Below, one piece after another: positions 1 through 64,000 of a stretch of DNA of 64,000 nt. This DNA comes from Hymenobacter sp. 15J16-1T3B (lineage in GTDB: Bacteria > Bacteroidota > Bacteroidia > Cytophagales > Hymenobacteraceae). The notes beneath the pieces were generated by a model. That model saw nothing but the letters and a program-made list of their open reading frames with translations, searched no databases and was not told where the DNA came from. Position numbers and translations under genes: made by a program. Numbering within the stretch: position 1 is the stretch's first letter; every line of letters starts with the position of its first letter. Location: assembly GCF_020711235.1 (NCBI RefSeq), contig NZ_JAJFAV010000002.1:186001-250000 (forward strand), read 5' to 3'.

Positions 1-746
1 GTGAGGCCCAGGGGTTTCCAGACGAGGGTTTTACGGGAAAGTCCTACCAAAAGTGGCAAGTCCAAGACGGCGCGCAGTTCGGGCAGCCGGCGCAGCAGCT
101 CGTAGCTCTGCGTCGGGGTCTTGGCGAAGCCAATGCCGGGGTCGAGCACCACGTCGGCGGCGGGCCAGAGGGCGCGCAGGGCCGTGAGCCGGTCGCGGAA
201 GTAGCGCGTGAGGCTGAGCACCAGGTCCTCGTCGTAGTCGGTGAGCTGGGTCATGGTCTGCGGGGTGCCGCGCATGTGCATGAGCACGTAGGGCACCTTG
301 AGCCGGGCCACCGTGGGGAACATCTCTTCGTCGAGCAGGCCCCCGCCGATGTCGTTGATCATGTTGGCCCCGGCCTGCACGGCCTCGTCGGCCACCCGGG
401 CCCGGAAGGTGTCGACGGAGAGAAACACCTGCGGGAAGCGCCGGCGGATGGCTTCGCAGGCGGGCAGCACGCGGCGCAACTCCTCGTCGGGGCTGATGTC
501 CTCGGCGCCGGGGCGGGAGGAATAGCCGCCCAGGTCGAGGATGGCCGCGCCGGCGTCCAGCATCTGCTCGGCGCGGCGCAGCACCTCCGATTCGGCGTCG
601 AGGCGGGAGCCGGCAAAGAACGAATCGGGCGTGACGTTGAGGATGCCCATGACCCGGGGGCGGCTCAGGTCGAGCACGGAGCCGCCGGGGCAGCGCAGCG
701 TCTGCCGGCCCCGAAATAGCGTATCTTGCGCGGACAGACCAGTCAT
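1..746 (-). CDS. folP: Dihydropteroate synthase, 3' end outside window
   Basis: Dihydropteroate synthase condenses 6-hydroxymethyl-7,8-dihydropterin pyrophosphate with p-aminobenzoate in cytosolic folate synthesis and is the sulfonamide target. The reverse strand starts MTGLSAQD and carries the family signatures in order: GILNVTPDSFF (pterin loop), DLGGYSSRPGAE (loop 2), SVDTF, NDIGGG, MHMRGTPQTM, DPGIGFAKT and LVGLSRKT. About 248 codons are visible; the remaining C-terminal part is cut by the left edge. The gene is divergent from the DUF1599 gene. The intergenic space holds a short-repeat cluster. Confidence 0.96.
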   Translation of the reverse strand, partial: MTGLSAQDTLFRGRQTLRCPGGSVLDLSRPRVMGILNVTPDSFFAGSRLDAESEVLRRAEQMLDAGAAILDLGGYSSRPGAEDISPDEELRRVLPACEAIRRRFPQVFLSVDTFRARVADEAVQAGANMINDIGGGLLDEEMFPTVARLKVPYVLMHMRGTPQTMTQLTDYDEDLVLSLTRYFRDRLTALRALWPAADVVLDPGIGFAKTPTQSYELLRRLPELRAVLDLPLLVGLSRKTLVWKPLGL

Positions 747-752
747 GGGTAG

Positions 753-862
753 TTGGTGCTTAGTGCTGGGTGCTTGGTGCTTAGTCGGCCGGACAACGGG
801 CGCCGCCTTCAAGGGGCTGGCGCGGCCCCGGCCGAAGCACTAGGCACTACGCACCAAGCACT
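753..862. repeat. Degenerate TTGGTGCTTAGT direct and inverted repeats
   Basis: The 12-mer TTGGTGCTTAGT occurs at 753-764 and 774-785, and an imperfect inverted version (AGCACTAGGCACTACGCACC and the following bases) occupies 836-862. The whole space between divergent folP and the DUF1599 gene is built from it. It has no coding capacity. It looks like an intergenic repeat family of the host, with possible hairpin formation across about 110 bp. Confidence 0.6.
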
Positions 863-885
863 GTTTTAAAAATAGCATTTTCACG

Positions 886-1440
886 TTGAACGACCAAACC
901 CCGCGGCAGTACGACGAGGTCATTGGGCAGTGCCGGACGCTGTTTCTGGCCAAAACCCACGACTACGGCACGGCGTGGCGCATCCTGCGCCTGCCCAGCA
1001 TCACCGACCAGCTTTACATCAAAGCCCAGCGCATCCGCTCCATTCAGGAGAAGGGCACGCAGCTGGTGCAGGACCCCATCGACGACGAGTTCGTGGCCAT
1101 CGTCAACTACTGCGTCATTGCCCTGATGCAGCTGCACCTGCCCGCCGACGCGCCCCTGGACCTCGACGCGGAAGCCGTGGCGGCTACCTACGACGAGGAA
1201 ATAGCCGAAAACCGCCGCCTGCTCTTCGCCAAAAACCACGACTACGGAGAGGCCTGGCGGCAGATGCGCGTGTCGAGCATCACCGACATCATCCTGATGA
1301 AGCTGCACCGCACCAAGCAGATCGAAGACCTGCACGGCCGCACCCTGGCCTCGGAGGGCGTGGAAGCCAACTACCGCGACATGCTCAACTACGCCGTCTT
1401 CGCGCTGATTTTGCGCGGCGCGGCGGAGCAGGCAGGGTAG
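886..1440 (+). CDS. DUF1599 domain protein, tandem duplicate
   Basis: A 184-aa cytosolic protein made of two copies of the same module. The first is YDEVIGQCRTLFLAKTHDYG followed by AWRILRLPSITDQLYIKAQR. The second is YDEEIAENRRLLFAKNHDYG followed by AWRQMRVSSITDIILMKLHR. Each ends in an NY(C/A)V(I/F)AL helix. This is the DUF1599 (nucleotide modification associated) arrangement found widely in Bacteroidota beside folP and DoxX genes; its biochemical role is not established. The start is TTG at 886, chosen because it leaves the first module intact; no ATG lies nearby in frame. The order folP (divergent) - DUF1599 - BT_3928 is a conserved Bacteroidota neighbourhood as far as I recall. Confidence 0.85.
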   Translation: MNDQTPRQYDEVIGQCRTLFLAKTHDYGTAWRILRLPSITDQLYIKAQRIRSIQEKGTQLVQDPIDDEFVAIVNYCVIALMQLHLPADAPLDLDAEAVAATYDEEIAENRRLLFAKNHDYGEAWRQMRVSSITDIILMKLHRTKQIEDLHGRTLASEGVEANYRDMLNYAVFALILRGAAEQAG

Positions 1441-1516
1441 GAGGGGCAGAGCGCTGCGCTCAGGATGACGGGCTTTTTTCTCCCCGCCATTTTTCCGTTT
1501 CGGCGAACAATCCGCG

Positions 1517-1547
1517 TTGTCCAGCCGTTTGCCAGCCGCTTACTTTG
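1517..1547 (+). promoter_or_regulatory. Bacteroidota-type promoter for the DoxX gene
   Basis: TTG at 1517-1519, a 21-bp spacer, then TACTTTG at 1541-1547, close to the TTG-N19/21-TAnnTTTG consensus. Transcription would begin near 1553, so translation probably starts at the ATG at 1589 or 1619 rather than at 1553. Confidence 0.55.
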
Positions 1548-1552
1548 TAGAT

Positions 1553-2722
1553 ATGTCCACCTCTGCTTCCGCTGCTGCTACTTCGGCCATGACGGCCGGC
1601 CGCCAGCCCTCCCACGCCATGCGCACGCTCGTTCGAGTCTGCTGGTTTCTGCTCGGCGCGCTGTTTATTTTTTCGGGGCTGGTCAAGCTCAACGACCCCA
1701 TCGGCACGGCCTACAAGCTGGAAGAGTACTTCGAGGTCTTTTCGCGCGAATTCGGCTCGTTCTTCATGGTGTTCCACGGCATGGCCCGCACGCTGAGCCT
1801 CACGCTCAGCTCGCTGGAAGTGGTGCTGGGCGTGGCCCTGCTGCTGCGCTGGAACCTGCGCACCACGCTCTGGAGCCTGTTCGCGCTGCTGGTGTTCTTC
1901 GCCTTCCTGACGTTCTACTCGGCCTACACCAAAACGGTCACCGACTGCGGCTGCTTCGGCGACTTTATCAAGCTCACGCCCTGGACGTCCTTTGCCAAGG
2001 ACATGTTCCTGCTGCTGCTCTGGGTGGTGATATTCTTCAACCAGCGCTACCTGCGCCGCGTCTTCGCCAAGGGTACCCTGGGCACCATGTACGTCACGTT
2101 TGCGCTGGCCGTGGCCGTGGGCATCGGGGTGTACGCGCTAGGCCACCTGCCCTACTTTGATTTCCTGCCCTACAAGGTGGGCAACGATATCGGCAAGCTG
2201 ATGCAGCCCTCGGCGCCGCTGCGCTACAAGTACATCATGGAGAAAAACGGCACCACGCAGGAATTCACGGAGTACCCCACGGATACGCTCTGGAAATTCA
2301 AGCAAATGGTGGCGCTGAACCCCGAGGACGGCCCCAAAATCACGGACTTCCGCGTGTGGGGCGGCGAGCAGGAAGAACTGACCAAGGAAGTGCTCAGCGG
2401 CAACAAGCTGCTCATTCTGATTCAGAACACTGACAAGGCCGACCGGGACCGGTTTCCGCTCATCAACAAGCTCATTGCCGGCGCCGATTCCTCCAAAAAG
2501 CACATCACCCCGGTGATTATCACCAGCTCCTCGCCCGCGGAGTTCGACGCGTTCCGCCACGAGGTCAACCTGCCCGGCAAGTACTACTTCGCCGACGCGA
2601 CGGTGCTCAAGTCAATGATCCGCTCCAACCCCGGCTTTATGCTGCTCAAGGACGGCGTGGTGAAGGGCAAGTACCACTACCACGACATTCCCAGCCGCGC
2701 CAAGCTGGAAGAGTCGCTGTAA
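1553..2722 (+). CDS. DoxX / BT_3928 family inner-membrane protein
   Basis: 389 aa from the first ATG. The N-terminal half has four hydrophobic segments typical of the DoxX fold (starting LVRVCWFLLGALFIFSGLVK), with a conserved DCGCFGDF cysteine motif between helices 3 and 4. The C-terminal half is a soluble region with DKADRDRFPLINKLI and an IITSSSPAEFDAFRHEV stretch resembling a thioredoxin-like fold. This is the BT_3928 architecture; its function is unproven, and a redox or quinol role is often proposed. In-frame ATGs at 1553, 1589 and 1619 compete; conservation would start at MRTLVRV (1619), and the promoter position favours 1589 or 1619. It follows the DUF1599 gene on the same strand. Confidence 0.82.
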   Translation: MSTSASAAATSAMTAGRQPSHAMRTLVRVCWFLLGALFIFSGLVKLNDPIGTAYKLEEYFEVFSREFGSFFMVFHGMARTLSLTLSSLEVVLGVALLLRWNLRTTLWSLFALLVFFAFLTFYSAYTKTVTDCGCFGDFIKLTPWTSFAKDMFLLLLWVVIFFNQRYLRRVFAKGTLGTMYVTFALAVAVGIGVYALGHLPYFDFLPYKVGNDIGKLMQPSAPLRYKYIMEKNGTTQEFTEYPTDTLWKFKQMVALNPEDGPKITDFRVWGGEQEELTKEVLSGNKLLILIQNTDKADRDRFPLINKLIAGADSSKKHITPVIITSSSPAEFDAFRHEVNLPGKYYFADATVLKSMIRSNPGFMLLKDGVVKGKYHYHDIPSRAKLEESL

Positions 2723-2742
2723 GGCAGTATGATAAGCACGTC

Positions 2743-2836
2743 ATCCTGAGCAACGCGAAGGACCTTATCACGCCGGAACGAGTCGTTGTGACGATGGTCG
2801 TTCTGAGGTGGTAAGGTCCTTCGCGTTGCTCAGGAT
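2743..2836. repeat. 25-bp perfect inverted repeat around a 44-bp loop
   Basis: ATCCTGAGCAACGCGAAGG plus ACCTTA at 2743-2767 is matched exactly by its reverse complement at 2812-2836. A partial relative (GCTCAGGATGAC) occurs at about 1459-1470. It fills the gap between the DoxX and permease genes. It looks like a host interspersed palindromic element (REP/MITE-like); it could also end or process the upstream transcript. Confidence 0.8.
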
Positions 2837-2854
2837 AATAGAAGACAACACGGT

Positions 2855-3916
2855 ATGCTCCTCTTCATCCTGCGCCGCCTGCTGCACGGCATTCTGATCT
2901 TGGCCGGCGTGGCCCTGACGGTGTTCCTGCTGTTTCAGGTGCTGCCCGGCGACCCGGTGGCCCTGCTCGCGGGCCAGCGCAGCGACGTGGCCACCCGCGC
3001 CGCCATTGCCGCCGACCTCGGCCTCGACCAGCCCGTGGCCGTGCAGCTGGCCGGTTACCTCAACGACGTGTCGCCCGTGGGGGTGCACCCGCGCGACTCG
3101 GCCGGGGTGGCCCGCTACGGCGGCCTAACGCTGCTGCCCTTGGGCGGCGAAAAGGCGCTGGTGCTCAAAAAACCCTACCTGCGCCGCTCGTTTCAGTCGA
3201 ACAAGGACGTGCTCGATATCTTACTTGACCACTTCGACGGCACCTTGTGGCTGGCGCTGGCGGCCATGCTGCTGGCGGCGGTGCTCGGCATAGCTTTCGG
3301 CATCGTGGCGGCTTTGCGGGCCCATACCTGGGTTGATCGGACGCTGCTGACGGTGTCGGTGCTCGGCATTTCGGTGCCCTCGTTCGTGGCCGCCATCCTC
3401 ATTGCCATGACGTTTGGCTTCTACTGGAGCCACTGGACGGGCCTGAGCCTGACGGGGCAGCTGTTCGAAACCGACCCGTTTACGGCCGAGTCGCACGTGG
3501 TGTGGCGCAACCTGCTGCTGCCCGCGCTGGCGCTGGGCGTGCGGCCCCTGGCCGTGATTGTGCAGCTCACCCGCGGCTCCATGCTGGAGGTCCTTTCGCA
3601 GGATTACGTGCGCACGGCCCGGGCCAAGGGGCTTTCGCGGGGCCGCACGGTGTGGCACCACGCCCTGCAAAACGCCCTGAACCCGGTGGTAACGGCCGTG
3701 TCGGGCTGGCTGGCTTCGCTCATGGCGGGGGCGTTCTTCATCGAGTACATCTTCAACTGGAAGGGCCTGGGCACGGTCACGCTGCGCGCCGTCGAAAACC
3801 TGGACTTCCCGGTGGTGATGGGCGCCACGCTGTTCGTGGCCTTCCTCTTCGTGGTCATCAACATCGCCGTGGACGTGCTCTACGCCGTGCTCGACCCGCG
3901 GGTAAAGCTGTCGTAG
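2855..3916 (+). CDS. ABC transporter permease, OppB/DppB type
   Basis: 353 aa, with the DppB/OppB signature from the first residue: a membrane segment within FILRRLLHGILILAGVALTV, then PGDP, then six predicted helices. The EAA loop that docks the ATPase is present (YVRTARAKGLSRGRTVWHHA), followed by AGAFFIEYIFNWKGLG and the terminal DPRVKLS. It would import or export oligopeptides, nickel or a related solute through the inner membrane with a second permease, ATPases and a binding protein. None of these partners is adjacent: the repeat lies upstream and aroK downstream. An insertion of about 40 residues after the PGDP segment is longer than in typical OppB, as often seen in Bacteroidota. Confidence 0.9.
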   Translation: MLLFILRRLLHGILILAGVALTVFLLFQVLPGDPVALLAGQRSDVATRAAIAADLGLDQPVAVQLAGYLNDVSPVGVHPRDSAGVARYGGLTLLPLGGEKALVLKKPYLRRSFQSNKDVLDILLDHFDGTLWLALAAMLLAAVLGIAFGIVAALRAHTWVDRTLLTVSVLGISVPSFVAAILIAMTFGFYWSHWTGLSLTGQLFETDPFTAESHVVWRNLLLPALALGVRPLAVIVQLTRGSMLEVLSQDYVRTARAKGLSRGRTVWHHALQNALNPVVTAVSGWLASLMAGAFFIEYIFNWKGLGTVTLRAVENLDFPVVMGATLFVAFLFVVINIAVDVLYAVLDPRVKLS

Positions 3917-3937
3917 GACGAATGCTGAACAGGAACG

Positions 3938-4561
3938 ATGAGTGCTGAACTGAGTCCCGACGGCGCCGAACCGACATCCGCGGCTGCCACCCCAGGAGCG
4001 GAAGCCGGCGCGCAGCCGGCAAGCCAACCGGCCAACCCATTCAGAATTCACCTGGTGGGCATGCCCGCCGCCGGCAAAACCACGCTGGGCCGGGGCCTAG
4101 CCGCGCGCTTCGAGTTGCCTTTCCGCGACCTGGACGAGGAAATCGTGCGGCGGGAAGGGCGCAGCGTGGCGGAGATGTTTGCGGCCGAAGGCGAAGCGTA
4201 TTTCCGACAGGTGGAAGCCGATACGCTGCGGGCCGTGCTGGCCGAGCACCCGCGGCTGGTGCTGGCCACCGGCGGCGGCACGCCCTGCTTTCACCACAAC
4301 ATGGCCCTGCTCACCCAAACCGGCCTCGCGCTCTGGCTCGACGTGCCCGTGGCGGAGCTGGTGGCCCGCCTGCAGCACGCCGCGGCCACGCGCCCGCTGC
4401 TGGCCGCCCTGCCCGATGCCGCCGCCCTGGCGCGGCGGTTGGAAGAAACATTGGCGGCCCGGCAGGGGTTTTACGGGCAGGCCGCCCTGCGTTGCGCGGG
4501 TCTCACCTGCACGGTCGAGGCCGTGTATGCGTTGGTGCAGCGCTACCTCGCCACGGGCTAA
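3938..4561 (+). CDS. aroK: Shikimate kinase
   Basis: 207 aa. Phosphorylates shikimate to shikimate-3-phosphate in the chorismate pathway. After a roughly 30-residue Pro/Ala-rich N-terminal extension the core begins IHLVGMPAAGKTTLGRGLA (Walker A GMPAAGKT), followed by the shikimate-binding FRDLDEEIVRREG, EGEAYFRQVE, the ATGGGTPCF glycine loop and the LID region RPLLAA. The core has normal family length (about 175 aa). The extension makes the ATG at 3938 uncertain, although no better start lies between it and the P-loop. The gene begins 21 bp after the permease stop and may be co-transcribed with it. Confidence 0.93.
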   Translation: MSAELSPDGAEPTSAAATPGAEAGAQPASQPANPFRIHLVGMPAAGKTTLGRGLAARFELPFRDLDEEIVRREGRSVAEMFAAEGEAYFRQVEADTLRAVLAEHPRLVLATGGGTPCFHHNMALLTQTGLALWLDVPVAELVARLQHAAATRPLLAALPDAAALARRLEETLAARQGFYGQAALRCAGLTCTVEAVYALVQRYLATG

Positions 4562-4599
4562 AACCTTTGGGGGCGCGGGCGCGTTTGCGCCGCGGTGGC

Positions 4600-4607
4600 T
4601 ACTTTTG
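4600..4607 (+). promoter_or_regulatory. -7 element TACTTTTG
   Basis: An exact TAnnTTTG box 28 bp upstream of the next ATG, giving a leader of roughly 20 nt. No TTG lies at the expected -33 spacing. Confidence 0.5.
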
Positions 4608-4635
4608 CCCCTGAATCACACCTTTCCCAATCTAC

Positions 4636-5295
4636 ATGGAACAAAAGGCTGCTCCTGCGTCGGGCCAACTCCACAAGCCCAAGCACAAAGGTTCGGCGCA
4701 ATTGTTTGACAACCCTGTGCTGGAGCGTATGACGCACACGCACATCGCCGCGCCCCTGTCTATCTTCTTCTGCGTTGCCGCCGTCAGCCTGTACTACGGG
4801 CTTAGCCGCGGGCTGTTGACCGGTCTGTCGGCCTTTGGGCTGTTTCTGGTCGGCTGGTTTGCCTTCACTTTGGTGGAGTACCTGATGCACCGCTTCCTCT
4901 ACCACATGAAGACGAACACGCCCGGCAAGGCGAAGTTTCAGTACACCATGCACGGGGTGCACCACGAATACCCCAAGGACAAAACGCGCCTGGCCATGCC
5001 GCCCATTCTGACGGTGTTCGTCGCTTCGCTGCTGTTCTTCATCTTCCGCTTCACGTTCGGCAACGCGGGCTTCGGCATTCTGGCCGGGTTCGTGTTTGGG
5101 TACGCCACGTACTTGTTCGTGCACTACGCCATTCACGTGTACAACCCGCCGAAGAACTTCCTAAAGTTCTGGTGGCACCACCACGCCCAGCACCACTACC
5201 GGCAGGACGAGGTAGCGTTTGGGGTGTCGACCACCATCTGGGACCACATCATCGGCACCATGCCGGAGGATAAGCGCCAAGAAGCCAAGTCGTAG
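4636..5295 (+). CDS. Fatty acid hydroxylase superfamily membrane protein
   Basis: 219 aa, integral membrane, with the histidine-box pattern of the sterol desaturase / fatty acid hydroxylase superfamily: EYLMHRFLYH, HGVHHEYP, HYAIHVY and HHHAQHH. These boxes normally hold a di-iron centre that hydroxylates lipid chains; Bacteroidota homologues are candidates for 2- or 3-hydroxylation of sphingolipid or ornithine-lipid acyl chains. Four or five hydrophobic helices separate the boxes. It has its own -7 box and a strong terminator behind it, so it is probably monocistronic. Substrate unknown. Confidence 0.88.
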   Translation: MEQKAAPASGQLHKPKHKGSAQLFDNPVLERMTHTHIAAPLSIFFCVAAVSLYYGLSRGLLTGLSAFGLFLVGWFAFTLVEYLMHRFLYHMKTNTPGKAKFQYTMHGVHHEYPKDKTRLAMPPILTVFVASLLFFIFRFTFGNAGFGILAGFVFGYATYLFVHYAIHVYNPPKNFLKFWWHHHAQHHYRQDEVAFGVSTTIWDHIIGTMPEDKRQEAKS

Positions 5296-5320
5296 GCGCC
5301 CGCCGGGCGCCCTTGCTAGC

Positions 5321-5362
5321 GGCGCCGGCCGCATCTCCCCCAAGGCAGATGCGGCCGGCGCC
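5321..5362 (+). terminator. Rho-independent terminator after hydroxylase gene
   Basis: A perfect 16-bp stem (GGCGCCGGCCGCATCT and its complement at 5347-5362) with a 10-nt loop, followed by GTTTCTTT. Confidence 0.85.
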
Positions 5363-5503
5363 GTTTCTTTGCGTGAGGTATATAGAAGTTGCTTGATGGA
5401 CTAAAAGTATAATTCAGCGTCATAATTGGAATAATTATACCGGATTTCCTATTTTGGGAACGTATGCCGCCTATTGAGTGGGTATTTTTAAATTTGTAAA
5501 TGG

Positions 5504-5512
5504 TAATCTTTG
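5504..5512 (+). promoter_or_regulatory. -7-like TAATCTTTG upstream of T9SS gene
   Basis: A near-consensus box with one extra base (TA-ATC-TTTG) in an AT-rich stretch, about 50 bp before the chosen ATG. It supports the start at 5561 over the TTG at 5510, which would lie inside the promoter. Confidence 0.4.
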
Positions 5513-5560
5513 CCCCTTGCGCAAAGCTTGCTTTCATTCCTTCATCAGCTTCGATTGAGC

Positions 5561-7921
5561 ATGCACCACCTCTACCGTTTGGCTCTAGGAGCCGGCTTGC
5601 TGCTACAGGCGCTGGCCGTGCGCGGACAGATTGTCCTGAGCAATTTCAACCCCAACACACAAGATTTTAACACCCTCACCACGAGCACGGCCGCCACACC
5701 GCCGACCTACACCAACAACGCCACCATGCTGGGGTTGTATCTGGGTTCGAACGTGTACTTCCAGAACTCGCCCACGTTTCCCTATCCCAGCGGCTTCTAC
5801 GATTACACACCCGACCGGCTGGGTGCCAACGACGGCTCGGTAACGACAGCGCAGTTTTACAGCCTCGGCAGCGCCGGCTCCACCGACCGCGCCATTGGCG
5901 GCTTGGCCACCGGGCAGTCGGGCACGGGCTGGGCGGGCCTGCGCTACAAGAACAACACCGGCGCCACCATCAAGAACCTGGCGGTGACCTACACGATGGA
6001 GCAGTGGTACAACTCCGGCACCATCGACCAGGCCAACTTCCAGGTGCACTACCGCACCGGCACCACCGTTACGTCGGTGTACCAATCGTCGGGTACCTGG
6101 ACGGCCGTGTCCCAACTGGGCGTGTTTGCACCGTCGACCACCAAGCCCATTACCAACCAGAACGGCAACGTGGCCAGCAACCGGGTGACGCTGTCGTACA
6201 CCATTCCGAACGTGAACCTGGCCAACGGTGCGGAAATTATGCTGCGCTGGACTTACTCGCTCAACAACAGCACCAACGGCAACGGCCTGGGCATCGACGA
6301 CGTGACGGTGACGCCCGAGTCGACCATTTTTTACAGCAAGGCCAACGGCGACTACAACAACCGCGCTACCTGGGGGCCGAACGCCGATGGTACCGGCACG
6401 CCGCCGAGCAACTTCACCGACGCCAACCAGATTTTCTACGTGCGCGGCGTGGCGCCCACTACCGACCGCCTCGGCGGAGCGAGCTGGACGGTCAGCGGTA
6501 CCAACTCGAAAATCGTGGTGGGCCAAGACGGCGCCCCGGCCAAAATGCTGGTAGCGGCCGGCGCCGACATCAACGGCACCGTGGACGTGGCCACCGGCTC
6601 GACGCTGCGCATTGAGAAAACCAACTCCAGCACCCTGCGCCTGGGCACCCTCAACGTGGGCAGCACTGTGGAGTACATCGGCACCGCCGACCACACCGTG
6701 CAGCCCAAGCAGTACAGCCGCCTACGCGTCATCGGCACCGGCGGCAAAAACCTCGGCGGCGACGTGACGGTGACCGATACGCTCAGCTTCCGCGGCGGTG
6801 CCGACCTGGCCCTGGGCGCCTACGACCTCACGCTGTCGTCCCTGGGAGCCATCGTGGGTTCCTCGCCGACCTCGTTTGTGGTGACCAACGGCAAAGGCAA
6901 ACTGCGCCTGCCGGTGGCTGGCCTGAGCAACGGCACGAGTACGGCGGTGGTATTCCCGGTGGGCACCGACGCCACGTCGTACTCGCCGGTGAGCATTCAG
7001 CAGAACACGGCCCAGAGCCAGGACATCTTCGAGGTGCGCGTCATCAACAACGTGTACCACCGCTACAACGCCAACGAGGAACCCTTGGGCCCGGCCGTGC
7101 AGGGCGAAGTGGTGAAGAAAACCTGGTTTGTCAGCAAGGAAACGCCGACCATCCCGAACGTGGACGTGCAGCTGGCCATGGAGTGGAACTCGGCCGACGC
7201 CACGGCGGACTTCGTGCCCGCTCAGGCCTTTGTGGACCACTTCACCGGCGGGCAGTGGGACCGGGTAACCAACCGCCCCGGCGCCACGCAGCCCCGCGCT
7301 AACGCCCACCGCGTGGCGCGCGGCGGCATCAGCAGCTTCTCGCCCTTCGGCGTGTCGTCGAGCGGCAACGGCGTGCTGCCCGTGGCACTGCTCGGCTTCG
7401 ACGCCAAGCGCACGGCCGGCACCGTGACCAGCACCTGGGCCACTGCCACCGAGCAAAACAACGCCCGCTTCGAGGTGGAGCGCAGCCTCGACGGCAAAGC
7501 GTTTGAAACGCTGGGTACCGTGGCCGGCGCCGGCAACAGCACCCAGCGCCGCGACTACAGCTTCGTGGACGCGCACCCGGCCGCCGGGCTGGCTTACTAC
7601 CGCCTGCGCCAGGTGGACAACGACGGCACCGAAACGCTGTCGAACGTGGTGGCCGTGGCCGCCGTTACCGACAAAGCCGCCGCGCTGACCGTTTCGCCTA
7701 ACCCCGGCACCGGCCTCTTCGAGGTGTGGACCGACGCCCCGGCCGGCACGCCGCTGCAGCTGACGGTGCAAACGGTGCTCGGCACGGAGGTGCTGCGTCA
7801 GCGCCTGACGGCCACCGCCCAGCGCCCGCAGCTCGACCTGCGCCGCTTGCCGGCCGGCGTGTACTACGTGCGCGTGCGTTCGGCCGCGGGCCAGCACACG
7901 GCCCGCGTGGTGAAGCAGTAG
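5561..7921 (+). CDS. Secreted protein with T9SS type A sorting domain
   Basis: 786 aa, exported to the cell surface or medium by the Por/T9SS system. It starts with a signal peptide (MHHLYRLALGAGLLLQALAV, cleaved after VRGQ). A large beta-sandwich region rich in Thr, Asn and Gly follows, with GIDDVTV typical of secreted Bacteroidota domains, then a beta-rich middle part. A fibronectin-like module follows (roughly residues 610-705: VLPVALLGFDAKR, ARFEVERSLDGKAFETLG, YYRLRQVDNDG), then the C-terminal sorting domain (last 75 residues: VSPNPGTGLFEV ... LRRLPAGVYYVRV ... ARVVKQ). No catalytic motif is seen, so an adhesive or structural role is more likely than an enzyme. The ATG was chosen to begin the signal peptide. 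Confidence 0.88.
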   Translation: MHHLYRLALGAGLLLQALAVRGQIVLSNFNPNTQDFNTLTTSTAATPPTYTNNATMLGLYLGSNVYFQNSPTFPYPSGFYDYTPDRLGANDGSVTTAQFYSLGSAGSTDRAIGGLATGQSGTGWAGLRYKNNTGATIKNLAVTYTMEQWYNSGTIDQANFQVHYRTGTTVTSVYQSSGTWTAVSQLGVFAPSTTKPITNQNGNVASNRVTLSYTIPNVNLANGAEIMLRWTYSLNNSTNGNGLGIDDVTVTPESTIFYSKANGDYNNRATWGPNADGTGTPPSNFTDANQIFYVRGVAPTTDRLGGASWTVSGTNSKIVVGQDGAPAKMLVAAGADINGTVDVATGSTLRIEKTNSSTLRLGTLNVGSTVEYIGTADHTVQPKQYSRLRVIGTGGKNLGGDVTVTDTLSFRGGADLALGAYDLTLSSLGAIVGSSPTSFVVTNGKGKLRLPVAGLSNGTSTAVVFPVGTDATSYSPVSIQQNTAQSQDIFEVRVINNVYHRYNANEEPLGPAVQGEVVKKTWFVSKETPTIPNVDVQLAMEWNSADATADFVPAQAFVDHFTGGQWDRVTNRPGATQPRANAHRVARGGISSFSPFGVSSSGNGVLPVALLGFDAKRTAGTVTSTWATATEQNNARFEVERSLDGKAFETLGTVAGAGNSTQRRDYSFVDAHPAAGLAYYRLRQVDNDGTETLSNVVAVAAVTDKAAALTVSPNPGTGLFEVWTDAPAGTPLQLTVQTVLGTEVLRQRLTATAQRPQLDLRRLPAGVYYVRVRSAAGQHTARVVKQ

Positions 7922-7949
7922 CCCCGCGCCACCGACGCGCCGTAACGAC

Positions 7950-7983
7950 CGACGCCCGGCTCAGAGCACTGAGCCGGGCGTCG
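7950..7983. terminator. Bidirectional-type hairpin between convergent genes
   Basis: A perfect 14-bp stem (CGACGCCCGGCTCA and its complement) with a 6-nt loop, placed between the stop codons of the T9SS gene and the convergent lipoprotein gene. No T-run follows on either side. Confidence 0.7.
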
Positions 7984-8010
7984 GCGCGATTGGGGAGGTA
8001 GAGCTAGTGC

Positions 8011-8187
8011 CTAGCCCCGGCGGAAAAAGCGGCTGAACAGCCACAGCAGCAGCACGATGACGACGATGACGCCGATAATGCCCGTGTAGGCGCCGGCTTT
8101 GAAAATTTCGCCAATGGCTTCGCACCCGGTCAGGGGCAACAACAGCACGGCCAGCAGCATCGGCAGCCAAGGAAGGGAGCGTTTCAT
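8011..8187 (-). CDS. Small lipoprotein with one membrane segment
   Basis: 58 aa. The N terminus MKRSLPWLPMLLAVLLLPLTGC is a lipoprotein signal peptide with lipobox LTGC. The mature part contains GIIGVIVVIVLLLWLFSRFF, a membrane helix ending in basic residues RRG. This is a common type of tiny Bacteroidota envelope lipoprotein of unknown function. The start is the ATG at 8187; longer in-frame extensions upstream lack signal character. Likely monocistronic, ending at the shared hairpin. Confidence 0.7.
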   Translation of the reverse strand: MKRSLPWLPMLLAVLLLPLTGCEAIGEIFKAGAYTGIIGVIVVIVLLLWLFSRFFRRG

Positions 8188-8338
8188 GGGGAGTAGGGGA
8201 AGAAGGTGCACATCCGGGCGGCCGCGTTCGGGCTGCCAACTATCTATAGGGCGCATACTGGCCAGCCGGCCAAAAGGTTGACGCCCCGGCCGCCGCCCGG
8301 CATGAACTATCAGCCCGACTTTCGTGTATCTTGGCCAG

Positions 8339-8611
8339 ATGAGTAACGAAGTAGCCAACCTGAGCCTCGCCGAAGCCACGCGCCACGAGCCCGTGCTGCA
8401 TTACGCCTACTGCGTCGATGCCGGCAACCGCCCGGTGAACCACACCGGCGACTGGCCCGAAGAGGGCCGGGTGTACCCCGTGCGACTGGTGCCGAGCCGG
8501 CTCGAGGGCATGCCCTTGATCCACGTGCTGGGCTTTGAGGGCTCTGCCCCGTACTACAACGCCTTCGGCCCGCACCGCTTCGAAGTGGTGGCCGAAGTAT
8601 GGTTAAATTAA
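8339..8611 (+). CDS. Small conserved-looking hypothetical protein
   Basis: 90 aa, soluble, with no signal peptide. The beta-rich pattern (HYAYCVDAGNRPVNHTGDWP, GRVYPVRLVPS, PLIHVLGFEG, HRFEVVAEVWLN) suggests a small barrel. ATG at 8339 was preferred over an upstream ATG at 8324. It is followed by a strong terminator, so it is transcribed alone. I do not recognise the family. Confidence 0.65.
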   Translation: MSNEVANLSLAEATRHEPVLHYAYCVDAGNRPVNHTGDWPEEGRVYPVRLVPSRLEGMPLIHVLGFEGSAPYYNAFGPHRFEVVAEVWLN

Positions 8612-8661
8612 GATTAAAATCGGGGCTTCGCGCGCTTAGCTGCTGCCTGCCGAAATCAACG

Positions 8662-8698
8662 AACCGGCGTCCACTGCCTAGTGGACGCCGGTTTTTTT
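8662..8698 (+). terminator. Rho-independent terminator
   Basis: 13-bp perfect stem (AACCGGCGTCCAC and its complement), 6-nt loop, then seven T. Confidence 0.93.
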
Positions 8699-8944
8699 AT
8701 GCCTAGTCAGCAGCAAGAGGGGTAAACAAGGCCATCGGGTGGGGGTAAGGATTATATTCTTCATGCAATTTTCATAAGTTGCGCCGTCACCACCCCTTGC
8801 GGCCGGGGCACACCCACCCCTTTTGTTTCCCGGCCACGCAGTTTTATTGCCCTCAACAGCGGCGCGGCAAACGCAGTGCTATTTTGGATTATTCTGTGTA
8901 AACGGGTATGACATTCTTTCTTTTCTCACCCATTCTCACACCCA
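8699..8944. other. Non-coding leader region of the 1422-aa surface protein gene
   Basis: No credible gene on either strand. The stretch contains AT-rich patches (GGATTATATTC, CTATTTTGGATTATTC) that may hold the promoter of the next gene; CTATTTTG at about 8878-8885 is one base short of TAnnTTTG. No clear -33 match. Confidence 0.4.
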
Positions 8945-11900
8945 ATGCAAGCACGTTTATCAAGTTGCGCCCCGGCCCGCCGTTGGGCGGCCACTACGCG
9001 GTCCGGACGCCGCGCCGCCGGGGCCCTGTTGCTGTTGCTGGCCAGTTCTGCCGGGGCCTGGGCCCAAACGCCGCTCAGCGGCACCTACACCATCAACAAC
9101 GCCCAGGCCACGGCGGGCACCAATTTCGCCTCCTTCGCCGACGCGGCCACCGCGCTGAACACCAACGGCGTGAGCGGGCCGGTGACGATTAACGTCAGCG
9201 GCGGGCCCTACACCGAGCAAGTGCTGCTTAATGCCTTCACCGGCAGCAGCGCCACCAACCGCGTGACCATCAACGGCAACGGGCGCAAGATTCAGTTCGG
9301 TTCGAGCGCCACGGCGCAGCGGGCCGTGGTGACGCTGAACGGGGCTGACTACGTGACCATCAACAACCTGCTGGTGGACGCCACCGTGGGCGGCACGAGC
9401 ACCAGCACCTACGGCTGGGGCATCCAGGTGATGAACGGTTCGGACAACGACGTCATCAGCAACTGCACCGTGTCGAGCAGCACCTCGTCGACCTCGTCGA
9501 CCAACTTCGTGGGCATCGTCGCCAACAACTCGACCTCGTCGCTGACCACCGGCGGCAACGCGGGCAGCAACCTCACGATTGAGAACAACACCATCACGGG
9601 CGGCTACTACGGCATCCGGATTTCGGGTGCTTCCACGGCCGTGCTGCCGGGCTACCAGATCAAGAACAACACCCTGCAGGACTTTTACCTGTACGGCGTG
9701 GACGCCGACTACACGACGGGCGCGCAAATCATCGGCAATGACGTGAGCCGCCCGACGCGCACCGTGTTGGCGGCCTTCTACGGCATCTCGCTAGGGGCAG
9801 GCAACCTGCTGGCCGACATCGAGAAAAACCGCATCCACAACCCGGCCGGGGGCAATCCGGCCTCCACGAGCACCGTTTTTGGCCTGTACCTGAGCGGCTG
9901 CGACGCCCCGGCGGGCTCGGAAAACGAGTTGGTCAACAACCTCGTGTACGACTTCAACGGCGCGGGCATCGAGTACGGCATTTACAACTCCTCCTCCGAC
10001 AACGTCCGCTACTACCACAACTCCATTTCGCTGGACAACGCGGCCTCGACCAGCGCCGACGAAAGCTACGGCTTTTACCAGACCACGGCGGCCACCGGCA
10101 TTGAGCTGCGCAACAACATTCTCTCGGTGCGGCGCGGCGGCGCAGGCGAGCGGTACGCCATCACGCTGAACACGGCTACTTCCACCGTGAGCTCCGACTA
10201 CAACGACCTGGTGGTGGGCACCGGCGCCAACAGCTACATTGGGCGCATCGGCACGGCCACCGCGGGCACCAAGTACGCCACCCTGGCCGACTGGAAAGCG
10301 GCCAACTCCAACGCCTACGACCAGAACAGCGTGGCCGTGGTGCCGCAGTTCACCAACGCGGCCACCGGCAACCTGCTGCCCAGCGCCAGCGGCATCAACA
10401 ACGTGGCCACCCCGCTGGCGCGGGTAACCGACGACGTGACGGGCGCCGCCCGCAGCAGCACCCCCGATATCGGGGCCTACGAATTCACGCCCGGCGCCGA
10501 CGACGTGGCCGTGGTGGGCCTGACGGCCCCGCTGACCCCGGCTGCGCTGGGCGCCAACACGGTAACGGTATCGGTGCGCAACAACGGCCTCTCGCCCCTG
10601 ACCTCGGTGCGCCTGCAGTACACGGTAAACGGCGGCACGGCCGTGGTGCAAAACTTCACCGGCCTGAACCTGGCCGCCGGCGCCTCGCAGGCGCTGTCGT
10701 TTACGCAGCAGGCCACGCTGGGCGCGGGCGCCACGGCCCTGGTCGTCACGGCCAGCCTGCCCAACGGCAACGCCGACACCAACCCGGCCAACAACACGCT
10801 GACCCAGACGGTGTACACCGGCATGGTGGGCACGTTCACCATCAACAAGAACGCGGCCACCGGCGGCACCAACTTCGCCTCCTTCGCCGACGCGGCGGCG
10901 GCCCTGAACCTGGCCGGCATTTCGGGCTCGGTGCGCATCAACGTGCTGAACGGGCCCTACACCGAGCAGTTTGTGCTGGGCGAGGTGGCCGGCGTCAGCG
11001 CCGCCGATACCATCCTGATTGACGGCGGGGCCAACAAGCAGACGCTGAGCTACGTGGGCACGTCGGCCCAGCCCGGCGCGGTAGTGCTCAACGGCACCGA
11101 CTACGTAACCCTGCGCAACCTGACCATCGACGCCTCGGCCGGAACCACCTACGGCATCGGCGTGCTGCTGGTGGGCCAAGCCAACCGCAACCGCGTGGCC
11201 GACTGCGTGGTGATGGGCCCGGCTACCGCCACCTCGACCACCGGCAACGCGGCCATTGTGGCCAGCGGCGGCGTGACGTCGAGCACCTCGGCCGGCGACG
11301 CCAACCACCTGCGCCTCGAGCGCAACGTCATCAGCGGCGGCTACTACTGCGTGGTGCTGACCGGTAACGCCACCACCAACAACGTGGGCCTGCGCGTGAC
11401 CGGCAACGAAATCCGGGACTTCTACATGTACGGCCTCGACGTGGAAAACCAGGACGGGGCGCGCCTAATCGGCAACAACATCCACCGCAGCACCCGCGCC
11501 ACCGTCAGCACCTTCTACGGCATCTACCAGACCGGCAACACGGGCACGGCCGTGGAACGCAACCGCATCCACACGCCCTTCGGCGGCATCACCACCACCA
11601 GCACCTCGTCGGCCTACGGCATCTACTCCGGCACCAACGACGCGCCGGCGGGCGCCGAAAACGACGTGGTCAACAACCTGGTGTACAACTTCACCGGCGG
11701 CGGCGTTGAGTACGGCATCTACAACTCCGGTTCGGACAACGCCCGCTACTACCACAACATCGTGTCGCTGAACAACACGGCGGCCACGTCGACCTCGGCC
11801 AGCTACGGCTTCTACCAAATCACGGCGGCCACGGGCATCGAGTTCCTCAACAACATCGTGAGCGTGACGCGCGGCGGCACCGGCAGCCGCTACGCCCTGT

Positions 11901-13213
11901 ACTTCAGTACCACCGGCTCGGCCATTGCCTCGAACTACAACGACCTGCACATCGGCTCGGGCTCGAACTTCTACACCGGCCGCTACAGCACCAACTTCGC
12001 CACCCTGGCCGATTGGAAAGCGGCCAACGGCAACGCCTACGACCAGAACAGCCTGCAGGTAGACCCGCTGTTCCCGAGCGCCACCGACCTGGTGCCCGCC
12101 GCCACGCAGGTGGTAGCGGCCGGCACAGCCGCCACGCTGCCCCGCGTGCCGGCCGACTTCCTGGGCGTGACGCGCACCAGCCCACCCGACCTGGGCGCCT
12201 ACACGCTGCGCACCGTCGTCAACGACGTGGACGTGGTGAGCATCGACGCGCCGACCACGCCCGCCGCACTCGGCCTGAACGCGGTGACGGTGACCATCCG
12301 CAACGGCGGCACGGCCACGCTCAGCTCCGTCACGCTGGCGTACTCGCTGGATGGCGGCACCCCCGTGACGCAGAACTTCACGGGCCTGAGCCTGGCCACC
12401 GGCGCCTCGCAGCAGCTCACGTTTACCACCGGCATCACCCTCACCCAGCTCGGCACCTTTACGCTGACGGTAACCGGCTCGCTGCCCAACGGCCAGCCCG
12501 ATGCCAACGCCCTGAACAACACCCAGACCACGACCTTCGACCAGCTGACCCCGCCCAACGACGGGCCCTGCACGGCTACCTCGCTGGCCGGCGGCAGCGT
12601 CAACAGCTCCAACGCCAACGCCACCTTCGCGGTGCTGAACGGCGTGCAACTGCCCGCCTGCTCGCCGGCGCAGTCGCCGAAGGACGTGTGGTTTACCTTC
12701 ACGGCCACTGGCAGCAGCACCGTGCTCTACATCACCGGCGACCCCGCTGGCATGGTGCGTGTATTTAGCACTGCCAACTGTGCCGGGCCTTTCACCCAGG
12801 TCTTCTGCCAGTCCAGCGGCGTGGCCAACACCAGCGTTGGCACCGTGACGGTCACCGGTCTGACGGCCAACCAGCTTTACTACGTGGCCGTGTCGGGCTA
12901 CGGCAGCAGCGACACCCAGGGCGCCTTCACCATTGGCCTGACCCCGCTCAGCACCCGCGCCCAGACCAACGCCGCCGCCTTGGCCGTGTACCCCAACCCC
13001 AGCGCCACCGGCCAACTGGCCGTGAAGCTGGCCGGTTACGCCGGCGCGGGCTCCATCGAACTGGTCAATGCTCTCGGTCAGGCGGTACGCCGCCAGTCCC
13101 TGCAGGGCAGCGGCGAGCAGCACGTCTCGACGCAGGGCTTGGCCGCTGGTCTCTACACCCTGCGCCTGCAAGTCGGCTCCGAAGTGCTGACGCGCAAAGT
13201 GGTGCTGCAGTAA
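8945..13213 (+). CDS. Large T9SS surface protein, duplicated beta-helix + CARDB
   Basis: 1422 aa. After a basic n-region and the hydrophobic signal core AAGALLLLLASSAGAWAQ, two near-identical units of about 580 aa follow. Unit 1 opens GTYTINNAQATAGTNFASFA and unit 2 opens GTFTINKNAATGGTNFASFA. Each has a parallel beta-helix region of repeated 'GYY..I', 'GNxIxD', 'YGIY' turns (about residues 50-515 and 630-1090) and ends in a CARDB-type Ig domain (DDVAVVGLTAP and NDVDVVSIDAP). A pre-peptidase-C-like beta-sandwich (about 1200-1335; DVWFTFTATGSSTVLYI) and a type A sorting domain (VYPNPSATGQLAVKL ... LAAGLYTLRLQ) close the protein. It is most likely a surface adhesin or a polysaccharide-interacting protein; no lyase residues could be assigned by eye. 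Confidence 0.9.
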   Translation: MQARLSSCAPARRWAATTRSGRRAAGALLLLLASSAGAWAQTPLSGTYTINNAQATAGTNFASFADAATALNTNGVSGPVTINVSGGPYTEQVLLNAFTGSSATNRVTINGNGRKIQFGSSATAQRAVVTLNGADYVTINNLLVDATVGGTSTSTYGWGIQVMNGSDNDVISNCTVSSSTSSTSSTNFVGIVANNSTSSLTTGGNAGSNLTIENNTITGGYYGIRISGASTAVLPGYQIKNNTLQDFYLYGVDADYTTGAQIIGNDVSRPTRTVLAAFYGISLGAGNLLADIEKNRIHNPAGGNPASTSTVFGLYLSGCDAPAGSENELVNNLVYDFNGAGIEYGIYNSSSDNVRYYHNSISLDNAASTSADESYGFYQTTAATGIELRNNILSVRRGGAGERYAITLNTATSTVSSDYNDLVVGTGANSYIGRIGTATAGTKYATLADWKAANSNAYDQNSVAVVPQFTNAATGNLLPSASGINNVATPLARVTDDVTGAARSSTPDIGAYEFTPGADDVAVVGLTAPLTPAALGANTVTVSVRNNGLSPLTSVRLQYTVNGGTAVVQNFTGLNLAAGASQALSFTQQATLGAGATALVVTASLPNGNADTNPANNTLTQTVYTGMVGTFTINKNAATGGTNFASFADAAAALNLAGISGSVRINVLNGPYTEQFVLGEVAGVSAADTILIDGGANKQTLSYVGTSAQPGAVVLNGTDYVTLRNLTIDASAGTTYGIGVLLVGQANRNRVADCVVMGPATATSTTGNAAIVASGGVTSSTSAGDANHLRLERNVISGGYYCVVLTGNATTNNVGLRVTGNEIRDFYMYGLDVENQDGARLIGNNIHRSTRATVSTFYGIYQTGNTGTAVERNRIHTPFGGITTTSTSSAYGIYSGTNDAPAGAENDVVNNLVYNFTGGGVEYGIYNSGSDNARYYHNIVSLNNTAATSTSASYGFYQITAATGIEFLNNIVSVTRGGTGSRYALYFSTTGSAIASNYNDLHIGSGSNFYTGRYSTNFATLADWKAANGNAYDQNSLQVDPLFPSATDLVPAATQVVAAGTAATLPRVPADFLGVTRTSPPDLGAYTLRTVVNDVDVVSIDAPTTPAALGLNAVTVTIRNGGTATLSSVTLAYSLDGGTPVTQNFTGLSLATGASQQLTFTTGITLTQLGTFTLTVTGSLPNGQPDANALNNTQTTTFDQLTPPNDGPCTATSLAGGSVNSSNANATFAVLNGVQLPACSPAQSPKDVWFTFTATGSSTVLYITGDPAGMVRVFSTANCAGPFTQVFCQSSGVANTSVGTVTVTGLTANQLYYVAVSGYGSSDTQGAFTIGLTPLSTRAQTNAAALAVYPNPSATGQLAVKLAGYAGAGSIELVNALGQAVRRQSLQGSGEQHVSTQGLAAGLYTLRLQVGSEVLTRKVVLQ

Positions 13214-13256
13214 TGCCAAGTTGAGGCGGTCTGTTGCGGTAGCCCGCCTTTCTGAA

Positions 13257-13287
13257 AAGCCCCGGCTCCGGTGAGCCGGGGCTTTTT
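13257..13287 (+). terminator. Rho-independent terminator after T9SS gene
   Basis: 12-bp perfect stem AAGCCCCGGCTC with a 4-nt loop and a TTTTT tail. Confidence 0.9.
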
Positions 13288-13491
13288 ATTTAATAGCTGC
13301 TGCGACGCCCGCACTGCGCCCCGGCTGTATCAGCCTCCGGTTCGGCCAGGCGGATGGCAAGGTTGCGTGCATCGGTCCTTGATGTAAAGGGAGCACAGCT
13401 CCGGGCGCCGTGCTGTGGAAGCAACCCGGCCGCAACTTAAGCCGCCGCAAGCCGGTACCTAATGGTTATTTCCCATCGACGGCCACCGCTT

Positions 13492-14418
13492 ATGTCTTTA
13501 TTCGCCTGGCGCGCCCCGGAGCTGCGCCGTTTCGACCGGTGGGCCACCCCGGTGCTGGCCGCAGTGGCCTTGGTCGTGCTGCTCGGTGAAACCCTGCGGC
13601 CGCTGCGGCGGCGCACCCGGCCCCGGACCGAACGCTGGCCGCGCAACGTAGCGGTGGCCGGTCCGTCGCTGCTGCTGTTGCGCCTTGCCCTGTTGCCGGC
13701 CATGGTGGGCCTGGCGCAGCGGGGCCGCAGCCGGGGCGCCCTGGCCCGCGTGGCGGCGCCGGCGCGGCTGGTACTGGAGTGGCTGCTGCTCGATTACGTG
13801 GCTTACACTTGGCACCGCCTGCTGCACGCGCCGCTGCTCTGGCGCCTGCACCGCGTGCATCACCTCGACCGCGACATGGACCTGACCACGGCTTGGCGCT
13901 TCCATTTTGGGGAAATGCTGGCTAGCATCCCATACCGGGGCGCCTTGCCGGCGTTGCTGGGTGTGCGCCCGGGCACGGTGCTGGCCTACGAGGCCCTGTT
14001 CGAAGCCGGCACGGCATTTCACCACAGCAACTGGCGGCTGCCGCTAGCCCTGGAGCGCAGCGTTGTGCGCGTGCTGGTGACGCCCCGCATGCACGGCATC
14101 CACCACTCCGACGTGCGGCGCGAAACGCAGAGCAACTTCGGCGTGGTGCTTACGCTCTGGGACCGGCTACACCGCACCCTGCGCCTGCACGTGCCCCAGC
14201 AAGACCTAACCATCGGGGTGCCCGCCTACCCCGAGGCGCCCGCGCAAAGCGCCGCGCAGCTGCTATGCCTGCCGCTGACGCCCCTGCGCCCCTGGGCCCG
14301 CCCCGACGGCACCGTGCCCGACCGCCAGCGCCCGGCCCAATCGACCAACTGGCGGACTAGCCCGATGCTGCTTAGCTGCCCCGGGGCTGGAATGGCTGGC
14401 CGGGTGCTCCAACCGTAG
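13492..14418 (+). CDS. Sterol desaturase / fatty acid hydroxylase family protein
   Basis: 308 aa from ATG 13492 (an ATG at 13462 would add ten residues). Integral membrane protein with the di-iron histidine boxes WHRLLH, HRVHHLD, FHHSN and HGIHHSD, plus TLWDRLHRTLRLH. The family hydroxylates or desaturates lipids. Compared with the 219-aa relative at 4.6-5.3 kb, this one has the longer sterol-desaturase layout with four hydrophobic segments before the boxes and an Arg-rich loop near the N terminus (LRRRTRPRTERWPR). It has a Pro-rich C-terminal tail beyond the conserved region. Substrate cannot be told. Confidence 0.85.
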   Translation: MSLFAWRAPELRRFDRWATPVLAAVALVVLLGETLRPLRRRTRPRTERWPRNVAVAGPSLLLLRLALLPAMVGLAQRGRSRGALARVAAPARLVLEWLLLDYVAYTWHRLLHAPLLWRLHRVHHLDRDMDLTTAWRFHFGEMLASIPYRGALPALLGVRPGTVLAYEALFEAGTAFHHSNWRLPLALERSVVRVLVTPRMHGIHHSDVRRETQSNFGVVLTLWDRLHRTLRLHVPQQDLTIGVPAYPEAPAQSAAQLLCLPLTPLRPWARPDGTVPDRQRPAQSTNWRTSPMLLSCPGAGMAGRVLQP

Positions 14419-14459
14419 GCGACATGAACAGAAAACCGGGCTTCTGACGTTATTGCACC

Positions 14460-14903
14460 ATGCATTATCTATTTCGTCGTCGTGGGCTACTAGGTGCCGC
14501 GCTGGGGCTGGGTTTACTCGCCGGCTGCGGCTCGTCGGGCACCAGCGTCGAGCCGGCCATTCCGTCGGCCGTGGTCAACGACCTGATTAACCTCAGCAAC
14601 CAGGACGCCGCGCCCTTGCTCCTAAATAGAGGCTTCATTTATCGCCCCGGCGGGGTGCGCGGCATTATTGTGGTGCGGCAAAGCGCGCAGCAATACCTCG
14701 CTTTTGAGCGCAACTGCCCGTACCAGCCTTACGACGCCTGCGCCCGGGTCAGCATGGATCGGTCCGGCTTTTTCCTCGTCGACAGCTGCTGCACCTCGCG
14801 TTTCGACCCTTCCAACGGCTTGGTGACTAGCGGTCCGGCCCGCCGGCCGTTGCGGCAGTACACTACTTCCGTAAACGGCAACTTGCTGTATATCACCAAC
14901 TAG
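14460..14903 (+). CDS. Rieske-like lipoprotein lacking the His ligands
   Basis: 147 aa lipoprotein with an Arg-rich n-region (FRRRGLLGAALGLGLLAGC, lipid Cys23). The C-terminal part follows the Rieske [2Fe-2S] fold pattern (GIIVVRQSAQQYLAFERNCP then SCCTSRFDPSNGLVTSGPAR and RPLRQY), but the CxH and CxxH pairs are replaced: first site NCPYQPYDAC, second site SCCTSRF. It keeps four cysteines (86, 94, 110, 111) and has no histidine there. Either it binds a different centre (for example Zn or 2Fe-2S through four Cys) or it is a disulfide-stabilised structural descendant. It is the last host gene before tRNA-Asn. Confidence 0.7.
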   Translation: MHYLFRRRGLLGAALGLGLLAGCGSSGTSVEPAIPSAVVNDLINLSNQDAAPLLLNRGFIYRPGGVRGIIVVRQSAQQYLAFERNCPYQPYDACARVSMDRSGFFLVDSCCTSRFDPSNGLVTSGPARRPLRQYTTSVNGNLLYITN

Positions 14904-14935
14904 TCAGAGGTGATAAAAAAATATTTGCCGTGGAG

Positions 14936-14966
14936 TTGCAGAAAAGCGTTCCTGTATCTAATATTG
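14936..14966 (+). promoter_or_regulatory. Promoter of tRNA-Asn
   Basis: TTG at 14936-14938, a 20-bp spacer, then TAATATTG at 14959-14966 (one mismatch to TAnnTTTG), 33 bp before the mature tRNA 5' end. Confidence 0.6.
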
Positions 14967-14999
14967 CACCCGCAACGGCAATGAAACGCCGCCATAACC

Positions 15000-15073
15000 G
15001 CTTCCTTAGCTCAGCCGGTTAGAGCATCTGACTGTTAATCAGAGGGTCCCTGGTTCGAGCCCAGGAGGGAGCG
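15000..15073 (+). tRNA. tRNA-Asn (anticodon GTT)
   Basis: 74 nt. The acceptor stem GCTTCCT pairs with AGGGAGC (one G-T), the discriminator base is G, and CCA is not encoded. The D arm is GCTCAGCCGGTTAGAGC. The anticodon stem TCTGA/TCAGA holds the loop CTGTTAA, so the anticodon is GTT. The T arm is CCTGG-TTCGAGC-CCAGG. The phage integrase begins 114 bp downstream, so the 3' end of this gene is the probable attachment site. Confidence 0.95.
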
Positions 15074-15085
15074 CTTTCACTGAGT

Positions 15086-15115
15086 CAATACCCGCTAGGC
15101 AACTGGCGGGTATTG
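15086..15115 (+). terminator. tRNA-Asn terminator hairpin
   Basis: 10-bp perfect stem CAATACCCGC with a 10-nt loop, followed by CTGTTTTA. It lies between the tRNA and the integrase, at the host-phage junction. Confidence 0.7.
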
Positions 15116-15186
15116 CTGTTTTACGGCGTTTTCGGCCGTTTCTGGCGCTTTTCGCGGGCATGGGCCACGCAATTAGCGCCTTTTAG

Positions 15187-16566
15187 TTGCGTGTAATCCA
15201 TGACCAAAATACTGACCAACCTGTGACCAGAACCCGAACGCCCATCGATAAGATCAAGATTCACGTGTACTTGCGCCGCCCGGATGCCCGCGGGTATAAG
15301 GAGGCGCGCATCATTGCCTATTTCCACAACACCGACTTCTGCGTGTCGCCCGGGGTGCGCATTTTGCCCGAGCAGGTCGACAAGAAGGGGAGGCCCGAGC
15401 AGCTCTACGACCCGGGCACCCAGCGCGTGACCAGCAACCACCCCAACGCCACGCGCATCAACTCGGCCCTGCAGCTGTGGTTCGACCGCATCGAGGCGGC
15501 CTTCCGCAAGCTCTCCGGCCCGCACGGCTACACGCGCGTCACCAAGCCGATGATGGAAGCCGAGCTGTTCCCGCCCAGCGCGGATGCACCGGCCCCGGCA
15601 CCCGCCGCCAAGGCCGCTACCAAGAAGCCGGCGGCCCCGAGCACCGGCGTGACGTGGCGCGAGTTGCTCGAGCAGTGGAAGCACCTGAACCGGCACCTGG
15701 CGCCCGACTCGCTGCGCAAGTACGACCAGCTGGCCACGATGATGGAAAGCTGGCGGCCCGAGCTGCGGCCGGCGGCCCTCGACGAAGAAACCGCCGCCGA
15801 GTACCGCAACCACCTGCTGGACCAGAAGCTCAGCGACGCCGCGATTAAGGTGCACTTCACCGGCATCCGCAAGTGCTTCGAGCGCCTGGGCCTGCCCACC
15901 GATGCCCCGTGGCTGCAATACTCGGCGCAGAACGCGCCGCAGCTCGACTTGGAAATCGACGAGCTGCGGCGGCTGATCCGCTGGCGACCCACCACGGCGC
16001 AACTGGCCGAGGAACGGGACCGGTGGCTGTTTCAGCTCTTCAGCGGTCGCCGTTACGAGGACTTGGAAAAGCTGGAGCACGCCCGGCAACGCACTGTACT
16101 CACGCTCGACGACGGCCGGCAGGTGCCGGCGCTGCTGCACACCCAGGGCAAAACGGGCCTTGATGCGGCCGTGCCCTTGCCGCCGATTGCCGTGCGCATC
16201 GGCGAGCGGTGGCAGTGGCAGTTTCCGGCCCGGGGGCACCAGGACCGAAACGAGTGGATCAAGCAAGTGGCCAAGGAGGCGGGGCTGACGCGCGAATGGG
16301 ATGACCGCAAAATCAGCGGTGGCAAGGTGCACCACAACTGGCGACCAGTCTGGCAGGTCATCGGCACGCACACGGCCCGGCACACGGCCGGCACCTTGTT
16401 AAAGCAGGTGTCGGGCAACAAGGCCCTGGCCAAGCTGGTGCTCGGGCATGCTGACGAAGACGTGACCGACCGCTACGCCAAGGACAAAGCCCGGCTGCTG
16501 GCTCCCCAGGTGCTCGAGGCCTGGCAGCAGATTCTGGGCGACTGGTACGACGCCAACCCGGCCTAA
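15187..16566 (+). CDS. int: Phage tyrosine integrase
   Basis: 459 aa from TTG 15187 (a GTG at 15223 would give 447 aa and may be the true start). Site-specific recombinase that joins phage and host att sites. The N-terminal arm-binding-type region (IKIHVYLRRPDARGYKEAR) is followed by an Ala/Lys/Pro linker (about 131-155), a SAM-like core-binding domain (about 156-245) and the catalytic domain. The catalytic set is complete: Arg289 in FSGRRYEDL, Lys322 in TQGKTG, His395 and Arg398 in HTARH, His421 in VLGHADE, and Tyr430 in TDRYA. It sits beside tRNA-Asn, the usual place for an integrase that uses a tRNA 3' end. Confidence 0.93.
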   Translation: MRVIHDQNTDQPVTRTRTPIDKIKIHVYLRRPDARGYKEARIIAYFHNTDFCVSPGVRILPEQVDKKGRPEQLYDPGTQRVTSNHPNATRINSALQLWFDRIEAAFRKLSGPHGYTRVTKPMMEAELFPPSADAPAPAPAAKAATKKPAAPSTGVTWRELLEQWKHLNRHLAPDSLRKYDQLATMMESWRPELRPAALDEETAAEYRNHLLDQKLSDAAIKVHFTGIRKCFERLGLPTDAPWLQYSAQNAPQLDLEIDELRRLIRWRPTTAQLAEERDRWLFQLFSGRRYEDLEKLEHARQRTVLTLDDGRQVPALLHTQGKTGLDAAVPLPPIAVRIGERWQWQFPARGHQDRNEWIKQVAKEAGLTREWDDRKISGGKVHHNWRPVWQVIGTHTARHTAGTLLKQVSGNKALAKLVLGHADEDVTDRYAKDKARLLAPQVLEAWQQILGDWYDANPA

Positions 16567-16577
16567 CGTAGTGAAAG

Positions 16578-16967
16578 ATGCGGTTCCAGCGTCGGCAGTG
16601 GTTTATCGTGAACGGCAAGCCCGCCGCGGCGCTACCCACGGGCGTGGTGGTGCCGCCGGCCGGGGTGCACGAGCTGAAATGGCTGCTGCGCGAGCCGTAC
16701 CAGCACTACGGCGTGGACGCCCGCAAACGGCTGTGGCACCTGCCCCACGCGGATGCGGCCGGCCGGAACCGGCCGTGGCGGCAGATTCACTTCGTAGTGA
16801 AAAACGGCTACGACGTGTTTACTCTCCGGAAGGACGGGCGGGCGGTGCAACTGAGTCGGCGGCAACTGCTGAAGCTGGCCTACCGGAACCCGGCGTGGGC
16901 GGGGGAATGTGGATCAGCCCCAGCCACTGGCCAAGTACTACCGCCGCCATTGCAATCAACATCATGA
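16578..16967 (+). CDS. Phage hypothetical protein
   Basis: 129 aa, basic, directly after the integrase (12-bp gap) and probably co-transcribed with it. The first 105 residues look like a compact beta/alpha domain (RRQWFIVNGKPAAALPTGVV, WRQIHFVVKNGYDVFTL, GRAVQLSRRQLLKLAYRNP). The last 25 residues are low complexity and overlap the oppositely oriented small membrane-protein gene. Function not recognised. Confidence 0.6.
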   Translation: MRFQRRQWFIVNGKPAAALPTGVVVPPAGVHELKWLLREPYQHYGVDARKRLWHLPHADAAGRNRPWRQIHFVVKNGYDVFTLRKDGRAVQLSRRQLLKLAYRNPAWAGECGSAPATGQVLPPPLQSTS

Positions 16968-17019
16968 TAAAGTAGGCTTTGAGCTTGGATTCGCTCCAGC
17001 CGCCGGGATTGTAACTCAT
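16819..17019 (-). CDS. Small phage membrane protein
   Basis: 66 aa. The N terminus MSYNPGGWSESKLKAYFIMM leads into a single membrane helix (AYFIMMLIAMAAVVLGQWLGLI), then a Pro/Ala-rich tail. It starts 3 bp after the stop of the 92-aa gene on the same strand, which suggests translational coupling. The last third overlaps the 3' end of the opposing 129-aa gene by 149 bp, so its exact C terminus is the weaker part of the call. Confidence 0.55.
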   Translation of the reverse strand: MSYNPGGWSESKLKAYFIMMLIAMAAVVLGQWLGLIHIPPPTPGSGRPASAVAADSVAPPARPSGE

Positions 17020-17022
17020 AAC

Positions 17023-17301
17023 TCAGGCGCAGGCATCTCGTGTTTCGTATTCTTCCATAGCGACCAAGAGCAAGCCGGTCACCACCGCGAGGTTGCAGTA
17101 GCGCAGCTGATCGGGCCGGCTGGCAAGGTAGCGTTTGGCCAGATACGCCGCCGTGGCATCCTGGCCTTCGCGCAGGTAGCGCTGGAAATCGTGGGTGATG
17201 ACCCACGGGCAGGAGCCGTCGTTGATGCGGATTTCCAGGTTGGTGGCGTGCGGGTCCAGGTGAACGGCAGCACCAAGTACGAAGCGGGCGTTGGATTCCA
17301 T
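17023..17301 (-). CDS. Phage hypothetical protein
   Basis: 92 aa from ATG 17301 (longer readings run through the divergent promoter and are unlikely). Contains LEIRINDGSCPWVITHDFQR and YCNLAVVTGLLLVAMEEYE; mostly alpha/beta, no membrane segment certain. First gene of a two-gene leftward unit, divergent from the 106-aa gene across a promoter/operator-like region. Function unknown. Confidence 0.6.
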   Translation of the reverse strand: MESNARFVLGAAVHLDPHATNLEIRINDGSCPWVITHDFQRYLREGQDATAAYLAKRYLASRPDQLRYCNLAVVTGLLLVAMEEYETRDACA

Positions 17302-17306
17302 GGGAA

Positions 17307-17361
17307 TTGCTTTTGTGTAGACTGCTAATATATTTGGCAAATAACTGCCAACAAAATTAGC
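17307..17361. promoter_or_regulatory. Divergent promoters with operator-like palindrome
   Basis: Rightward: TTG 17307-17309, a 19-bp spacer, TATATTTG 17329-17336 (exact consensus), ATG at 17362. Leftward: TAATTTTG on the minus strand (17359-17352), ATG at 17301. The inverted repeat TTGGCA-N6-TGCCAA (17334-17351) overlaps both -7 boxes, so one bound protein would block both directions. Confidence 0.6.
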
Positions 17362-17682
17362 ATGAGTCGGAAAAACGCATTGCCCGGTATGCTGCTGCCG
17401 GAGAACGATATATGGGTGCGGGGCGTGACGCGCCGGCTGCACAACCGCCGCATCAGCATGATTGTCACGCCCGCGGGCGAATACCAAATACACACCAAGC
17501 GGGTGCTTTCCCGCGCCGAGGTAGCCGAAATGAAGGCGCAGGGCCACATCGACCAGGTGCACGACCAGATCATCGGCGGGCGCATCTGGTACTCGGTCAG
17601 CGTTTACACGGCCGAAGCCTTGGACGCCATCGGCGCGCTGCGCAAGCAGCTCGACAAGCAACGCCAACGCAAACGCGCCTGA
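17362..17682 (+). CDS. Phage hypothetical protein
   Basis: 106 aa, basic, soluble. WVRGVTRRLHNRRISMIVTP and IWYSVSVYTAEALDAIGALR suggest an alpha/beta fold, ending in a charged helix (LRKQLDKQRQRKRA). Driven by the rightward promoter at 17307-17336. The next gene starts 2 bp after its stop, so the two form an operon. No family recognised. Confidence 0.6.
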   Translation: MSRKNALPGMLLPENDIWVRGVTRRLHNRRISMIVTPAGEYQIHTKRVLSRAEVAEMKAQGHIDQVHDQIIGGRIWYSVSVYTAEALDAIGALRKQLDKQRQRKRA

Positions 17683-17684
17683 GC

Positions 17685-18065
17685 ATGGACCAGCCGGAGC
17701 ACATTGCCCTGACCTTAAAGGCCGAAGCCGGCCGCGTTATCTGCCTCTACGTTCCGCAGCCGGGCGTAACGCTGGCTCAGCTAAAGCAGCACCTGCTGCA
17801 GGAGCACGTTGCCTATATCCTCTGGGCCGGCGACCCGCAGCAGGTGCTGCCCTACCAAGCGAAGCACTGGGTCGGGCGCCACGTCAATCAGGCCGGTTTT
17901 TACGTGGCGGCCGGTTACTGCAACTACGAGAAAGCCGAGGTGCCCATGGCCGGCTACCGCGACGTGCTACAATCCTTTGATTCGGCCGTGGCCTTGGCGG
18001 CGCTGGCAGCAGGGTATGAGCGCGGAGTTTGGCCCGCTGGCGTGGTTGTCGGCAATGAGTATTAG
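17685..18065 (+). CDS. Phage hypothetical protein
   Basis: 126 aa from ATG 17685, which follows the previous stop almost directly. Contains VICLYVPQPGVTLAQLKQHL, YILWAGDPQQVLPYQ and SFDSAVALAALAAGYERGVW. It has no membrane segment and no known motif. Second gene of the small rightward operon; the sequence after its stop falls abruptly into AT-rich DNA. Confidence 0.6.
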   Translation: MDQPEHIALTLKAEAGRVICLYVPQPGVTLAQLKQHLLQEHVAYILWAGDPQQVLPYQAKHWVGRHVNQAGFYVAAGYCNYEKAEVPMAGYRDVLQSFDSAVALAALAAGYERGVWPAGVVVGNEY

Positions 18066-18098
18066 CACTGAGTGTGGATGCTTAAGCTGAGTATGGTC

Positions 18099-19226
18099 TT
18101 ATCTAAACGTGATTTTTTCATCTTTCTTCATTCGTAGGGAATCGGTATTGTCTTGTTTTAGATACTGATAAAGATCAATTGTAAACAGCATTAAAAAGGA
18201 CAGGACCGATATTGAAGACGTGCAGGCAATTATAACTTTGGCTGCATAGCTGAACTCGAAAAGAAGCGCTAATAATGGACCTATGGCGCCAGCAGCTATT
18301 ACTGCACTTGAGCTGGAGAACATATGTATATATTTTTTGGGGCTATAATCAGTGTTTAGCTCAACTAGTAACTTGGCTGCGTTATACGATTTGTGAACAA
18401 AGGATCTTGTTGTTTTATTGACTAACTCAGATGTGTTGTTTTGCGCTGGGTCTAACTTTGATAGATTCAAGCTTGATATTGAATTGATGGCGATGCTCTT
18501 AAGAAATTCGATAGAATTATCTAAATTATTGCTCCAGGTTCTGTGTATTCTATCTACAATATCTCCAGATGATACAAATAGCAAAGCGGTTATTTTAGAG
18601 CTGCAGAACCCAATGCGCCATAGTTCCTCTTCTGTTATAAGTCGGATATTATCAGGCGAATTTGTGCTGTATCCTTGGTCCCATGTTTCCTTTCCATAAT
18701 ACGCTATGCTTTCCAAGTAAGCAGTAAATAGTATGAAATTCCTTGCTTTGAGTTCAGGGAAGTCGTGCAATAGTTGAGCCTTGTTGCTTATTTCTTCTGG
18801 GGTGGAGTCTCGTGAGCTATCAGTTATGTAATAGGTTGATATTTTCTCATGTGGCAATCTGGTCAAGTAGCTTGGATAGTTCAATCCATCTTGCTGTATT
18901 CTGCTAATAGATATTCTATACAGTGCATAGATAAAGTCTTTGTAAAGATGTATTTCCCTGCACTTCGATCTAAAATCTTCTAGATATTTATCTCTCTTTT
19001 CTTGATCAGATAATAGTCTAGGTATCATCACAGCATAAATCAGCGTAACAAGTAGAGCAGAAAATGTAATTAATTGCTTTAACGACTCTTCTATATTAGG
19101 AAGCGTAGAAAATTCGCCAACCAGTAGTTTTGTTAATGCAAATAGAGTAGATAAAAACAATGCAAAAAAAGTCCATTGCTTGACTCTACCAAGAGATGAA
19201 AGCGTGTCTAATAAATTTTGAAGCAT
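18099..19226 (-). CDS. AT-rich cargo gene: membrane protein, unknown function
   Basis: 375 aa from ATG 19226. Base composition is far more AT-rich than all neighbours and codon choice is unlike the phage genes, indicating separate acquisition. Two N-terminal membrane helices (TFFALFLSTLFALTKLLVG and LITFSALLVTLIYAVMIP), a long soluble middle with charged helices (EKRDKYLEDFRSKCREIHLY), and a C-terminal pair of helices (SSSAVIAAGAIGPLLALLFE and IIACTSSISVLSFLMLF). The position between lysis and integrase-side genes, on its own, is typical of a lysogeny-expressed cargo gene; superinfection exclusion or phage defence is a guess. An upstream in-frame extension to 19358 crosses the terminator and is rejected. 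Confidence 0.7.
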   Translation of the reverse strand: MLQNLLDTLSSLGRVKQWTFFALFLSTLFALTKLLVGEFSTLPNIEESLKQLITFSALLVTLIYAVMIPRLLSDQEKRDKYLEDFRSKCREIHLYKDFIYALYRISISRIQQDGLNYPSYLTRLPHEKISTYYITDSSRDSTPEEISNKAQLLHDFPELKARNFILFTAYLESIAYYGKETWDQGYSTNSPDNIRLITEEELWRIGFCSSKITALLFVSSGDIVDRIHRTWSNNLDNSIEFLKSIAINSISSLNLSKLDPAQNNTSELVNKTTRSFVHKSYNAAKLLVELNTDYSPKKYIHMFSSSSAVIAAGAIGPLLALLFEFSYAAKVIIACTSSISVLSFLMLFTIDLYQYLKQDNTDSLRMKKDEKITFR

Positions 19227-19297
19227 GTTTAAATTATCAGAAAAGTTTAGGCCTGCGGAAGCGCAGGCCCCGATAAAACCCGGCCAGTACTTAACAA

Positions 19298-19327
19298 AAG
19301 CCCCGGTCGTTGGCGCGACCGGGGCTT
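19298..19327 (-). terminator. Terminator of the leftward lysis operon
   Basis: 12-bp perfect stem AAGCCCCGGTCG with a 6-nt loop; on the minus strand it is followed by TTTTG. It closes the long leftward transcript before the AT-rich cargo gene. Confidence 0.8.
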
Positions 19328-19375
19328 CGTTGTGGATGGAACCCACTCCCTCTAGCAAGGAGGCTCAATATACGA

Positions 19376-19423
19376 CTACTGACGGATGCGGTACCACCCT
19401 TGGCGCTTGCGCTTGGTTTTCAT
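19376..19423 (-). CDS. Possible 15-residue basic peptide
   Basis: The minus strand reads MKTKRKRQGWYRIRQ-stop. Its ATG overlaps the stop of the preceding membrane-protein gene as ATGA, the same coupling used throughout this phage, and the operon terminator follows. Seven of fifteen residues are basic. It may be a chance reading. Confidence 0.3.
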   Translation of the reverse strand: MKTKRKRQGWYRIRQ

Positions 19424-19869
19424 GGGCAGCGCAACCATAGTAGCACGCCTAGACAGAGAAGCATAATCGCTGCCTTCACCAACGCATACTGCAGGCCGGT
19501 CAGGCCCCAGCGTTGAACCTGCGAGTCGCTGGCCGCAGTGCCCGGGTCAGTGCCGACATAGAGCGGATTGAGGTGCCGACGGGAGTTCATCCGTCGGTCA
19601 AAGCGCAGCGAGAACAGCGCTGCGGCCGCTGGCAGGCTGAGCACCACACTGGCCAGCGCCAGCCAGTGCTGCCCGGCCAGTAGGTCGGGCAGGTAAGCCA
19701 GCACCGCCTGCGGCCCGATGGCCGCCAGCCGCTCGCGGGTTTCCCAGAGGTGGCTGATGTCGTAGTTCTTGAGCACCTGGTACGCGTTGCTGCCGGCGGC
19801 CGTACCCGCCAGCCAAAACACCCCGCCGAGTAGCACCAGCACTGGCAGGTACGCCTGCAGCCAGCTCAT
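19420..19869 (-). CDS. Phage membrane protein, lysis region
   Basis: 149 aa with three hydrophobic segments: LPVLVLLGGVFWLAGTAA near the N terminus, LALASVVLSLPAAAALFSLRF in the middle, and YALVKAAIMLLCLGVLLWL at the C terminus. Its ATG overlaps the stop of the upstream 77-aa gene (ATGA). The position after the endolysin suggests an accessory lysis or envelope function. Family not recognised. Confidence 0.65.
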   Translation of the reverse strand: MSWLQAYLPVLVLLGGVFWLAGTAAGSNAYQVLKNYDISHLWETRERLAAIGPQAVLAYLPDLLAGQHWLALASVVLSLPAAAALFSLRFDRRMNSRRHLNPLYVGTDPGTAASDSQVQRWGLTGLQYALVKAAIMLLCLGVLLWLRCP

Positions 19870-20099
19870 AGCCGTCGGTCCTTACGGCGCTGCTCGAACT
19901 CGTCGGCGTGCTTCTGGCGGATGGTAACCAGCAGCGCGGCAAACCAGACGATGAGCATGACCAAGGCAAACAGCAGCACGCCCGGCGCGCTGCCCTCGGT
20001 AGACACATCGTAGAAGTAGTAGCCAATGGGCGTCAGCACCATCAGCACCAAGAACAGGCCGAAAAACCACTTTTCGGCGGTGGTCAGTTTGGAGAACAT
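19866..20099 (-). CDS. Small two-helix membrane protein, holin candidate
   Basis: 77 aa with two membrane helices (WFFGLFLVLMVLTPIGYYFY and GVLLFALVMLIVWFAALLVT) separated by a short acidic loop, and a strongly charged C terminus (RQKHADEFEQRRKDRRL). Size, topology and charged tail fit a class II holin, and it lies just downstream of the endolysin gene. Two other membrane proteins upstream are rival holin candidates. Confidence 0.55.
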   Translation of the reverse strand: MFSKLTTAEKWFFGLFLVLMVLTPIGYYFYDVSTEGSAPGVLLFALVMLIVWFAALLVTIRQKHADEFEQRRKDRRL

Positions 20100-20124
20100 A
20101 AGCGGGAAAGGTTAAATGGGTGAA

Positions 20125-20721
20125 TCAGTAAGACCAGTTGGCGCCGGCGTAGAACTCCCAGCTGGCGCGCAGCAGCACGTGCACGCCGGCGCCGTTGCGC
20201 CCGCCGCCCGAGCCGGTGTTGCCTTCCAGGGTAGTCCAGCCGCGGGCGTTGCCGCGCCGGGCCACGCGGGTCGGCGCCTGCAGCCGGCCGATGTGCCCGA
20301 TGCGGCCCAGGTTGGCGTAGTAGAAGCCGACCAGGTGGCCGGCCTTCAGCGAGTCGACGGCGCCGCGCTGGCCCCGGATGTAGTAGGTGCGGGCGCTGCC
20401 CGGCTTGAACCAGTTGTAGCTGCCGGCCGGCCCCGCCGGCACCGGCAGCCCGCAGGCCCGCTGGCCGGCCGTCTGGTAGGTGGCGCACCAAAAAGAGCGG
20501 GGCGCGGCGCCGGCGGCTTTGTTCCAGGCGTCGATTTCTGGGCCGTCGTTGCGGCCGGTGGCCTCGCGGACGTACAGCTTCGAGGTGCACCACTGCAGCA
20601 CGCAGGCGGCGTTGGCGGCCTGCTGGGCACGGCTTACGCGACCAGACTGGCCCCGAGCCAGATCAGGGCAAAGTAGAAGAGCAGCCCCAACCAGAAGCCG
20701 CAGAACAGCACGATTTTCCAT
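20125..20721 (-). CDS. Endolysin, CHAP/NlpC-P60-like, with signal peptide
   Basis: 198 aa. The N terminus MENRAVLRLLVGAALLLC followed by PDLARGQ is a cleavable-looking signal peptide, so export to the periplasm may not need a holin pore. The catalytic domain has the cysteine in SFWCATYQTAG, the histidine in RIGHIGRL and the LEGNTGSG motif, matching CHAP-type amidase/peptidases that cut peptidoglycan cross-bridges. The first 88 bp overlap the 3' end of the preceding membrane-protein gene in another frame. Starting without the overlap would remove the signal peptide and leave no good start codon. Confidence 0.72.
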   Translation of the reverse strand: MENRAVLRLLVGAALLLCPDLARGQSGRVSRAQQAANAACVLQWCTSKLYVREATGRNDGPEIDAWNKAAGAAPRSFWCATYQTAGQRACGLPVPAGPAGSYNWFKPGSARTYYIRGQRGAVDSLKAGHLVGFYYANLGRIGHIGRLQAPTRVARRGNARGWTTLEGNTGSGGGRNGAGVHVLLRASWEFYAGANWSY

Positions 20722-21047
20722 TTGTCGGACAGAGCGTCGAACGCGCGTTTGTAATCCGTTTTGGCCCAGGCGTGCATGCAGGTGTGAAACAGCCGCATGC
20801 CCAGCCACATGAAGCCGTAGCCGAGCGCGGCCACGGCCATCGTCAGCAGCAGTTTGCTGAGCGGATTGCCCAGCGGCAGCCAGGGCGAGGTGGCCAGGGC
20901 GGTTTGTTCGTCACCGGTGTAGAGCTGCTGGAAGTCGACCAGCAGCTGCTGGGCCCGGGGCCAGAGCAGCAGCAGGGCAATGGCCAGCAGCCAGCCGGCA
21001 CGGTGGCGCAGCCACTTGGCCACGCGGAAGGAAGGGGCTAGAGACAT
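20634..21047 (-). CDS. Phage membrane protein, possible holin
   Basis: 137 aa with three membrane helices: GWLLAIALLLLWPRAQQLLV, LLLTMAVAALGYGFMWLGM, and KIVLFCGFWLGLLFYFALIW near the C terminus. The third helix is encoded by the DNA that also encodes the endolysin signal peptide in another frame. Located between the spanin-like 220-aa gene and the endolysin. A holin role is inferred from topology and place only. Confidence 0.6.
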   Translation of the reverse strand: MSLAPSFRVAKWLRHRAGWLLAIALLLLWPRAQQLLVDFQQLYTGDEQTALATSPWLPLGNPLSKLLLTMAVAALGYGFMWLGMRLFHTCMHAWAKTDYKRAFDALSDKWKIVLFCGFWLGLLFYFALIWLGASLVA

Positions 21048-21068
21048 AGAAAAAGGGTTGAAGTGAGC

Positions 21069-21731
21069 TTATTCCTTTTCCACCAGCACCGCTTCCATCT
21101 TGTCGGTGGTGGTGTTTGGGTTCTTGTTTTTCAAGTCGACGAAGACGCGGCGGGGCTTCCAGAACTGCCACCAGTGCTTCGCGTCGCGCTTGGAGTAGGC
21201 CCGCACGTCGAATTCGTTGCGGATCTTGTAGGTGGCCGACAGCGAGTCGCCCGGCAGCACGGCGGCCGTCAGCGTCAGCCACGCGTCGCGGTAGGTCGCA
21301 GCCTTCGCCGGCACCGTCACCGTGTCGGTCTTGGTCACGATGCGCAGCACGGTGTCGCGCAAGGCCACCGCCGGCAGCTGCTGCGCCGTCACCACCGAGG
21401 CCCGCTGGCCGAACAGCAGCTGCGCGCTGCGGCCGAACTCTTCCCGCAACTGGTCGCGCAGCTCGGCGGCGAGGCCGTAGCGCAGCTGCTTCAGGGTGGC
21501 CGGGCTCAGGCCGGTGGTTTTGTAGACCACGGTTTCGCGCCCGGCCGCGTCGCGCACCTTCACCAGCGAGTCTTCGCGGGCCTCGTAGTAGTTGCGGGTC
21601 TGCAGGTACTTGGTGCTCCAGTCGCGGCTGCGGAACCACTGGTAGGCCCCGAACGCCATGCTGATCAGCAGCAGGAAGCACGCCACGCCAAACAGACGCC
21701 AGGCGGTTGAGAAGGGGGAGGACATGAGCAT
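21069..21731 (-). CDS. Bitopic membrane protein, DUF6549/spanin-like
   Basis: 220 aa from ATG 21731 (ATG 21725 also possible). One N-terminal membrane helix (LFGVACFLLLISMAFGAYQW), then a periplasmic domain with coiled-coil potential (TLKQLRYGLAAELRDQLREE), KTDTVTV and a C-terminal WWQFWKPRRVFVDLKNKNPN motif. This layout resembles the DUF6549-type proteins of Bacteroidota phages, which have been likened to inner-membrane spanins; I assign it from memory of the pattern. Confidence 0.55.
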   Translation of the reverse strand: MLMSSPFSTAWRLFGVACFLLLISMAFGAYQWFRSRDWSTKYLQTRNYYEAREDSLVKVRDAAGRETVVYKTTGLSPATLKQLRYGLAAELRDQLREEFGRSAQLLFGQRASVVTAQQLPAVALRDTVLRIVTKTDTVTVPAKAATYRDAWLTLTAAVLPGDSLSATYKIRNEFDVRAYSKRDAKHWWQFWKPRRVFVDLKNKNPNTTTDKMEAVLVEKE

Positions 21732-21738
21732 AGGTGTG

Positions 21739-22371
21739 TTAGGTGAGTTTGTAGGCGAATTCGCGGCGGTGGTGCTCCAGCGCCGCGGGGTCAATTGTGT
21801 CATCGGTCTGCCGGCCCTCGCACCAGCTCAGCACCACCAGCCCCACCCAGGCCCCTTTGTTGCCGCGCACCAGCAGCACCACGGCGCAGGTGTAGCCCCG
21901 GTCGCTGAGCACTTTGTTGGCGGCGAAATCCTCACACTCGCCCGGGTAAAGCCACACCCGCGCTTGCTTCGAGGCGGCCAGCAGCGTGTTGGGGAAGCTG
22001 CTGCAGGGCAAATCCCGGCTTAGCATCTTCCAGCGGGCCAGCGACGCATCGCACACCGCCTCGGTCACCATGCTGATCTTTTGGATGCTGTCGCCGTTGG
22101 TGAAGTACTGACCGTTGTGGAACTGGTAGAGGCTCACATGGTCGCAGCCGGACCGCTCGCAGACGTGCTGCGCGTACTGGTCCAGGGCAGCCTGGCGCTC
22201 TGCCAGGAAGGCGGGATTGCTCTGCTTGGCTTGCTGGCGCTTGGCCTGCCAGTCCTCGTAGAGTTTTTTGGCGTAGGTGGCGAACAAGCCCGCGCCGGTG
22301 ATGAGCAGCGTCCAGAAGGCGGTGCTCAGCGTTTTTAGCTCTGGCGGGGGGATGGTGGAGAGGTCGGGCAC
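21739..22371 (-). CDS. Membrane-anchored GAF-like protein
   Basis: 210 aa from GTG 22371, 11 bp after the fibre gene stop. One N-terminal membrane helix (LSTAFWTLLITGAGLFATYA), then a charged helical spacer (KKLYEDWQAKRQQAKQ), then a domain with the pattern HVSLYQFHNGQYFTNGDSIQ followed by KISMVTEAV and VVLLVRGNKGAWVGLVVLSW, which recalls a GAF-type ligand-binding fold. Proteins of this type occur in Bacteroidota phages near lysis genes; the ligand and role are unknown. It may sense a small molecule at the membrane and time lysis, which is inference. Confidence 0.6.
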   Translation of the reverse strand: MPDLSTIPPPELKTLSTAFWTLLITGAGLFATYAKKLYEDWQAKRQQAKQSNPAFLAERQAALDQYAQHVCERSGCDHVSLYQFHNGQYFTNGDSIQKISMVTEAVCDASLARWKMLSRDLPCSSFPNTLLAASKQARVWLYPGECEDFAANKVLSDRGYTCAVVLLVRGNKGAWVGLVVLSWCEGRQTDDTIDPAALEHHRREFAYKLT

Positions 22372-22382
22372 GGGAGTAGTGC

Positions 22383-24179
22383 TTAGCCGGGCAGGCCTTT
22401 GAAAAACCAGATGTAGAGCGGGCCGCCGGGGCCGGTGGCCGGCCGGATGGTGAGCTTGCGCACGCGCTTGGTGCCGAAGTTGAACACCTTGCTTTGCCCG
22501 GGCACGTCGGCGCCGGTGGTGCTTTTGGTGTTGAACGTGTCGAACGGGGCGCTGAAATCGTCGTCGAGGTACACGTTGTTCACCCCGCCGCCGTAGCTGT
22601 CCAGGTGGTAGTAGTGCGTGTAGGTGGCGCTGTTCACGTAGAGCTCGATCTGCCCACCCGAGCCCGACACCAGGGCAATTTCGCCGCCGTAGCTGTCGGA
22701 GGTGTAGAGGGCGTAGTTGGGCGTGATCAGAATGCGGATGCCCACGTCGGCCACCGTCATCTGCTCGCCGATGCCGAAGTAATCCGGCGTCAGCGGCCAC
22801 ACGGTCGTGTCGCCGGAGAGGCGCCAGTAGCGGCGCTGGCCCACCATCTCGTTGCCTTCGTTGTTGAAGTGCACGCCGTCGGTGCGGTAGTCCTGCAGCG
22901 GCTCGGCCAAGTCGTTGCCTTCCTTGAGGCCCAGCCCCCGGGCCGCCGCCACGGTTTGCATGGCCGTGCGGTAGTCGGGGATGTTGGCCTGGCCGGGCGC
23001 GTCGAAATCCGGGTAGGGCAGCTGCAGCGACAACGTGACCGGCCGGCCGGCGAAGCGGGTGTTGAAGCGTTGGGCGAAGTCGTCCACGTCGGCCTGGTAT
23101 TGCGCGGCGGTGCGCCCGGCGTACCAGTCGTTGCGGAAGAGGGCGAGGATGAATTCGGTGTCGACCGTGCCGTCGGCCAGCGGCTCCAGCGTCTCCATGT
23201 ACGCCTCGCGCTGGGCGTTGTCGCCCCCGCTGAACTCGCTGAAGAACGAGGCGCCGCCCGTCGAGCGGATAATCACCCCGGCCGTGCCGGCCGCTTCGTA
23301 GCGGCGGCGCACGGTGGTGCTCTGGCCCACGTAGCCGGGCCGGGTCGAGCCGTCGTTGGTTTCGCGGCTGTCGCCGATGAGCACCTTGCGGTGCTGCGGG
23401 GGCGTCTGCGTTAGGTAGGTCGGGGCAACGGTGTCGCGCACGCCCACGAACACCGTGTAGGAGAAGCTGGGCGAGCTGCGCCGGCCCGAGTCGCGGATGC
23501 GCAGCACGCAGGGGAACGGCAGGCCCGAAACGGTTTTGTATTGCCGGCCCACGGCGCCCGCCGTCACCGGCAGCTGGTCGAAGAACACGAACTCGCCCGG
23601 GTCTTCCGGCTGGCCTTCCTTCACAAATAACGTGAGGTTGGCCAGCGCCACCGAGTCGGGCCAGGTCGTCTGCAGCGCCAGCTCGTAGGTGTCCTTGGTG
23701 CACACCAGGTCGCGGTCGGCAAACGACTCGTAGCGCACGTGGTCGCCGAGCACCACGCGCCGGCCGCCGTCCTTGGTTTGGGCCGCCGTGGGCTCAAACA
23801 CCTGCAGCCCGCCGCCCCCGCCGGCCGGCGTGGTCACGTCGTCGGTGGCGTAGCCCGAATCGGGGTAGCCGCTGCGCGTGGCCTTCACGCGGTACCAATA
23901 CGAGGTGGCCGCCAGCAGGCCCGCCACGTTGTTGACGCTCGTGTTGGGCCCGGTGTAGACCGTAATCAGGTTGGCGCTGAAATCGGCGGCGGTGCTGCGC
24001 TGCAGCACGAACTGCACGCCCGCCGGGGCGCCGACGGCCGCCGACCACGCCAGGCCAACGGACGTGGCCGAGGTGGCGGTGGCCTGGAAGTTGGTGGGCG
24101 TGCCCAGCGGCTGCGGCGCCGGCTGGCTGCTGCCGTATGCCGGGTAGGAATCGGAGTAAACCGGGAAGAAGGTGGCCAT
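22383..24179 (-). CDS. Tail fibre with FnIII and SGNH hydrolase domains
   Basis: 598 aa. Residues 24-118 form a fibronectin type III domain (PTNFQATATSATSVGLAWSA, SYWYRVKATRSG). A beta region follows (125-255). An SGNH/GDSL hydrolase domain occupies about 265-450: the block I serine is Ser271 in VLIGDSRETN, Asn350 lies in LALFRND, and the catalytic pair is Asp434 and His437 in TDGVHFNNEGN. The C terminus (460-598) is beta-rich (YTHYYHLDSYGGGVNN, LTIRPATGPGG). Such enzymes deacetylate surface polysaccharides, so this is a candidate capsule- or O-antigen-modifying fibre that helps host recognition. Co-transcribed with the 570-aa fibre (4-bp gap). Confidence 0.82.
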   Translation of the reverse strand: MATFFPVYSDSYPAYGSSQPAPQPLGTPTNFQATATSATSVGLAWSAAVGAPAGVQFVLQRSTAADFSANLITVYTGPNTSVNNVAGLLAATSYWYRVKATRSGYPDSGYATDDVTTPAGGGGGLQVFEPTAAQTKDGGRRVVLGDHVRYESFADRDLVCTKDTYELALQTTWPDSVALANLTLFVKEGQPEDPGEFVFFDQLPVTAGAVGRQYKTVSGLPFPCVLRIRDSGRRSSPSFSYTVFVGVRDTVAPTYLTQTPPQHRKVLIGDSRETNDGSTRPGYVGQSTTVRRRYEAAGTAGVIIRSTGGASFFSEFSGGDNAQREAYMETLEPLADGTVDTEFILALFRNDWYAGRTAAQYQADVDDFAQRFNTRFAGRPVTLSLQLPYPDFDAPGQANIPDYRTAMQTVAAARGLGLKEGNDLAEPLQDYRTDGVHFNNEGNEMVGQRRYWRLSGDTTVWPLTPDYFGIGEQMTVADVGIRILITPNYALYTSDSYGGEIALVSGSGGQIELYVNSATYTHYYHLDSYGGGVNNVYLDDDFSAPFDTFNTKSTTGADVPGQSKVFNFGTKRVRKLTIRPATGPGGPLYIWFFKGLPG

Positions 24180-24183
24180 GTGC

Positions 24184-25896
24184 TTACGCTTGCTGTTTGA
24201 AGATGCGGTGCCAGCGGGGGCCGGCGCCGGACGTGGCGTCGCCGGGCACGTAGGTGCCGCGGCGGCAGTAGAAGTGGTAAGCGTCGCCAGAAGGATACTT
24301 GGCGTCGAACTCGTGGCCGGGCCGCGACCAAGCGGGCGTGGCGTCCGTCGCCTCGCCGTCGGTGCCGAACGTCAGGGCCATTACCTCATCGAGCTGGGCC
24401 GGCGTTAGGGCCAGCAGGTCGAGCGTGGCGCCGGACGCGCTGCCCCCGCGCTGGTCGACAACCGTACCGCCGTCGGGCGTCGAGTAGCTGCCGTCGCCAT
24501 TGTCGGTCATGCCCGCGAAAAAGCCCGCGGGCAGCGTGGTAGCCGCGCCCACCGTCAGCGTGGCACCGGCGGCCACGGTATTGATGGAAAGCGCGCTGTT
24601 GTAGACGGTGCAGGTGGTTAGCACCACTTGCTCGGAGCTGATGACGCGGCTGTTGCGGATGGTGCCCTGCAACACGACCGTGCCCGTGCCGCCGCCGCCG
24701 GAGATGTACACGCCCTGGGTTTCGCTGGTCGGCAGGCGCAACGTGGCCCCGGACTCGACGATGATGGCCACTTGCTGCCCCACCAAGGCCGCGGCGTTGT
24801 CCAACTGGATGTTGCTGCTGACGACCTGCGCGCTGTTCAGCAAAAACGTGCATTCGTCCAGCCCGCCGAAGTCCGCCAGGGTCCCGGCCACGGCGCTGGC
24901 CAAATCCGGGTAGCCTTTCGCCCCCGCACCGGGAAACGTTACCCGCACCGCGGCCAGCAGCGTGTAGTCGATCGGGCTGAAGTCGTCGGTGGCCAGCGTG
25001 TAGCGTCCGTCTTCCACCGGTCCCGTTGCCGGCACGAGCTGCGCGCTGGCGCTGAGCCGAAAGTTGTCGACCGAGCCGTTCACGAGCACGTTGGGCAAGT
25101 CCACCCCGTTCTTGCGGCGGTCGGTGATGAGCACCGGCAGGTCGGTGGTGAGCAGCCCCGCCCCGGCGTAGTACACGGCGTCGGCCTGGGTCACGACGAT
25201 GCGCGTGGGCTGCGCCGGCGTGACGGGCGGGGCGCTGCCCAGCTTCAGCCAGTTCACGTCGCCCGGCAGGCCCGTGGGCGCCGGAATCACGCCGCCGGGG
25301 AAGGCGGTGGCCACGAGGTTGCGTTTGGGCGTGTGCACCGTGGCCTGGGTGTCGCCGCTGACGACGTGCTGCACGAAGTCCCCCGCCACCGGCGGCGTGG
25401 CCGTGGTGTCGGCCTTGTAGTACACCGGCGTGGTGTTCTTGAACAGCGGAATACTGGCCAGCCGCGCTTCCGGCGACGACTCCAGCACCAGGCGCACCGG
25501 CAGCAGCGGCGCACCCGCACCGAATTCGCGCGGCACCTCCAGCGCGCTGGCCGCGTCGTAGATGAAGCGGTAGGTTTGGTTGCGCGAGCCGTCGGGGTTG
25601 AACTCCACCAGCACCCGGGTCTGGTAGCAGAACCGCTCCGGGTGGCTGGCCAGCAGCCCCAGCAGCACCGGGCCCGCGCCGTCGTACCCGGGCGTGCCCG
25701 TGCTGTACCAGCGCGCCGCTTTCCAGAGGTCCGGCCGGTCGTTGTTGCCCGGTACCGCGCCCGCGCCGCCCGGCAGGTCGCCTGCGTTGGCCCGGTATTC
25801 CTTGTCGGTCGTCGGGTCGTAAAGCAGCGCCATGCCCTGGGCCAACGGGCTGGAAACGGGCCAGGGGTCGTGCGACGGGATATCCTTGTTGGCCAT
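24184..25896 (-). CDS. Tail fibre / receptor-binding structural protein
   Basis: 570 aa. The N-terminal region (MANKDIPSHDPWPVSSPLAQ, DPTTDKEYRA) looks like a baseplate attachment part. Around 400-500 there is a beta-helix-like section of short repeats (TFLLNSAQVVSSNIQLDNAA, SGGGGTGTVVLQGTIRNSRV, TTCTVYNSALSINTVAAG). The C terminus is a compact domain with DATPAWSRPGHEFDAKYPSG and YHFYCRRGTYVPGD. First gene of the fibre/lysis operon, 21 bp downstream of a copy of the late element. Function inferred from fold and place. Confidence 0.7.
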   Translation of the reverse strand: MANKDIPSHDPWPVSSPLAQGMALLYDPTTDKEYRANAGDLPGGAGAVPGNNDRPDLWKAARWYSTGTPGYDGAGPVLLGLLASHPERFCYQTRVLVEFNPDGSRNQTYRFIYDAASALEVPREFGAGAPLLPVRLVLESSPEARLASIPLFKNTTPVYYKADTTATPPVAGDFVQHVVSGDTQATVHTPKRNLVATAFPGGVIPAPTGLPGDVNWLKLGSAPPVTPAQPTRIVVTQADAVYYAGAGLLTTDLPVLITDRRKNGVDLPNVLVNGSVDNFRLSASAQLVPATGPVEDGRYTLATDDFSPIDYTLLAAVRVTFPGAGAKGYPDLASAVAGTLADFGGLDECTFLLNSAQVVSSNIQLDNAAALVGQQVAIIVESGATLRLPTSETQGVYISGGGGTGTVVLQGTIRNSRVISSEQVVLTTCTVYNSALSINTVAAGATLTVGAATTLPAGFFAGMTDNGDGSYSTPDGGTVVDQRGGSASGATLDLLALTPAQLDEVMALTFGTDGEATDATPAWSRPGHEFDAKYPSGDAYHFYCRRGTYVPGDATSGAGPRWHRIFKQQA

Positions 25897-25910
25897 AGGC
25901 GGTGCGAAAA

Positions 25911-25951
25911 GCCTGATTTAATGTATGCAAGTTATATACATTAAATCAGGC
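25911..25951 (-). promoter_or_regulatory. Late element copy 1, extended 16-bp palindrome
   Basis: Core 25918-25944: arms TTAATGTAT / ATACATTAA around GCAAGTTAT as read on the plus strand. Here the arms extend to 16 bp (GCCTGATTTAATGTAT). On the minus strand it is followed by TTTTCGC, so this copy could also terminate the upstream 779-aa gene, whose stop is 3 bp away. The fibre gene ATG is 21 bp beyond the core. Confidence 0.75.
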
Positions 25952-25954
25952 TTT

Positions 25955-28294
25955 CTACGCGCCCCGCAGTTTTAGGAAGCCGCCGGTGCCGCGCAGCACC
26001 AGCAGGTTGTCGCCCTCGGGCAGCACCGGGCCCGCGTCGTCGCCGTTGCCCGCGCCCAACCAGTCGAGCTGTTCCAAGGCCACTTTGCCGCTGGTGAGCG
26101 GGTAGACGGTCTGGTCGGCCGCCTCGTAGGGTTCCTCGGCTTGCACCCGCACGCCGTTCACGCGCAGCCAGTCCAAGCGGCACGCCACGAACAGCTTCTC
26201 GTGCAGGTATTCCGGCACCTCCATCGTTTCCAGCAGGATTTTGCGCTGCGCCGTCGAGCTGATGACCGTCGGCACGTTGGTGGAGTTGCGGTGCACGGCC
26301 AGCGTGCCGGCGGGTTTGCGGCGGAAAAACACCCCGTCGACGCGCAGCCGCGGCGTGATGCCGGTGGTCCACACCATGCCGAAGCAGTTGTCGCGGTTGC
26401 GGTATTCCACCAGCACCGTGTTGGGGTGGGCGTCGGCCACGCGCAGGGGCTCCGAGTTGGCCACCGCGTCGGCCCAGCCGTTGCGCGTGGCCCGCACCCG
26501 CACGGTGTATTCGCCGTCGGGCAGCGCGGCCCAGTCGAGCGGCACTTCCCACACGTCGAAGCCCGGGCCGCCCAGGTCCCAGCTGGCGGTGACGTCGCCC
26601 CCGGGCGCCGCCCACGGCCGCTGCAGCACCAGGTACGGCGCTCCCGTGGCCGCGTCCTGGCCTGTGCTGCGCACCCGGTAGGTGCCGGCCGCGCCGCCGG
26701 CCAGCACCACGCGCGCCGCCCGCAGCAGGGTGGCCGGCAGCGCCGCGTCGGCGGTGGCGGGGCTGTCCAGCCGGGTCCAGCCGTCGCCGGTGTCGCTCAC
26801 CGCCACGGCCAGCGGCGCGGCGGCGCCGGTGAGCTGCTGCACGCGCACGCCGCTGGCCGTGGCCACCTGCTGCCCGTCGCCCCAGCGGCGCACTGACGCC
26901 GACACGGCCGTGTAGTTGGTCAGCACCTGCAGCGGGCCGCCGTCGCAGCGCGCCACCTTCTGCACGTAAAGCGGCCGCACCTGCTGGCCCGGCCGGGTCT
27001 GCTGGCAAAACAGCGTGTTGTCGAGCGTTTCGAAGGTCAGGCAGTTGTCGGGCGCTTCCTCGACGACCAGGCGCAGGCTGTTGAGCAGCGGCACCGCAAA
27101 CACGGGCGTCACCACGGGCGGGGCATACACGCAGCTGCCGTCGTCGGCCGTGGCGCCCGGGGTGGGGTTGGTGGCGTTCGGGTCGGTGCAGCCCCACACG
27201 GCCAGGGCGGGTACCAGCACCGGGGCGTCCACCACCTGCGCCGGCGAGCCGCTGTCGGTGGCGCGCAGCGTGTAGCTGCCCGGGGCCAGGGCGAAGGTGA
27301 GCGTGCCGGCGCTGCCGCGCTGCTGCTGGGCCCCGGTTTGCACCACGGCCACCGTGACGGGGTAGGTGCCGCCGCCAACGGTGGCCACCGCAGCCCCCGC
27401 GCCGCCCGCGGCGGCCGGGGCCTGCCCCGCGGCCGTGAGCGTCAGCGGGGGCACCGTGCAGCTGGGCGAATTGGGCGTCACCTGCACCGCGGCAAAGGGC
27501 GCTTCCAGGCTGGCCAGCAGGTCGACGCGGGTGGTGCCCTCGCAGAACTGGGTAATCGGTTCCCCGGCGGCCCGGCCGCGTTGCGCCGCGGTCAGCACGT
27601 CCTGCACCGCGCCGCCGGCCGGATCGAGGGCCACGGTCACGCGCCGGCCGTCGGCGTCGCTGACGTAGTAGAGGAACACCTCCACGTCGTCCACGGCGAA
27701 GCTGTCGAAGTACCCCGTCGGCGGGCCGGGCGGATCGGTGCGCACGATGTTGAACGCGGCCTCGGCGCGGCAAGGCGTGCCGCCGAGGCCCGCGTCTTTG
27801 AGGTAGACCACGTGCGCCCCGGCGGGCAGGCTCTCGGTGGGAAAGGTGATGCCCCCGGTCACGTCGGCCGGTACGTACGTGCCGTTGATGCCGGTGATGG
27901 AAAACTGCACCGGGCCGTGCGTGGTGGCGGGGGCCGCAACCGTGACCTGCTCCGAGGCCTCGTCCCAGGTGGCCACGCCGGCCACCAGGTCGCAGCCGGC
28001 CGGCGGCGCGGCGCAGGCGGCGGCCGTGGGGTCGACGGCCACGTCCGCGTACGGCGCCTCGTGCAGGGCAAACAGCGTCACGCCGTCGGAGCCCTCGCAA
28101 AACGAATCGACCACGTCGCCCACGCCGTAGGGCCAGCCGCCGTCGGGCGGGCCGGTGGCCAGGTCGGGTTCGATGCTGGCGTCCGGGTCGATGGCTTCGG
28201 TGGTGGCCACGACGGCGCGGGGCAGCGACTCGTTGTATTGGACGAGGCGTTGCAGGTTGGCGGCTTGCCAGACGAGGTAGAAGAGGGGGCGCAT
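25955..28294 (-). CDS. Phage baseplate/tail structural protein
   Basis: 779 aa from ATG 28294, which overlaps the previous stop by one base (TAATG). The N terminus is MRPLFYLVWQAANLQRLVQY. Two similar modules follow (VDSFCEGSDGVTLFALHEAP and TQFCEGTTRVDLLASLEAPF), then Ig-like beta domains with Pro/Ala-rich linkers and a C-terminal region with YRNRDNCFGMVWTTGITP and YLHEKLFVACRLDWLRVNGV. Located after the hub-like 726-aa gene and before the fibres, hence probably a baseplate or upper fibre component. No enzyme motif. Confidence 0.65.
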   Translation of the reverse strand: MRPLFYLVWQAANLQRLVQYNESLPRAVVATTEAIDPDASIEPDLATGPPDGGWPYGVGDVVDSFCEGSDGVTLFALHEAPYADVAVDPTAAACAAPPAGCDLVAGVATWDEASEQVTVAAPATTHGPVQFSITGINGTYVPADVTGGITFPTESLPAGAHVVYLKDAGLGGTPCRAEAAFNIVRTDPPGPPTGYFDSFAVDDVEVFLYYVSDADGRRVTVALDPAGGAVQDVLTAAQRGRAAGEPITQFCEGTTRVDLLASLEAPFAAVQVTPNSPSCTVPPLTLTAAGQAPAAAGGAGAAVATVGGGTYPVTVAVVQTGAQQQRGSAGTLTFALAPGSYTLRATDSGSPAQVVDAPVLVPALAVWGCTDPNATNPTPGATADDGSCVYAPPVVTPVFAVPLLNSLRLVVEEAPDNCLTFETLDNTLFCQQTRPGQQVRPLYVQKVARCDGGPLQVLTNYTAVSASVRRWGDGQQVATASGVRVQQLTGAAAPLAVAVSDTGDGWTRLDSPATADAALPATLLRAARVVLAGGAAGTYRVRSTGQDAATGAPYLVLQRPWAAPGGDVTASWDLGGPGFDVWEVPLDWAALPDGEYTVRVRATRNGWADAVANSEPLRVADAHPNTVLVEYRNRDNCFGMVWTTGITPRLRVDGVFFRRKPAGTLAVHRNSTNVPTVISSTAQRKILLETMEVPEYLHEKLFVACRLDWLRVNGVRVQAEEPYEAADQTVYPLTSGKVALEQLDWLGAGNGDDAGPVLPEGDNLLVLRGTGGFLKLRGA

Positions 28295-30474
28295 TAGCGG
28301 GGGAGTAAGGGAAGCAGGGCTGCGCAGGGCAGCAGGTCGAAAGAGCCGAGCGGGCCGTCGTCGCCCGCGGCGCGGTGCTTGAAGTCGCTGATCCAGCCTT
28401 CGTGCCGCTGGCCGTATTGGTCGCGGAAGCGGACGCGGCCGCGCGGGTTGCGCAGCAGCGCGGCCACCTGCTCGTGGCGCACCGGCGCGGTAAACGAGTA
28501 CTGCTCGGGCCGCCAGAGCGGGGCGCCCAGCTCGGGCACCGGCACGTCGCCGTTTTCCGCCACGGCGGCGGGTTCGGCGGCCAGCCGCGTGCGCAGCGCG
28601 TTGTTGCCTTCCCCGGCGGCGAAGCGCAGGGCCCGGCGCCGCTGCGGCTGCAAGCCGGCGGCCAGCACCGGGCCGTGGGCGCGCAGGATGCGGCCCGGGC
28701 TCAGGCGCAGGTTGTAGGCGGTCGAGGGCGAAAACAGCCCGGTGACCTCGGCAAAGCGCTGGTTGCGCTCGGTTTCGAAGCCGTCCGCGGTGCGCAGCAC
28801 GCACACCAGGTAGTTATCGGCGTCGGCCCCGGTGTCGGTGGTCGAGGTGGCGTCGTAGCGCTGGCGGCGCGTCAGCTCCAGGTGAAAGCCCGACGCCACG
28901 TAGCTGCTCAGCTGCGAGTAGGTTTGCTCGGTCTGGGTCAGCGGGGTGGCGTAGGTGCGCTTGGCGTTGAACTCGTCGAGGCCGTTGACCTGGCCCGTCT
29001 GCCACTTCTGGTAGCCCACCTCGGCTTTGATGAAATGCCGGTCGAGTAGCGTTTTGGTGCTCAGCTGCACTGGTTCGAGCAGGTCAAGCACCACCTCGTC
29101 GCTGTACCAGTACGCCAGCGGCTCGACGCGCACCACCTCCTGCCCGTCGGGCAGGCGCTCGACGCCGCAGCCCACCGCGTGCACCGCCTGCAGCGAGCCG
29201 AACAAGTCGCGCCACGTCGTCACCAGCGGCTTGACGGCCAGGGGAAAGCCGCGCACCTGGAAGCCCGAGGCGGTGAACAGCAGGCTGCCCGGGCCGTCGG
29301 CCGGGTAGGCGGGGTACGTGTCGGTGCGCCCGAAGAACGCGGAGCGGAAGGCCGTGCCGCGGTCGGTGATGGCCTGCGCCACGCGGTCCAAGGCCTCGTA
29401 GATCAGCAGGCCCTGGCACGGGGTCGGCTCGGTCTGCGAGGCCGCCTGCATCGTGAAATAGGAGCCCGGCTGTTCGTTGAGCTTGATCGGAAACGAGTAG
29501 TTGCCGAGGGCGTTGGGGTTGATGTCGTGCACCCACACGTCGGCGTAGAGAAAGATCCGGTCGGCGATGGCCAGCGGCCGGGTAAGCTGGAAGCGGGCGG
29601 TATCGAGGTCGACGCGGTAGGTGCCGCCGATGTTGGTGGCCCGGATGGTGCGCAGCACGACGGGCGCTTCGTCGTTGATGCGGAAGCACACGTCCACGTC
29701 CACCTTGTCGAAGTCGCCGTTTCCGTTGCCGTTGCGCTCCACCACCAGTTCCGCCCGGATCTGCGTGTCGAAGTCGAACACGCCGCTTTCCTGCGTGGTG
29801 TAAATGGGGACCAGGGGCGAGAGGTTGCCGGCGGGCACCGTCACGGGGCCGCCGAAGACCGGCTGCAGGTCGAAGTCGTTCACCTCCGGGCCGCTGCCGA
29901 AGCCGAAGTACAACGTCTGCCGCCGGCTTTCGCTGTCGTTCACCACGTTCTGCCCGCCCGGCTGGGCCGGGTCGGGCTGGCGGATGTCGTAGCGCTTCAC
30001 GACGGCCCGCGAGTGCAGCTGCAGCGTGCGGGGCGTGAGCGGGGCCAGGGCCCGGCCGTTCACCGACTCGTTTTTAAAGAGGTCGACCGGCGTTTCGGCC
30101 CGGTTCAGAAACGACTGCGTGAAGCCGAGCTTTTCCAGGCCGCAGCGAAACTCGGTCGCCGTTAGCTGCCGGCTGCCGAAGTCGAAGCGGGCCCGGTAGT
30201 ATTCCTCCCAGAGAAACGAGTTGGGGTCGAAGTACTCGATCAGGGCCGTCACGTCGGCCTCGATGCCGCCGAGTTGGTATTCGCGCTCCAGGTACCGCCG
30301 CGCCTCCTTCAGCCAGCCGAAAGCGTCGGTGTACTCGCTGCTCAGGCCGTGCAGCACCGGGTCGCGGTGCAGCGTCAGGCCCAGGTCTTCCCAGCCCTCC
30401 GGGTCGGTGTCCAGCGTCAGCGCCGCTTGGTTGGGGCTGATCAGGGTGAAGCGGTAGCGGGGCGCGTTCTGCAT
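28294..30474 (-). CDS. Phage tail/baseplate protein, hub-like by position
   Basis: 726 aa. The N terminus is RYRFTLISPNQAALTLDTDP and EGWEDLGLTLHRDPVLHGLS; the middle is beta-rich (ELVVERNGNGNGDFDKVDVD, PLAIADRIFLYADVWVHDIN); near the C terminus FTAPVRHEQVAALLRNPRGR and VRFRDQYGQRHEGWISDFKH. In siphoviruses the large genes after the tape measure encode distal tail and hub proteins; the position fits but no family is certain. First gene after late element copy 2 (10-bp spacing). Confidence 0.65.
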   Translation of the reverse strand: MQNAPRYRFTLISPNQAALTLDTDPEGWEDLGLTLHRDPVLHGLSSEYTDAFGWLKEARRYLEREYQLGGIEADVTALIEYFDPNSFLWEEYYRARFDFGSRQLTATEFRCGLEKLGFTQSFLNRAETPVDLFKNESVNGRALAPLTPRTLQLHSRAVVKRYDIRQPDPAQPGGQNVVNDSESRRQTLYFGFGSGPEVNDFDLQPVFGGPVTVPAGNLSPLVPIYTTQESGVFDFDTQIRAELVVERNGNGNGDFDKVDVDVCFRINDEAPVVLRTIRATNIGGTYRVDLDTARFQLTRPLAIADRIFLYADVWVHDINPNALGNYSFPIKLNEQPGSYFTMQAASQTEPTPCQGLLIYEALDRVAQAITDRGTAFRSAFFGRTDTYPAYPADGPGSLLFTASGFQVRGFPLAVKPLVTTWRDLFGSLQAVHAVGCGVERLPDGQEVVRVEPLAYWYSDEVVLDLLEPVQLSTKTLLDRHFIKAEVGYQKWQTGQVNGLDEFNAKRTYATPLTQTEQTYSQLSSYVASGFHLELTRRQRYDATSTTDTGADADNYLVCVLRTADGFETERNQRFAEVTGLFSPSTAYNLRLSPGRILRAHGPVLAAGLQPQRRRALRFAAGEGNNALRTRLAAEPAAVAENGDVPVPELGAPLWRPEQYSFTAPVRHEQVAALLRNPRGRVRFRDQYGQRHEGWISDFKHRAAGDDGPLGSFDLLPCAALLPLLPR

Positions 30475-30483
30475 CGGGCGAGA

Positions 30484-30512
30484 GTTAATGTATGCAAGTT
30501 ATATACATTAAC
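30484..30512 (-). promoter_or_regulatory. Late element copy 2
   Basis: Arms GTTAATGTAT / ATACATTAAC (10 bp each) around GCAAGTTAT. The outer end contains the TAA stop of the upstream 261-aa gene, so element and gene end are fused. The core ends 10 bp before the ATG of the 726-aa gene. Confidence 0.75.
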
Positions 30513-31293
30513 GCACCCCCGCCGCCTCCCTGCCGCGCTCAAACTTCTGCTGCAGGTAGTCGACCCGCGTTTCGAACTGAAACACGGTCAGCAGCTCCGG
30601 TTGCGGCGTGCCGTGGTCGGCCAGGGTGGCGCAGAGGTGGCCGAAGCTGCGCCGCATCTGCTGCACCACGTTGGCCGGGGCGCCGTCGTCGAAGCACGGC
30701 GGGCGCTGCTGGTCCAGCAGCCACGCGTCGACCTGCGCCACCACGGCCAGGTGCTCGGGGGCCTCGGTGGCCAGGTAGTCGCACACGGCCAGCAGCCGCC
30801 GGCGCAGCTGCTGGGCCGTGGCCAAGCCCTGGGCGTCGTCGCCGTAGCGCTGCGGAAAGGCGGCGCTCAGTTCAGACTGGACTTTTTTTTTAACGGCGTC
30901 GACCACCTCCTGCACGTGGCCCACCGTCAGGCCCAGCCCGTCGAGCCGGGCCAGCAGGGCGCGCAGGCCGGCTTCGCTCAGGTCGGTGGCGGGTTCCCCG
31001 TCGACCGCGGCCACGAGGCACCCGAAGGCCAGCGAGTTGGGCGCGAAGCGGTCGACGGCGAAGTCGTGCGCGTACTGCAGATTGGCCGCTTGGTCGATGG
31101 CGTCGTCGACGCGGCCGGCGGCCAGGAACTGATGCAGCTGCGCAAAGTGGCGGCTGATGGCTCCGTCGTCGCCGCCGATGCCGGTCTCGTAGAGGCGGTA
31201 CACCTGAAACTCGGCGTGGCGCAGTACCGGCAGCTCGTGCATGGATTCGTACACCGAGATGGTGTGCGGGGCGGTGAGGGCGAGGGTCTTCAC
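30508..31293 (-). CDS. Phage tail-region hypothetical protein
   Basis: 261 aa, soluble, mostly helical (LHQFLAAGRVDDAIDQAANL, LRALLARLDGLGLTVGHVQE, QQLRRRLLAVCDYLATEAPE). ATG overlaps the upstream stop (ATGA). It lies between the tape measure cluster and the baseplate genes. A role in tail assembly is possible from place; nothing in the sequence identifies it. Confidence 0.6.
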   Translation of the reverse strand: MKTLALTAPHTISVYESMHELPVLRHAEFQVYRLYETGIGGDDGAISRHFAQLHQFLAAGRVDDAIDQAANLQYAHDFAVDRFAPNSLAFGCLVAAVDGEPATDLSEAGLRALLARLDGLGLTVGHVQEVVDAVKKKVQSELSAAFPQRYGDDAQGLATAQQLRRRLLAVCDYLATEAPEHLAVVAQVDAWLLDQQRPPCFDDGAPANVVQQMRRSFGHLCATLADHGTPQPELLTVFQFETRVDYLQQKFERGREAAGVR

Positions 31294-31658
31294 GGGATGA
31301 GGGGCAGTTCAACGGTTTGACCGGCCAACTCGTGGGTGCAGTCGTTTAAGAATTCGATGTAGCCATCCCGCACAAACGAATGGCAGATGCCGCAGCACAC
31401 GCTAGCCGGAGCCGGGTTTTCGGGGTTGTCCCGGTTGAAATCACACCAGCACCGGCCCGAATGACCCGGGATATGGTGGCCGCTGCGAATGAGCAGGCTG
31501 GGGCTGAATGTTGGCCGCTCAGGGTTGCCGTTGTAACTCCAGCGCGCCCCGTAGCTGTTGGCGCTTTGGGTGTACACGATATGCTGGCATTTGCAGCCCG
31601 GGCAGGTGAATCGGTACACGCCTGGATGATCAGGCAAGGGTGTAATGCGGTTGCTCAT
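31290..31658 (-). CDS. DUF6527-type protein
   Basis: 122 aa with eight cysteines. RFTCPGCKCQHIVYT resembles a zinc ribbon, and the C-terminal ICHSFVRDGYIEFLNDCTHE plus LAGQTVELP matches the DUF6527 pattern (phage and plasmid proteins sometimes mislabelled ammonia monooxygenase). Function unknown. Coupled by ATGA overlaps to genes on both sides, so part of the tape-measure operon. Confidence 0.65.
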   Translation of the reverse strand: MSNRITPLPDHPGVYRFTCPGCKCQHIVYTQSANSYGARWSYNGNPERPTFSPSLLIRSGHHIPGHSGRCWCDFNRDNPENPAPASVCCGICHSFVRDGYIEFLNDCTHELAGQTVELPLIP

Positions 31659-31873
31659 TGCTGTGCTTGTTGAAGGGCCAGGAACTCAGGATAGGACCGG
31701 TAGGGGCTGCTGGCCGTGTGCCAGGCCTCGCAGCCGCGGCAGTAGTACACGCGGCACTCTTGCCGGTTGGGGTTGGGCGAGCGGCGCGCGGCTTTGATGA
31801 CGCCGGCGGCCTTGCTCTTGCTCAGCTTCCGTTTGCCGCAGGGCTTCGGTGGGTCGGTTCGACGGCTGCTCAT
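31655..31873 (-). CDS. Small basic zinc-ribbon-like phage protein
   Basis: 72 aa from ATG 31873 (TTG 31879 would add two residues). A basic N-terminal half (RRTDPPKPCGKRKLSKSKAA) is followed by CRVYYCRGCEAWHTAS, a half zinc-finger-like Cys/His cluster. Overlaps both neighbours by 4 bp. Likely nucleic-acid or protein binding; not identified. Confidence 0.5.
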   Translation of the reverse strand: MSSRRTDPPKPCGKRKLSKSKAAGVIKAARRSPNPNRQECRVYYCRGCEAWHTASSPYRSYPEFLALQQAQQ

Positions 31874-32148
31874 TTCCAACGGCGCCTATTACCCATGTAG
31901 CCCCGGTAGGGCTCGGGCGTAAACTTGGTATATGCCGACATGCCCAGCGTATCGAGGTTGATACTCTCATGTTGCTCTAGAGCTAACTCGGCGGCTGTAA
32001 TTCGGCTAGGCTTATTCTCAATCGGTAGTTGACCGCGAGCCTCAGCCTCTTTGGCTGACATCATTTCCGCGTCTTGATGCTTGAGAGCCATCAGAAGGGA
32101 AGAATGGGCTAACACGCCCATCGAGCAGATTATAGACAGTCGTTTCAT
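31870..32148 (-). CDS. Small exported phage protein
   Basis: 92 aa from ATG 32148, overlapping the tape measure stop (TAATG). The N terminus MKRLSIICSMGVLAHSSLLM looks like a signal peptide or membrane anchor. The rest is polar (KHQDAEMMSAKEAEARGQLP, FTPEPYRGYMGNRRRWK). Function unknown; an exported small protein directly behind the tape measure is unusual. Confidence 0.5.
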   Translation of the reverse strand: MKRLSIICSMGVLAHSSLLMALKHQDAEMMSAKEAEARGQLPIENKPSRITAAELALEQHESINLDTLGMSAYTKFTPEPYRGYMGNRRRWK

Positions 32149-35100
32149 TATCCATTGCGCCGGTGGCGCCGGTTGACGTAGTGGGTCCAGCTGTCGCCTT
32201 GCTTCACCCATTCTTCCAGCCCGCGCGGGCCGAGGTGGTAGTGGTATTCCGGGCGGGACGCGAAGGCCTTAGCCAGGGCCTGCTGGTCGCCACGCATGCC
32301 GTTCACGGCGGCCAGCAGGGCAGGAGACTCCGCCACGGGCACCACGAGGCGTTGCAACGAGTCGGCGCCCTGTTGCCAGCCGGCGGTGTAGCGGCGGTGC
32401 TGCCAGCGGTCGGCGTCGAAGTCCGGGGCCCGTAGCAGGCGCTCAGTGTCGGCGTTGGTGTGCACGGTGTCGCCTTGCTTCAGGTGCACCACCGAGGGCT
32501 TGTCGATCAGCTGGGCCCCGCCGGAGCGGCCCTCGATGATTTCGCGGCCCCGGTCGCCGACGATGGCCCATTCCTCGGGGCCGCCCTGACGGCCTTTCCA
32601 GTACTGCGGCAGCGGCTTCGAGGCAATGGCCGCGGCCTGCGCCAGGCCGGCGGCAATCACGACGGCCGAGAGAATGCCTGCCGTCACGCCGAAGTCGGCG
32701 TAGCGCGTGCCGCCGCCCGTGCTCAGCACCGACGTCACGGCCATGGCCGTGTTCAGGCCCACCTGGAACAGCGCGGCCGTTTTGTCGGCCTTCGCCTGCT
32801 TGCGGCGCATGGCCAGCTCGCGTTGCCGGTACCGTTCCTCGATCTGGGCTTTCAGCTCGGCGTTTTCGCCCGCGTTTTTCAGCTCGAAATCCTTCTGCAG
32901 CGTCAGGTTCTGCAACTCCTGCTGCCGGCGGTTCTCGCGGATCTGGAAATACGACGACGCGAAGCCCTCCACGGCCGAGAGCCCTTCTTGAATCAGGTCG
33001 GCGCGCTCCTGGTTGAGGCGCTGCATCTCGGCAATCTGCGCGTCGGTGTTGGCCTTCGTGTTGTCGAGCTGCTGCTGCAGGGCCTCCCGCTGCTTGGTCG
33101 TGTCCTTGGCGTAGTTGCGCTGCTTTTCTTCGTTGAACTTGCGCTCCAGCTCGCGCCGCTCCCGGTCGTATTGCCGCTCGGTCAGAATGCCCGCCTTGCG
33201 GCTGTTTTCCAGCGCCAGCTGCGACTTCAGGTACTTCTGCTCCAAGTCTGCGTTGGCGAAGTCGGCGTTGAACGGTCGCACCGCTGCCAGGATCTGCGTG
33301 CGCTTGGCCTGCAACTCCTGCTCGATGCGGGCCAGCTCGACGGCGTCGCCCTTGGCCGCCCGCTTGCGCGCCTCAGCTTCGATTTCGGCCAGCTCGATGC
33401 GGCGGGCCGCGCCGTCCAGCACAGCCTGCTGCCGCTCCTGCTGGCTGCGCTGTTCATCGCCGACAACTTGGTCCAAGGCCTGCAGCTCGGTGTCGATGAT
33501 CAGCCGGTCGATTTCCGAAAGCTGATCCAGCAGCGCGTTGTGCAGGGCCAGCAGCTGCTGGTCGCCGTCGCGCTCGATGCCGAGCTTCTTGCGGCTGAAT
33601 TCCTCCGTCAGGCGCACGCGCGCCACCTGCGCGGCCCGCTCGCCGCCCACTTGGTCCTTGTAGGTTTTGACGGCCTGCCGGATCAGTTCGTCGCGCTCCA
33701 GCGCGGCCAACTCGATGCGGGCCTGGGTGGCTTTGCGGATGGCTTCGGTGCGCAGCGCCTCGGTGTTGGCCGGGTTGCCAGCTTGCCGGTCCAGATCGGC
33801 CACGCGGGCTTCCAGCCGGGCTTTGGCCAGCTCGTATTGCTCGCGGGCGAGGTCGGCTACCGACTGCTTTTTCTTCTTGTCGGCCTCGACGCTGTCGTCG
33901 GTGGCCGCCTTGTCGTCCTGGGTCGCCTGAATCAGGTAGGTGTAGGCGCCGGCCGCGTCGAGGCCGAGGCGCTTGAGCTGCGCCAGCACCTTGTTGCGGT
34001 TGGCGTCGGCCACGGCCGCTTGGTTGGCCGCGCCTTGCGCCTGCTGGGTCAACTCGACGTACTGCTGATACGCCTGCAGCGTGGCCGGGCTCAGGGCACC
34101 GGCCGACCGGTCGTAGGTGGCGGGTGTCTTCGCCCGCTGGGCGGCCTGCCCGCGCAGCACCGCGTCGAAATCCTGCCCGGGCTGCAGCTTCACCTGGGAC
34201 TTGACCAGCCGCTCGCGCGCGGTGGCTTCCTCCTGAATGGCCAGGGCTGTGGCTTCCGACCGGGCCTTCTCGTCGTCGAGGGCTTTCAGGCGCTTGGCCA
34301 GGCCCACCACGGCTTCCTGGTACGAGGACCGGGTCGCGCCGAGGTTCTTGCGCACGGCCAGCGTGTTCAGCTCCCACTGGCCGGTCTGCTGGTTGAGCAC
34401 GACGGCTTCTTCCCCCAACCGGGTTTTGAGCTGCAGCACGGTGTCGCGCAGCTGCCGCTGCTGCGTCAGCGTGGGGTTGAGCACGCGGCGCAGGGACTCG
34501 TAGCGCGCCAGCAGCATCTCGGTGCCGTCGGCCGACTTTCGCAGGCCCAGCGCTTGCGTGGCCAGGCTGCTGCCGAAGTCGTCCACGGCGGGCTTGGTGA
34601 GGCCCAGCAGCCGCGGAATGGCGCCAAAACCCTCTTTGAAATTGAGCCCGGCCCGGGTCATGTCGATGAACCACTTCAGCGCCTGGCCACCGGTGCCGGA
34701 GCTGAAGAAGTTGCTCACGTCGTTCTTGAGCTTGTTCCAGGAGCCGGCCAGGTTGTTGTTGACGATGGCCGCTTCCTTGCCCAACGAGGTGCCGCGCGCC
34801 AACTGGTCGCTGGCAATGGCCTGCTTGTCGCTGAGCAGCTCCACGTTCTGGGCCAGCGTGGTGATGACCGACTTGGCCTCGCCCGACTGCAGCTTCAGGG
34901 TGCCGAGCAGGCCGTTGAACTTGGTGGTTGAGGTGCCGCCTTCGCGCAGCCCGCGCAGGAACAGCGTCAGCGCCGCCTGAAAATCGGTGTTGATGAGGCG
35001 CTTGAACTCGGTCAGCGTCAGGTTCGACTGCGCCAGCTGGGCAATCTTAAACGAGGCCTCCGTGCGGGTGCTCAAGGTGTTGAACAGCCGGTTGAGGGCC

Positions 35101-36632
35101 GTGCCCGAGGTTTCGGCGTTGAAGCCGGTTTCCTGCAGCACGGCGGCGTAGGCCAGCACGTCTTTCAGCCCCAGGCGGGCGTTGGCCGCCACGGCGCCGG
35201 TGCGCAGCGCCACGTCGGTGAGAAACGGCGCCGTGGCCGCGCCCGAAGCGGCCAGTTCGTTGACGGCCGACCCGATCAGGATGATGTTTTGCGCCTGGTC
35301 GGGCCCGAGGTTCTTGCGGAACACGGTGCTGATCTTGCCCAGCTCGGTGGCAATCTGCTCCGCCCCGCCCGAGAAGTCGTCCTCCAGCGCCTGCGTGGCC
35401 ACGTCGATGGCCTTGGTAAAGTCCTCGATGTCCTTGCCGGCCACGCCGAGCTGGCCGGCAACCTTGGCAATGTCCAGCAGGCCCTGCAACGACGTGCGGG
35501 TGTCGATTTTCTTCAGGTTTTCCGCCAGCTGGTCGGTGGCCTCGGAGGTGAGGCCGGTCGTTTTCCGGACGCTGGCCAGCTGGTCGCTGTATTTAGCGTT
35601 GGCCTCGAAAATCTGCGTCAGGCCCGCCAGCAGGCCGGTGATGCTCAGATAGGTGCCCAGCAGGGTCTGGCTCAGGTTGGCGGCCCCGCCGGCCATGATG
35701 CCGGTGGCGTCGCCGCCTCTCTTAGCGGCGACGCCATAGTGCTGGAGCTGGCCGGTGACTTTGGTCAGCTCCGTTTCGGTGCGGTCGATTTCGGCCCGCA
35801 GCTTCTTGTACTGCTCGGCCGACAGCCCGGTAGCGTTGTTCTGCAAGCGCAGCGCCTGCAGCTGCTGGGTCAGGGCCGCTTTCTGCTGATTGAGCGCCTG
35901 CGTGGCCTCGATGATGCCGCGGGCGTAGGCGCCGACTTCCCGAAAGTTCTGGTTCAGCTCCCGGTCGAAATCCTTTAGCTGCTGGGTGTTGGCGTAGAAC
36001 TGCGCCTTCAGCTTCTGGGCTTCCTCGCTGGTGTTGTCGAACCCGCCGGGCAGCGCCTTGATTTTGCGGCCCAGCTGCTCGGTGGCCAGCGAGAGGTTGT
36101 TGTAGCTGCCGAGGACGGCCGTGTACGTCGAGTTGGCACCGCGCAGCGCCCGGTTGAGCTGCTCGGTGTCGTTCTTGTATTGCTGGATGGCCAGTGCTGC
36201 TTTGGTGGCGCGCTCGGCATCCTTGGCGTCGAAGGCTGCGCGCAGCTCGCCCTGCAGGCGCTTCAATTCGCTGGTGGCCTGCTTGGTCGCATCCGCCACC
36301 TGCTTGCGCACGGTGGCTTGCCCGGCCTGCGCCTCCTTCAGTTCCTGGTACTCCTTCGCCAGCTTGGCCACCTGCTGCGTCAGGGCTGCAATCTGCTGCT
36401 GGTCCTGCTTGTTGGCCACGTTGGCGCTCTGGCCCTGCTGGCGCAGGCCGAGCAGGGCCGTGTTGACTTCCTTCAGGTTCGCGGCCAGCCGCGGCGCATC
36501 GGCGTCGAGGTTCTTGGCCAGGGCCCTGTAGTTCCGGTTCAGGCCCTGCACCTGCTTAATGAATTCGGCCATCTCTTGGGCCCCCGGGCCCAGTTGGTCG
36601 AATAAGTCGTCGTATCTAACCGGATTGGCCAT
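32148..36632 (-). CDS. Tail tape measure protein
   Basis: 1494 aa. Sets siphovirus tail length and is ejected with the DNA; at the commonly used 0.15 nm per residue this predicts a tail near 220 nm. A long N-terminal coiled coil (about 1-300, Gln/Leu/Lys-rich) is followed by the TP901-type core (QLGVAGKDIEDFTKAIDVAT, ATAPFLTDVALRTGAVAANA, DVLAYAAVLQETGFNAETSG), then a second charged coiled coil (to about 1270), a hydrophobic segment (FGVTAGILSAVVIAAGLAQA) and a C-terminal region with EEWAIVGDRGREIIEGRSGG. No lytic transglycosylase domain seen. Late element copy 3 lies 10 bp before the ATG. Confidence 0.92.
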   Translation of the reverse strand: MANPVRYDDLFDQLGPGAQEMAEFIKQVQGLNRNYRALAKNLDADAPRLAANLKEVNTALLGLRQQGQSANVANKQDQQQIAALTQQVAKLAKEYQELKEAQAGQATVRKQVADATKQATSELKRLQGELRAAFDAKDAERATKAALAIQQYKNDTEQLNRALRGANSTYTAVLGSYNNLSLATEQLGRKIKALPGGFDNTSEEAQKLKAQFYANTQQLKDFDRELNQNFREVGAYARGIIEATQALNQQKAALTQQLQALRLQNNATGLSAEQYKKLRAEIDRTETELTKVTGQLQHYGVAAKRGGDATGIMAGGAANLSQTLLGTYLSITGLLAGLTQIFEANAKYSDQLASVRKTTGLTSEATDQLAENLKKIDTRTSLQGLLDIAKVAGQLGVAGKDIEDFTKAIDVATQALEDDFSGGAEQIATELGKISTVFRKNLGPDQAQNIILIGSAVNELAASGAATAPFLTDVALRTGAVAANARLGLKDVLAYAAVLQETGFNAETSGTALNRLFNTLSTRTEASFKIAQLAQSNLTLTEFKRLINTDFQAALTLFLRGLREGGTSTTKFNGLLGTLKLQSGEAKSVITTLAQNVELLSDKQAIASDQLARGTSLGKEAAIVNNNLAGSWNKLKNDVSNFFSSGTGGQALKWFIDMTRAGLNFKEGFGAIPRLLGLTKPAVDDFGSSLATQALGLRKSADGTEMLLARYESLRRVLNPTLTQQRQLRDTVLQLKTRLGEEAVVLNQQTGQWELNTLAVRKNLGATRSSYQEAVVGLAKRLKALDDEKARSEATALAIQEEATARERLVKSQVKLQPGQDFDAVLRGQAAQRAKTPATYDRSAGALSPATLQAYQQYVELTQQAQGAANQAAVADANRNKVLAQLKRLGLDAAGAYTYLIQATQDDKAATDDSVEADKKKKQSVADLAREQYELAKARLEARVADLDRQAGNPANTEALRTEAIRKATQARIELAALERDELIRQAVKTYKDQVGGERAAQVARVRLTEEFSRKKLGIERDGDQQLLALHNALLDQLSEIDRLIIDTELQALDQVVGDEQRSQQERQQAVLDGAARRIELAEIEAEARKRAAKGDAVELARIEQELQAKRTQILAAVRPFNADFANADLEQKYLKSQLALENSRKAGILTERQYDRERRELERKFNEEKQRNYAKDTTKQREALQQQLDNTKANTDAQIAEMQRLNQERADLIQEGLSAVEGFASSYFQIRENRRQQELQNLTLQKDFELKNAGENAELKAQIEERYRQRELAMRRKQAKADKTAALFQVGLNTAMAVTSVLSTGGGTRYADFGVTAGILSAVVIAAGLAQAAAIASKPLPQYWKGRQGGPEEWAIVGDRGREIIEGRSGGAQLIDKPSVVHLKQGDTVHTNADTERLLRAPDFDADRWQHRRYTAGWQQGADSLQRLVVPVAESPALLAAVNGMRGDQQALAKAFASRPEYHYHLGPRGLEEWVKQGDSWTHYVNRRHRRNG

Positions 36633-36642
36633 GCGCGCTGCG

Positions 36643-36669
36643 TTAATGTATGCAAGTTATATACATTAA
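36643..36669 (-). promoter_or_regulatory. Late element copy 3
   Basis: Exact 27-bp core (TTAATGTAT, GCAAGTTAT, ATACATTAA), 10 bp before the tape measure ATG and directly downstream of a leftward terminator hairpin. Confidence 0.78.
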
Positions 36670-36674
36670 ATCGG

Positions 36675-36711
36675 CGCAAAAGAAAACCCCTCTCTATTCC
36701 GGGAGAAGGGT
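36675..36711 (-). terminator. Leftward terminator before the tape measure element
   Basis: Stem ACCCCTCTC / GAGAAGGGT (one mismatch, 36686-36711); on the minus strand it is followed by TTTTCTTTT. It would stop transcripts from the cargo block, leaving tape measure expression to element copy 3. Confidence 0.65.
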
Positions 36712-37015
36712 GCCACAAGAGGCTATGACTGGCTGCTACTCATTTGCAAGCAACTTGGTGCAAGCACTTATCCTAGTTGAGCGTTGTGCTTAGAAGCTAT
36801 TGTTCAATGACTAAGCAAGGAAATGTTATATAACATAGAAATATGACATTAATTTAATAGACGAGCGCATCAACAGGCTTGATTATCGAATACCTTACCC
36901 TCACCTGTAGCGCCGCCCCCCTTTTCTAACCTATTGCTAGTCGCATGCCTGAACCCTGCTTCAAATTGAAGCCTGATAGGGTATTGTCTTTTCTCACCAT
37001 TACCATTTTTCGCTT
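36712..37015. other. AT-rich non-coding stretch before the T9SS cargo gene
   Basis: No credible gene on either strand. Composition is AT-rich (ATGTTATATAACATAG contains the palindrome ATGTTATATAACAT at about 36823-36836). Presumably holds the promoter of the cargo T9SS gene; no clear TAnnTTTG box found. Confidence 0.45.
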
Positions 37016-38695
37016 ATGCTTACACTGTTCCGCTTAAGCCAGCGCCTCGCTGGCGGCATTTTAGTAGCTGGCTGCGCGTGGGGCGCGGCCCTCGCACAGC
37101 AACCGGCTGGCCGCAAGGCCTCCGAACCCAGGGTAGCTGACCCGCTCCAGCTCTACTACCCCAGCCCCGCCTTGATTAAGGCGCGAGCAGCACAAGCAAC
37201 TCGGCAGGAGGGGCAATCCAAACTGCCGCTTACCACCGCGGGCCGGGCGGACAACTCGTGCAACGTCATTACCAACGGCGACTTCGAAAATCAATACCTC
37301 GGCGTATTTCCTTCCGGGCCGCTCAACATTGCCACGCCCATCGACGACACCAAAGATGAGCTGCCTAGCTGGTTTACGCCCAACTACACCAGCCCGGACT
37401 ACTTTGCCAGCAATGCAACTGATGGTGGGCAGCGGCCAGCCACCAGTAGCCGAGGACCGTTTCTTCCGATTACTGAAAACGGCGTCAACCCGACCAACAA
37501 CGACGGAGCGGTTGGGATTGTGTACAGCACCTTTCTTGGTGCAGCGCCTAATTATTACCCTGAGTATGTAGCGCAGCAATTGAGCACCCCGCTCGAGGCA
37601 GGAAAAGCCTATTATGCGGAGTTCTGGACTCGCCCAGCGAGCGGGTTTGCGTTATCGACCAGCGTAGGCATGTATGTAGCTGAGAACAGCGGCCACACCA
37701 CCACCTTCACCGGCTCCGCAACAAACTATATCGATCCGCCAACCCGGCTCACTTGGTCCGGGCGGCAAATCACCAGTCCAATTATCACCGACAGGACCAT
37801 CTGGACTCGGGTATCGGGCGTGATTCAAGCCGGTTCCAACGACAATTTCGTCTGCATAGGCTACAACAATCCGCCCGCCCCGCCAAGCCCGACGCAAAAC
37901 ATTGCCGCCTATTATTACATCGACGATGTGGCCCTCTACCGCATTCCTACGGCCGGACCCGCCGTGGGCTGCGGTCAACAAGTGGGCGAAGGGTGTGAAT
38001 TTCCACATCCCCAATTTCCTGAAAGTCCTTACAAGTGGACGCTCGACAACGATCCAGCGCAGACGGTGCTGGCCACCACTTTACTCTGGACGCCTCCTAC
38101 TTCAATCACGGATAAGAAATACAGGCTTACCGTCAAGTTGCCGAATAACAGCATCTATACCTCAACAGTTGACGTGGCGTGCTGCCCTGCGGTTCAACCC
38201 AACGTCATTGATTTGGACGACCCGGGCGAAGACTGCAACAGCGTTGCCTACTTCCAGGTCACCAATTATGATCCGGCATTGACGTACACCGTCACCAACA
38301 TTTTCAATGCCCGGCCTTACATCCCCGTGAACGACCAAGGCGTGTTCATGATCAAAGGCAATGGGGGTACTACGGCCGGCACATTCACCTTGACGGCGTA
38401 TAGTTCGTGCCAGAATAGCAGCGCCACAACCGATCCGATCAGCGTGGAATACCATTGCTACGGGTACGGTACTGTCAGAAGCAGCGCGACGGCATACCCC
38501 AACCCAGTTAACGAAACACTGCAACTGCCCGCTGGAGCCACTGAGGCCGTGCTACTCAGCAGCCAAGGCTTAGAAGTACAGCGGGCCAGCAGCGCTGCCC
38601 AACTCGATGTCAAGCAGCTACCAAACGGCCTGTACAACCTGCGTATGCGGCAGAATGGCAAGTTGGTCAACCAGCGCATCGAAATTAAGCATTAG
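37016..38695 (+). CDS. Prophage-borne secreted protein with T9SS sorting domain
   Basis: 559 aa, opposite in direction to the tail genes. Signal peptide LFRLSQRLAGGILVAGCAWG then AALAQ. The module NVITNGDFENQYLGVFPSGP to VCIGYNN ... YYYIDDVALYRI is the carbohydrate-binding-like jelly roll common in secreted Bacteroidota proteins (NGDFE start, YIDDV end). Cys-rich Ig-like repeats follow (about 320-475), then a type A sorting domain (TAYPNPVNETLQLPAGATEA, LDVKQLPNGLYNLRM). Composition is intermediate, less GC-rich than the tail genes. It has its own terminator. Because secretion needs the host Por system, it is probably expressed by the lysogen and alters its surface. Confidence 0.82.
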   Translation: MLTLFRLSQRLAGGILVAGCAWGAALAQQPAGRKASEPRVADPLQLYYPSPALIKARAAQATRQEGQSKLPLTTAGRADNSCNVITNGDFENQYLGVFPSGPLNIATPIDDTKDELPSWFTPNYTSPDYFASNATDGGQRPATSSRGPFLPITENGVNPTNNDGAVGIVYSTFLGAAPNYYPEYVAQQLSTPLEAGKAYYAEFWTRPASGFALSTSVGMYVAENSGHTTTFTGSATNYIDPPTRLTWSGRQITSPIITDRTIWTRVSGVIQAGSNDNFVCIGYNNPPAPPSPTQNIAAYYYIDDVALYRIPTAGPAVGCGQQVGEGCEFPHPQFPESPYKWTLDNDPAQTVLATTLLWTPPTSITDKKYRLTVKLPNNSIYTSTVDVACCPAVQPNVIDLDDPGEDCNSVAYFQVTNYDPALTYTVTNIFNARPYIPVNDQGVFMIKGNGGTTAGTFTLTAYSSCQNSSATTDPISVEYHCYGYGTVRSSATAYPNPVNETLQLPAGATEAVLLSSQGLEVQRASSAAQLDVKQLPNGLYNLRMRQNGKLVNQRIEIKH

Positions 38696-38711
38696 TGCCG
38701 CTCTCCATTGA

Positions 38712-38745
38712 AAAAGCCCCGACCAGATGGTTGGGGCTTTTTTTA
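38712..38745 (+). terminator. Rho-independent terminator after T9SS cargo gene
   Basis: 13-bp stem AAAAGCCCCGACC with one G-T pair, AGAT loop, and a long T-tract. Confidence 0.9.
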
Positions 38746-38768
38746 TTCACTCGAACATAACGAAAGGG

Positions 38769-39242
38769 CTACCACTCGCTGGCCAGGATTTTCGCACTGG
38801 CCGTCACGTAGGCATTGCCCGGGGCCGTGGTGTTGTCGATGGTGACGGTTTTGCGAACCTGCCCGTCGACGAGGATGGCGGCATACAAGGTGGCACCGGC
38901 GGGGGCGCGTTGGGTGCCGCGGACATTGGTGAACGACACCGTTACGCTGAAGTCGTCACCGGCCGGGATAGTGAAGGGCTGCGGCTTCTGCTCGCTGATG
39001 TTGGTGGTAGTGGCGAGATTGTCGGAGAAGTACGACGTAGCCGTACCGCTGGGCGAGACACTGCCAGCGGACACCGCGGCGCCGAGGCCGTTGATGTTTT
39101 GCCCATTGTAGCGCACTACCACTTGGTGCGTAGTGGCCGGCTTCGGGTCGTCTTTCTTGTCATCGTCGCCGCAGCTGCTCAGCAGCAGTGTCAGCGGCAG
39201 TAGGATGGCGAATAGGGAGCGGAGGGGATAGGTTGTTTTCAT
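38769..39242 (-). CDS. Cargo lipoprotein, beta-sandwich
   Basis: 157 aa from ATG 39242 (an in-frame extension to 39266 lacks signal character). Lipoprotein signal with lipobox LLSSC followed by the acidic GDDDKKDD, a composition that in Bacteroidota often directs lipoproteins to the cell surface. The mature part is a single beta-sandwich-like domain (HQVVVRYNGQNINGLGAAVS, FSVTVSFTNVRGTQRAP, VRKTVTIDNTTAPGNAYVTA). Lysogenic surface change is the likely role. Convergent with the T9SS cargo gene. Confidence 0.7.
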   Translation of the reverse strand: MKTTYPLRSLFAILLPLTLLLSSCGDDDKKDDPKPATTHQVVVRYNGQNINGLGAAVSAGSVSPSGTATSYFSDNLATTTNISEQKPQPFTIPAGDDFSVTVSFTNVRGTQRAPAGATLYAAILVDGQVRKTVTIDNTTAPGNAYVTASAKILASEW

Positions 39243-39321
39243 AGTGGCCAAGATACAGAGGTCCATGAGATGACTATACCAGTTATCTTCCCATTAAGTA
39301 TCAACCTCATTTCTGCCTCAA

Positions 39322-40149
39322 ATGAATATAGAGCTAGTTGACCTTTTGAAAATATGCTTTGGAACCGGAGTGATTATAACCCCGGTGGTTGCTTTAGTTC
39401 AGAAGGTGCTTTTGATGCGGTTTGAAGTGAGCCAACAAGCGAAGATTGAGGCTGTTAAGGCTGATTATCAATCGCAAATAGAGGCTGTTAAGAGTAAGCT
39501 TAATCAAGAAATCGAGCAATATAAGTCAATTAACGCTGGCTTGTCAGGCGTTTATCTGTCGTCAAATCATGAGAGGGTACAAAGCCTGAAGGAGGCTTGG
39601 AAGGCTCATTTAGTAGTAAGAAGTGATATGCCCTTTTATTTAACTATGTCCTGCAATGTTATGACTAGAGACGAAGTCGTTAACGCCAGGAAGACTAATA
39701 ATATCAAGTTTCATAATACTATGAATGCATATGACCCCAAGGTGTATCTAGAGAAGCTCTCAGAGGCCAAAGCCATTATAGATGCTGCAAGGCCTTTTAT
39801 TGGGTTACGGGTATGGATGCTGTATTCAGCGAGTATTTCTACTATGATCAGAATTGCATTTAAAGCCCATTCCCAGATTGGGAGTAATGAGTCCTATTAT
39901 TGGCTTGATGACAAGCACTTGTTGAATAATATTATTTCAAAGGTGGTTGATAGCAATAATTTGCGAGATATAATATCGAGCAATGGTTTTGAAAAGCTTA
40001 GTAATTTGCTTGACTATATTGAAGTTCAAATAGTAGAGGAAACTAATTCACAGCTCACAGGGAAAGCTTTTTCATTGCACCAAGTGCAAGCGGCCTCCGA
40101 GGTTATGAAAACAACAGTAGTTCCTACACCTCAACTAGCCGAGCTATAA
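39322..40149 (+). CDS. AT-rich cargo gene: membrane/coiled-coil protein
   Basis: 275 aa. AT-rich compared with all neighbours. One N-terminal membrane helix (LLKICFGTGVIITPVVALVQ), then a coiled coil (SQQAKIEAVKADYQSQIEAV), then a helical soluble domain (about 100-260, IIDAARPFIGLRVWMLYSAS). Composition and the single-membrane-anchor layout recall the AT-rich gene at 18.1-19.2 kb, although sequence similarity is not evident by eye. Defence or exclusion is a guess. Convergent with the toxin gene, 6 bp apart. Confidence 0.65.
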   Translation: MNIELVDLLKICFGTGVIITPVVALVQKVLLMRFEVSQQAKIEAVKADYQSQIEAVKSKLNQEIEQYKSINAGLSGVYLSSNHERVQSLKEAWKAHLVVRSDMPFYLTMSCNVMTRDEVVNARKTNNIKFHNTMNAYDPKVYLEKLSEAKAIIDAARPFIGLRVWMLYSASISTMIRIAFKAHSQIGSNESYYWLDDKHLLNNIISKVVDSNNLRDIISSNGFEKLSNLLDYIEVQIVEETNSQLTGKAFSLHQVQAASEVMKTTVVPTPQLAEL

Positions 40150-40155
40150 ATGCTC

Positions 40156-40593
40156 CTATATCAACCCCAAGTCTCGCTTGGTCGCTGGAGTAATAGTAGG
40201 AGCTGTGCGGAGTAATTCTAAAACCTTATGCAGCTCCTTTCCACTTAATCTTCCACGAAGTACTCGGGGTGTACTCAGCCATCCTTGAACTTCATCGTAC
40301 GGCCGGACCTTAACCTGCGCACAGTCAGCAAAGCTATTGTACATAACGATATGCCGATCATCAGCACGGAGTACCCACTGCCTTGCTGCAATTTCCGGGT
40401 TCTTAGACGCAAATGGATTTTGATGCGTGCTCACAATAACCAGCCCTACTTTCGAACGGTCAGGAGAGATGCTTGCTACGATTAGGTATTTGACCTTGGC
40501 CGGATTGACCAAGTCTGTAAATACCAGCAGAACCATTCCTGCTTCAAGCGTAAAGCCAGCAGGAGCAGGCTGTCGGCCAAAAGCAGGGGTCAC
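40156..40593 (-). CDS. Probable toxin of a Panacea TA pair, MazF/PemK-like
   Basis: 145 aa. Overlaps the stop of the Panacea gene by ATGA, the layout of a toxin behind its antitoxin. FTLEAGMVLLVFTDLVNPAK, VKYLIVASISPDRSKVGLVI and the C-terminal YNSFADCAQVKVRPYDEVQG to LLRTAPTITPATKRDLGL look like the MazF/PemK-type beta-barrel toxins that accompany diverse antitoxins. Panacea antitoxins are known to be paired with many unrelated toxins, so the toxin fold is a reading of pattern rather than a firm match. Confidence 0.6.
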   Translation of the reverse strand: MTPAFGRQPAPAGFTLEAGMVLLVFTDLVNPAKVKYLIVASISPDRSKVGLVIVSTHQNPFASKNPEIAARQWVLRADDRHIVMYNSFADCAQVKVRPYDEVQGWLSTPRVLRGRLSGKELHKVLELLRTAPTITPATKRDLGLI

Positions 40594-41150
40594 AGGGAAG
40601 CGTAGAAGTCGTTACTTAATGATTCACGTAAATAATCCAACTCCTCGGGTGTAGCGCCACCGGCTGCCGCAATGGCAACGGGCTCAATCGTTTCGTTGAA
40701 CTTTACAGATTCCCATGCCTGATCGTGCGAAAGGTCACGCAGCTTGCCAAACCCGAGAGTTGCACATTTCTCTACTGACCAGAGCAGGCTATCAATCTCT
40801 GCTTGGGCCAAATAGTCCACATCAGGCAAGGTCAGGGCAATCACATTGTGACGGCCTACTGCTGCAATGCTGTTCTTGACCTTTTCTACCAAGGCTGGCG
40901 GGTAATTGCGCCCGTCGTGGTTGCCGTTGGTGAATTTGATGAAGTTATACATGTCGGACGGAACAGGTCCGTCCACCATCTTCACAAAACGGTCACCAGC
41001 CATCAGTGACGCGCCCCAAGTTGTCAAGTGACGCTGCTCAGCAAAATACAGCGTCTTGAACACCTTGTGATACCCAGGCTGGCCCAGCTGCTGTATAACG
41101 AACAGCAGAGTGTTTAGTGCTTTTTCTGGTTCCAGATGAGGGCGCGGCAT
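40590..41150 (-). CDS. panA: Panacea (DUF4065) antitoxin
   Basis: 186 aa. It has the Panacea pattern: KVFKTLYFAEQRHLTTWGAS, then VDGPVPSDMYNFIKF, then LAQAEIDSLLWSVEKCATLG, LRDLSHDQAW and a C-terminal EELDYLRESL. Panacea domains neutralise adjacent toxins of varied folds, including in phages. First gene of the two-gene unit, in a region without morphogenesis genes; probably expressed in the lysogen for prophage maintenance or defence. Confidence 0.82.
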   Translation of the reverse strand: MPRPHLEPEKALNTLLFVIQQLGQPGYHKVFKTLYFAEQRHLTTWGASLMAGDRFVKMVDGPVPSDMYNFIKFTNGNHDGRNYPPALVEKVKNSIAAVGRHNVIALTLPDVDYLAQAEIDSLLWSVEKCATLGFGKLRDLSHDQAWESVKFNETIEPVAIAAAGGATPEELDYLRESLSNDFYASL

Positions 41151-41253
41151 AACTGTAAATAGACACTCCCTTACGGAATGCGGTTCCGAAGGTAGGCATA
41201 TTACTGATAATCGCCTGAAAACTACTGTGAGCTGCCGAATTGATGCAAATTCA

Positions 41254-41529
41254 TCAGGAGACTCTACTAAAACCTGCCGCCGCCCGACACAGTGCCGCCG
41301 CCGGTAGCGCCCCGGCTACCCACCACCACGGCAGCCTCAGCGCTACTACGGCCGCAGCACACAACAAACCCGATAGCCAGAAACCGGCGCAGAAGTCACA
41401 GCGCTTGAACAGCCACCACGGCCGGTAGACCTCCCAGGCTTGGAGCCAGCCCCACTTCTCGAAACAGAGCAACAGGCTGGCGGCCGTCAGGCCCACCAGC
41501 ACCACCAAGGACAGCAGCTGCGTTAGCAT
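41254..41529 (-). CDS. Small membrane protein with CxxC motif
   Basis: 91 aa with three hydrophobic stretches (LLSLVVLVGLTAASLLLCFE; FWLSGLLCAAAVVALRLPWW; VAGALPAAALCRAA). FKRCDFCAGFWLS holds a CxxC pair followed by GFW, as in small phage membrane proteins related to DUF1360. Overlaps the upstream tail gene by 7 bp. Last gene of the connector/tail-completion run before the cargo block. Confidence 0.55.
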   Translation of the reverse strand: MLTQLLSLVVLVGLTAASLLLCFEKWGWLQAWEVYRPWWLFKRCDFCAGFWLSGLLCAAAVVALRLPWWWVAGALPAAALCRAAAGFSRVS

Positions 41530-42092
41530 AGCACGTTGTCGAGGGTGAAGTCACAGGATATCCGAAAGCCGCCGTACGGCTGCCGCAGGCACTGCGGGGC
41601 CACTGTGTCGAGCGAGAAGCCGCGAAAGACTTCGTCGGCGCTGTCGTAAGTTTTGCGCACCAGCAGGCCGCCGAGGCGGCTGAGCACCTGCAGCACCTCG
41701 CGCTTGAGCTCCTGGTCGAAACGGTATGTCTTCGCCGGGTCGATGCGCTCCAGGTTGTACCAGAAGACGATGTCGACGGACACCGTGAAGCGCATGCTGA
41801 CGGGGCTGGGCTCGTCGGCTAGGTTGCTAGCCGGGTCTTTCGGGTACAGAAACGACTGGGCCTGCACGTTGTCGTTGGGCAGCACGTCGCGGTACTCGCC
41901 GGCGGCGTGGTACACCTCCGGAAAGTAGACGGTTTTGCTGTTTACGCTGCGCGAGCCGCGGTAGGCCTTGCCGTAGCTAACGGCCAGCCAGGGCAGCCCG
42001 GCGGCCAGCGCCAGCTGCACCTGCTGAATCTTGGCGTCGAGGCCGACCGGGTTAGGCAGCGTGGGCGCGGTAGGGGCGGAGTAGGAGACCAT
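41523..42092 (-). CDS. Phage tail completion / minor tail protein candidate
   Basis: 189 aa. VGLDAKIQQVQLALAAGLPW, RFTVSVDIVFWYNLERIDPA, KREVLQVLSRLGGLLVRKTY and GFRISCDFTLDNV follow the pattern of tail-terminator type proteins (small alpha/beta fold, one copy of a neck hexamer). Located after the gp10-like gene, the usual position. Assigned by place and fold impression. Confidence 0.5.
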   Translation of the reverse strand: MVSYSAPTAPTLPNPVGLDAKIQQVQLALAAGLPWLAVSYGKAYRGSRSVNSKTVYFPEVYHAAGEYRDVLPNDNVQAQSFLYPKDPASNLADEPSPVSMRFTVSVDIVFWYNLERIDPAKTYRFDQELKREVLQVLSRLGGLLVRKTYDSADEVFRGFSLDTVAPQCLRQPYGGFRISCDFTLDNVLC

Positions 42093-42099
42093 GGCAGGG

Positions 42100-42414
42100 T
42101 TAATTAGCCAGCAGGCGGACGTACTGCCCGCCGTAACGTTGTTTGTAGCGGCGCCACGCCAGCAGCACCACCTGGAACTCGGCGCAGAGGTAGAGGTAGC
42201 GCCCGGCCCAGAGCACGCAGCACAGCGGGCCGTCCCACTCCGGGAACTGCGGCGGCTCGACGGCCGTGCAGACGGCGGCCACCTGCTCCCATTCCCAGAC
42301 GCCCACCGACGATTCCAGGATGTTGGTTTCCTCGTGGTGCCAGATGTGCTGGCCCATGAAGAGCGTGCCGCGGTCCAGCTCTTTGAAGGGCGGCGGGGTG
42401 TGGATATCGGTCAT
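42100..42414 (-). CDS. Phage head-tail region hypothetical protein
   Basis: 104 aa, Trp-rich (HIWHHEETNILESSVGVWEW, WAGRYLYLCAEFQVVLLAWR). Starts within the stop of the upstream gene (ATGA). A connector or tail-completion factor by place; family not recognised. Confidence 0.55.
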   Translation of the reverse strand: MTDIHTPPPFKELDRGTLFMGQHIWHHEETNILESSVGVWEWEQVAAVCTAVEPPQFPEWDGPLCCVLWAGRYLYLCAEFQVVLLAWRRYKQRYGGQYVRLLAN

Positions 42415-42851
42415 AATCCTAGGGTAGCGCGCACTTCCTCTTCCAAGGCCGGGCGCACGTAATCGTCGGTGAATTCTTGCACGTGGGCGTCGGTGAGGCC
42501 CAGAATAGCCTCGCCGTACTTGTATTGCAGCTCGTCGGTTTTCGGGTCGGTGCCCACCAGTTCGAACGACTGCTGCCCGGTGAGCTGCGATATTACGCCG
42601 GCGTAGAAATCACCCTCATCACGCAGGGTCACGCGGTCGGTGGGCTGGCCCTTGAGTTGCTTGATGGCCACGGTGAGCGGGGCGTACTCGGGCCCGATGG
42701 GCTGGCCGTCGGCGTCGAGGCCGGCCGCCAGCTGCGCCGTGTTCATGTCCTCCAGCACGTGCGCGTTGTCGCGCACGGTGGCTTCCACGGCCGCATCGAG
42801 GCGCCGGGGCAGCTGGCCGAGGGCTTTGGCGAGTTGCGCGAGCCGGTCCAT
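42411..42851 (-). CDS. Phage virion morphogenesis protein (gpS/HK97 gp10-like)
   Basis: 146 aa. QLAKALGQLPRRLDAAVEAT is the amphipathic start helix, followed by AQLAAGLDADGQPIGPEYAP and VTLRDEGDFYAGV, a pattern typical of tail-completion (gpS/gp10-like) proteins, in which new residues of the D-x-G-x-P-I/Y loop precede a 'L.DTG.F' motif (here LRDEGDF). ATG overlaps the preceding stop as TAATG. Confidence 0.65.
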   Translation of the reverse strand: MDRLAQLAKALGQLPRRLDAAVEATVRDNAHVLEDMNTAQLAAGLDADGQPIGPEYAPLTVAIKQLKGQPTDRVTLRDEGDFYAGVISQLTGQQSFELVGTDPKTDELQYKYGEAILGLTDAHVQEFTDDYVRPALEEEVRATLGL

Positions 42852-43984
42852 TACGCGGCTTTGAAGCGTACGGCGCCGGGTTTCTGCTCGCAGGGCAGGC
42901 ATGGGGCCGCGAGACCTGACAAATCCACGTCCAACGCCTGCAGGGCGGCGTCGAGCCGCGCCAGCAGGCCCGGCGTGCCTGTGGCGGTGTTCTTCAGCTC
43001 CAGCAGCGCCTGCGCCGGCACCTGGTACGCCGTCCCGTTCTGGCGTGTGGTGAAGGCCATGCCGTTGAGGAAGTCGACGGCCGCCTGCAACTGCACGGCC
43101 GAGGCGAAGGCGCCGGCGTGGCGGCCGAGAAAGTCGGTCAGCTCGCAGGCCACCTGGATGCGCAGGTTCAGGCCGAAGTTGCTGTCGGTGTAGTAGCTCA
43201 CCACATCCGCCCAAGCGCCCTGGCCCTCGGGCAGCTGCGCGGCCGAGAAGGCACGCACGGCCAGCAGCGGGGCCCACTTGTCGTAGAGCAGGTAATGCTG
43301 GCCGCAGCTCTGGCACGGCCGGCGCGTGAAGTCCTGGTCGAGGCGGATGGCCTGCCCGAGCAGGTCGTCTTCGAAGTAGCCGAGGTAGAATTCGCCGCCG
43401 CTGTACCCGGTGGGCAGCTCGATGCGCTGCGCCGTCCACTCCCAGAAGACCTTGTCGCGCCGGGGCAGTTCGATGACCTGCACCGGATCGACGGTGTCGC
43501 TGCTGTGGTAGAGGTAGAGGCGGAAGTCGGGGTTGGGCTCGGTGAGCTGGGTGCCGACGGCGGTGATGCTGACGCCCACGTCGGGCGAGCCGGTGTCGGG
43601 CCGCAGGGCCAGGCCCACGAAGCGGCCGGCCTTGATGATTTTGTGCCGGTACTCGCCGCTGGCCCCGGTGAGCTGGGTTTCGCTGAGCACGGTGCGCGCG
43701 GCCGCGGTGAGCTTTTTGCGGTCCGAAAACGCCTGCAGCACCTTCGTGGCCGAGGCGGTCAGCGCGGCCTGCAAATGTTCCAGGAACTTCGCGGCGCTCA
43801 TCTCGGGAGCGGTCTGCCGGATGTTGCGCAGCGTCAGCAGCGGGTGCACGTCCTGCAGCGCCACCGCGCCTTCGGGGGCCAGCAGCGCCGGCGGCAGCTG
43901 CGGTTCGTCGGTGTTGGCGGGGTCGGCCTGCCGGAAGCCGAGACCGGCCAGCAGCAAGGGTGCGAGGATGCGGGCGTTGTACAT
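42851..43984 (-). CDS. Phage structural-region hypothetical protein
   Basis: 377 aa. The N terminus MYNARILAPLLLAGLGFRQA is hydrophobic. The middle is beta-rich (FRLYLYHSSDTVDPVQVIEL, VFWEWTAQRIELPTGYSGGE), with TRRPCQSCGQHYLLYDKWAP (CxxC) and VACELTDFLGRHAGAFASAV. First gene after the capsid terminator, so possibly with its own promoter that I could not find. Connector, adaptor or decoration function is possible. Confidence 0.6.
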   Translation of the reverse strand: MYNARILAPLLLAGLGFRQADPANTDEPQLPPALLAPEGAVALQDVHPLLTLRNIRQTAPEMSAAKFLEHLQAALTASATKVLQAFSDRKKLTAAARTVLSETQLTGASGEYRHKIIKAGRFVGLALRPDTGSPDVGVSITAVGTQLTEPNPDFRLYLYHSSDTVDPVQVIELPRRDKVFWEWTAQRIELPTGYSGGEFYLGYFEDDLLGQAIRLDQDFTRRPCQSCGQHYLLYDKWAPLLAVRAFSAAQLPEGQGAWADVVSYYTDSNFGLNLRIQVACELTDFLGRHAGAFASAVQLQAAVDFLNGMAFTTRQNGTAYQVPAQALLELKNTATGTPGLLARLDAALQALDVDLSGLAAPCLPCEQKPGAVRFKAA

Positions 43985-44010
43985 GGGAGGGATGAGCTAA
44001 GAGGGCAAAG

Positions 44011-44039
44011 ACAACGGCCGGCCAAGGGCCGGCCGTTGT
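44011..44039 (-). terminator. Terminator behind the capsid gene
   Basis: 13-bp perfect stem ACAACGGCCGGCC with a 3-nt loop; on the minus strand CTTTG follows. Lies 24 bp after the capsid stop. Confidence 0.75.
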
Positions 44040-44063
44040 GCTGAGCGAAACACCGATGAGAAC

Positions 44064-45146
44064 TTAGGCGGCGGTCTTCTGCTCCACCTTGATGATGGGG
44101 AAGAAGCGGCCGGCGCCGTTGGAGTTGTAGAGCTTGATGAAGAAGATGTCAATGCTCCACTCGAACGACTCCACCGACGTGCGGGTCAGGCCCTGCAGGT
44201 TCTGCGCGGCCAGCGTGGCCGATTCGTCGGCGCAGTCGGCGCGGTAGTACACGCCCATCGTGCCGATGCCGGGCACGTCCTGCTTGGTCCACTGCTTGAC
44301 CGGGTTGTCGTCGCTGCCGTGCACCACGCCCCGCTCGCAGTCGGGGTCGATGCGCGTGACCATGCCCACCGAGTTGTTGTTGACCAGGTAGAGCACGGCG
44401 CGGTTGCCGGTGCCGGCAATGACGCGGTTCGACTCGAAGAACTGGCCCACGTTGTCGAGCACGTAGGCCATGTTGCCGTTGTCGGTGGTGCCGGCGCCGA
44501 GGACGGTGCGGATGTCGCCCATGGCCATGGGGTTGGTCACCACGTCCGGGTTGCCCGTGAAATCCATCGTGCTCAGGATGGAGCGGATCTGGTTGTAGAA
44601 GTCGATGCGCTCTTCCTTGGTGCCCGGCACCTGCAAGGCGTCGTTGGCCTCCGGGTAGTACTGCAGAATTTCCGTGGGGAAATACTGGTTCTTGTTGTCT
44701 TCCAGGTGATCGACGGCCCACGTATCGAGCAACTCCAGCGCCGCCAGGCGCCGGGCTTCGAACATGCGGTAGAACCAGTCAGCCTCGCTGATGTCGTTGT
44801 TGACGAACTGCGAGCGGATCAGCGGGAAGCCGAAGGTGAGCGTGACGGCGGTGAACTGCACCAGCTTGGTCACCAGGCCGCCCACCTGCACGGCGCAGGT
44901 GCGCACGTTGCCGATGGTCGGGTTCATCCAGTCGATGACCGGCACCTGCACCGTGTTGCCGAAGCTGCGCTCCAGCGCCGCTTTCAGGTCGGGCGTGACG
45001 ATGCCGGTGGGGGAAGCGGTTTGCTTCTTGTAGAGGTTGAGCGCACCGTAGTTGGAGCCGCGCAGCTCCAGCGAGTCCAGGCCGCCGGGGCCGCGGCGGT
45101 AGCGGGTGCGGACGGCCTGGGTGAGGGTTTCCGTGATAGAAGCCAT
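44064..45146 (-). CDS. Major capsid protein, HK97-fold candidate
   Basis: 360 aa with no proteolytic delta domain evident. LERSFGNTVQVPVIDWMNPT, VRTCAVQVGGLVTKLVQFTA, ISEADWFYRMFEARRLAALE, MGDIRTVLGAGTTDNGNMAY and FEWSIDIFFIKLYNSNGAGR resemble capsid proteins of Bacteroidota siphoviruses. The length, the position after a coiled-coil scaffold, and a strong terminator on the downstream side all fit the main head subunit. The HK97 fold is inferred. Confidence 0.8.
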   Translation of the reverse strand: MASITETLTQAVRTRYRRGPGGLDSLELRGSNYGALNLYKKQTASPTGIVTPDLKAALERSFGNTVQVPVIDWMNPTIGNVRTCAVQVGGLVTKLVQFTAVTLTFGFPLIRSQFVNNDISEADWFYRMFEARRLAALELLDTWAVDHLEDNKNQYFPTEILQYYPEANDALQVPGTKEERIDFYNQIRSILSTMDFTGNPDVVTNPMAMGDIRTVLGAGTTDNGNMAYVLDNVGQFFESNRVIAGTGNRAVLYLVNNNSVGMVTRIDPDCERGVVHGSDDNPVKQWTKQDVPGIGTMGVYYRADCADESATLAAQNLQGLTRTSVESFEWSIDIFFIKLYNSNGAGRFFPIIKVEQKTAA

Positions 45147-45224
45147 CGTTGAAAAGAGGGGTATGGTGAGAAATGAAACAGTGCCCGGCCGTCCCGTAGC
45201 CGCAGCGAAATGAGAGGGTAAGCA

Positions 45225-45261
45225 CCGCCGCTGGCCTGCGTCCCGTGCGGGCCAGCGGCGG
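45225..45261. terminator. Hairpin between scaffold and capsid genes
   Basis: 12-bp perfect stem CCGCCGCTGGCC with a 13-nt loop. TATTTTTA follows on the plus strand only; for the leftward transcript it may be a processing or attenuation hairpin that raises capsid over scaffold mRNA. Confidence 0.6.
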
Positions 45262-45267
45262 GTATTT

Positions 45268-46161
45268 TTAGCGCAGGGCGAGGCCCTCGCTGAACTTGTC
45301 GAAGGCTTCGTCGAACTCCTTCGAGTTCTGGGCCAGCCCGTATTCCTTCAGCCAGTCAATCAGCTGGCCCTGGGTTTTGATGGTGGCCGGCACGGCAGCG
45401 GGCAAGGCTTTTTTGCCACCTTGGCCCCCAGCGGCGCCCTGGCCGCCCTGCCCCGCGCCTCCGCCGGCACCTTGGTGGCCGGCGTCCAGCACGTCCTTCA
45501 GCTCTTCGGCCAGCAGGAAGGCCGCATTGGCGGGCTGCCCGTCCTTATTGAGCAGGGTTTTGCCGTCACGCACGAACACCACGGTTTCCGTGTTGTCGGC
45601 GTTCTTCTGCACCACGGCCAAGTTCATCAAGCGGCTGGTGGCCGCGTCGACCATCGTGTTGCGGATGGATTCCTTCACCGTCGGGTCGTACTTCAACTCG
45701 CGCAGCCCGTCCCGGATGGCGAGGCGCACGTCCTTTTCCTGGAGCTGCTTGGTCAGCTTCTCCTGGTCCTGCTGCCACTGCGCCTCCTTCATCTGCAACT
45801 GCTCCAGCTGCGCTTTCATGGTGGCGTCGCCCTGCCCGTTGGCAATGGCCGTTTCCAGCTCGGTAATCTTCGTCTGGCGGGCGGTAGCGTCGGACTTCAG
45901 GCCGGTGATGACGCGTTTGCCGTACTCGTAGGCCTTCTCGTTCGGGTTCTTGGCAATGCCCGAGGTGTCGAAGAAGTCTTGCTCGTAGCGGCTGTGAATT
46001 TCGCCCACTTTGGAGCCGATGAAGGTCTTTTCTTCGTCGGCGGTGCGCACGACGTAGTTCGCGGCTTTGGCGGCGCCTACGACGTGCTGCGCCAGGTCCG
46101 GATTGGCGGCCACGGCGTTGGTCAGCTCTTCGAGGCTAAAGGTGTTGTCGGTGATGGCCAT
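45268..46161 (-). CDS. Capsid scaffolding protein
   Basis: 297 aa. A central coiled coil (QTKITELETAIANGQGDATM then KAQLEQLQMKEAQWQQDQEK) is flanked by a helical N-terminal region, a Gly/Gln-rich hinge (AGGGAGQGGQGAAGGQGGKK) and a C-terminal helical part (IKTQGQLIDWLKEYGLAQNS), the usual plan of phage scaffolds that guide procapsid assembly. Located directly upstream of the capsid gene. Confidence 0.78.
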   Translation of the reverse strand: MAITDNTFSLEELTNAVAANPDLAQHVVGAAKAANYVVRTADEEKTFIGSKVGEIHSRYEQDFFDTSGIAKNPNEKAYEYGKRVITGLKSDATARQTKITELETAIANGQGDATMKAQLEQLQMKEAQWQQDQEKLTKQLQEKDVRLAIRDGLRELKYDPTVKESIRNTMVDAATSRLMNLAVVQKNADNTETVVFVRDGKTLLNKDGQPANAAFLLAEELKDVLDAGHQGAGGGAGQGGQGAAGGQGGKKALPAAVPATIKTQGQLIDWLKEYGLAQNSKEFDEAFDKFSEGLALR

Positions 46162-46202
46162 ACTGAGTCCCGTTCAGTTGGGTAGATAAGAGGGTGAGAA
46201 AA

Positions 46203-46622
46203 CTAGATGTGGTGGTCCCGCTGGTAGCCCTCTACCGCTTCGGTCAGGCGCTTCAGCAACGTGGTGGCGCGGGCCTGCTCCACGTCGTCGGCTTCGTCCG
46301 AGTAGAGGAAGATTTTGAGGCCCAACGTGCCCAACTCATAAGTCGCACCCTGCTGCAGAGCACGGCCGTTTTCGATGTTGGTGCCGTTGGCTGGGGCCGC
46401 CGCTTCCACCCAGATAGGCGGCTGGGTTTGGCCGGACAGCACGCCGACGCACACGCAGCCGGTAAGGTTGATGCTGGCCATTTCTTCGGGGGCCAGCTTC
46501 CACATACTGATGCACTGGTTGTCTTTGCGCAGGATGGGCAACGGGCGGCAGTCGTCGGTGCTCATGCCGGGCGGCGGGCCGAGTTCGGCGTTGGCCTCGG
46601 GAAATTGGATAGGGTAAGCCAT
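46203..46622 (-). CDS. Head-region hypothetical protein
   Basis: 139 aa. The Pro-rich start (AYPIQFPEANAELGPPPGMS) is followed by a beta-rich core (ISMWKLAPEEMASINLTGCV, QPPIWVEAAAP) and a C-terminal helix (EQARATTLLKRLTEAVEGYQ). Lies between a hairpin and the scaffold gene. Function not known. Confidence 0.6.
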   Translation of the reverse strand: MAYPIQFPEANAELGPPPGMSTDDCRPLPILRKDNQCISMWKLAPEEMASINLTGCVCVGVLSGQTQPPIWVEAAAPANGTNIENGRALQQGATYELGTLGLKIFLYSDEADDVEQARATTLLKRLTEAVEGYQRDHHI

Positions 46623-46672
46623 GCGGGTGGGGAGTCGCTATGGTGAAACACACTGCTCACGGCGGGGAAAGT

Positions 46673-46713
46673 GGGCCGGCCCCGGTTCATTCCCCACCGT
46701 GTGGGGCCGGCCC
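46673..46713. terminator. Hairpin in head operon
   Basis: 11-bp perfect stem GGGCCGGCCCC with a 19-nt loop and no T-run. Possible RNA-processing site between the 231-aa and 139-aa genes. Confidence 0.5.
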
Positions 46714-46732
46714 TGACGACGTGCTAAGTCGC

Positions 46733-47428
46733 CTATTCCTGTTTGCTGCGAAGGGCCTCTTCGGCTTCGATGAGCGTCTTGAGCTCCGTGAAGCTCTTAT
46801 CGGCCGGGGCATCGACACCAAACAGCTCTTTGTAGCGAGCCTGCGCGTCGGCGGTGCTGCGCAGCGCCTTGCGGGTGGGAGTGTCACCCTCGCCGCTGGC
46901 TTCCGGCTCCGTGGTCTGCTCGTCGCTGTCGGCCTCCGCCGCCCGGATGAACTCGATCAGGATGTCGTACTCCACGGCTGGGGCTTTGCGGCCCGTCAGC
47001 TGCTGGTAGCGCACCTGCGCGTCTTGCAGCGTCGGCAGGCCCTCAACTGGCTCCCAGGGCTTGTTGCCCGTGGCCGGGGCCTCCGCTTTCGCGCCAGCGG
47101 CCCGGCGCGGGTCGTGCAGCACTTCGACCTTGTCGTAAGTCTGGGTGTCGAAGTAGTTGTTGGCGACCATCCGGTCGTACTGCGCCGGCACCAGCTTGAT
47201 GACGCGGGTTTCGTCGACGTACTCCTTTTTGGTCGCGTCGTTCACGCGCTGCGTCACGCGCACGTGCACCCGGTCAGCTTCGTGGGTCGGCAGGTCGTAG
47301 TCGGCGCCCTCGGCGGTGTTGCCTTTCTGGGTGTCGAGGTCTTCGCCGTCGAGCTGCTTACGCTGCAGTTCCTGCAGGTCGATTTTCGGGCGCTTGGCCG
47401 CCTTGGCCGTTTGGGATTGGAGGGACAT
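46733..47428 (-). CDS. Head-region hypothetical protein with paired repeats
   Basis: 231 aa, highly charged. Contains two similar motifs, LQDAQVRYQQLTGRKAPAVE and TADAQARYKELFGVDAPADK, each followed by a helix (ILIEFIRAAE, FTELKTLIEAE), so the C-terminal half is an internal duplication of about 50 residues resembling a SAP-like or peptide-binding helical hairpin. Its start overlaps the portal gene by 71 bp. Role in head assembly unknown. Confidence 0.6.
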   Translation of the reverse strand: MSLQSQTAKAAKRPKIDLQELQRKQLDGEDLDTQKGNTAEGADYDLPTHEADRVHVRVTQRVNDATKKEYVDETRVIKLVPAQYDRMVANNYFDTQTYDKVEVLHDPRRAAGAKAEAPATGNKPWEPVEGLPTLQDAQVRYQQLTGRKAPAVEYDILIEFIRAAEADSDEQTTEPEASGEGDTPTRKALRSTADAQARYKELFGVDAPADKSFTELKTLIEAEEALRSKQE

Positions 47429-49163
47429 AGGAAAGTAAGATTTGGGTGATGGCTTCCAGCTTCAGGTGATAGGGCTGCCGGGACGCGAAGCGCGTCACCG
47501 GCAGCTGCTCGGACTCAAAGCGCGTCAGGTAGCGGCCGAAGTCGGCCTTCAGCGCCACCAGTTGCGGCGTGAACACGGCTCCGAACACGGCGGGCTGTTG
47601 CTCCAGCAGCGTCCCGATTTGCTCCAGCGAGTACTCAGGGAAGGGCTCCAGGTCCGAGAGGATGCGCATGCGGTCGAGCAGCGCGGGGTTGGTGCGGTAC
47701 TCGGTCTGGTAGCGCTGGTCGCGGGCCTGGCTCAGCTCGTAGACCGGGCGGCCAGCCTTGCGGGCTTCGGCCTCCTGGGCGCTGAGCTGCTCGGGCGTCT
47801 TCAGGTACCACTGCTCGCCCAGGTTGACGTAGGCCGAGCGCATCAGCGCGCCGTAGCGCAGCGTGCCGCGCACCTGCAGCGCCCACTGGCGCGCTGCTTC
47901 GAAGGGGCGCTTGAACCAGGTGAGCACGTCGGTTTTCGACTCGAAGCCGGCCGCCACCTGGTCGCGGTTCTTGGCCTGCGCGTTCTGCGGCTCCGTGTCG
48001 CTGCCGAGGCAGGCAGTGATGATCTGCTGCATCCGCGCCTGCTGGCGCTCCTGGATGTAGCGCAACACCTCCGGATCGGCTGACACTGTGCCGATGGGGT
48101 TGCGCGTGTCGGGCAGGTCTTTCGACGGGGCCGGTACTTGCACTTCCGTGCCTGGGCCGATGAGCTTGCGGGCCTTGCAGACGGGGCATTCCCGTTCGCC
48201 ATAGATGGGCACCTCGCGGCCCTCCAGCATCGTGGTAGCCTTCAGGTAGGGTACCATGCCGCCGTTGCAGTGGGCGCCGTCGGGCGTCTGGTAGTCGCAC
48301 TTTTCCTCGAACGACCACCACACCGGGAACACCCCGTAGCTCTCGTAGTACTCGATGGCGGTGTCCCACCACACGAAGCGGTCAAGCTGGGCCAGTTGCT
48401 TGGTCAGGGGCCCGCGGCGGGGCAAGGCCGTGGCGCCGCTCAACGGCTCCGACCACAGCATGCGTGCCGGGCAGGAGCCCAGGATGTGGGCGTTTTCCAG
48501 CACCACGCGCCATTCGTCTTCGTCGGTGCGCTTCTCGCAGATGCGGTAGAAGTCGTCGTCGTAGGCGGCAGCCCGCTCGATGACGGTGGCGCCCTCCTGG
48601 CGGCTGGGCAGCTCAAACAGCAAGTATTCGCAGCTGCTATCGGTTCGCAGCTCCACGTCGATGACGCTGGCCACGTTCAGCACGAACACGTAAGGCTCGG
48701 GGTAGCGCGTGGTCTGCTCGGTGGCCATATCCACTACCAGCAGCGAGTGCGGGGCCTGACGCACGGCGCGAAACGCCTCACCAGCCCAGAAGGCATCCTC
48801 GCGCTGATCTGTGCGGAACTGCTCAAAGTCGGTTTCCAGCTCGGGCGTGGCCAGCTCCACCTGCACCAAGCCGTCCTGCGCTTCGAAGACGCGGGAGAGG
48901 CCCGTAAAGACAGCATCGACGATTTCCAGCGTGGCCAAGGGCCATTCCAGGTGGTCGAGCATCTTCTGGTACTTATCCAGCGGCAGGCGGGCTTCCCAGC
49001 GCTTGAGCAACTGCTTCAGGCCCACCGGCGGCTGGTCGCCGTCGACGCAGGGCACGGCGTGCAGGCGGATGCGCTCTTCGTGGCGGACGCACGCAGCAAT
49101 GTCGGCCCCGTTGGCGGGGGCCTTGAGTAGTGCCTGTACTTGTTGCTGGGAGAGCCGGGCCAT
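47358..49163 (-). CDS. Portal protein
   Basis: 601 aa from ATG 49163. Forms the dodecameric DNA gate at one capsid vertex. It lies directly between the terminase/201-aa genes and the scaffold/capsid genes. It has long helical C-terminal parts (RYIQERQQARMQQIITACLG, RDQVAAGFESKTDVLTWFKR) and PFEAARQWALQVRGTLRYGA. Unusually, the middle contains a zinc-ribbon-like pair: CDYQTPDGAHCNGGMVPY and, about 25 residues later, GERECPVCKARKLIG. Called by size, position and helical pattern. Confidence 0.75.
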   Translation of the reverse strand: MARLSQQQVQALLKAPANGADIAACVRHEERIRLHAVPCVDGDQPPVGLKQLLKRWEARLPLDKYQKMLDHLEWPLATLEIVDAVFTGLSRVFEAQDGLVQVELATPELETDFEQFRTDQREDAFWAGEAFRAVRQAPHSLLVVDMATEQTTRYPEPYVFVLNVASVIDVELRTDSSCEYLLFELPSRQEGATVIERAAAYDDDFYRICEKRTDEDEWRVVLENAHILGSCPARMLWSEPLSGATALPRRGPLTKQLAQLDRFVWWDTAIEYYESYGVFPVWWSFEEKCDYQTPDGAHCNGGMVPYLKATTMLEGREVPIYGERECPVCKARKLIGPGTEVQVPAPSKDLPDTRNPIGTVSADPEVLRYIQERQQARMQQIITACLGSDTEPQNAQAKNRDQVAAGFESKTDVLTWFKRPFEAARQWALQVRGTLRYGALMRSAYVNLGEQWYLKTPEQLSAQEAEARKAGRPVYELSQARDQRYQTEYRTNPALLDRMRILSDLEPFPEYSLEQIGTLLEQQPAVFGAVFTPQLVALKADFGRYLTRFESEQLPVTRFASRQPYHLKLEAITQILLSYVPPIPNGQGGQAPENRPAGTAA

Positions 49164-49177
49164 GCAGCCTGCGGGGC

Positions 49178-49375
49178 TTAGTCGGTGGATTCGGCAGCAT
49201 TCACCGGCTGCCAGTCGGTCTGGCCGCGCTCCTGCTGCCACTTCAGCAGCCGGGCGGCGTGGTCGGGGGTGAACTCGCGTTCTACCCCCAGCTGCTCGCA
49301 GCGAAGCACCACCACGGCGGGCGTGGCGGGCTTCGGTGCAGCGGTGGGTTTGGCGGGCTTGTGCACCTTAGTCAA
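49178..49375 (-). CDS. Small phage protein
   Basis: 65 aa. The basic Ala/Pro N terminus (TKVHKPAKPTAAPKPATPAV) is followed by VVLRCEQLGVEREFTPDHAA and RLLKWQQERGQTDWQP. It overlaps the upstream 201-aa gene by 8 bp and ends 14 bp before the portal ATG. Likely a small head or connector factor; not recognised. Confidence 0.55.
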   Translation of the reverse strand: MTKVHKPAKPTAAPKPATPAVVVLRCEQLGVEREFTPDHAARLLKWQQERGQTDWQPVNAAESTD

Positions 49376-49973
49376 GGTCTACCAGCGGGTTGAAGCTCGG
49401 CTGCAGCAGTTGCACGCCCTTGTACCAGCCGCCCTTCAGCGAGAAGCCGAAGGGGATGATGGTTTCGGCGCGGAAGCCCTCGGAGCCCGGGTCGGCCACG
49501 TAGAAGTTGGCCAGCGGAATCGGGCCCAGGTCGTTGTGCAGAATGGCGCCGTCCTGGTTGAGCAGGTAGGCGCCCAGACGCTCGACGCCGAGGGCGGCGT
49601 CCGACTCGGTGCTGAACTGCTGCATCTGTTCCCAGATGGCCGACTCTAAGCCCACGAAGCGGCCGGTCGGCTTCACCGAGTTCAGGCCCGTGAACTTGCC
49701 CATGCCGTTGAGCGAGTTGTTGTCGTTCTCGTTGATGAACGTCGGCTCGCTGGGCGGAATCACGAAGCCGGTCGTGAAGGGCGACAACACCACTTTGGTG
49801 CTATCAGCGGCGGCCAGCAGCGGGGTCCATGCCGCCAGGGTCTTCATCTCCGCCTCGGTTGCGAACTTGAAGCCCAGGCGCTGCAGAATGATCCGCTGAA
49901 TCTGTTTGAAGTCGATGGGGCAGTCCTGCTTCGAAACGTTCGAGAGGGCCGCCGGCCGGGTGCAAGTAGCCAT
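49368..49973 (-). CDS. Phage structural protein, possible tail tube subunit
   Basis: 201 aa. Opens its own transcription block (late element copy 4), which suggests strong expression. KVVLSPFTTGFVIPPSEPTF, GKFTGLNSVKPTGRFVGLES, IPLANFYVADPGSEGFRAET and TIIPFGFSLKGGWYKGVQLL suggest a beta-barrel structural protein. No other gene for the major tail protein is evident in the usual place before the tape measure, so this one is a candidate; a capsid decoration or head protein is equally possible. Confidence 0.5.
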   Translation of the reverse strand: MATCTRPAALSNVSKQDCPIDFKQIQRIILQRLGFKFATEAEMKTLAAWTPLLAAADSTKVVLSPFTTGFVIPPSEPTFINENDNNSLNGMGKFTGLNSVKPTGRFVGLESAIWEQMQQFSTESDAALGVERLGAYLLNQDGAILHNDLGPIPLANFYVADPGSEGFRAETIIPFGFSLKGGWYKGVQLLQPSFNPLVDLD

Positions 49974-50006
49974 AGCGAGGCAGTGCGTGAAGGGTGAAAC
50001 CTGATT

Positions 50007-50033
50007 TTAATGTATGCAAGTTATATACATTAA
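50007..50033 (-). promoter_or_regulatory. Late element copy 4
   Basis: Exact 27-bp core; the flanks TGATT / AATCA extend the palindrome imperfectly (one extra T). Lies 33 bp before the ATG of the 201-aa gene and 19 bp after the terminase stop. Confidence 0.78.
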
Positions 50034-50052
50034 ATCAACCTACGCAATTCCC

Positions 50053-51651
50053 TCAGTTTCGGCGCCGCATAAATCCTTGCACGGCCACCGGCCGCAGCTC
50101 GAACCACTCCCGCATCATGCCGGTGTCGCCGAAGTCGGGGGAGCGGCCGCCGAGGATGATCTTTTGTTCCTCCTTGGTGTTGATCTGCTTCTTACCCTCG
50201 CTGTCGGGGTTGCGGCGCTTCACCGCCCGCAGGTCGGCTTTGAGCAGGTCGATGACGGTAACGACCTTGCCGCCCATCTTCAGCTGCTTGGTGCGCACCC
50301 CGTCGATGAGCACGTTGTCGTTGGTGATGGAGTACTTCACCTCGCCGCGGTTCACCCGCTCGGCGAAGCGGTAGTAGCACTGGGTCTTCAGGTTCGCATA
50401 CGCCTCGCGTACGCCCGTCACAGGGTCGGCCAGCGCCTGCGCGCCGCCGCTGAAACCGTTGTAGGTGGCCAGCTTCAGCACCCCGCCACCCACGCCGTCC
50501 TGGTCGATGAGCACGTCCGAGGCGGCCACGTTCCAGCGCCGCCGCAGCTGCTCGATGGCCTCGAAGATTTCCCGGTTCTCGCTTTTGCGCTGCACCACGA
50601 TGTCGACCACTTCCCAACCCACCCAGACCTTTATGACGCACAGGTCGCGGCCGAAGCCGGCGGCGTCGCAGGTGATGCAGCGCAGCGGGCGGGCCTCCGC
50701 CGGCGGGAAGTTGGTAAACAGGTCGTTGATGCGGGCGTAGTCGAACAGGGCCAGCCCGTCGATCTTGATTTTCCAGTTGCCGTCGAGCAGCTGCGCCCGG
50801 GTGGCTTCGTCCTGGGCCATGAGGTTGCCCAGGTAGCCGGGGTCGACGGTGAGCAGCGCCTGGTTGTCCCAGATCTTGCCTGGGATGAAGGTGAACGACT
50901 TGGGCGGCACGTCGGCCAGCGGGCCCACGAACAGATGCGGGGCGCGCTGGCGCACCTCGTCGGGCGAGTCGCCCCACACGATGTTTTCCCCGTCGCGGGT
51001 GAAGTAGCGCAGCACGCCGGCGCGCTCCGGGATGGGGAAGCCGTAGTTCGGGTTGGGCGTGGCGCCGTCGGGCAGAAACTCTTGCTGGTCGATGTACCAC
51101 TCAATCAGCGAGGCGACCCAGCTGTCGGGTTCGGGGTTGCAGGTGGCGCGCACGTAGGGCCGCACGCCGCAGGCCGAGCGGTTGCGGGTGAGCATGTACC
51201 AGAACTGGCGCTCGGTGAAGTGCGTCAGCTCGTCGAAGCCGATCATGGGCACCTGGGAGCCTTGCCAGTCGTAGATGCTGCCCTCGTGCTGCAAGTGGCG
51301 GAAGCTGACGCGCGAGCCACTGCGGAAGGTGTAGTCGGTGTTGTTCTCGCGGCCGCGGGCGCCCACGTTGGGGTACAACTTGCCCGCCGTGTCCCAGAGG
51401 CCGCCGGCGCTCATGATCTGCGGGTAGGTGCGGCGGAAGATGACGGCTTCGAAGTCGGGGTTGAACTGGTGGCGGCTGGCCTCCATCAGCAGCACGAACG
51501 ACTTGCCGGCCCCGGCCGCGCCGCCGAGGATGGCAATGTCGGCGGCGGTGGCCAGGGCCTTGCTCTGAAACCCCGGCTGCGGGTAGATGCCGGGCGGCTT
51601 TTCGTGCGGGGCGTTGGTCTTTCCGGCCTTGATGAACTTAGTCCCGGCCAT
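50053..51651 (-). CDS. terL: Terminase large subunit
   Basis: 532 aa DNA-packaging motor. ATPase domain: Walker A AILGGAAGAGKS (residues 40-51), Walker B VPMIGFDE (Asp140, Glu141), coupling motif RATCNP (168-173). C-terminal RNase H-like nuclease: Asp329 in CITCDAAGFGRD, and Asp383/Asp385 in VLIDQDGVGGGV. Length is normal. Overlaps terS by 14 bp, so translation is coupled. Confidence 0.95.
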   Translation of the reverse strand: MAGTKFIKAGKTNAPHEKPPGIYPQPGFQSKALATAADIAILGGAAGAGKSFVLLMEASRHQFNPDFEAVIFRRTYPQIMSAGGLWDTAGKLYPNVGARGRENNTDYTFRSGSRVSFRHLQHEGSIYDWQGSQVPMIGFDELTHFTERQFWYMLTRNRSACGVRPYVRATCNPEPDSWVASLIEWYIDQQEFLPDGATPNPNYGFPIPERAGVLRYFTRDGENIVWGDSPDEVRQRAPHLFVGPLADVPPKSFTFIPGKIWDNQALLTVDPGYLGNLMAQDEATRAQLLDGNWKIKIDGLALFDYARINDLFTNFPPAEARPLRCITCDAAGFGRDLCVIKVWVGWEVVDIVVQRKSENREIFEAIEQLRRRWNVAASDVLIDQDGVGGGVLKLATYNGFSGGAQALADPVTGVREAYANLKTQCYYRFAERVNRGEVKYSITNDNVLIDGVRTKQLKMGGKVVTVIDLLKADLRAVKRRNPDSEGKKQINTKEEQKIILGGRSPDFGDTGMMREWFELRPVAVQGFMRRRN

Positions 51652-52198
51652 TGTCGGGCAGGTAGATGTTGGAGCCGGGCTCGGGCAGGTCCTTGCCGTT
51701 GGTGGTGTGGTCGAGGCGCTGCACCACCTGGCCGCGGATGGCCTGAATCTGCTTCACCGCGTCCTTGGCGTCGTGCAGCTCGATGGTGGTACGGATTTCC
51801 TCGCGCTCCACGTCCTCCATCCGAATGATGGTGCGCGTCTGGGTGGCCTTCCGGATCAGGTGGTAGTGTCGTTTGGCCGCGTCCGTGCTCAGGTTGATGG
51901 CCATGGCCCCATCCTCGGTCACGCTCAGGAAAGGCGACATGGTGCCGCGGCCCCACTCGGTCATGCGCAGCAGCGCTTCGGTGCTGGACATGGTCAGCGG
52001 CTCCATGAACTTCTGCAGGTAGTCCAGCACGGCCGGGTCGCGTAGCAGGTGGTAGGCCTGCTGCCGGGCCGATTTCGGCGCGTAGCCCGCGCGCTCGGCC
52101 GCTTTCGCGCCGTTCCAGTCTTTCACGTACTCTTCTACGAACCGCTTCTTCTTGGCCGCGAGCGGCTTCGGTTGCGCATCTGGCTGTCCCGTGGCCAT
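51638..52198 (-). CDS. terS: Terminase small subunit
   Basis: 186 aa. The N-terminal helix-turn-helix pattern KKKRFVEEYVKDWNGAKAAE and RAGYAPKSARQQAYHLLRDP is the terS DNA-binding motif (Terminase_2-like). Central helical oligomerisation part (VLDYLQKFMEPLTMSSTEAL) and an acidic C terminus. First gene after late element copy 5. Recognises the packaging site, probably nearby. Confidence 0.9.
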   Translation of the reverse strand: MATGQPDAQPKPLAAKKKRFVEEYVKDWNGAKAAERAGYAPKSARQQAYHLLRDPAVLDYLQKFMEPLTMSSTEALLRMTEWGRGTMSPFLSVTEDGAMAINLSTDAAKRHYHLIRKATQTRTIIRMEDVEREEIRTTIELHDAKDAVKQIQAIRGQVVQRLDHTTNGKDLPEPGSNIYLPDNGRD

Positions 52199-52222
52199 GG
52201 CACCTCAACTTGTAATGAAAAG

Positions 52223-52247
52223 TAATGTATGCAAGTTATGTACATTA
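52223..52247 (-). promoter_or_regulatory. Late element copy 5 (one mismatch)
   Basis: Arms TAATGTAT / GTACATTA around the invariant GCAAGTTAT, 24 bp before the terS ATG. The right arm carries one change (GTAC instead of ATAC). Confidence 0.72.
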
Positions 52248-52337
52248 AAACTGGATTTGTAAGTTCGGCGGTACTCAGGGGTGCTTTCCCATCAAATACT
52301 TGGCAAATTGACTACCTTGGAACCGCCCGAAAACAAA

Positions 52338-52368
52338 GCCGCCCCGTCACTGCGAATGACGAGGCGGC
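52338..52368 (-). terminator. Leftward terminator upstream of terminase operon
   Basis: 12-bp stem (GCCGCCCCGTCA / TGACGAGGCGGC, one mismatch), 7-nt loop; on the minus strand TTTGTTTT follows. Separates early from late transcription. Confidence 0.8.
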
Positions 52369-52388
52369 CTACCGGGTTCAGTCCCCAA

Positions 52389-52532
52389 TTACCAGAGTGC
52401 TACTACGAACTCATACAGGTAATGGAGGATGGCCAAGATTGTCGCTAGGCGCGGCAACCAGGTCCAGACGAGGGAGGTCAGCTGTTCAGGCTGGGCTCCC
52501 TCTGCTTTTGGGGAAACGTTGGTGTTTTCCAT
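52389..52532 (-). CDS. 47-residue single-helix membrane protein
   Basis: The minus strand encodes MENTNVSPKAEGAQPEQL, then TSLVWTWLPRLATILAILHY and LYEFVVALW, then stop. A polar N terminus followed by one membrane helix. It lies alone between two hairpins at the early/late boundary with a good terminator just behind it. It could be a regulatory or host-membrane-targeting phage peptide. A chance reading of this hydrophobic pattern is possible. Confidence 0.5.
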   Translation of the reverse strand: MENTNVSPKAEGAQPEQLTSLVWTWLPRLATILAILHYLYEFVVALW

Positions 52533-52604
52533 TACACCAAACATCACAAAACGAAATCACTTTTTGGGGCTCCCCAAAGGGGAAGTTGTTGCCTACACAG
52601 GCCG

Positions 52605-52633
52605 ACCCCTCAAAAACGGCGGTTTTGAGGGGT
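52605..52633. terminator. Hairpin at the end of the early operon
   Basis: 11-bp perfect stem ACCCCTCAAAA with a 7-nt loop; the stop codon of the 72-aa gene lies inside it. No clear T-run; weak terminator or processing site. Confidence 0.55.
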
Positions 52634-52828
52634 TGTAAGACGCCTGATGAGGCGGTTGAGCCTGGCATTTTCCTGTTCCAGTTCACGGATAAGCGCCTCG
52701 TGCGGCTCTTCCGGTCTGGGTGGTTTCCTGAGGCAGTGACAGGCACGCTCCCCGTTAACGGCACCGCCCCAGCAACCGGGGTAGAAGAAGCGGGAACCGT
52801 CTTCTGCAGTGGTCCAATGGCACTTCAT
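52610..52828 (-). CDS. Small Cys/Trp phage protein
   Basis: 72 aa from ATG 52828 (ATGA overlap with the RuvC-like gene). MKCHWTTAEDGSRFFYPGCW then GGAVNGERACHC is a Cys/His arrangement seen in small Bacteroidota phage proteins, probably zinc-binding. The C-terminal half is a coiled-coil helix (EALIRELEQENARLNRLIRR). Last gene of the early operon. Function unknown. Confidence 0.65.
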   Translation of the reverse strand: MKCHWTTAEDGSRFFYPGCWGGAVNGERACHCLRKPPRPEEPHEALIRELEQENARLNRLIRRLTTPQNRRF

Positions 52829-53253
52829 CGGCCTAGAACTAACATGCCTGCATCCCGGGCGTGCTGACTGCACTTGTCTCGCCACCCCGACACGCTGCGG
52901 AAGATGACTTCGTTCACCTTGGTGCTCTTCGGGGGCACCGTCGTGAGCTGCGCCCCGAGCAGTAGCACCTTCTCGCAGAGGAGCTGCGCGTCGCGTTTGT
53001 TGCTGCCGACGTTCTGGGCAATCTTGGTCCGCTTGCGGCCGTCGATGCCGTCGAGGCGGGCGTACATGGCCGCGTGGGCGTTGGGGTCTTCGATTACGAC
53101 GTGTACCGGCCGCGAGCCGTCGCAGAGTTGCTCCAGCTCCGCAATGGCTTCCCAGAAGGTGAGCGTGGCCAGACGGGTGAGCCGGCCCCGCTCGGAAAGA
53201 GCGAAGCCGGTATTAACGCCTGGGTCGATGCCGATGAAGAGCGTAGGAGTCAT
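52825..53253 (-). CDS. RuvC-like Holliday-junction resolvase / RNase H-fold nuclease
   Basis: 142 aa from ATG 53253. TLFIGIDPGVNTGFALSERG gives the first catalytic Asp, VHVVIEDPNAH the second acidic site (Glu), and a C-terminal SQHARDAGML the last Asp. This is the RNase H fold order of RuvC-type resolvases, which cleave branched DNA before packaging. DNA branch resolution next to terminase genes is a common phage layout. ATGA overlaps on both sides. Confidence 0.8.
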   Translation of the reverse strand: MTPTLFIGIDPGVNTGFALSERGRLTRLATLTFWEAIAELEQLCDGSRPVHVVIEDPNAHAAMYARLDGIDGRKRTKIAQNVGSNKRDAQLLCEKVLLLGAQLTTVPPKSTKVNEVIFRSVSGWRDKCSQHARDAGMLVLGR

Positions 53254-53534
53254 AAATGCGGAGCTGTAGATGTTACCCGACGCGGTAAGCATACTGGCTG
53301 GCTCCCGGCTTGACGGTTGGTAAAAAAGTCACTGGGCGGACGTTCTAACCACGTGCAGAGTAGCAGGAAGGTGAGCATGTCCATCTCTGCGCCCCGCTCT
53401 ATTCGGGAGAGTGAGGAAGTCGATATTCCTATTTCAGCAGCCACGGCACGCAGGGGCTTAGCTCCACGCTTGGTTTTGATAGCGTGCACCAGCGTGTGTA
53501 TTCTGAGCACGTAGAGCAGGTGCTTTTCGTTCAT
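53250..53534 (-). CDS. XRE-family HTH regulator
   Basis: 94 aa. The helix-turn-helix KPLRAVAAEIGISTSSLSRI followed by ERGAEMDMLTFLLLCTWLE is the XRE/Cro pattern. The small size leaves no room for a large dimerisation domain. It is near the end of the early operon, so it could control the switch to late transcription or act on host genes; it is the clearest lambda-repressor-like protein in the window. Overlaps neighbours by 1 and 4 bp. Confidence 0.78.
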   Translation of the reverse strand: MNEKHLLYVLRIHTLVHAIKTKRGAKPLRAVAAEIGISTSSLSRIERGAEMDMLTFLLLCTWLERPPSDFFTNRQAGSQPVCLPRRVTSTAPHL

Positions 53535-53833
53535 TACTTGGCCGGATTGAGTTTCTGGAATAGGTGAACCGCGCGCACGGTGCGCAGCAGCAGTGCCCGC
53601 AGGTGATAAGCGTCGTGGGCGCTGAGCAGGCCCACAACGTCTTCGGCTTTGATGCTACACAAGGCCAGCACGGCTTGTTGTTCTGCTTGGGATGAGGGGC
53701 GCAGCATCTTATTCAGCTCCCGACGCTGGATAAAGCGCGTCAGCGCCAGCACGCCCCGGCGGCGGGCGAGCATCCGCCAGGTCCGGTCGCTCCAACTCCG
53801 CTCGGGAGTAGGTTGCTTCTTGCGGCGCTTCAT
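53534..53833 (-). CDS. Basic early phage protein
   Basis: 99 aa. Very basic N terminus (KRRKKQPTPERSWSDRTWRM, LARRRGVLALTRFIQRRELN), then a helical part (EQQAVLALCSIKAEDVVGLL, HLRALLLRTVRAVHLFQKLN). Overlaps neighbours (TAATG, ATGA). Nucleic-acid binding is plausible from charge; no family recognised. Confidence 0.6.
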   Translation of the reverse strand: MKRRKKQPTPERSWSDRTWRMLARRRGVLALTRFIQRRELNKMLRPSSQAEQQAVLALCSIKAEDVVGLLSAHDAYHLRALLLRTVRAVHLFQKLNPAK

Positions 53834-54069
53834 TTCTTCGGCGTGGGTTTGCGGCGTGAGGCGGAGAGTGGCTTCGGCTTGGTGGCCTTCACCAGCTTCA
53901 GCCCCCGCGTGGCCAGGGCAGCGTTGAAGAACGTGAGAGCCGCCCCACGCAGAGCCGCCACTTGGTCGGCCAGCGGGGTCGGCGCCTTGCCCTGGGCTAC
54001 ATGCACGTCGTAGCCAAGGGCCTGCAGCTGCTGGGTGTAAAAGGAGATGATGCCTTTTGGCGCTTTCAT
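53830..54069 (-). CDS. Small basic early phage protein
   Basis: 79 aa from ATG 54069. KGIISFYTQQLQALGYDVHV, ALRGAALTFFNAALATRGLK and a Lys/Pro/Arg C-terminal tail (KPKPLSASRRKPTPKK). ATGA overlap with the ASCH gene fixes the start. Function unknown. Confidence 0.6.
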   Translation of the reverse strand: MKAPKGIISFYTQQLQALGYDVHVAQGKAPTPLADQVAALRGAALTFFNAALATRGLKLVKATKPKPLSASRRKPTPKK

Positions 54070-54542
54070 ATACCCAGCTGCTGTAATTCCTGGGCTACCT
54101 CCGGCGGTAGAGTCCATACCGACAATGCGCCTTTGCAGGGTATGGGCTTCGCTAATTCGCCCGACTTGCGCAGCTTCCACCCGTAGCGGCCGGAGGTGAA
54201 GTCGCCGCAGGCCAGCTCAACGGTCGGCAGGGTGCGTGGGACCAACGACGGCTTGCCTTGGCCGTCGGTCGGCGTTTCGACGAAGCGGTACGTGCCGAGT
54301 ACCTCAACCGTGCCCAGCACCGCCCCGCGCGGCAATGTGTCGAACGTCAGGCCGTGTTGCGCCAGGATGACGCTGATGTGCGGGTCGGTTTCGGCTACCT
54401 CCCGAGCCCAGGCGGGCTTCCCGACGCTGGCGTGAATGGCCAGCGGCCCACGGTGCTTGGTGTCCCAGGATCGGGTTTCGTACTGCTTATAGCCCAGCAT
54501 GATGAGCGTGGCGTAGGGCTGGATAAGGGAGAGAGCTTTCAT
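54066..54542 (-). CDS. ASCH domain protein
   Basis: 158 aa from ATG 54542. MKALSLIQPYATLIMLGYKQ then YETRSWDTKHRGPLAIHAS is the ASCH start; PRGAVLGTVEVLGTYRF and the C-terminal GRYGWKLRKSGELAKPIPCK complete the PUA-like beta-barrel. ASCH proteins bind RNA, and several hydrolyse N4-acetylcytidine; phage versions are uncharacterised. In the early operon with coupled starts. Confidence 0.85.
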   Translation of the reverse strand: MKALSLIQPYATLIMLGYKQYETRSWDTKHRGPLAIHASVGKPAWAREVAETDPHISVILAQHGLTFDTLPRGAVLGTVEVLGTYRFVETPTDGQGKPSLVPRTLPTVELACGDFTSGRYGWKLRKSGELAKPIPCKGALSVWTLPPEVAQELQQLGI

Positions 54543-54718
54543 AGTTTCCGGAGTTGACGGCCCAGCACCACGTGCCGGCCATGGGTTTCGAAATCGACCA
54601 GCATCGAGCCGTTGCGGCCCCGGATGCACTTGCCGCGGCTGTCGCGCACGGCTGAGCACACCGCGCCGCGCATCTCGGGCGCGGTGTGCTTATCACCTTG
54701 GTAGCGGTACTGGCTCAT
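54539..54718 (-). CDS. 59-residue early phage protein
   Basis: Reads MSQYRYQGDKHTAPEMRGAV, then CSAVRDSRGKCIRGRNGSML and VDFETHGRHVVLGRQLRKL. It overlaps both neighbours by ATGA, which strongly supports it as a real gene. The second half has a KOW-like beta pattern (GKCIRGRNGSMLVDF), and two cysteines may bind metal. Function unknown. Confidence 0.62.
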   Translation of the reverse strand: MSQYRYQGDKHTAPEMRGAVCSAVRDSRGKCIRGRNGSMLVDFETHGRHVVLGRQLRKL

Positions 54719-55377
54719 ACCAGCAGGCCCTGCGCAACTTGCGGCCCTTGGGTAGCATCCTCGGACAAGGCGGCCAACTGGGCGCGCAGCTTCTCCAGGT
54801 GTGCATGCGTCAGCCCGTCCTGGTAAGCATCGTAGCCAAAGCTGTTTTCCGCCACGTTGATGGCAGCGAGCAGCCGTTCGCGCTCGGATGGGTTGGCCGG
54901 GCGGCTTACCAACACATCATCCAAGCGGGCACCGATGCGGCAGCCGTTGACTGCGTTCTGAGCTTCGTGAGCATCAATGCCCGCTTGGTCAAGTCGGCTG
55001 TGCACGTAGGTTTTAAACCGGCGCAGGTTTTGAACCTGGGCCCGCAGCGCTACTATTTCCTCTCGGTGCTTCTGGCGAATGGCCAGCGGCAGCAACTCCA
55101 GCACGTGCTCAAAACTGTAGGGTAGCGCGGGCTGGTCGTCCGTAGAGGCCACCGGGGCGGGGGCCTCCGAGGCTGCAGATTGAGTGCGCCAGATGCCGTG
55201 TTGTACGACGCGCAGCGTGCTGGCGTCGCAAAGCAGGCCAAACACTCGCTGCTGCATCAGCTGCGGCGGGGTGCCCGCCGGCAGGTTCATCAGCGTGGCG
55301 TATACATCGGCTATGCCGCCGATGCGGGCGTTGATTTCGACCAGTGAGAACTGGCGGGGTTTGCAGGGGGTGCACAT
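54715..55377 (-). CDS. Early phage protein with coiled coil
   Basis: 220 aa from ATG 55377. MCTPCKPRQFSLVEINARIG then GIADVYATLMNLPAG at the N terminus; the middle has IRQKHREEIVALRAQVQNLR (coiled coil); the C terminus is helical (ERERLLAAINVAENSFGYDA, HLEKLRAQLAALSED). ATGA overlap downstream. Not recognised. Confidence 0.6.
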   Translation of the reverse strand: MCTPCKPRQFSLVEINARIGGIADVYATLMNLPAGTPPQLMQQRVFGLLCDASTLRVVQHGIWRTQSAASEAPAPVASTDDQPALPYSFEHVLELLPLAIRQKHREEIVALRAQVQNLRRFKTYVHSRLDQAGIDAHEAQNAVNGCRIGARLDDVLVSRPANPSERERLLAAINVAENSFGYDAYQDGLTHAHLEKLRAQLAALSEDATQGPQVAQGLLV

Positions 55378-55390
55378 AGCTGTAATTGGA

Positions 55391-56611
55391 TTAGGACGCG
55401 AGAGAGAAAAGGGTGGTTTGAGTGCCGATGCGGGCTTGCCGGGCCAGCTGGGCCAAGTAGCGGCGGCGCACATCGAGGGCGTGGTCACAGCGGCCGGTAA
55501 TAAGGGGCAGGTGCTCGGCCTGCAGCTCCATCAGCACCACGTCGAAGCCTTCCAGGAGGCCGGCTTTGCCCGTGGAACCCGAGCCGGCGAACGGGTCGAC
55601 AATGCGGCCGCTGGGCGGGGTGATGAGCCGGCACAGCCAGCGCATGAGGCGCGTGGGCTTCACCGTCGGGTGGTGGTTGCCGTTGCGGGCCGGCCAGTCC
55701 GCCCGTTCCCGCTGGCCCATGGTGGCGTTGGAGCCGACGGCCGGGGCGTCGTAGCTAGGCAAACCTTCGTTGCGGTCGGCGCGGCTGGCCTTGGCGCAGT
55801 AGAAGAAGCGGGCGGCACTGCCGAGGTCGTCGCGCCGCTCCCGGGCTTGGTTGCGCATCTGGCCCCCGTCGTACACGTGCGGGCCCATCTTGCTGCTGCT
55901 GCTGGGCTCGGTCCCAAGCACCGCGGCCCGGGCTCCGGCTTCATCCGGGAAGCCGGCCAGCACTGCGGCGCTGCCGTCGTGCAGCAGGTTGGCGGGCCAG
56001 CGGCCATTGTCATGCGCTTCAAAGCCCGACGGAGCCATGCCATCACCGTAAACGCCTCCATGCCCGCGGCTTGACCGACCACCGGTTTTTGTAAACTCTC
56101 CGGGGTTCACCCGGCACGCATCAATGTGCAGCGCCCCGGTGCCCCACTTGGCGACGTTATCGGCCACGGTGAGACCCTTTTCCAGCGGCTTGCGGGCCAA
56201 AACGATGGGCTCATGCGCGGGCTTGAGGGCCGTGCCCCAGCCGTCCCAGTCGCCGGCCAGGTTCTTGGATTTGGGGAAGCCCGAGCCGTAGAGCCACATC
56301 AGCTGGTCGCGCAGCTCGAAGCCGGCGTCCTCGACGGCGCAGGCCATGCGGTGGTAGGTGCGGGCGTGGCTGAAGTTCACCAGGTGGGCGCCGGGCTTGA
56401 GCACGCGCAGGCATTCGGCCCAAAAGGCGGGGTCGTTGACGATGCCGGATCGGTCCCAGGCGCGGCCCATGAAGCCCAGCTCGTAGGGGCCGTCGGCCAC
56501 GAGGCTGTCGAAATGGCTGTCGGGGTATTGCTGCAGGAGCTGGCGGGCGTTGCCGTGGTGGAGGGTGTAGCTTCCGCTAACCGCGTTAGATGCAGTCGAC
56601 ACGGACGACAT
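55391..56611 (-). CDS. DNA N4/N6 methyltransferase, permuted (beta class)
   Basis: 406 aa. Motif IV occurs first as DGPY (Asp40-Tyr43, in VADGPYELGFMGRAWD), then a target-recognition region (about 120-290), then HHPTVKPTRLMRWLCRLITP, SGRIVDPFAGSGSTGKA (motif I) and EGFDVVLMELQ (motif II). This order is the beta class that modifies adenine N6 or cytosine N4. DGPY in place of the canonical DPPY/SPPY is unusual and could affect activity. No cognate nuclease is adjacent, so self-protection of phage DNA is the likely role. Overlaps the 209-aa gene by one base. Confidence 0.85.
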   Translation of the reverse strand: MSSVSTASNAVSGSYTLHHGNARQLLQQYPDSHFDSLVADGPYELGFMGRAWDRSGIVNDPAFWAECLRVLKPGAHLVNFSHARTYHRMACAVEDAGFELRDQLMWLYGSGFPKSKNLAGDWDGWGTALKPAHEPIVLARKPLEKGLTVADNVAKWGTGALHIDACRVNPGEFTKTGGRSSRGHGGVYGDGMAPSGFEAHDNGRWPANLLHDGSAAVLAGFPDEAGARAAVLGTEPSSSSKMGPHVYDGGQMRNQARERRDDLGSAARFFYCAKASRADRNEGLPSYDAPAVGSNATMGQRERADWPARNGNHHPTVKPTRLMRWLCRLITPPSGRIVDPFAGSGSTGKAGLLEGFDVVLMELQAEHLPLITGRCDHALDVRRRYLAQLARQARIGTQTTLFSLAS

Positions 56612-57240
56612 TAGGCAGCTTCGCCCGTCTGGGCCGGTTGAGTGAAGGAAGGAATTGAATTGCGCAGCGCCCGGGTCAGCAGGCCCTGGTAGTGCAGGTG
56701 GCGCGTCAGTAGCGAGACTTCGCCGGCGCTGAGCTGCACGCCGTGGCCGGCGGCCTGAGCCGTCAGCAGCCCGCGCAGCACCTCTTCGGCGGTTTGGGCT
56801 TCGGCCGGGGCCGCCGCGGCGTCGGGGTGGTAAGGCAAGCCTCGGGCCTCCATCAGGCGCTCGATGTCGGCTTCCATCCGGGCCACGGCACCTTCGTCAC
56901 CGAGGCCCTCCAGCAGTTGGGCGTAGCCGCGGCGCAGCACGTTGGCGTTGTCGGTGCGGCTCGGCAGGTCGAGCAGGGCGAACAACAGCGCGGCGGCCGT
57001 GAAGTCCTGCCCCAGAAACAGCAGCTCGTTGGTGCCGTGCATCGGCTCGCCCTCCTGCAGCCGGTCCATCTGCAGCACCAGCTGGTCGGCTTCGGCGCGC
57101 ATCCGGTTGATGGCCTGCTTGCCCTTGAACTTGAACAGTTGGCCGTCGGCCGTGAAGCGCGTGGCCAGGGCCGCCACGGCTTCGAGCAGGGCAATGGTGC
57201 CCGCTACCCGCGCGCGGCGGGTGTAGGTGGAAATGTTCAT
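56611..57240 (-). CDS. Early phage helical hypothetical protein
   Basis: 209 aa, almost all helical (TIALLEAVAALATRFTADGQ, INRMRAEADQLVLQMDRLQE, LLFALLDLPSRTDNANVLRR, SLLTRHLHYQGLLTRALRNS). No motif seen. Between the methyltransferase (TAATG overlap) and helicase-loader genes. Confidence 0.6.
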   Translation of the reverse strand: MNISTYTRRARVAGTIALLEAVAALATRFTADGQLFKFKGKQAINRMRAEADQLVLQMDRLQEGEPMHGTNELLFLGQDFTAAALLFALLDLPSRTDNANVLRRGYAQLLEGLGDEGAVARMEADIERLMEARGLPYHPDAAAAPAEAQTAEEVLRGLLTAQAAGHGVQLSAGEVSLLTRHLHYQGLLTRALRNSIPSFTQPAQTGEAA

Positions 57241-57251
57241 AAGTCGGTGGA

Positions 57252-58118
57252 TTATGCCCGCAGGTCGGGCGCGTCGTTGGGGAAGGTGAGCACGTTCATC
57301 AGGCCCCGGATGCGGGAGCGGACGCGGGTGCCGTAGATGGACTCGATGCCCGGGATGTTCTCGCCGTCGACCTGGTAATCGTCGAAGAGCAGGTTGGTGG
57401 TCAGGTGCACCGCGTGGCGGGGCATGCGCCCGGCGACAACGGCGTCATCGATACCGGAGAGGACGCCCGCCATGCAGTTGAACGGGTCGCCGCCCATGTG
57501 GCGGGCGTTCCAGTCTTCGGTGCCGAGGTCGTCGAAGCAATGGCCCATCCACTGCCGGTAGTTGTACATCGGCTCGTGCGCCGACGGGATGCGGTTGAGT
57601 TGTTTGAAGCGCCGCAGCGCCTCGCGGCCGCCTTTCTCGCGGGGCTGCATGTAGGTGCCGACCACGTCTTCGCAGGGCGTCACTTCGAAGGGCTGGCGCG
57701 GGTTGCCGGCGAACAAGGTCAGCAGGGTGGTTTTCCCGCAACCGACACCGCCGCGCAGCATGATGCCCTTTTCCAGGCTGCGGCCGTCTTTCTCGAAGCG
57801 TTTATCGCCGGCGAAGTAGAGGCAGAGCTGGTTCAGAATCCAGCGGTTGTAATCGGTCACCTCGTAGGGCTTGCCCAGGATGCGCTGGGCGGTAAGGTGG
57901 AACCACTGCCAGATTTCGTCGGCGGTGAATTCCTGCGGCTTGGCTGACTCGGCGAGGCGCCACCGGTACCACTGGCCCCAGGCGGCGTGGTACTTGGCTT
58001 GGCGGCCCTGCTGCAACAGCCAGTTGGCTTCCTGGTCCGTTAGGGGCAGTTCCATCCGGTCGTTTTCGCGGAAGTCCTGCGGCGCCGGAATGTCCCAGCC
58101 GGCTTTGTCAAGCCGCAT
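57252..58118 (-). CDS. DnaC-like AAA+ helicase loader
   Basis: 288 aa from ATG 58118 (ATG 58205 is also open but overlaps the previous gene by 98 bp). Walker A LRGGVGCGKTT (121-131), Walker B HCFDDLG (193-199), sensor 1 LTTNL, and C-terminal arginines TRVRSRIRGL characteristic of DnaC/IstB-type ATPases. Loads the host replicative helicase at the phage origin. It follows the initiator-like gene, the same order as lambda O-P. The P-loop residues are all present. Confidence 0.85.
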   Translation of the reverse strand: MRLDKAGWDIPAPQDFRENDRMELPLTDQEANWLLQQGRQAKYHAAWGQWYRWRLAESAKPQEFTADEIWQWFHLTAQRILGKPYEVTDYNRWILNQLCLYFAGDKRFEKDGRSLEKGIMLRGGVGCGKTTLLTLFAGNPRQPFEVTPCEDVVGTYMQPREKGGREALRRFKQLNRIPSAHEPMYNYRQWMGHCFDDLGTEDWNARHMGGDPFNCMAGVLSGIDDAVVAGRMPRHAVHLTTNLLFDDYQVDGENIPGIESIYGTRVRSRIRGLMNVLTFPNDAPDLRA

Positions 58119-59106
58119 CGCCTTCGAAATTGGGCTGGGCGCTGATGCGGAGGCGGTTGGTAGCCCGGATGCTTCCATTGCCGCCGTTAGTGTTGTTTCT
58201 GGCATTGGATTGCGTGGATTTGAGTGGGTAGAACCCCTCCCATTGCCGGGAGATGGATTGAGCGATGATGCGCAGGGCCCGGGCTTCGTCCTGGCCGGCC
58301 AGCTGGCTGAGCTCCAGCATGGCCTGCTGCTCGCTGATGTCGCCGCGGTAGGGCTTGCCGATTTCGTAGCGGAAAGCCCGCCACTTGCTCCAGGCCTCGC
58401 GGAAGCCGTCGGTTTTAAAGGGCAGGCTGAGCGCGGGGGAGTAAGCGGTGAAGTCGCGCTGCAGGTGGGCGGGGGGCGGGTCGGCCAGGGGGAGAAGGGG
58501 GGCGGCCGCAACGGGGGGAAGAGGGGGCGCGGGCGTCAGGTCGTCAACCTGGTCGAAATCCGGGCCCGCCGCTGGCTCGCCCGCCCGCTCGTTTGGAGAG
58601 CTTTCCGTTTCCCTTTGGGATACGCTAGTATCCTTTCCTTTTCCATTTCCCTTTGTGCACTTATCCGCAGGGAAATCCGGGGTTTTCTCGACGTTTTCCA
58701 GTGGATAACTTGGGTTTTCCGCCGGAAAACCCTCGGATATTCCTTTCCGGTCACGGTCCTTGCGTCGGCGGCCCGTCACCGCATCGATGCGCTTCTGCAC
58801 GCTTTCGGAGGTCAGCACCTTGCGGGCTGTGAATTCTCCAGTGGAAAACAGGCCGATTTCCAGCATGGTATCCACGATTTTCCGGAAGTTTTCCGCTGGA
58901 AAACCCCACGTTTTCGGCAGCATTTTCCAGCGGAATTCATTCGACATATCCAGCTCGCCCGCCTCGGTCTGGTAGATGAGTTGCAGCAGTTTGATGTAGA
59001 CGGCGAAGCCCTCCAAACCGTGCTCAGCTTCCAGCATGTCGATCTTGTCGTTCATGCGGGTGTTGAGGGGGAAGTACTCCAGCCCTACTTTTTTGGGGCG
59101 TGCCAT
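58108..59106 (-). CDS. Phage replication initiator-like protein (DUF4373/Lin1244)
   Basis: 332 aa. MARPKKVGLEYFPLNTRMND then KIDMLEAEHGLEGFAVYIKL is the DUF4373 / Lin1244-Lin1753 N-terminal domain (about 1-100), a winged-helix-like DNA-binding region. A Pro/Ala-rich linker (about 110-235) joins a C-terminal helical domain (FREAWSKWRAFRYEIGKPYR, ARALRIIAQSISRQWEGFYP) similar to those in phage replication proteins. The central coding DNA holds 17-bp palindromic repeats that produce the recurrent peptides FPAEN and PLEN. Probably binds its own gene to start replication and recruits the DnaC-like loader encoded next. Confidence 0.8.
   Translation of the reverse strand: MARPKKVGLEYFPLNTRMNDKIDMLEAEHGLEGFAVYIKLLQLIYQTEAGELDMSNEFRWKMLPKTWGFPAENFRKIVDTMLEIGLFSTGEFTARKVLTSESVQKRIDAVTGRRRKDRDRKGISEGFPAENPSYPLENVEKTPDFPADKCTKGNGKGKDTSVSQRETESSPNERAGEPAAGPDFDQVDDLTPAPPLPPVAAAPLLPLADPPPAHLQRDFTAYSPALSLPFKTDGFREAWSKWRAFRYEIGKPYRGDISEQQAMLELSQLAGQDEARALRIIAQSISRQWEGFYPLKSTQSNARNNTNGGNGSIRATNRLRISAQPNFEGDAA
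58660..58938. repeat. Iteron cluster inside the initiator gene, candidate phage origin
   Basis: 17-bp palindromic units on the pattern GTTTTCC-N3-GGAAAAC: GTTTTCCAGTGGATAAC at 58693, GTTTTCCGCCGGAAAAC at 58714, ATTCTCCAGTGGAAAAC at 58833, GTTTTCCGCTGGAAAAC at 58888 and ATTTTCCAGCGGAATTC at 58922, plus weaker relatives at 58660 and 58876. Two copies are perfect palindromes. The AT-richness breaks the GC-rich codon habit of the gene. Confidence 0.65.
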
Positions 59107-59117
59107 AGCGGCGGTAA

Positions 59118-59960
59118 TCAGGTGGTGGAGAAATTCAGAGCGTGCAGCTGGCGAGCTTGGCGCACTGATAATCCTGTCAGCTCAGGCAGGCTTTTGCGGC
59201 TCATGTGCATGGTGTAGCCGGTCTGTTGCTCCAATTCGACGTAGCGGGCATACAGCTCTGGATTGTGCAGCGCCCCGTTCCGCAAGTCGCTGGAGCTGCC
59301 GTAGATGCAGAAGCAGCAGCTCAGCCGCTCGTTACCCAGACCGTAGGCATGATGAGGAACAAGACCTGCAGCGTCTAATTGGGCGAATACTTCGGGGGTG
59401 AAGACGTTGTGGATAGGCAGCCAGTCATACCAGGTGCGGCGGGAGTTGGTCTGCTCTTCGTTCAAGGACCAAGGCAGCTCTTTAAACCGGCTCCAACTTT
59501 CCGAAGCCCGCAACCCCAGGCAGTTAACCACGGTGGTAAAGCCGGCTAGATTGGCGTAGCGGCGGGCCTCGCGGCGACAGGGACCCGTTTTCCAGTCCGA
59601 CGTGCACCACCGCTGTCCATCGGAAGGCCACGGCGAGCAGTCGGGGCGCTTCGCGTGTTTCTCAGCCACCTTATCGAGCAGGCTGATTTCGCGGTGATGG
59701 TGAGCCAGAATGAACCGCACACCCGCCGCCGCAGCTTGGTCCCGGGCCAGTTCCAAGGCGCCGGGCCATTCCACATCCTTCAGCGGAGCGTGAATGCAGA
59801 TCATCTGCCGGGCTGGGACCAACTTCTTGACGTGATGAAACATCAGCTGGCTGTCTTTCCCGCCACTGTGATTGATGACAAACAACGCCCCAGCTGCAAC
59901 CAGCGCCGGTACGTCGGGCCCTGGATCGTGGAAGAAATCGAGCTGGGTGCGCAGGTTCAT
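59118..59960 (-). CDS. PAPS reductase-like PP-loop ATPase
   Basis: 280 aa. The PP-loop INHSGGKDSQLM (SGGKDS 32-37) activates a substrate with ATP. HAPLKDVEWP, WCTSDWKTGPCRRE (118-131), CLGLRASESWSR (147-158) and LSCCFCIYGSSSD (Cys215, 216, 218) follow the PAPS-reductase / DndC-like family. The Cys set could hold an iron-sulfur cluster or zinc. In phages such genes are proposed to feed nucleotide or DNA sulfur or deazaguanine modification or cysteine supply; the substrate here is unknown. Coupled to the next upstream gene by ATGA. Confidence 0.82.
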   Translation of the reverse strand: MNLRTQLDFFHDPGPDVPALVAAGALFVINHSGGKDSQLMFHHVKKLVPARQMICIHAPLKDVEWPGALELARDQAAAAGVRFILAHHHREISLLDKVAEKHAKRPDCSPWPSDGQRWCTSDWKTGPCRREARRYANLAGFTTVVNCLGLRASESWSRFKELPWSLNEEQTNSRRTWYDWLPIHNVFTPEVFAQLDAAGLVPHHAYGLGNERLSCCFCIYGSSSDLRNGALHNPELYARYVELEQQTGYTMHMSRKSLPELTGLSVRQARQLHALNFSTT

Positions 59961-60838
59961 GCTACTACCCCCTTTCGCTGGTGGACGGCCAAGGCCTTTC
60001 GGAGCATTGCCGGGCTCAGGCTGCGCAGCAAGTCGAGTTGCTGCTGTTTCGCTTCTGGAATGCGCCCCTTTTTAACACGCCGCTGGGCGAAGTCTTCGGG
60101 CGAGGGGTCGAACAGTTGGCCCGCTGACACGCAGGTGTAGCTGCGGGGATGCAGAATCACGTACCACTGACTATTGAGACTCCAGTACACCCGGCCCCTC
60201 ATCAGCCGACCGGTGCGGGAGTCGCGGAAGTACTTAATGCTACCGCACTCGATGTACTTCTTATCACGGTCCTGCGCGTTGCGGCTATGGTCGTAGTCCT
60301 TCATGCTGGCCTTCACGTCCGCCAGCGTTTCAACTCCGTGGTGGTGCCAGCTCTCTCGGTAGTACCGAAGCATTGCTTCCTCAGCCAGCACTGGTCGTTC
60401 TACGGCCTCATAACCGACGGAAACGTCCTTGGCAATCAGATCCCGAAGGCGTTGGCAAGTGTATTCAAAGCGCTTCTGGCAGAGGTAAGGCATCAAGTCG
60501 TACTTGTCGAAGTCGTACTTGCCACCGTTCGGGTTCTTAGCGTTGACGTTCTGGTAAAATTCAAACCAGATGCCGTTCCACTTAATCTCGATACCAACCT
60601 CCAAGTCGCGCCACTTACCGTAGCGGTGGTACTGCGAGAGCGTCGGAAACATCTTCTCGTAGTAAGGATCTTTGCCGACCGCAAAGCCGAGCTTCTTAAG
60701 CAGGTGCAGGCACTTCAGAAACAACGGACGGTGCGCCCACGTGAGCATTTTGAAGTCGTTGCCTGTCCGTTTGCAGTTAAACTGCAGCCACGCTGAACGC
60801 CGGCAGTAGCGCACGTTGGTTTCGGGGAGCTTATTCAC
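59957..60838 (-). CDS. Early phage protein of unknown function
   Basis: 293 aa from GTG 60838, which overlaps the upstream stop (GTGAATAA); an ATG at 60898 would overlap 68 bp. Aromatic-rich (LFLKCLHLLKKLGFAVGKDP, WNGIWFEFYQNVNAKNPNGG, SYTCVSAGQLFDPSPEDFAQ). The C-terminal helix is DLLRSLSPAMLRKALAVHQR. It is coupled to the PP-loop ATPase gene and may act with it. Confidence 0.55.
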   Translation of the reverse strand: MNKLPETNVRYCRRSAWLQFNCKRTGNDFKMLTWAHRPLFLKCLHLLKKLGFAVGKDPYYEKMFPTLSQYHRYGKWRDLEVGIEIKWNGIWFEFYQNVNAKNPNGGKYDFDKYDLMPYLCQKRFEYTCQRLRDLIAKDVSVGYEAVERPVLAEEAMLRYYRESWHHHGVETLADVKASMKDYDHSRNAQDRDKKYIECGSIKYFRDSRTGRLMRGRVYWSLNSQWYVILHPRSYTCVSAGQLFDPSPEDFAQRRVKKGRIPEAKQQQLDLLRSLSPAMLRKALAVHQRKGVVA

Positions 60839-61601
60839 TGTCCAGCTCCTTTCCGTTGAAAGTGCGGACAATACATTCAGCCGTCTCGTCGCCAGCATGG
60901 GCCAAGTCGCGCAAGTGCTGCTCCCGCAGCGGCTGTTTGGCTTGGTGTTGCGCGTACATTTCGTCTACCTGCTGGGTGATTTCCTCCAGCCCAGTAGATG
61001 GCAGCGGCTTTGCCTGCTCGACTTCCTCGAACATATCCAGCTGCCGGCCCTCGTCATTCCACTTGCCCGCGATATAAGCCTTCACCTCTTCGATGACGCG
61101 GTCCAGGTCGATGTTGAGCTCAGCCAGCCAGTCGTATTCGTTGCCAGTCGGGTTTTCCGGAATCAGCACCTCGTAAGGCGCAATCACGTTGAGCACCTTC
61201 TTGGTGCGCAGCTTTTTCTGGCCCACCAGCACCACCCCGCCGCTGCTCAGCGTGAAGCCGGTGCACCGGTAGGAGTGAAACTCGAAGGCCGTGTAGATGT
61301 CTTCCGACGCGAACAGCTGGCCCAGCGCGTAACCACTGAGGTACTCGTCACCTTGCTGAACCCCGTTAACCTGCTCGGTCATCAGGCAGCAGTGCACGGT
61401 CAGGCGGCTCATGGCCTTCACCAGGTCTTCGTGGGCCGGGCGGTAATAGCGGGCGGTATGCTCGCTGTAAGAGTCATTTTCAATACAGGTGTACTCGATG
61501 GTCAGCATGTGGTGCTTGTCCACCTTCACCTTGCTCAGGCGGATTTCGCGGACCGGCACGAGGCGCAGGTCGGGAAATTCGGTCTCGGTTTCCGTCGACA
61601 T
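60831..61601 (-). CDS. Conserved-looking early phage protein
   Basis: 256 aa. The first 150 residues are beta-rich (DLRLVPVREIRLSKVKVDKH, YRCTGFTLSSGGVVLVGQKK), the rest helical and acidic (AELNIDLDRVIEEVKAYIAG, PSTGLEEITQQVDEMYAQHQ). Many Bacteroidota phages carry a gene of this size and style upstream of replication genes, as far as I recall. No domain named. Confidence 0.6.
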   Translation of the reverse strand: MSTETETEFPDLRLVPVREIRLSKVKVDKHHMLTIEYTCIENDSYSEHTARYYRPAHEDLVKAMSRLTVHCCLMTEQVNGVQQGDEYLSGYALGQLFASEDIYTAFEFHSYRCTGFTLSSGGVVLVGQKKLRTKKVLNVIAPYEVLIPENPTGNEYDWLAELNIDLDRVIEEVKAYIAGKWNDEGRQLDMFEEVEQAKPLPSTGLEEITQQVDEMYAQHQAKQPLREQHLRDLAHAGDETAECIVRTFNGKELDSE

Positions 61602-61604
61602 AGA

Positions 61605-61832
61605 TCAGGAGTTAGACGGTGAAGAAATCAGGGCCTCGACAGCGTCGAGGTGGTATTGCGGTACCCAGGCGCCGATGAGGGCGCGGTCGGCTTCCTGTGC
61701 CTGCTCAGCGGCCTGCACGTAATCGACCAAGCAGTAGCGGCACCGGCAGCGGGCGAGGCCGCGAAATGCACGGGCAGCGCGCTGGCGCAGCACGCGGTGG
61801 GCATCCATGGCCCGATCCAATGCACCGCTCAT
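61605..61832 (-). CDS. Small early phage protein
   Basis: 75 aa. ARAFRGLARCRCRYCLVDYV has a CxCxxC cluster on a basic helix, followed by EQAQEADRALIGAW. ATGA overlap with the HTH gene upstream. Possible metal- and nucleic-acid-binding protein. Confidence 0.5.
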   Translation of the reverse strand: MSGALDRAMDAHRVLRQRAARAFRGLARCRCRYCLVDYVQAAEQAQEADRALIGAWVPQYHLDAVEALISSPSNS

Positions 61833-62194
61833 GCGTGCCCCCGGCGGCGGGCCGGGCGTTTGGGTTGGGGCATAGCCGCGGCCTTCAGGGCATCGGCGTC
61901 GTTGCGGGCCTGCCAGTCGCGCAGCTCCGAGAGCCGGATGCGCTGGCCCCGTTCGTGCTCGGAGGTGCTGACCGTGCGCAGGCGGCGCGGGTGGCCTTCC
62001 GGCAGACCGGTGTAGGCCCGCACGGTGGCGGGCGCTACGTCGAGGTATTCGGCGGCGCGAGGCACCGAGTACTGCGGGTCGGCCACGTTGTCGCCCACCA
62101 GCTGCCGCGCCGCCGCTTCAATCAGCGGCTGAAGCAGCGGCATGGCGGCGGGTAGCAGGGCCTCCACAGGAATGGCAATGGTGGGCGTCGACAT
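61829..62194 (-). CDS. HTH DNA-binding protein, MerR/excisionase type
   Basis: 121 aa. A helical N-terminal half is followed by YSVPRAAEYLDVAPATVRAY then RRLRTVSTSEHERGQRIRLS and ELRDWQARNDAD, the helix-turn-helix plus wing of helix_turn_helix_17/excisionase-like proteins. A very basic C terminus (KRPARRRGHA). It could be the excision factor or an early regulator; distance from int makes regulator slightly more likely. Confidence 0.7.
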   Translation of the reverse strand: MSTPTIAIPVEALLPAAMPLLQPLIEAAARQLVGDNVADPQYSVPRAAEYLDVAPATVRAYTGLPEGHPRRLRTVSTSEHERGQRIRLSELRDWQARNDADALKAAAMPQPKRPARRRGHA

Positions 62195-62199
62195 GGCGG

Positions 62200-62757
62200 T
62201 TAGGCTGCGGCGTTAACCGGTGCTTGCTGGCGCTTCTGGAGTTGCTGCGTCCAGTACATGATGTCATCCTGAGCGCACTGGTGGTCGTAGCCGGCGTGGT
62301 TGAAGCGCAGCTGCTGTTTGGCGCGCTCGGCCGGCGTCACCTTGTCGTGCTTCACGAGCCGCTTGATGTGCTCGACCTGCTCCACGGTGGCCGGCACGAA
62401 GGCGTAATTCTCCGCCGGCTCCGGCGCCGCGGCCGGCTCCTGCCCCTCTGGAGTGTAGGGGCGCCAATCCAAGGCCCCGGTCTCGGTGCGCCGCAGGAAG
62501 TAGGTGCGGTCGTCGCGCTGCATCTTGCCGAAGGTGAGGTCGGCTTTGCACTTGCAGCACTTGATGCTGACGTACTTGAATTTGTCCTGGGCCACGCGGG
62601 CCGTCAGGATCAGGTCGTCGGACTTGCAGAGCCCGCAGGCCGGCACGTCCGGAAAGGAGAGGCGCTCGGTTTCCAGCACGACTTCGTGCAGGTCGTTGCC
62701 CTGGCAGGTGAAGTCGTAGCGGCGGCGGCCGATGTGTTTGGTGATGGTCAGCTGCAT
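62200..62757 (-). CDS. Early phage protein with zinc ribbon
   Basis: 185 aa. PACGLCKSDDLILTARVAQD then KFKYVSIKCCKCKADLTFG is a four-Cys zinc ribbon (CxxC-N-CxxC). After a Pro/Ala linker the C-terminal part (VEQVEHIKRLVKHDKVTPAE, DDIMYWTQQLQKRQ) is helical and resembles a small single-strand-binding-associated tail. Nucleic acid binding likely. Confidence 0.65.
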   Translation of the reverse strand: MQLTITKHIGRRRYDFTCQGNDLHEVVLETERLSFPDVPACGLCKSDDLILTARVAQDKFKYVSIKCCKCKADLTFGKMQRDDRTYFLRRTETGALDWRPYTPEGQEPAAAPEPAENYAFVPATVEQVEHIKRLVKHDKVTPAERAKQQLRFNHAGYDHQCAQDDIMYWTQQLQKRQQAPVNAAA

Positions 62758-62762
62758 ATCAG

Positions 62763-62848
62763 TACCTTTGCAGTGAAATGAGTCGGGTTCTTAGCGGGAC
62801 TTTGGTTCAGTTTCTCGGTGACAGCCAGGGGCGGCAACCCCTGGCTGT
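62763..62848 (+). other. Possible rightward small-RNA unit: TACCTTTG and hairpin
   Basis: TACCTTTG at 62763-62770 is an exact -7 box on the plus strand, opposite to all nearby genes, with TTG 22 bp upstream at 62738. An 11-bp hairpin (ACAGCCAGGGG, 62821-62848) follows, then GCGTTTTA. The hairpin may instead serve the leftward operon. Confidence 0.35.
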
Positions 62849-62855
62849 TCGCGTT

Positions 62856-62984
62856 TTAGTGGGTCAGGTAGAGCGCGGCGGCGAAGACCAGCAGCAGCCA
62901 GCCCAGCAAGCGGTTCAGGGCTACACTGGCGCGGTGGCGTTCAGCAGCCAGTTGCTCCTGCGGCGTTCGAAATGGCTTTTTCAT
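62856..62984 (-). CDS. 42-residue membrane protein
   Basis: Reads MKKPFRTPQEQLAAERHRAS then VALNRLLGWLLLVFAAALYL and TH, stop. A basic amphipathic N terminus and one membrane helix. It overlaps the upstream gene by 44 bp and precedes a hairpin. Small early phage membrane peptides often target host functions; the role here is unknown. Confidence 0.52.
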   Translation of the reverse strand: MKKPFRTPQEQLAAERHRASVALNRLLGWLLLVFAAALYLTH

Positions 62985-63270
62985 GGCGGTAGGCCTCTAA
63001 GTGGGCGCGGGTGAAGGGGATGGAGGATTCGCGCTGGTTCAAGTGAATGGGACAGTACCAGTTGCCGTCGGTGCCTTGCGTGGTCGGTACCCCGACGCCG
63101 TGGCTCCCCTGCTCGCCACAGTACACGTGGGTGTGCCAGTGGCCCAGCCGCGTTGGCACGTTGGGGATGCGGCAGCAGCAGCGGCGTTCGGCCCGCAGCC
63201 GGGCCATGGAGTATTTCTCCAGGTTGTCGTACCACGCCCGGTCAAGGGCCAGTCGCTCCAGCGTCATCAT
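62941..63270 (-). CDS. Cys-rich early phage protein
   Basis: 109 aa from ATG 63270 (ATGA overlap). RLRAERRCCCRIPNVPTRLG, HWHTHVYCGEQGSHGVG and NWYCPIHLNQRE supply six Cys and several His, so a zinc-binding fold is likely. Function unknown. Confidence 0.58.
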   Translation of the reverse strand: MMTLERLALDRAWYDNLEKYSMARLRAERRCCCRIPNVPTRLGHWHTHVYCGEQGSHGVGVPTTQGTDGNWYCPIHLNQRESSIPFTRAHLEAYRHEKAISNAAGATGC

Positions 63271-63500
63271 GACCAGCGGACGTCGGAGGTGGTGAAGGTG
63301 TCGGCCAGCAGCTGCGGCGCAACGGCGGGCCGTTCGGCGCGGGGCGTGTTGACGATGGTTTCGGCATCCTGACGAGCCAGGCGCACTGCGCCGGCGCGGT
63401 GCTGGCTTTGGCAGTAGCAGGCCTCTCGGCCGTTGATGGAAGCGGTGGCGAGCCATTGGCGGCCGACGCGCTTGACGGAGACTCGGATGGTGGACGTCAT
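63267..63500 (-). CDS. Small early phage protein
   Basis: 77 aa. MTSTIRVSVKRVGRQWLATA then SINGREACYCQSQHR is a short beta-strand start; AGAVRLARQDAETIVNTPRA is helical. ATGA overlap downstream. Not recognised. Confidence 0.55.
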   Translation of the reverse strand: MTSTIRVSVKRVGRQWLATASINGREACYCQSQHRAGAVRLARQDAETIVNTPRAERPAVAPQLLADTFTTSDVRWS

Positions 63501-63504
63501 AAGC

Positions 63505-63723
63505 TTAGCGGACTTTCATAGCGCCGGCTTCCTGCGCGGCTTTCAGGTTCAGCAGGTACTGGCCTTCGTCGGCCAGGTGCGGATTGGCCTCGACGGCTTC
63601 GAACACCTCGTATTCCAGCCAGGGGCGCGGGGCGCGCAGTGCTTTGTCGAGTGGAATCATGCCCATCAGCTGATTCCAGTCGCCCAGATGCACGTTGGGC
63701 TTGGCGTTGGCAATGAGTAGCAT
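63505..63723 (-). CDS. Small early phage protein
   Basis: 72 aa, soluble. LIANAKPNVHLGDWNQLMGM and RPWLEYEVFEAVEANPHLAD. Starts within the upstream stop region (one-base overlap). Not recognised. Confidence 0.55.
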   Translation of the reverse strand: MLLIANAKPNVHLGDWNQLMGMIPLDKALRAPRPWLEYEVFEAVEANPHLADEGQYLLNLKAAQEAGAMKVR

Positions 63724-63992
63724 CAGGCGGCGCGCTGCAGCGCGGTTTGCGAAGCGTACATCGGAATCACCACGGCTTCGTGCACACGCTCCAGGGCCAG
63801 GCAGTGGGCCGAGTCGGTCACGTCGATTTCGGTGATGAAAGCGGGCAGGGGGACGAACAACACTTCGGTTTCCAGTGCCGTCGGGAAGCGCAAGGCTTCG
63901 CGGCCGGCGGAGGTGGTCTGGCGGCCCGGGACGTAGACGCGCACGGCGTAGGCCTCCTGGTTCACGCCGAAGCAGATGCAGTAGCCGAGCAC
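63723..63992 (-). CDS. Early phage protein, may extend past the right edge
   Basis: 89 aa if started at GTG 63992. The frame stays open to the window end, so the true start may lie outside. YCICFGVNQEAYAVRVYVPG, LETEVLFVPLPAFITEIDVT and HEAVVIPMYASQTALQ; soluble alpha/beta. Not recognised. Confidence 0.5.
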   Translation of the reverse strand: MLGYCICFGVNQEAYAVRVYVPGRQTTSAGREALRFPTALETEVLFVPLPAFITEIDVTDSAHCLALERVHEAVVIPMYASQTALQRAA

Positions 63993-64000
63993 GGGCAGCA

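Follow-up and report, generated by a model that had tools for sequence, protein, structure and literature searches.

The window, a 64,000-nt stretch of the Hymenobacter sp. 15J16-1T3B genome, carries the late genes of a prophage whose probable ends are the 3' end of a tRNA-Asn (15060-15074) and, about 2.5 kb past the window end, a 15-bp repeat (L042:2474-2488). Five of its minus-strand late genes are each headed by a copy of the same 27-bp element. Matches in PHROGs and Pfam assigned four of them to a 726-aa virion structural protein (g726; phrog_15220, 28294..30474), the tape measure protein (TMP; 32148..36632), a 201-aa protein of the major head protein family (MHP; phrog_8193, 49368..49973) and the terminase small subunit (terS; 51638..52198), with terL (50053-51651) next after terS. 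The first-pass annotation had named these a baseplate protein, the tape measure, a structural protein and terS, and had called the product of the fifth gene (570 aa, 24184..25896) a fibre. Since this protein has no PHROGs or Pfam match, that label reflects its position only, and we refer to the gene by its fibre position.

The copies lie on the minus strand at 25918..25944 (copy 1, fibre position), 30485..30511 (copy 2, g726), 36643..36669 (copy 3, TMP), 50007..50033 (copy 4, MHP) and 52222..52248 (copy 5, terS), separated from the start codons by 21, 10, 10, 33 and 23 bp, respectively. Their orientation was consistent with transcription in all five cases, so the earlier description of five same-orientation copies 10-33 bp before start codons was borne out. 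All of them had been placed between genes; this holds for four, whereas copy 2 runs into the upstream 261-aa gene, overlapping its final 4 nt with the stop codon. Copies 1 to 4 match the 27-mer exactly, and the single change reported for copy 5 is correct for the 25-bp stretch quoted at the time but becomes two mismatches over the full 27 bp. The central 9-mer GCAAGTTAT, described as invariant, indeed occurred five times in the window, always within a copy (0.13 expected), and none of 100 dinucleotide shuffles reached five matches to the 27-mer. The flanking arms are perfectly palindromic over 9 bp in four copies and over 7/9 in the fifth. In copy 1 the arms reach 19 bp and a T then follows the repeat, as in a terminator, and a terminator-like hairpin lies immediately upstream of copy 3.

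The element is confined to the prophage. With up to three mismatches to its 25-bp core, a search of the whole genome (6,334,101 bp) returned just these five sites, consistent with the earlier statement that no copy was seen in the host part, the early operon or the cargo block, and 57 other genomes returned none. An IUPAC scan of IMG/VR with the 25-mer likewise gave 0 matches; in none of these searches was the 27-mer scattered through host genomes.

Related prophages of the Hymenobacteraceae each carry their own version of the element (47 elements in nine phages), with the core GTAnYTTRC in common and palindromic arms that vary from phage to phage. As the scan required TA, TT and palindromic arms, these features are partly true by construction. 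The 47 comprise 37 main elements and 10 in G103 and G109, whose anchoring pattern fixed the -6/-5 bases and whose outer arms are scarcely palindromic. Placement was orthologous: of 41 elements with an assigned place, nine each head terS and g726, eight each the head protein gene and TMP (one TMP being a fragment), five the fibre position and two tRNA-like arrays; the other six elements precede unassigned genes. TMP is on the opposite strand in G117 (Hymenobacter rigui) and G095, and there the element is flipped likewise and still stands at the TMP head. In seven terS copies, three positions beyond the arms were paired at 0.71, 0.71 and 0.86, compared with 0.29, 0.37 and 0.63 after shuffling. 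Half-sites were found at late heads or as stray singles (80-84 kb scanned in 7 phages), one of the latter in the early region of the window; in the window, G117 and G095, other long palindromes occupy the early control regions. G117 also contains g726 twice, in inverted orientation; the two copies resemble each other from the element onward and are 72% identical.

The core had been described as near but unequal to the host TAnnTTTG box, and the counts uphold this. T-12 A-11, T-8 T-7 and H at -10/-9 were present in 47/47 elements (TA and TT being search criteria), and none of the 37 elements selected without regard to -10 and -9 had a G there, in agreement with the Flavobacterium -7 box, given as TAHHTTTG (PMC6847099). 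The late elements match as TAHHTT, with RC instead of TG in most copies. T-6 or G-5 occurred in 0/47 elements (0/37 with these bases free and 0/10 with them fixed by the anchor). Early regions contained TTTG in all nine phages read and the full TAnnTTTG in four. Furthermore, a TTG, which had played no part in element selection, was found exactly 21 nt ahead of the core TA in 19/47 elements, with other spacers from 6 to 53 giving 0-3, and this places the core at the position of the host -7 box. These 19 all belong to the 37 main elements (0/10 in G103/G109) and recur before MHP, TMP, g726, the fibre position and three unassigned heads. TTG was absent at -36 to -34 in 28/47 elements (18/37 main and 10/10 in G103/G109), among them every window copy except copy 4, and in 8/8 sites of four further phages described below. 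Compared with the Bacteroidota sigma-A promoter (-33 TTTG/-7 TAnnTTTG), the late elements share the core, the lack of G at -10/-9 and, in 19/47, a TTG at fixed spacing, but they differ at -6/-5, often lack the -33 TTG, use a spacer of 21 where TTTG-N-TAnnTTTG in the host genome peaks at N = 19-20 (42/99), and hold the box inside a palindrome. Loss of TG would not be needed for a plain repressor site, so an activator or an altered specificity is possible.

In copy 1, the predicted -7 box TAACTTGC lies at 25927-25934. Transcription is predicted to start at base 23 of the 27-mer, that is, at 25922, 30489, 36647, 50011 and 52226 for copies 1 to 5, and the palindrome would then cover about -22 to +5. 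In G117 (two cases, one a fragment) and G095, the predicted start is the first base of the TMP start codon. The earlier proposal of a late promoter for each block is thus supported by position, orthologous placement, the flipped elements and the -33 TTG in 19/47.

Additional copies lie outside the 47: three in L058, found after the count and at about the terS, MHP and g726 sites; one in L060 at the MHP position, with TTG at spacer 21; one in G109 at 53433; and eight in G084, G067, G142 and G108. Matches to the core away from late heads were seen at G067 29097, G142 30275 and G108 34957, together with two more in L060 and four without arms in G103 and G109. No full element was found at g726 of G067, and terS of G108 and G142 gave degenerate matches only. 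L058 and L060 were new loci among five returned by a portal alignment search of IMG/VR, where a portal search with a single protein had found no relatives. A related portal was present in 79 deposited phage records, six of which were scanned whole (Croceibacter P2559S and P2559Y, Elizabethkingia TCUEAP2, Parabacteroides PDS1, Bacteroides vB_BfrS_23 and Alistipes AS73P1). They contained no multi-copy dyad of the late-element type; two of them had stray single palindromes centred on TA/TT, four in all. PDS1 has a 'sigma factor' immediately upstream of its terminase genes. IUPAC scans of IMG/VR with TGTATGTAYTTTACATACA gave eight stretches, six from two records matching the G095 and G117 prophages and two without window-protein similarity within the stretch itself, of which one also has TTG at spacer 21; TGTNCGTAHTTTACGNACA gave 14 stretches, all single copies, with L115 and L119 weakly similar to g139.

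The best candidate for a protein reading the arms is a 115-aa XRE-type HTH protein encoded just past the window end (L042:2064-2411, plus strand), after the S24 repressor (L042:765-1697) and a superinfection-immunity gene and in the same direction. Its AlphaFold2 model (pLDDT 84) has an HTH_3-type fold and matched ClgR, C.BclI, 434 Cro and P22 c2 in Foldseek (probability 0.96-0.99, E at least 0.08); the score against Pfam HTH_3 (E 0.0021, 18.5 bits) is under the cut-off of 23. The HTH was present in 8/8 dyad phages profiled and in 0/2 phages without the dyad. A search using the HTH alone brought up four additional phages (G084, G067, G142 and G108), in each of which the core precedes two of the genes terS, TMP and g726. 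In G142, G108 and G084 it forms the second domain of a CI-type repressor (the AlphaFold2 model of the fused repressor, pLDDT 38, was too poor for use). In G067 its gene follows g726, away from the repressor; G084 likewise has a second copy after g726, and G103 has the gene at the far end of the prophage. The HTH gene of G105 is interrupted, with no match to a window late protein in its neighbourhood.

HTH distance followed arm distance with r 0.62 in eight phages, the best of 21 proteins, with the head protein close behind (r 0.60). In 12 phages, r was 0.64-0.72 and remained 0.57-0.61 given terS, TMP and g726, whereas the partial r of these three given the HTH was -0.13 to 0.15; these Mantel tests cover 8-12 related phages and are approximate. 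The S24 repressor was likewise found in all eight dyad phages, as was no other profiled regulator apart from the HTH, but it was rejected as the reader with r 0.33 to the arms, as was a Cro-like protein (r -0.04, 6 phages). An HTH_17 protein (61829-62194) is absent from G103, present in dyad-less G087 and poorly correlated with the arms (r 0.22, 6 phages); its occurrence in 7/8 dyad phages and 4/4 further phages counts against its rejection. None of the other nine phages has a relative of the XRE protein at 53250-53534, and a gene of ~145 aa beside terS in relatives, considered as a late regulator, reads by eye as an HNH nuclease. From these comparisons we lean towards the small HTH as the reader of the arms. 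Made beside the repressor, it appears to have co-evolved with the switch and may keep the particle-building genes off.

We propose, with a probability of about 0.6, that the five copies are late promoters of a temperate phage, each overlaid by a repressing palindromic operator. The late-strand centre (TAACTTGC; GTAnYTTRC in relatives) would serve at the position of the host sigma-A -7 box, and with its own promoter each late block would be a separate transcription unit. A phage protein would read the arms as a dimer; most plausibly this is the small HTH, which would share an operon with the repressor. In the lysogen, the HTH would sit over the -7 region at all late promoters; upon induction, its loss or its titration by replicating phage DNA would let the late genes come on after the early ones. 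The first-pass annotation had argued against a plain operator, a view that finds no support in that form, as the arms resemble a phage-specific dimer operator over a promoter and track the small HTH. Lysogeny might further be kept by two DNA-reading heads, one HTH at the early promoter and a co-evolving HTH silencing each late promoter, whether as separate genes or in one repressor, with the arms setting phage-specific late immunity; we hold this extension tentatively, at slightly less than even odds. The odds of both the HTH as reader and the two-headed arrangement are lowered because HTH_17 occurs in 4/4 further phages and because not all phages have early palindromes. The proposed switch is similar to the lambda/P22/434 repressor-operator system in the modelled XRE fold of the HTH and in a palindromic operator over the core promoter, but here it would be aimed at every late block. 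Late genes of the lambda type are controlled by an antiterminator and not, as far as is known, by direct repression.

Because no late copy has the host TTTG, activation has some likelihood, though we consider it distinctly lower: the dyad would be the site of a phage activator, the HTH or another protein, that enables host RNA polymerase to use the TG-less -7 box. The consistent lack of T-6/G-5 in late elements, set against early TTTG, and the frequent absence of the -33 TTG fit such promoters, and the HTH copy after g726, in the late region of G067 and G084, could amplify itself. However, a protein on the dyad would normally block polymerase, the HTH adjoins the repressor or is fused to it in most phages, and the S24 repressor is the only other profiled regulator common to all eight. 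It is very improbable that a lysogeny repressor halts elongation at these sites without any promoter, as at the stoperators of mycobacteriophage L5. The elements are likewise short, many, intergenic and oriented with transcription, including in the flipped G117/G095 modules, and the two DNA-binding domains of the L5 repressor recall the fused repressors of G142, G108 and G084. According to PMC9283540, L5 stoperators are asymmetric sites of 13 bp to which a monomer binds, and they are present in promoter regions too. In contrast, the elements described here are palindromes at late heads and were not found at early promoters in the half-site scan of 7 phages, where the L5 repressor also binds (PMC9283540). 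The fixed TTG spacing and the start codons at predicted start sites also fit initiation.

A hairpin of the 5' leader RNA, or a terminator, in place of a DNA signal would account for stems of 9-19 bp, for the paired changes that lengthen the stem in terS copies and for the T after copy 1. We regard this as similarly improbable, given that the asymmetric centre is conserved in sequence, that the start codon can fall within the right arm (TMP of G117/G095), and that separate terminator-like hairpins lie upstream in 12/47 elements by a loose test. Bacteriophage N4 hairpin promoters have a hairpin-capable repeat near -10, as do the late elements, but the arms here are far longer, and none of the proteins scanned, a subset of the ORFs, was named as an RNA polymerase. 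Recombination sites that shuffle late modules are the least likely explanation. Late modules are inverted or moved among relatives, as in the inverted g726 pair of G117, but the identity of that pair argues against recent recombination. Moreover, the window copies are all direct, and recombination between them would delete structural genes; arms vary between phages and flipped elements follow gene direction.

Searches of open-licence papers gave no account of how temperate phages of Bacteroidota control their late genes. The analysis delimits a proposed promoter-operator, predicts its start sites and names a candidate regulator, and the natural variants of arms and HTH offer a ready test of binding specificity. 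If late promoters are silenced individually, the order from early to late would follow from loss or titration of a lysogeny protein, with no late activator needed, and the repressor fusions show a route by which a two-headed phage repressor can evolve.

The 27-bp palindromic repeat was present in the window as four exact copies and a fifth with two mismatches over the 27-mer (one over the 25-bp stretch given in the first-pass annotation), and a count of five was reached in none of 100 shuffles. Its central 9-mer had no other occurrence within the window, and a whole-genome scan allowing three mismatches returned only the same five copies, confirming that the host part has none. The copies lay 21, 10, 10, 33, and 23 bp before start codons, within the 10-33 bp originally given; they had all been placed between genes, which does not hold for the copy at 30485, as it runs into the final four bases of the preceding gene. 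Nor was the 27-mer scattered through unrelated host genomes, an outcome named earlier as telling against a phage signal: none was found in 57 other genomes searched. PHROGs and Pfam assigned the downstream genes to terS (with terL), the major head protein, the tape measure protein (TMP), and a 726-aa virion structural protein (g726). This bears out the calls of terS and tape measure and makes the 201-aa product the major head protein; the 570-aa gene, called a fibre, had no PHROGs or Pfam match.

The prophage probably extends from the 3' end of a tRNA-Asn gene (15060-15074) to a 15-bp repeat just past the window (L042:2474-2488). This attachment site is likely but not proven, because a second repeat of equal length arose in the same comparison. 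Three genes follow one another at the right end, just outside the window: those of the S24 repressor, the superinfection-immunity protein, and the 115-aa HTH protein (L042:2064-2411, +). Immediately upstream of TMP, a cargo block on the opposite strand (37016-40149, +) encodes three proteins, among them one of 559 aa that marginally matches a secretion tail; some relatives carry different inserts near this spot. A SocA/Panacea-domain antitoxin-like protein is encoded inside the late region (40590-41150, -).

A portal search of 204 genomes of the Hymenobacteraceae, where NCBI places Hymenobacter, identified nine related prophages besides the window's own, seven of them close and the other two distant, at about 25% identity, with hosts including Hymenobacter metallilatus (G095), H. 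rigui (G117), H. sp. YC55 (G154), and H. polaris (G109). Counting repeated AT-rich words per region recovered the repeat in G117, G095, G154, and G103 and shorter 12-mers in G123 and G082, with nothing of it in G109, G124, or G087. When aligned, the relatives' repeats formed 27-bp dyads that share the register of those in the window; G109 and G103 had the core in common and weak arms. Excluding elements found later, we counted 47 in nine phages (window, G117, G095, G123, G082, G154, G103, G109, and the IMG/VR contig L060), 41 of which headed assigned genes or tRNA-like arrays. They headed terS (9), the head protein (8), TMP (8, including a fragment), g726 (9), the fibre position (5), tRNA-like arrays (2), and unassigned genes (6), assigned by orthology except for the relatives' fibre heads and the L060 terS, for which position or leader sequence was used. 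By eye, the elements at 24520 in G123 and 27276 in G154 (late coordinates) appear to precede tRNA-like arrays located between the head and tail modules. In G117 and G095, TMP and most late genes are on opposite strands, with the TMP element flipped to match; a second, inverted g726 in G117 carries its own element. The two G117 copies (late coordinates 26537-28839 and 44747-48075; L017, L018) are 72% identical with one element each, and in this phage a further element accompanies a short 5' fragment of TMP. In most relatives, a similar leader, roughly CATTACTTTTCNTTACC, directly follows the terS element.

Because the TA and TT of the core and the palindromic arms were scan criteria, their constancy is partly by construction, and in the 10 elements of G103/G109 the anchoring pattern additionally fixes -10, -9, -6, and -5. 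TTG was not a criterion, and it stood exactly 21 nt before the TA in 19/47 elements, all among the 37 outside G103/G109; other spacers from 6 to 53 gave 0-3, spacer 5 gave 4, and spacer 54 gave 6. It marked six of the eight head-protein elements, and others before TMP, g726, fibre-position, and three unassigned genes. The host genome contained 99 occurrences of TTTG-N-TAnnTTTG, with a peak at N = 19-20, compared with 36 of the reversed pattern. In several phages the TTTG comes from the T-tract of a terminator-like hairpin, and hairpins preceded 12/47 elements under a loose criterion. Numbered as in Flavobacterium johnsoniae (PMC6847099), base 23 of each 27-mer is the predicted transcription start, which predicts leaders of 15-38 nt in the window; in G095 TMP and in both G117 TMP genes, one of them a fragment, this base coincides with the A of the start codon ATG.

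In F. johnsoniae, the -7 box reads TAHHTTTG, its first T at -12 and its G at -5 (PMC6847099). Among the 37 elements outside G103/G109, G never occurred at -10 or -9, and T was likewise absent from -6 and G from -5: position -6 was A or G, and -5 was C in 32, A in 3, and T in 2. The description of the element as near but not equal to the host TAnnTTTG box was thus upheld. TTTG was present in the early control regions of all nine phages examined, and four of these regions (window, G154, G109, and G087) also had the complete TAnnTTTG. The late promoters therefore do not simply reproduce the host consensus.

The arms were nearly constant within most phages and differed between phages (TTAATGTAT, TATTGTATGTA, TAATGTTTGTA, TATTGTTGTGTA, and others). 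Complementarity was kept through two-sided changes, above shuffled partners, at pairs 8/20, 4/24, and 2/26 in both the terS and other groups and at 6/22 in the other group only; G103/G109 showed no excess of paired changes over shuffled partners. In seven terS copies, pairing reached past the 27-mer, which was not a scan criterion. A half-site scan of seven phages matched late heads; the few stray single hits included one in the early region of the window. Early-region palindromes of other sequence, with 13-16 paired bases, were found in G117, G095, and the window; those of G123, G082, and G103 were weaker, and G154, G109, and G087 had none by the test used.

Of 16 protein families profiled, four were present in 8/8 dyad phages: the S24 repressor, a helicase-loader-like protein, the small protein g85, and the 115-aa HTH, whose structural model has an XRE fold. 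All but the repressor were absent from G124 and G087. Among 21 proteins, it was the HTH whose distances best tracked arm distances (r 0.62, Mantel p 0.001), and the head protein did almost as well (r 0.60). Searching the family with just the HTH gave matches in 17/204 genomes at E 1e-5, eight of them the known phages and four weak or partial (G161, G035, G005, G189); of five new neighbourhoods examined, G105 was a remnant and G084, G067, G142, and G108 were phages with related terS, TMP, and g726, no portal match, and the core before two of these three genes in each. Across these four and the eight dyad phages, the correlation with arm positions 1-10/4-10 was 0.64/0.72 for the HTH, 0.38/0.47 for terS, 0.31/0.45 for g726, and 0.10/0.17 for TMP; the S24 repressor, not whole in every phage, was left out. 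Given the other three, the HTH kept a partial r of 0.57/0.61, as high in 0/5000 permutations (0.48/0.43 with the fused copy of G084 substituted for its late-region copy), whereas the others given the HTH dropped to between -0.13 and 0.15. In an order-level sample, the HTH was confined to this family (7/390 genomes at E 1e-8).

The HTH was also found fused to repressors. In G142 (L099:14399-15277, +) and G108 (L101:10233-11141, -), a single frame holds a CI-type HTH, the candidate HTH, and a tail without S24 match; in G084 (L089:1323-2066, +), an XRE domain and linker precede the candidate HTH, again without S24 peptidase match. Each adjoins a divergent Cro-like gene, the place of a prophage repressor. 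G067 carries its HTH copy after g726 in the late region, as does G084 in addition to the fused copy. In G103, the HTH gene (L034:7537-7866) lies at the prophage end opposite the repressor, and integration seems to separate the two. Separately from its two-headed repressor, G108 encodes by eye a transposase-like HTH and an S24-type domain in one frame (L102, 30326-31084, +).

The directional late promoter first proposed in place of a plain operator very probably stands as a promoter, and the best reading adds an operator: the element would be a late promoter with the operator of a phage dimer laid over its -7 box (probability about 0.87). If so, repression of the late genes in the lysogen is a good bet, since the dyad position and the fusion of the HTH to the repressor fit it; for promoter, operator, and repression jointly, the odds are somewhat better than even. 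The HTH adjoining the repressor is, by a similar modest margin, the favoured reader of the operator. Activation or dual action is a less likely alternative: the TG missing from the late -7 boxes speaks most strongly for an activator, and HTH copies within the late region point the same way. No description of late promoters of Bacteroidota temperate phages was found in the open-licence literature searched.

G124 and G087, two distant relatives without the HTH, bear quite different palindromes at their late genes (stretches L037-L041, L050, and L051). In G124, GTTAAAGTATTACTTTAAC occurs twice and a close form once (late coordinates 33439, 35754, and 49446); in G087, GTAAAGTATTAGTTTAC heads terS and, inverted, TMP. 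Beside some of these palindromes lie TAACTTTG or TATATTTG and better host -7 boxes. A dyad close to the late-gene -7 box may thus be a more general feature among these phages.
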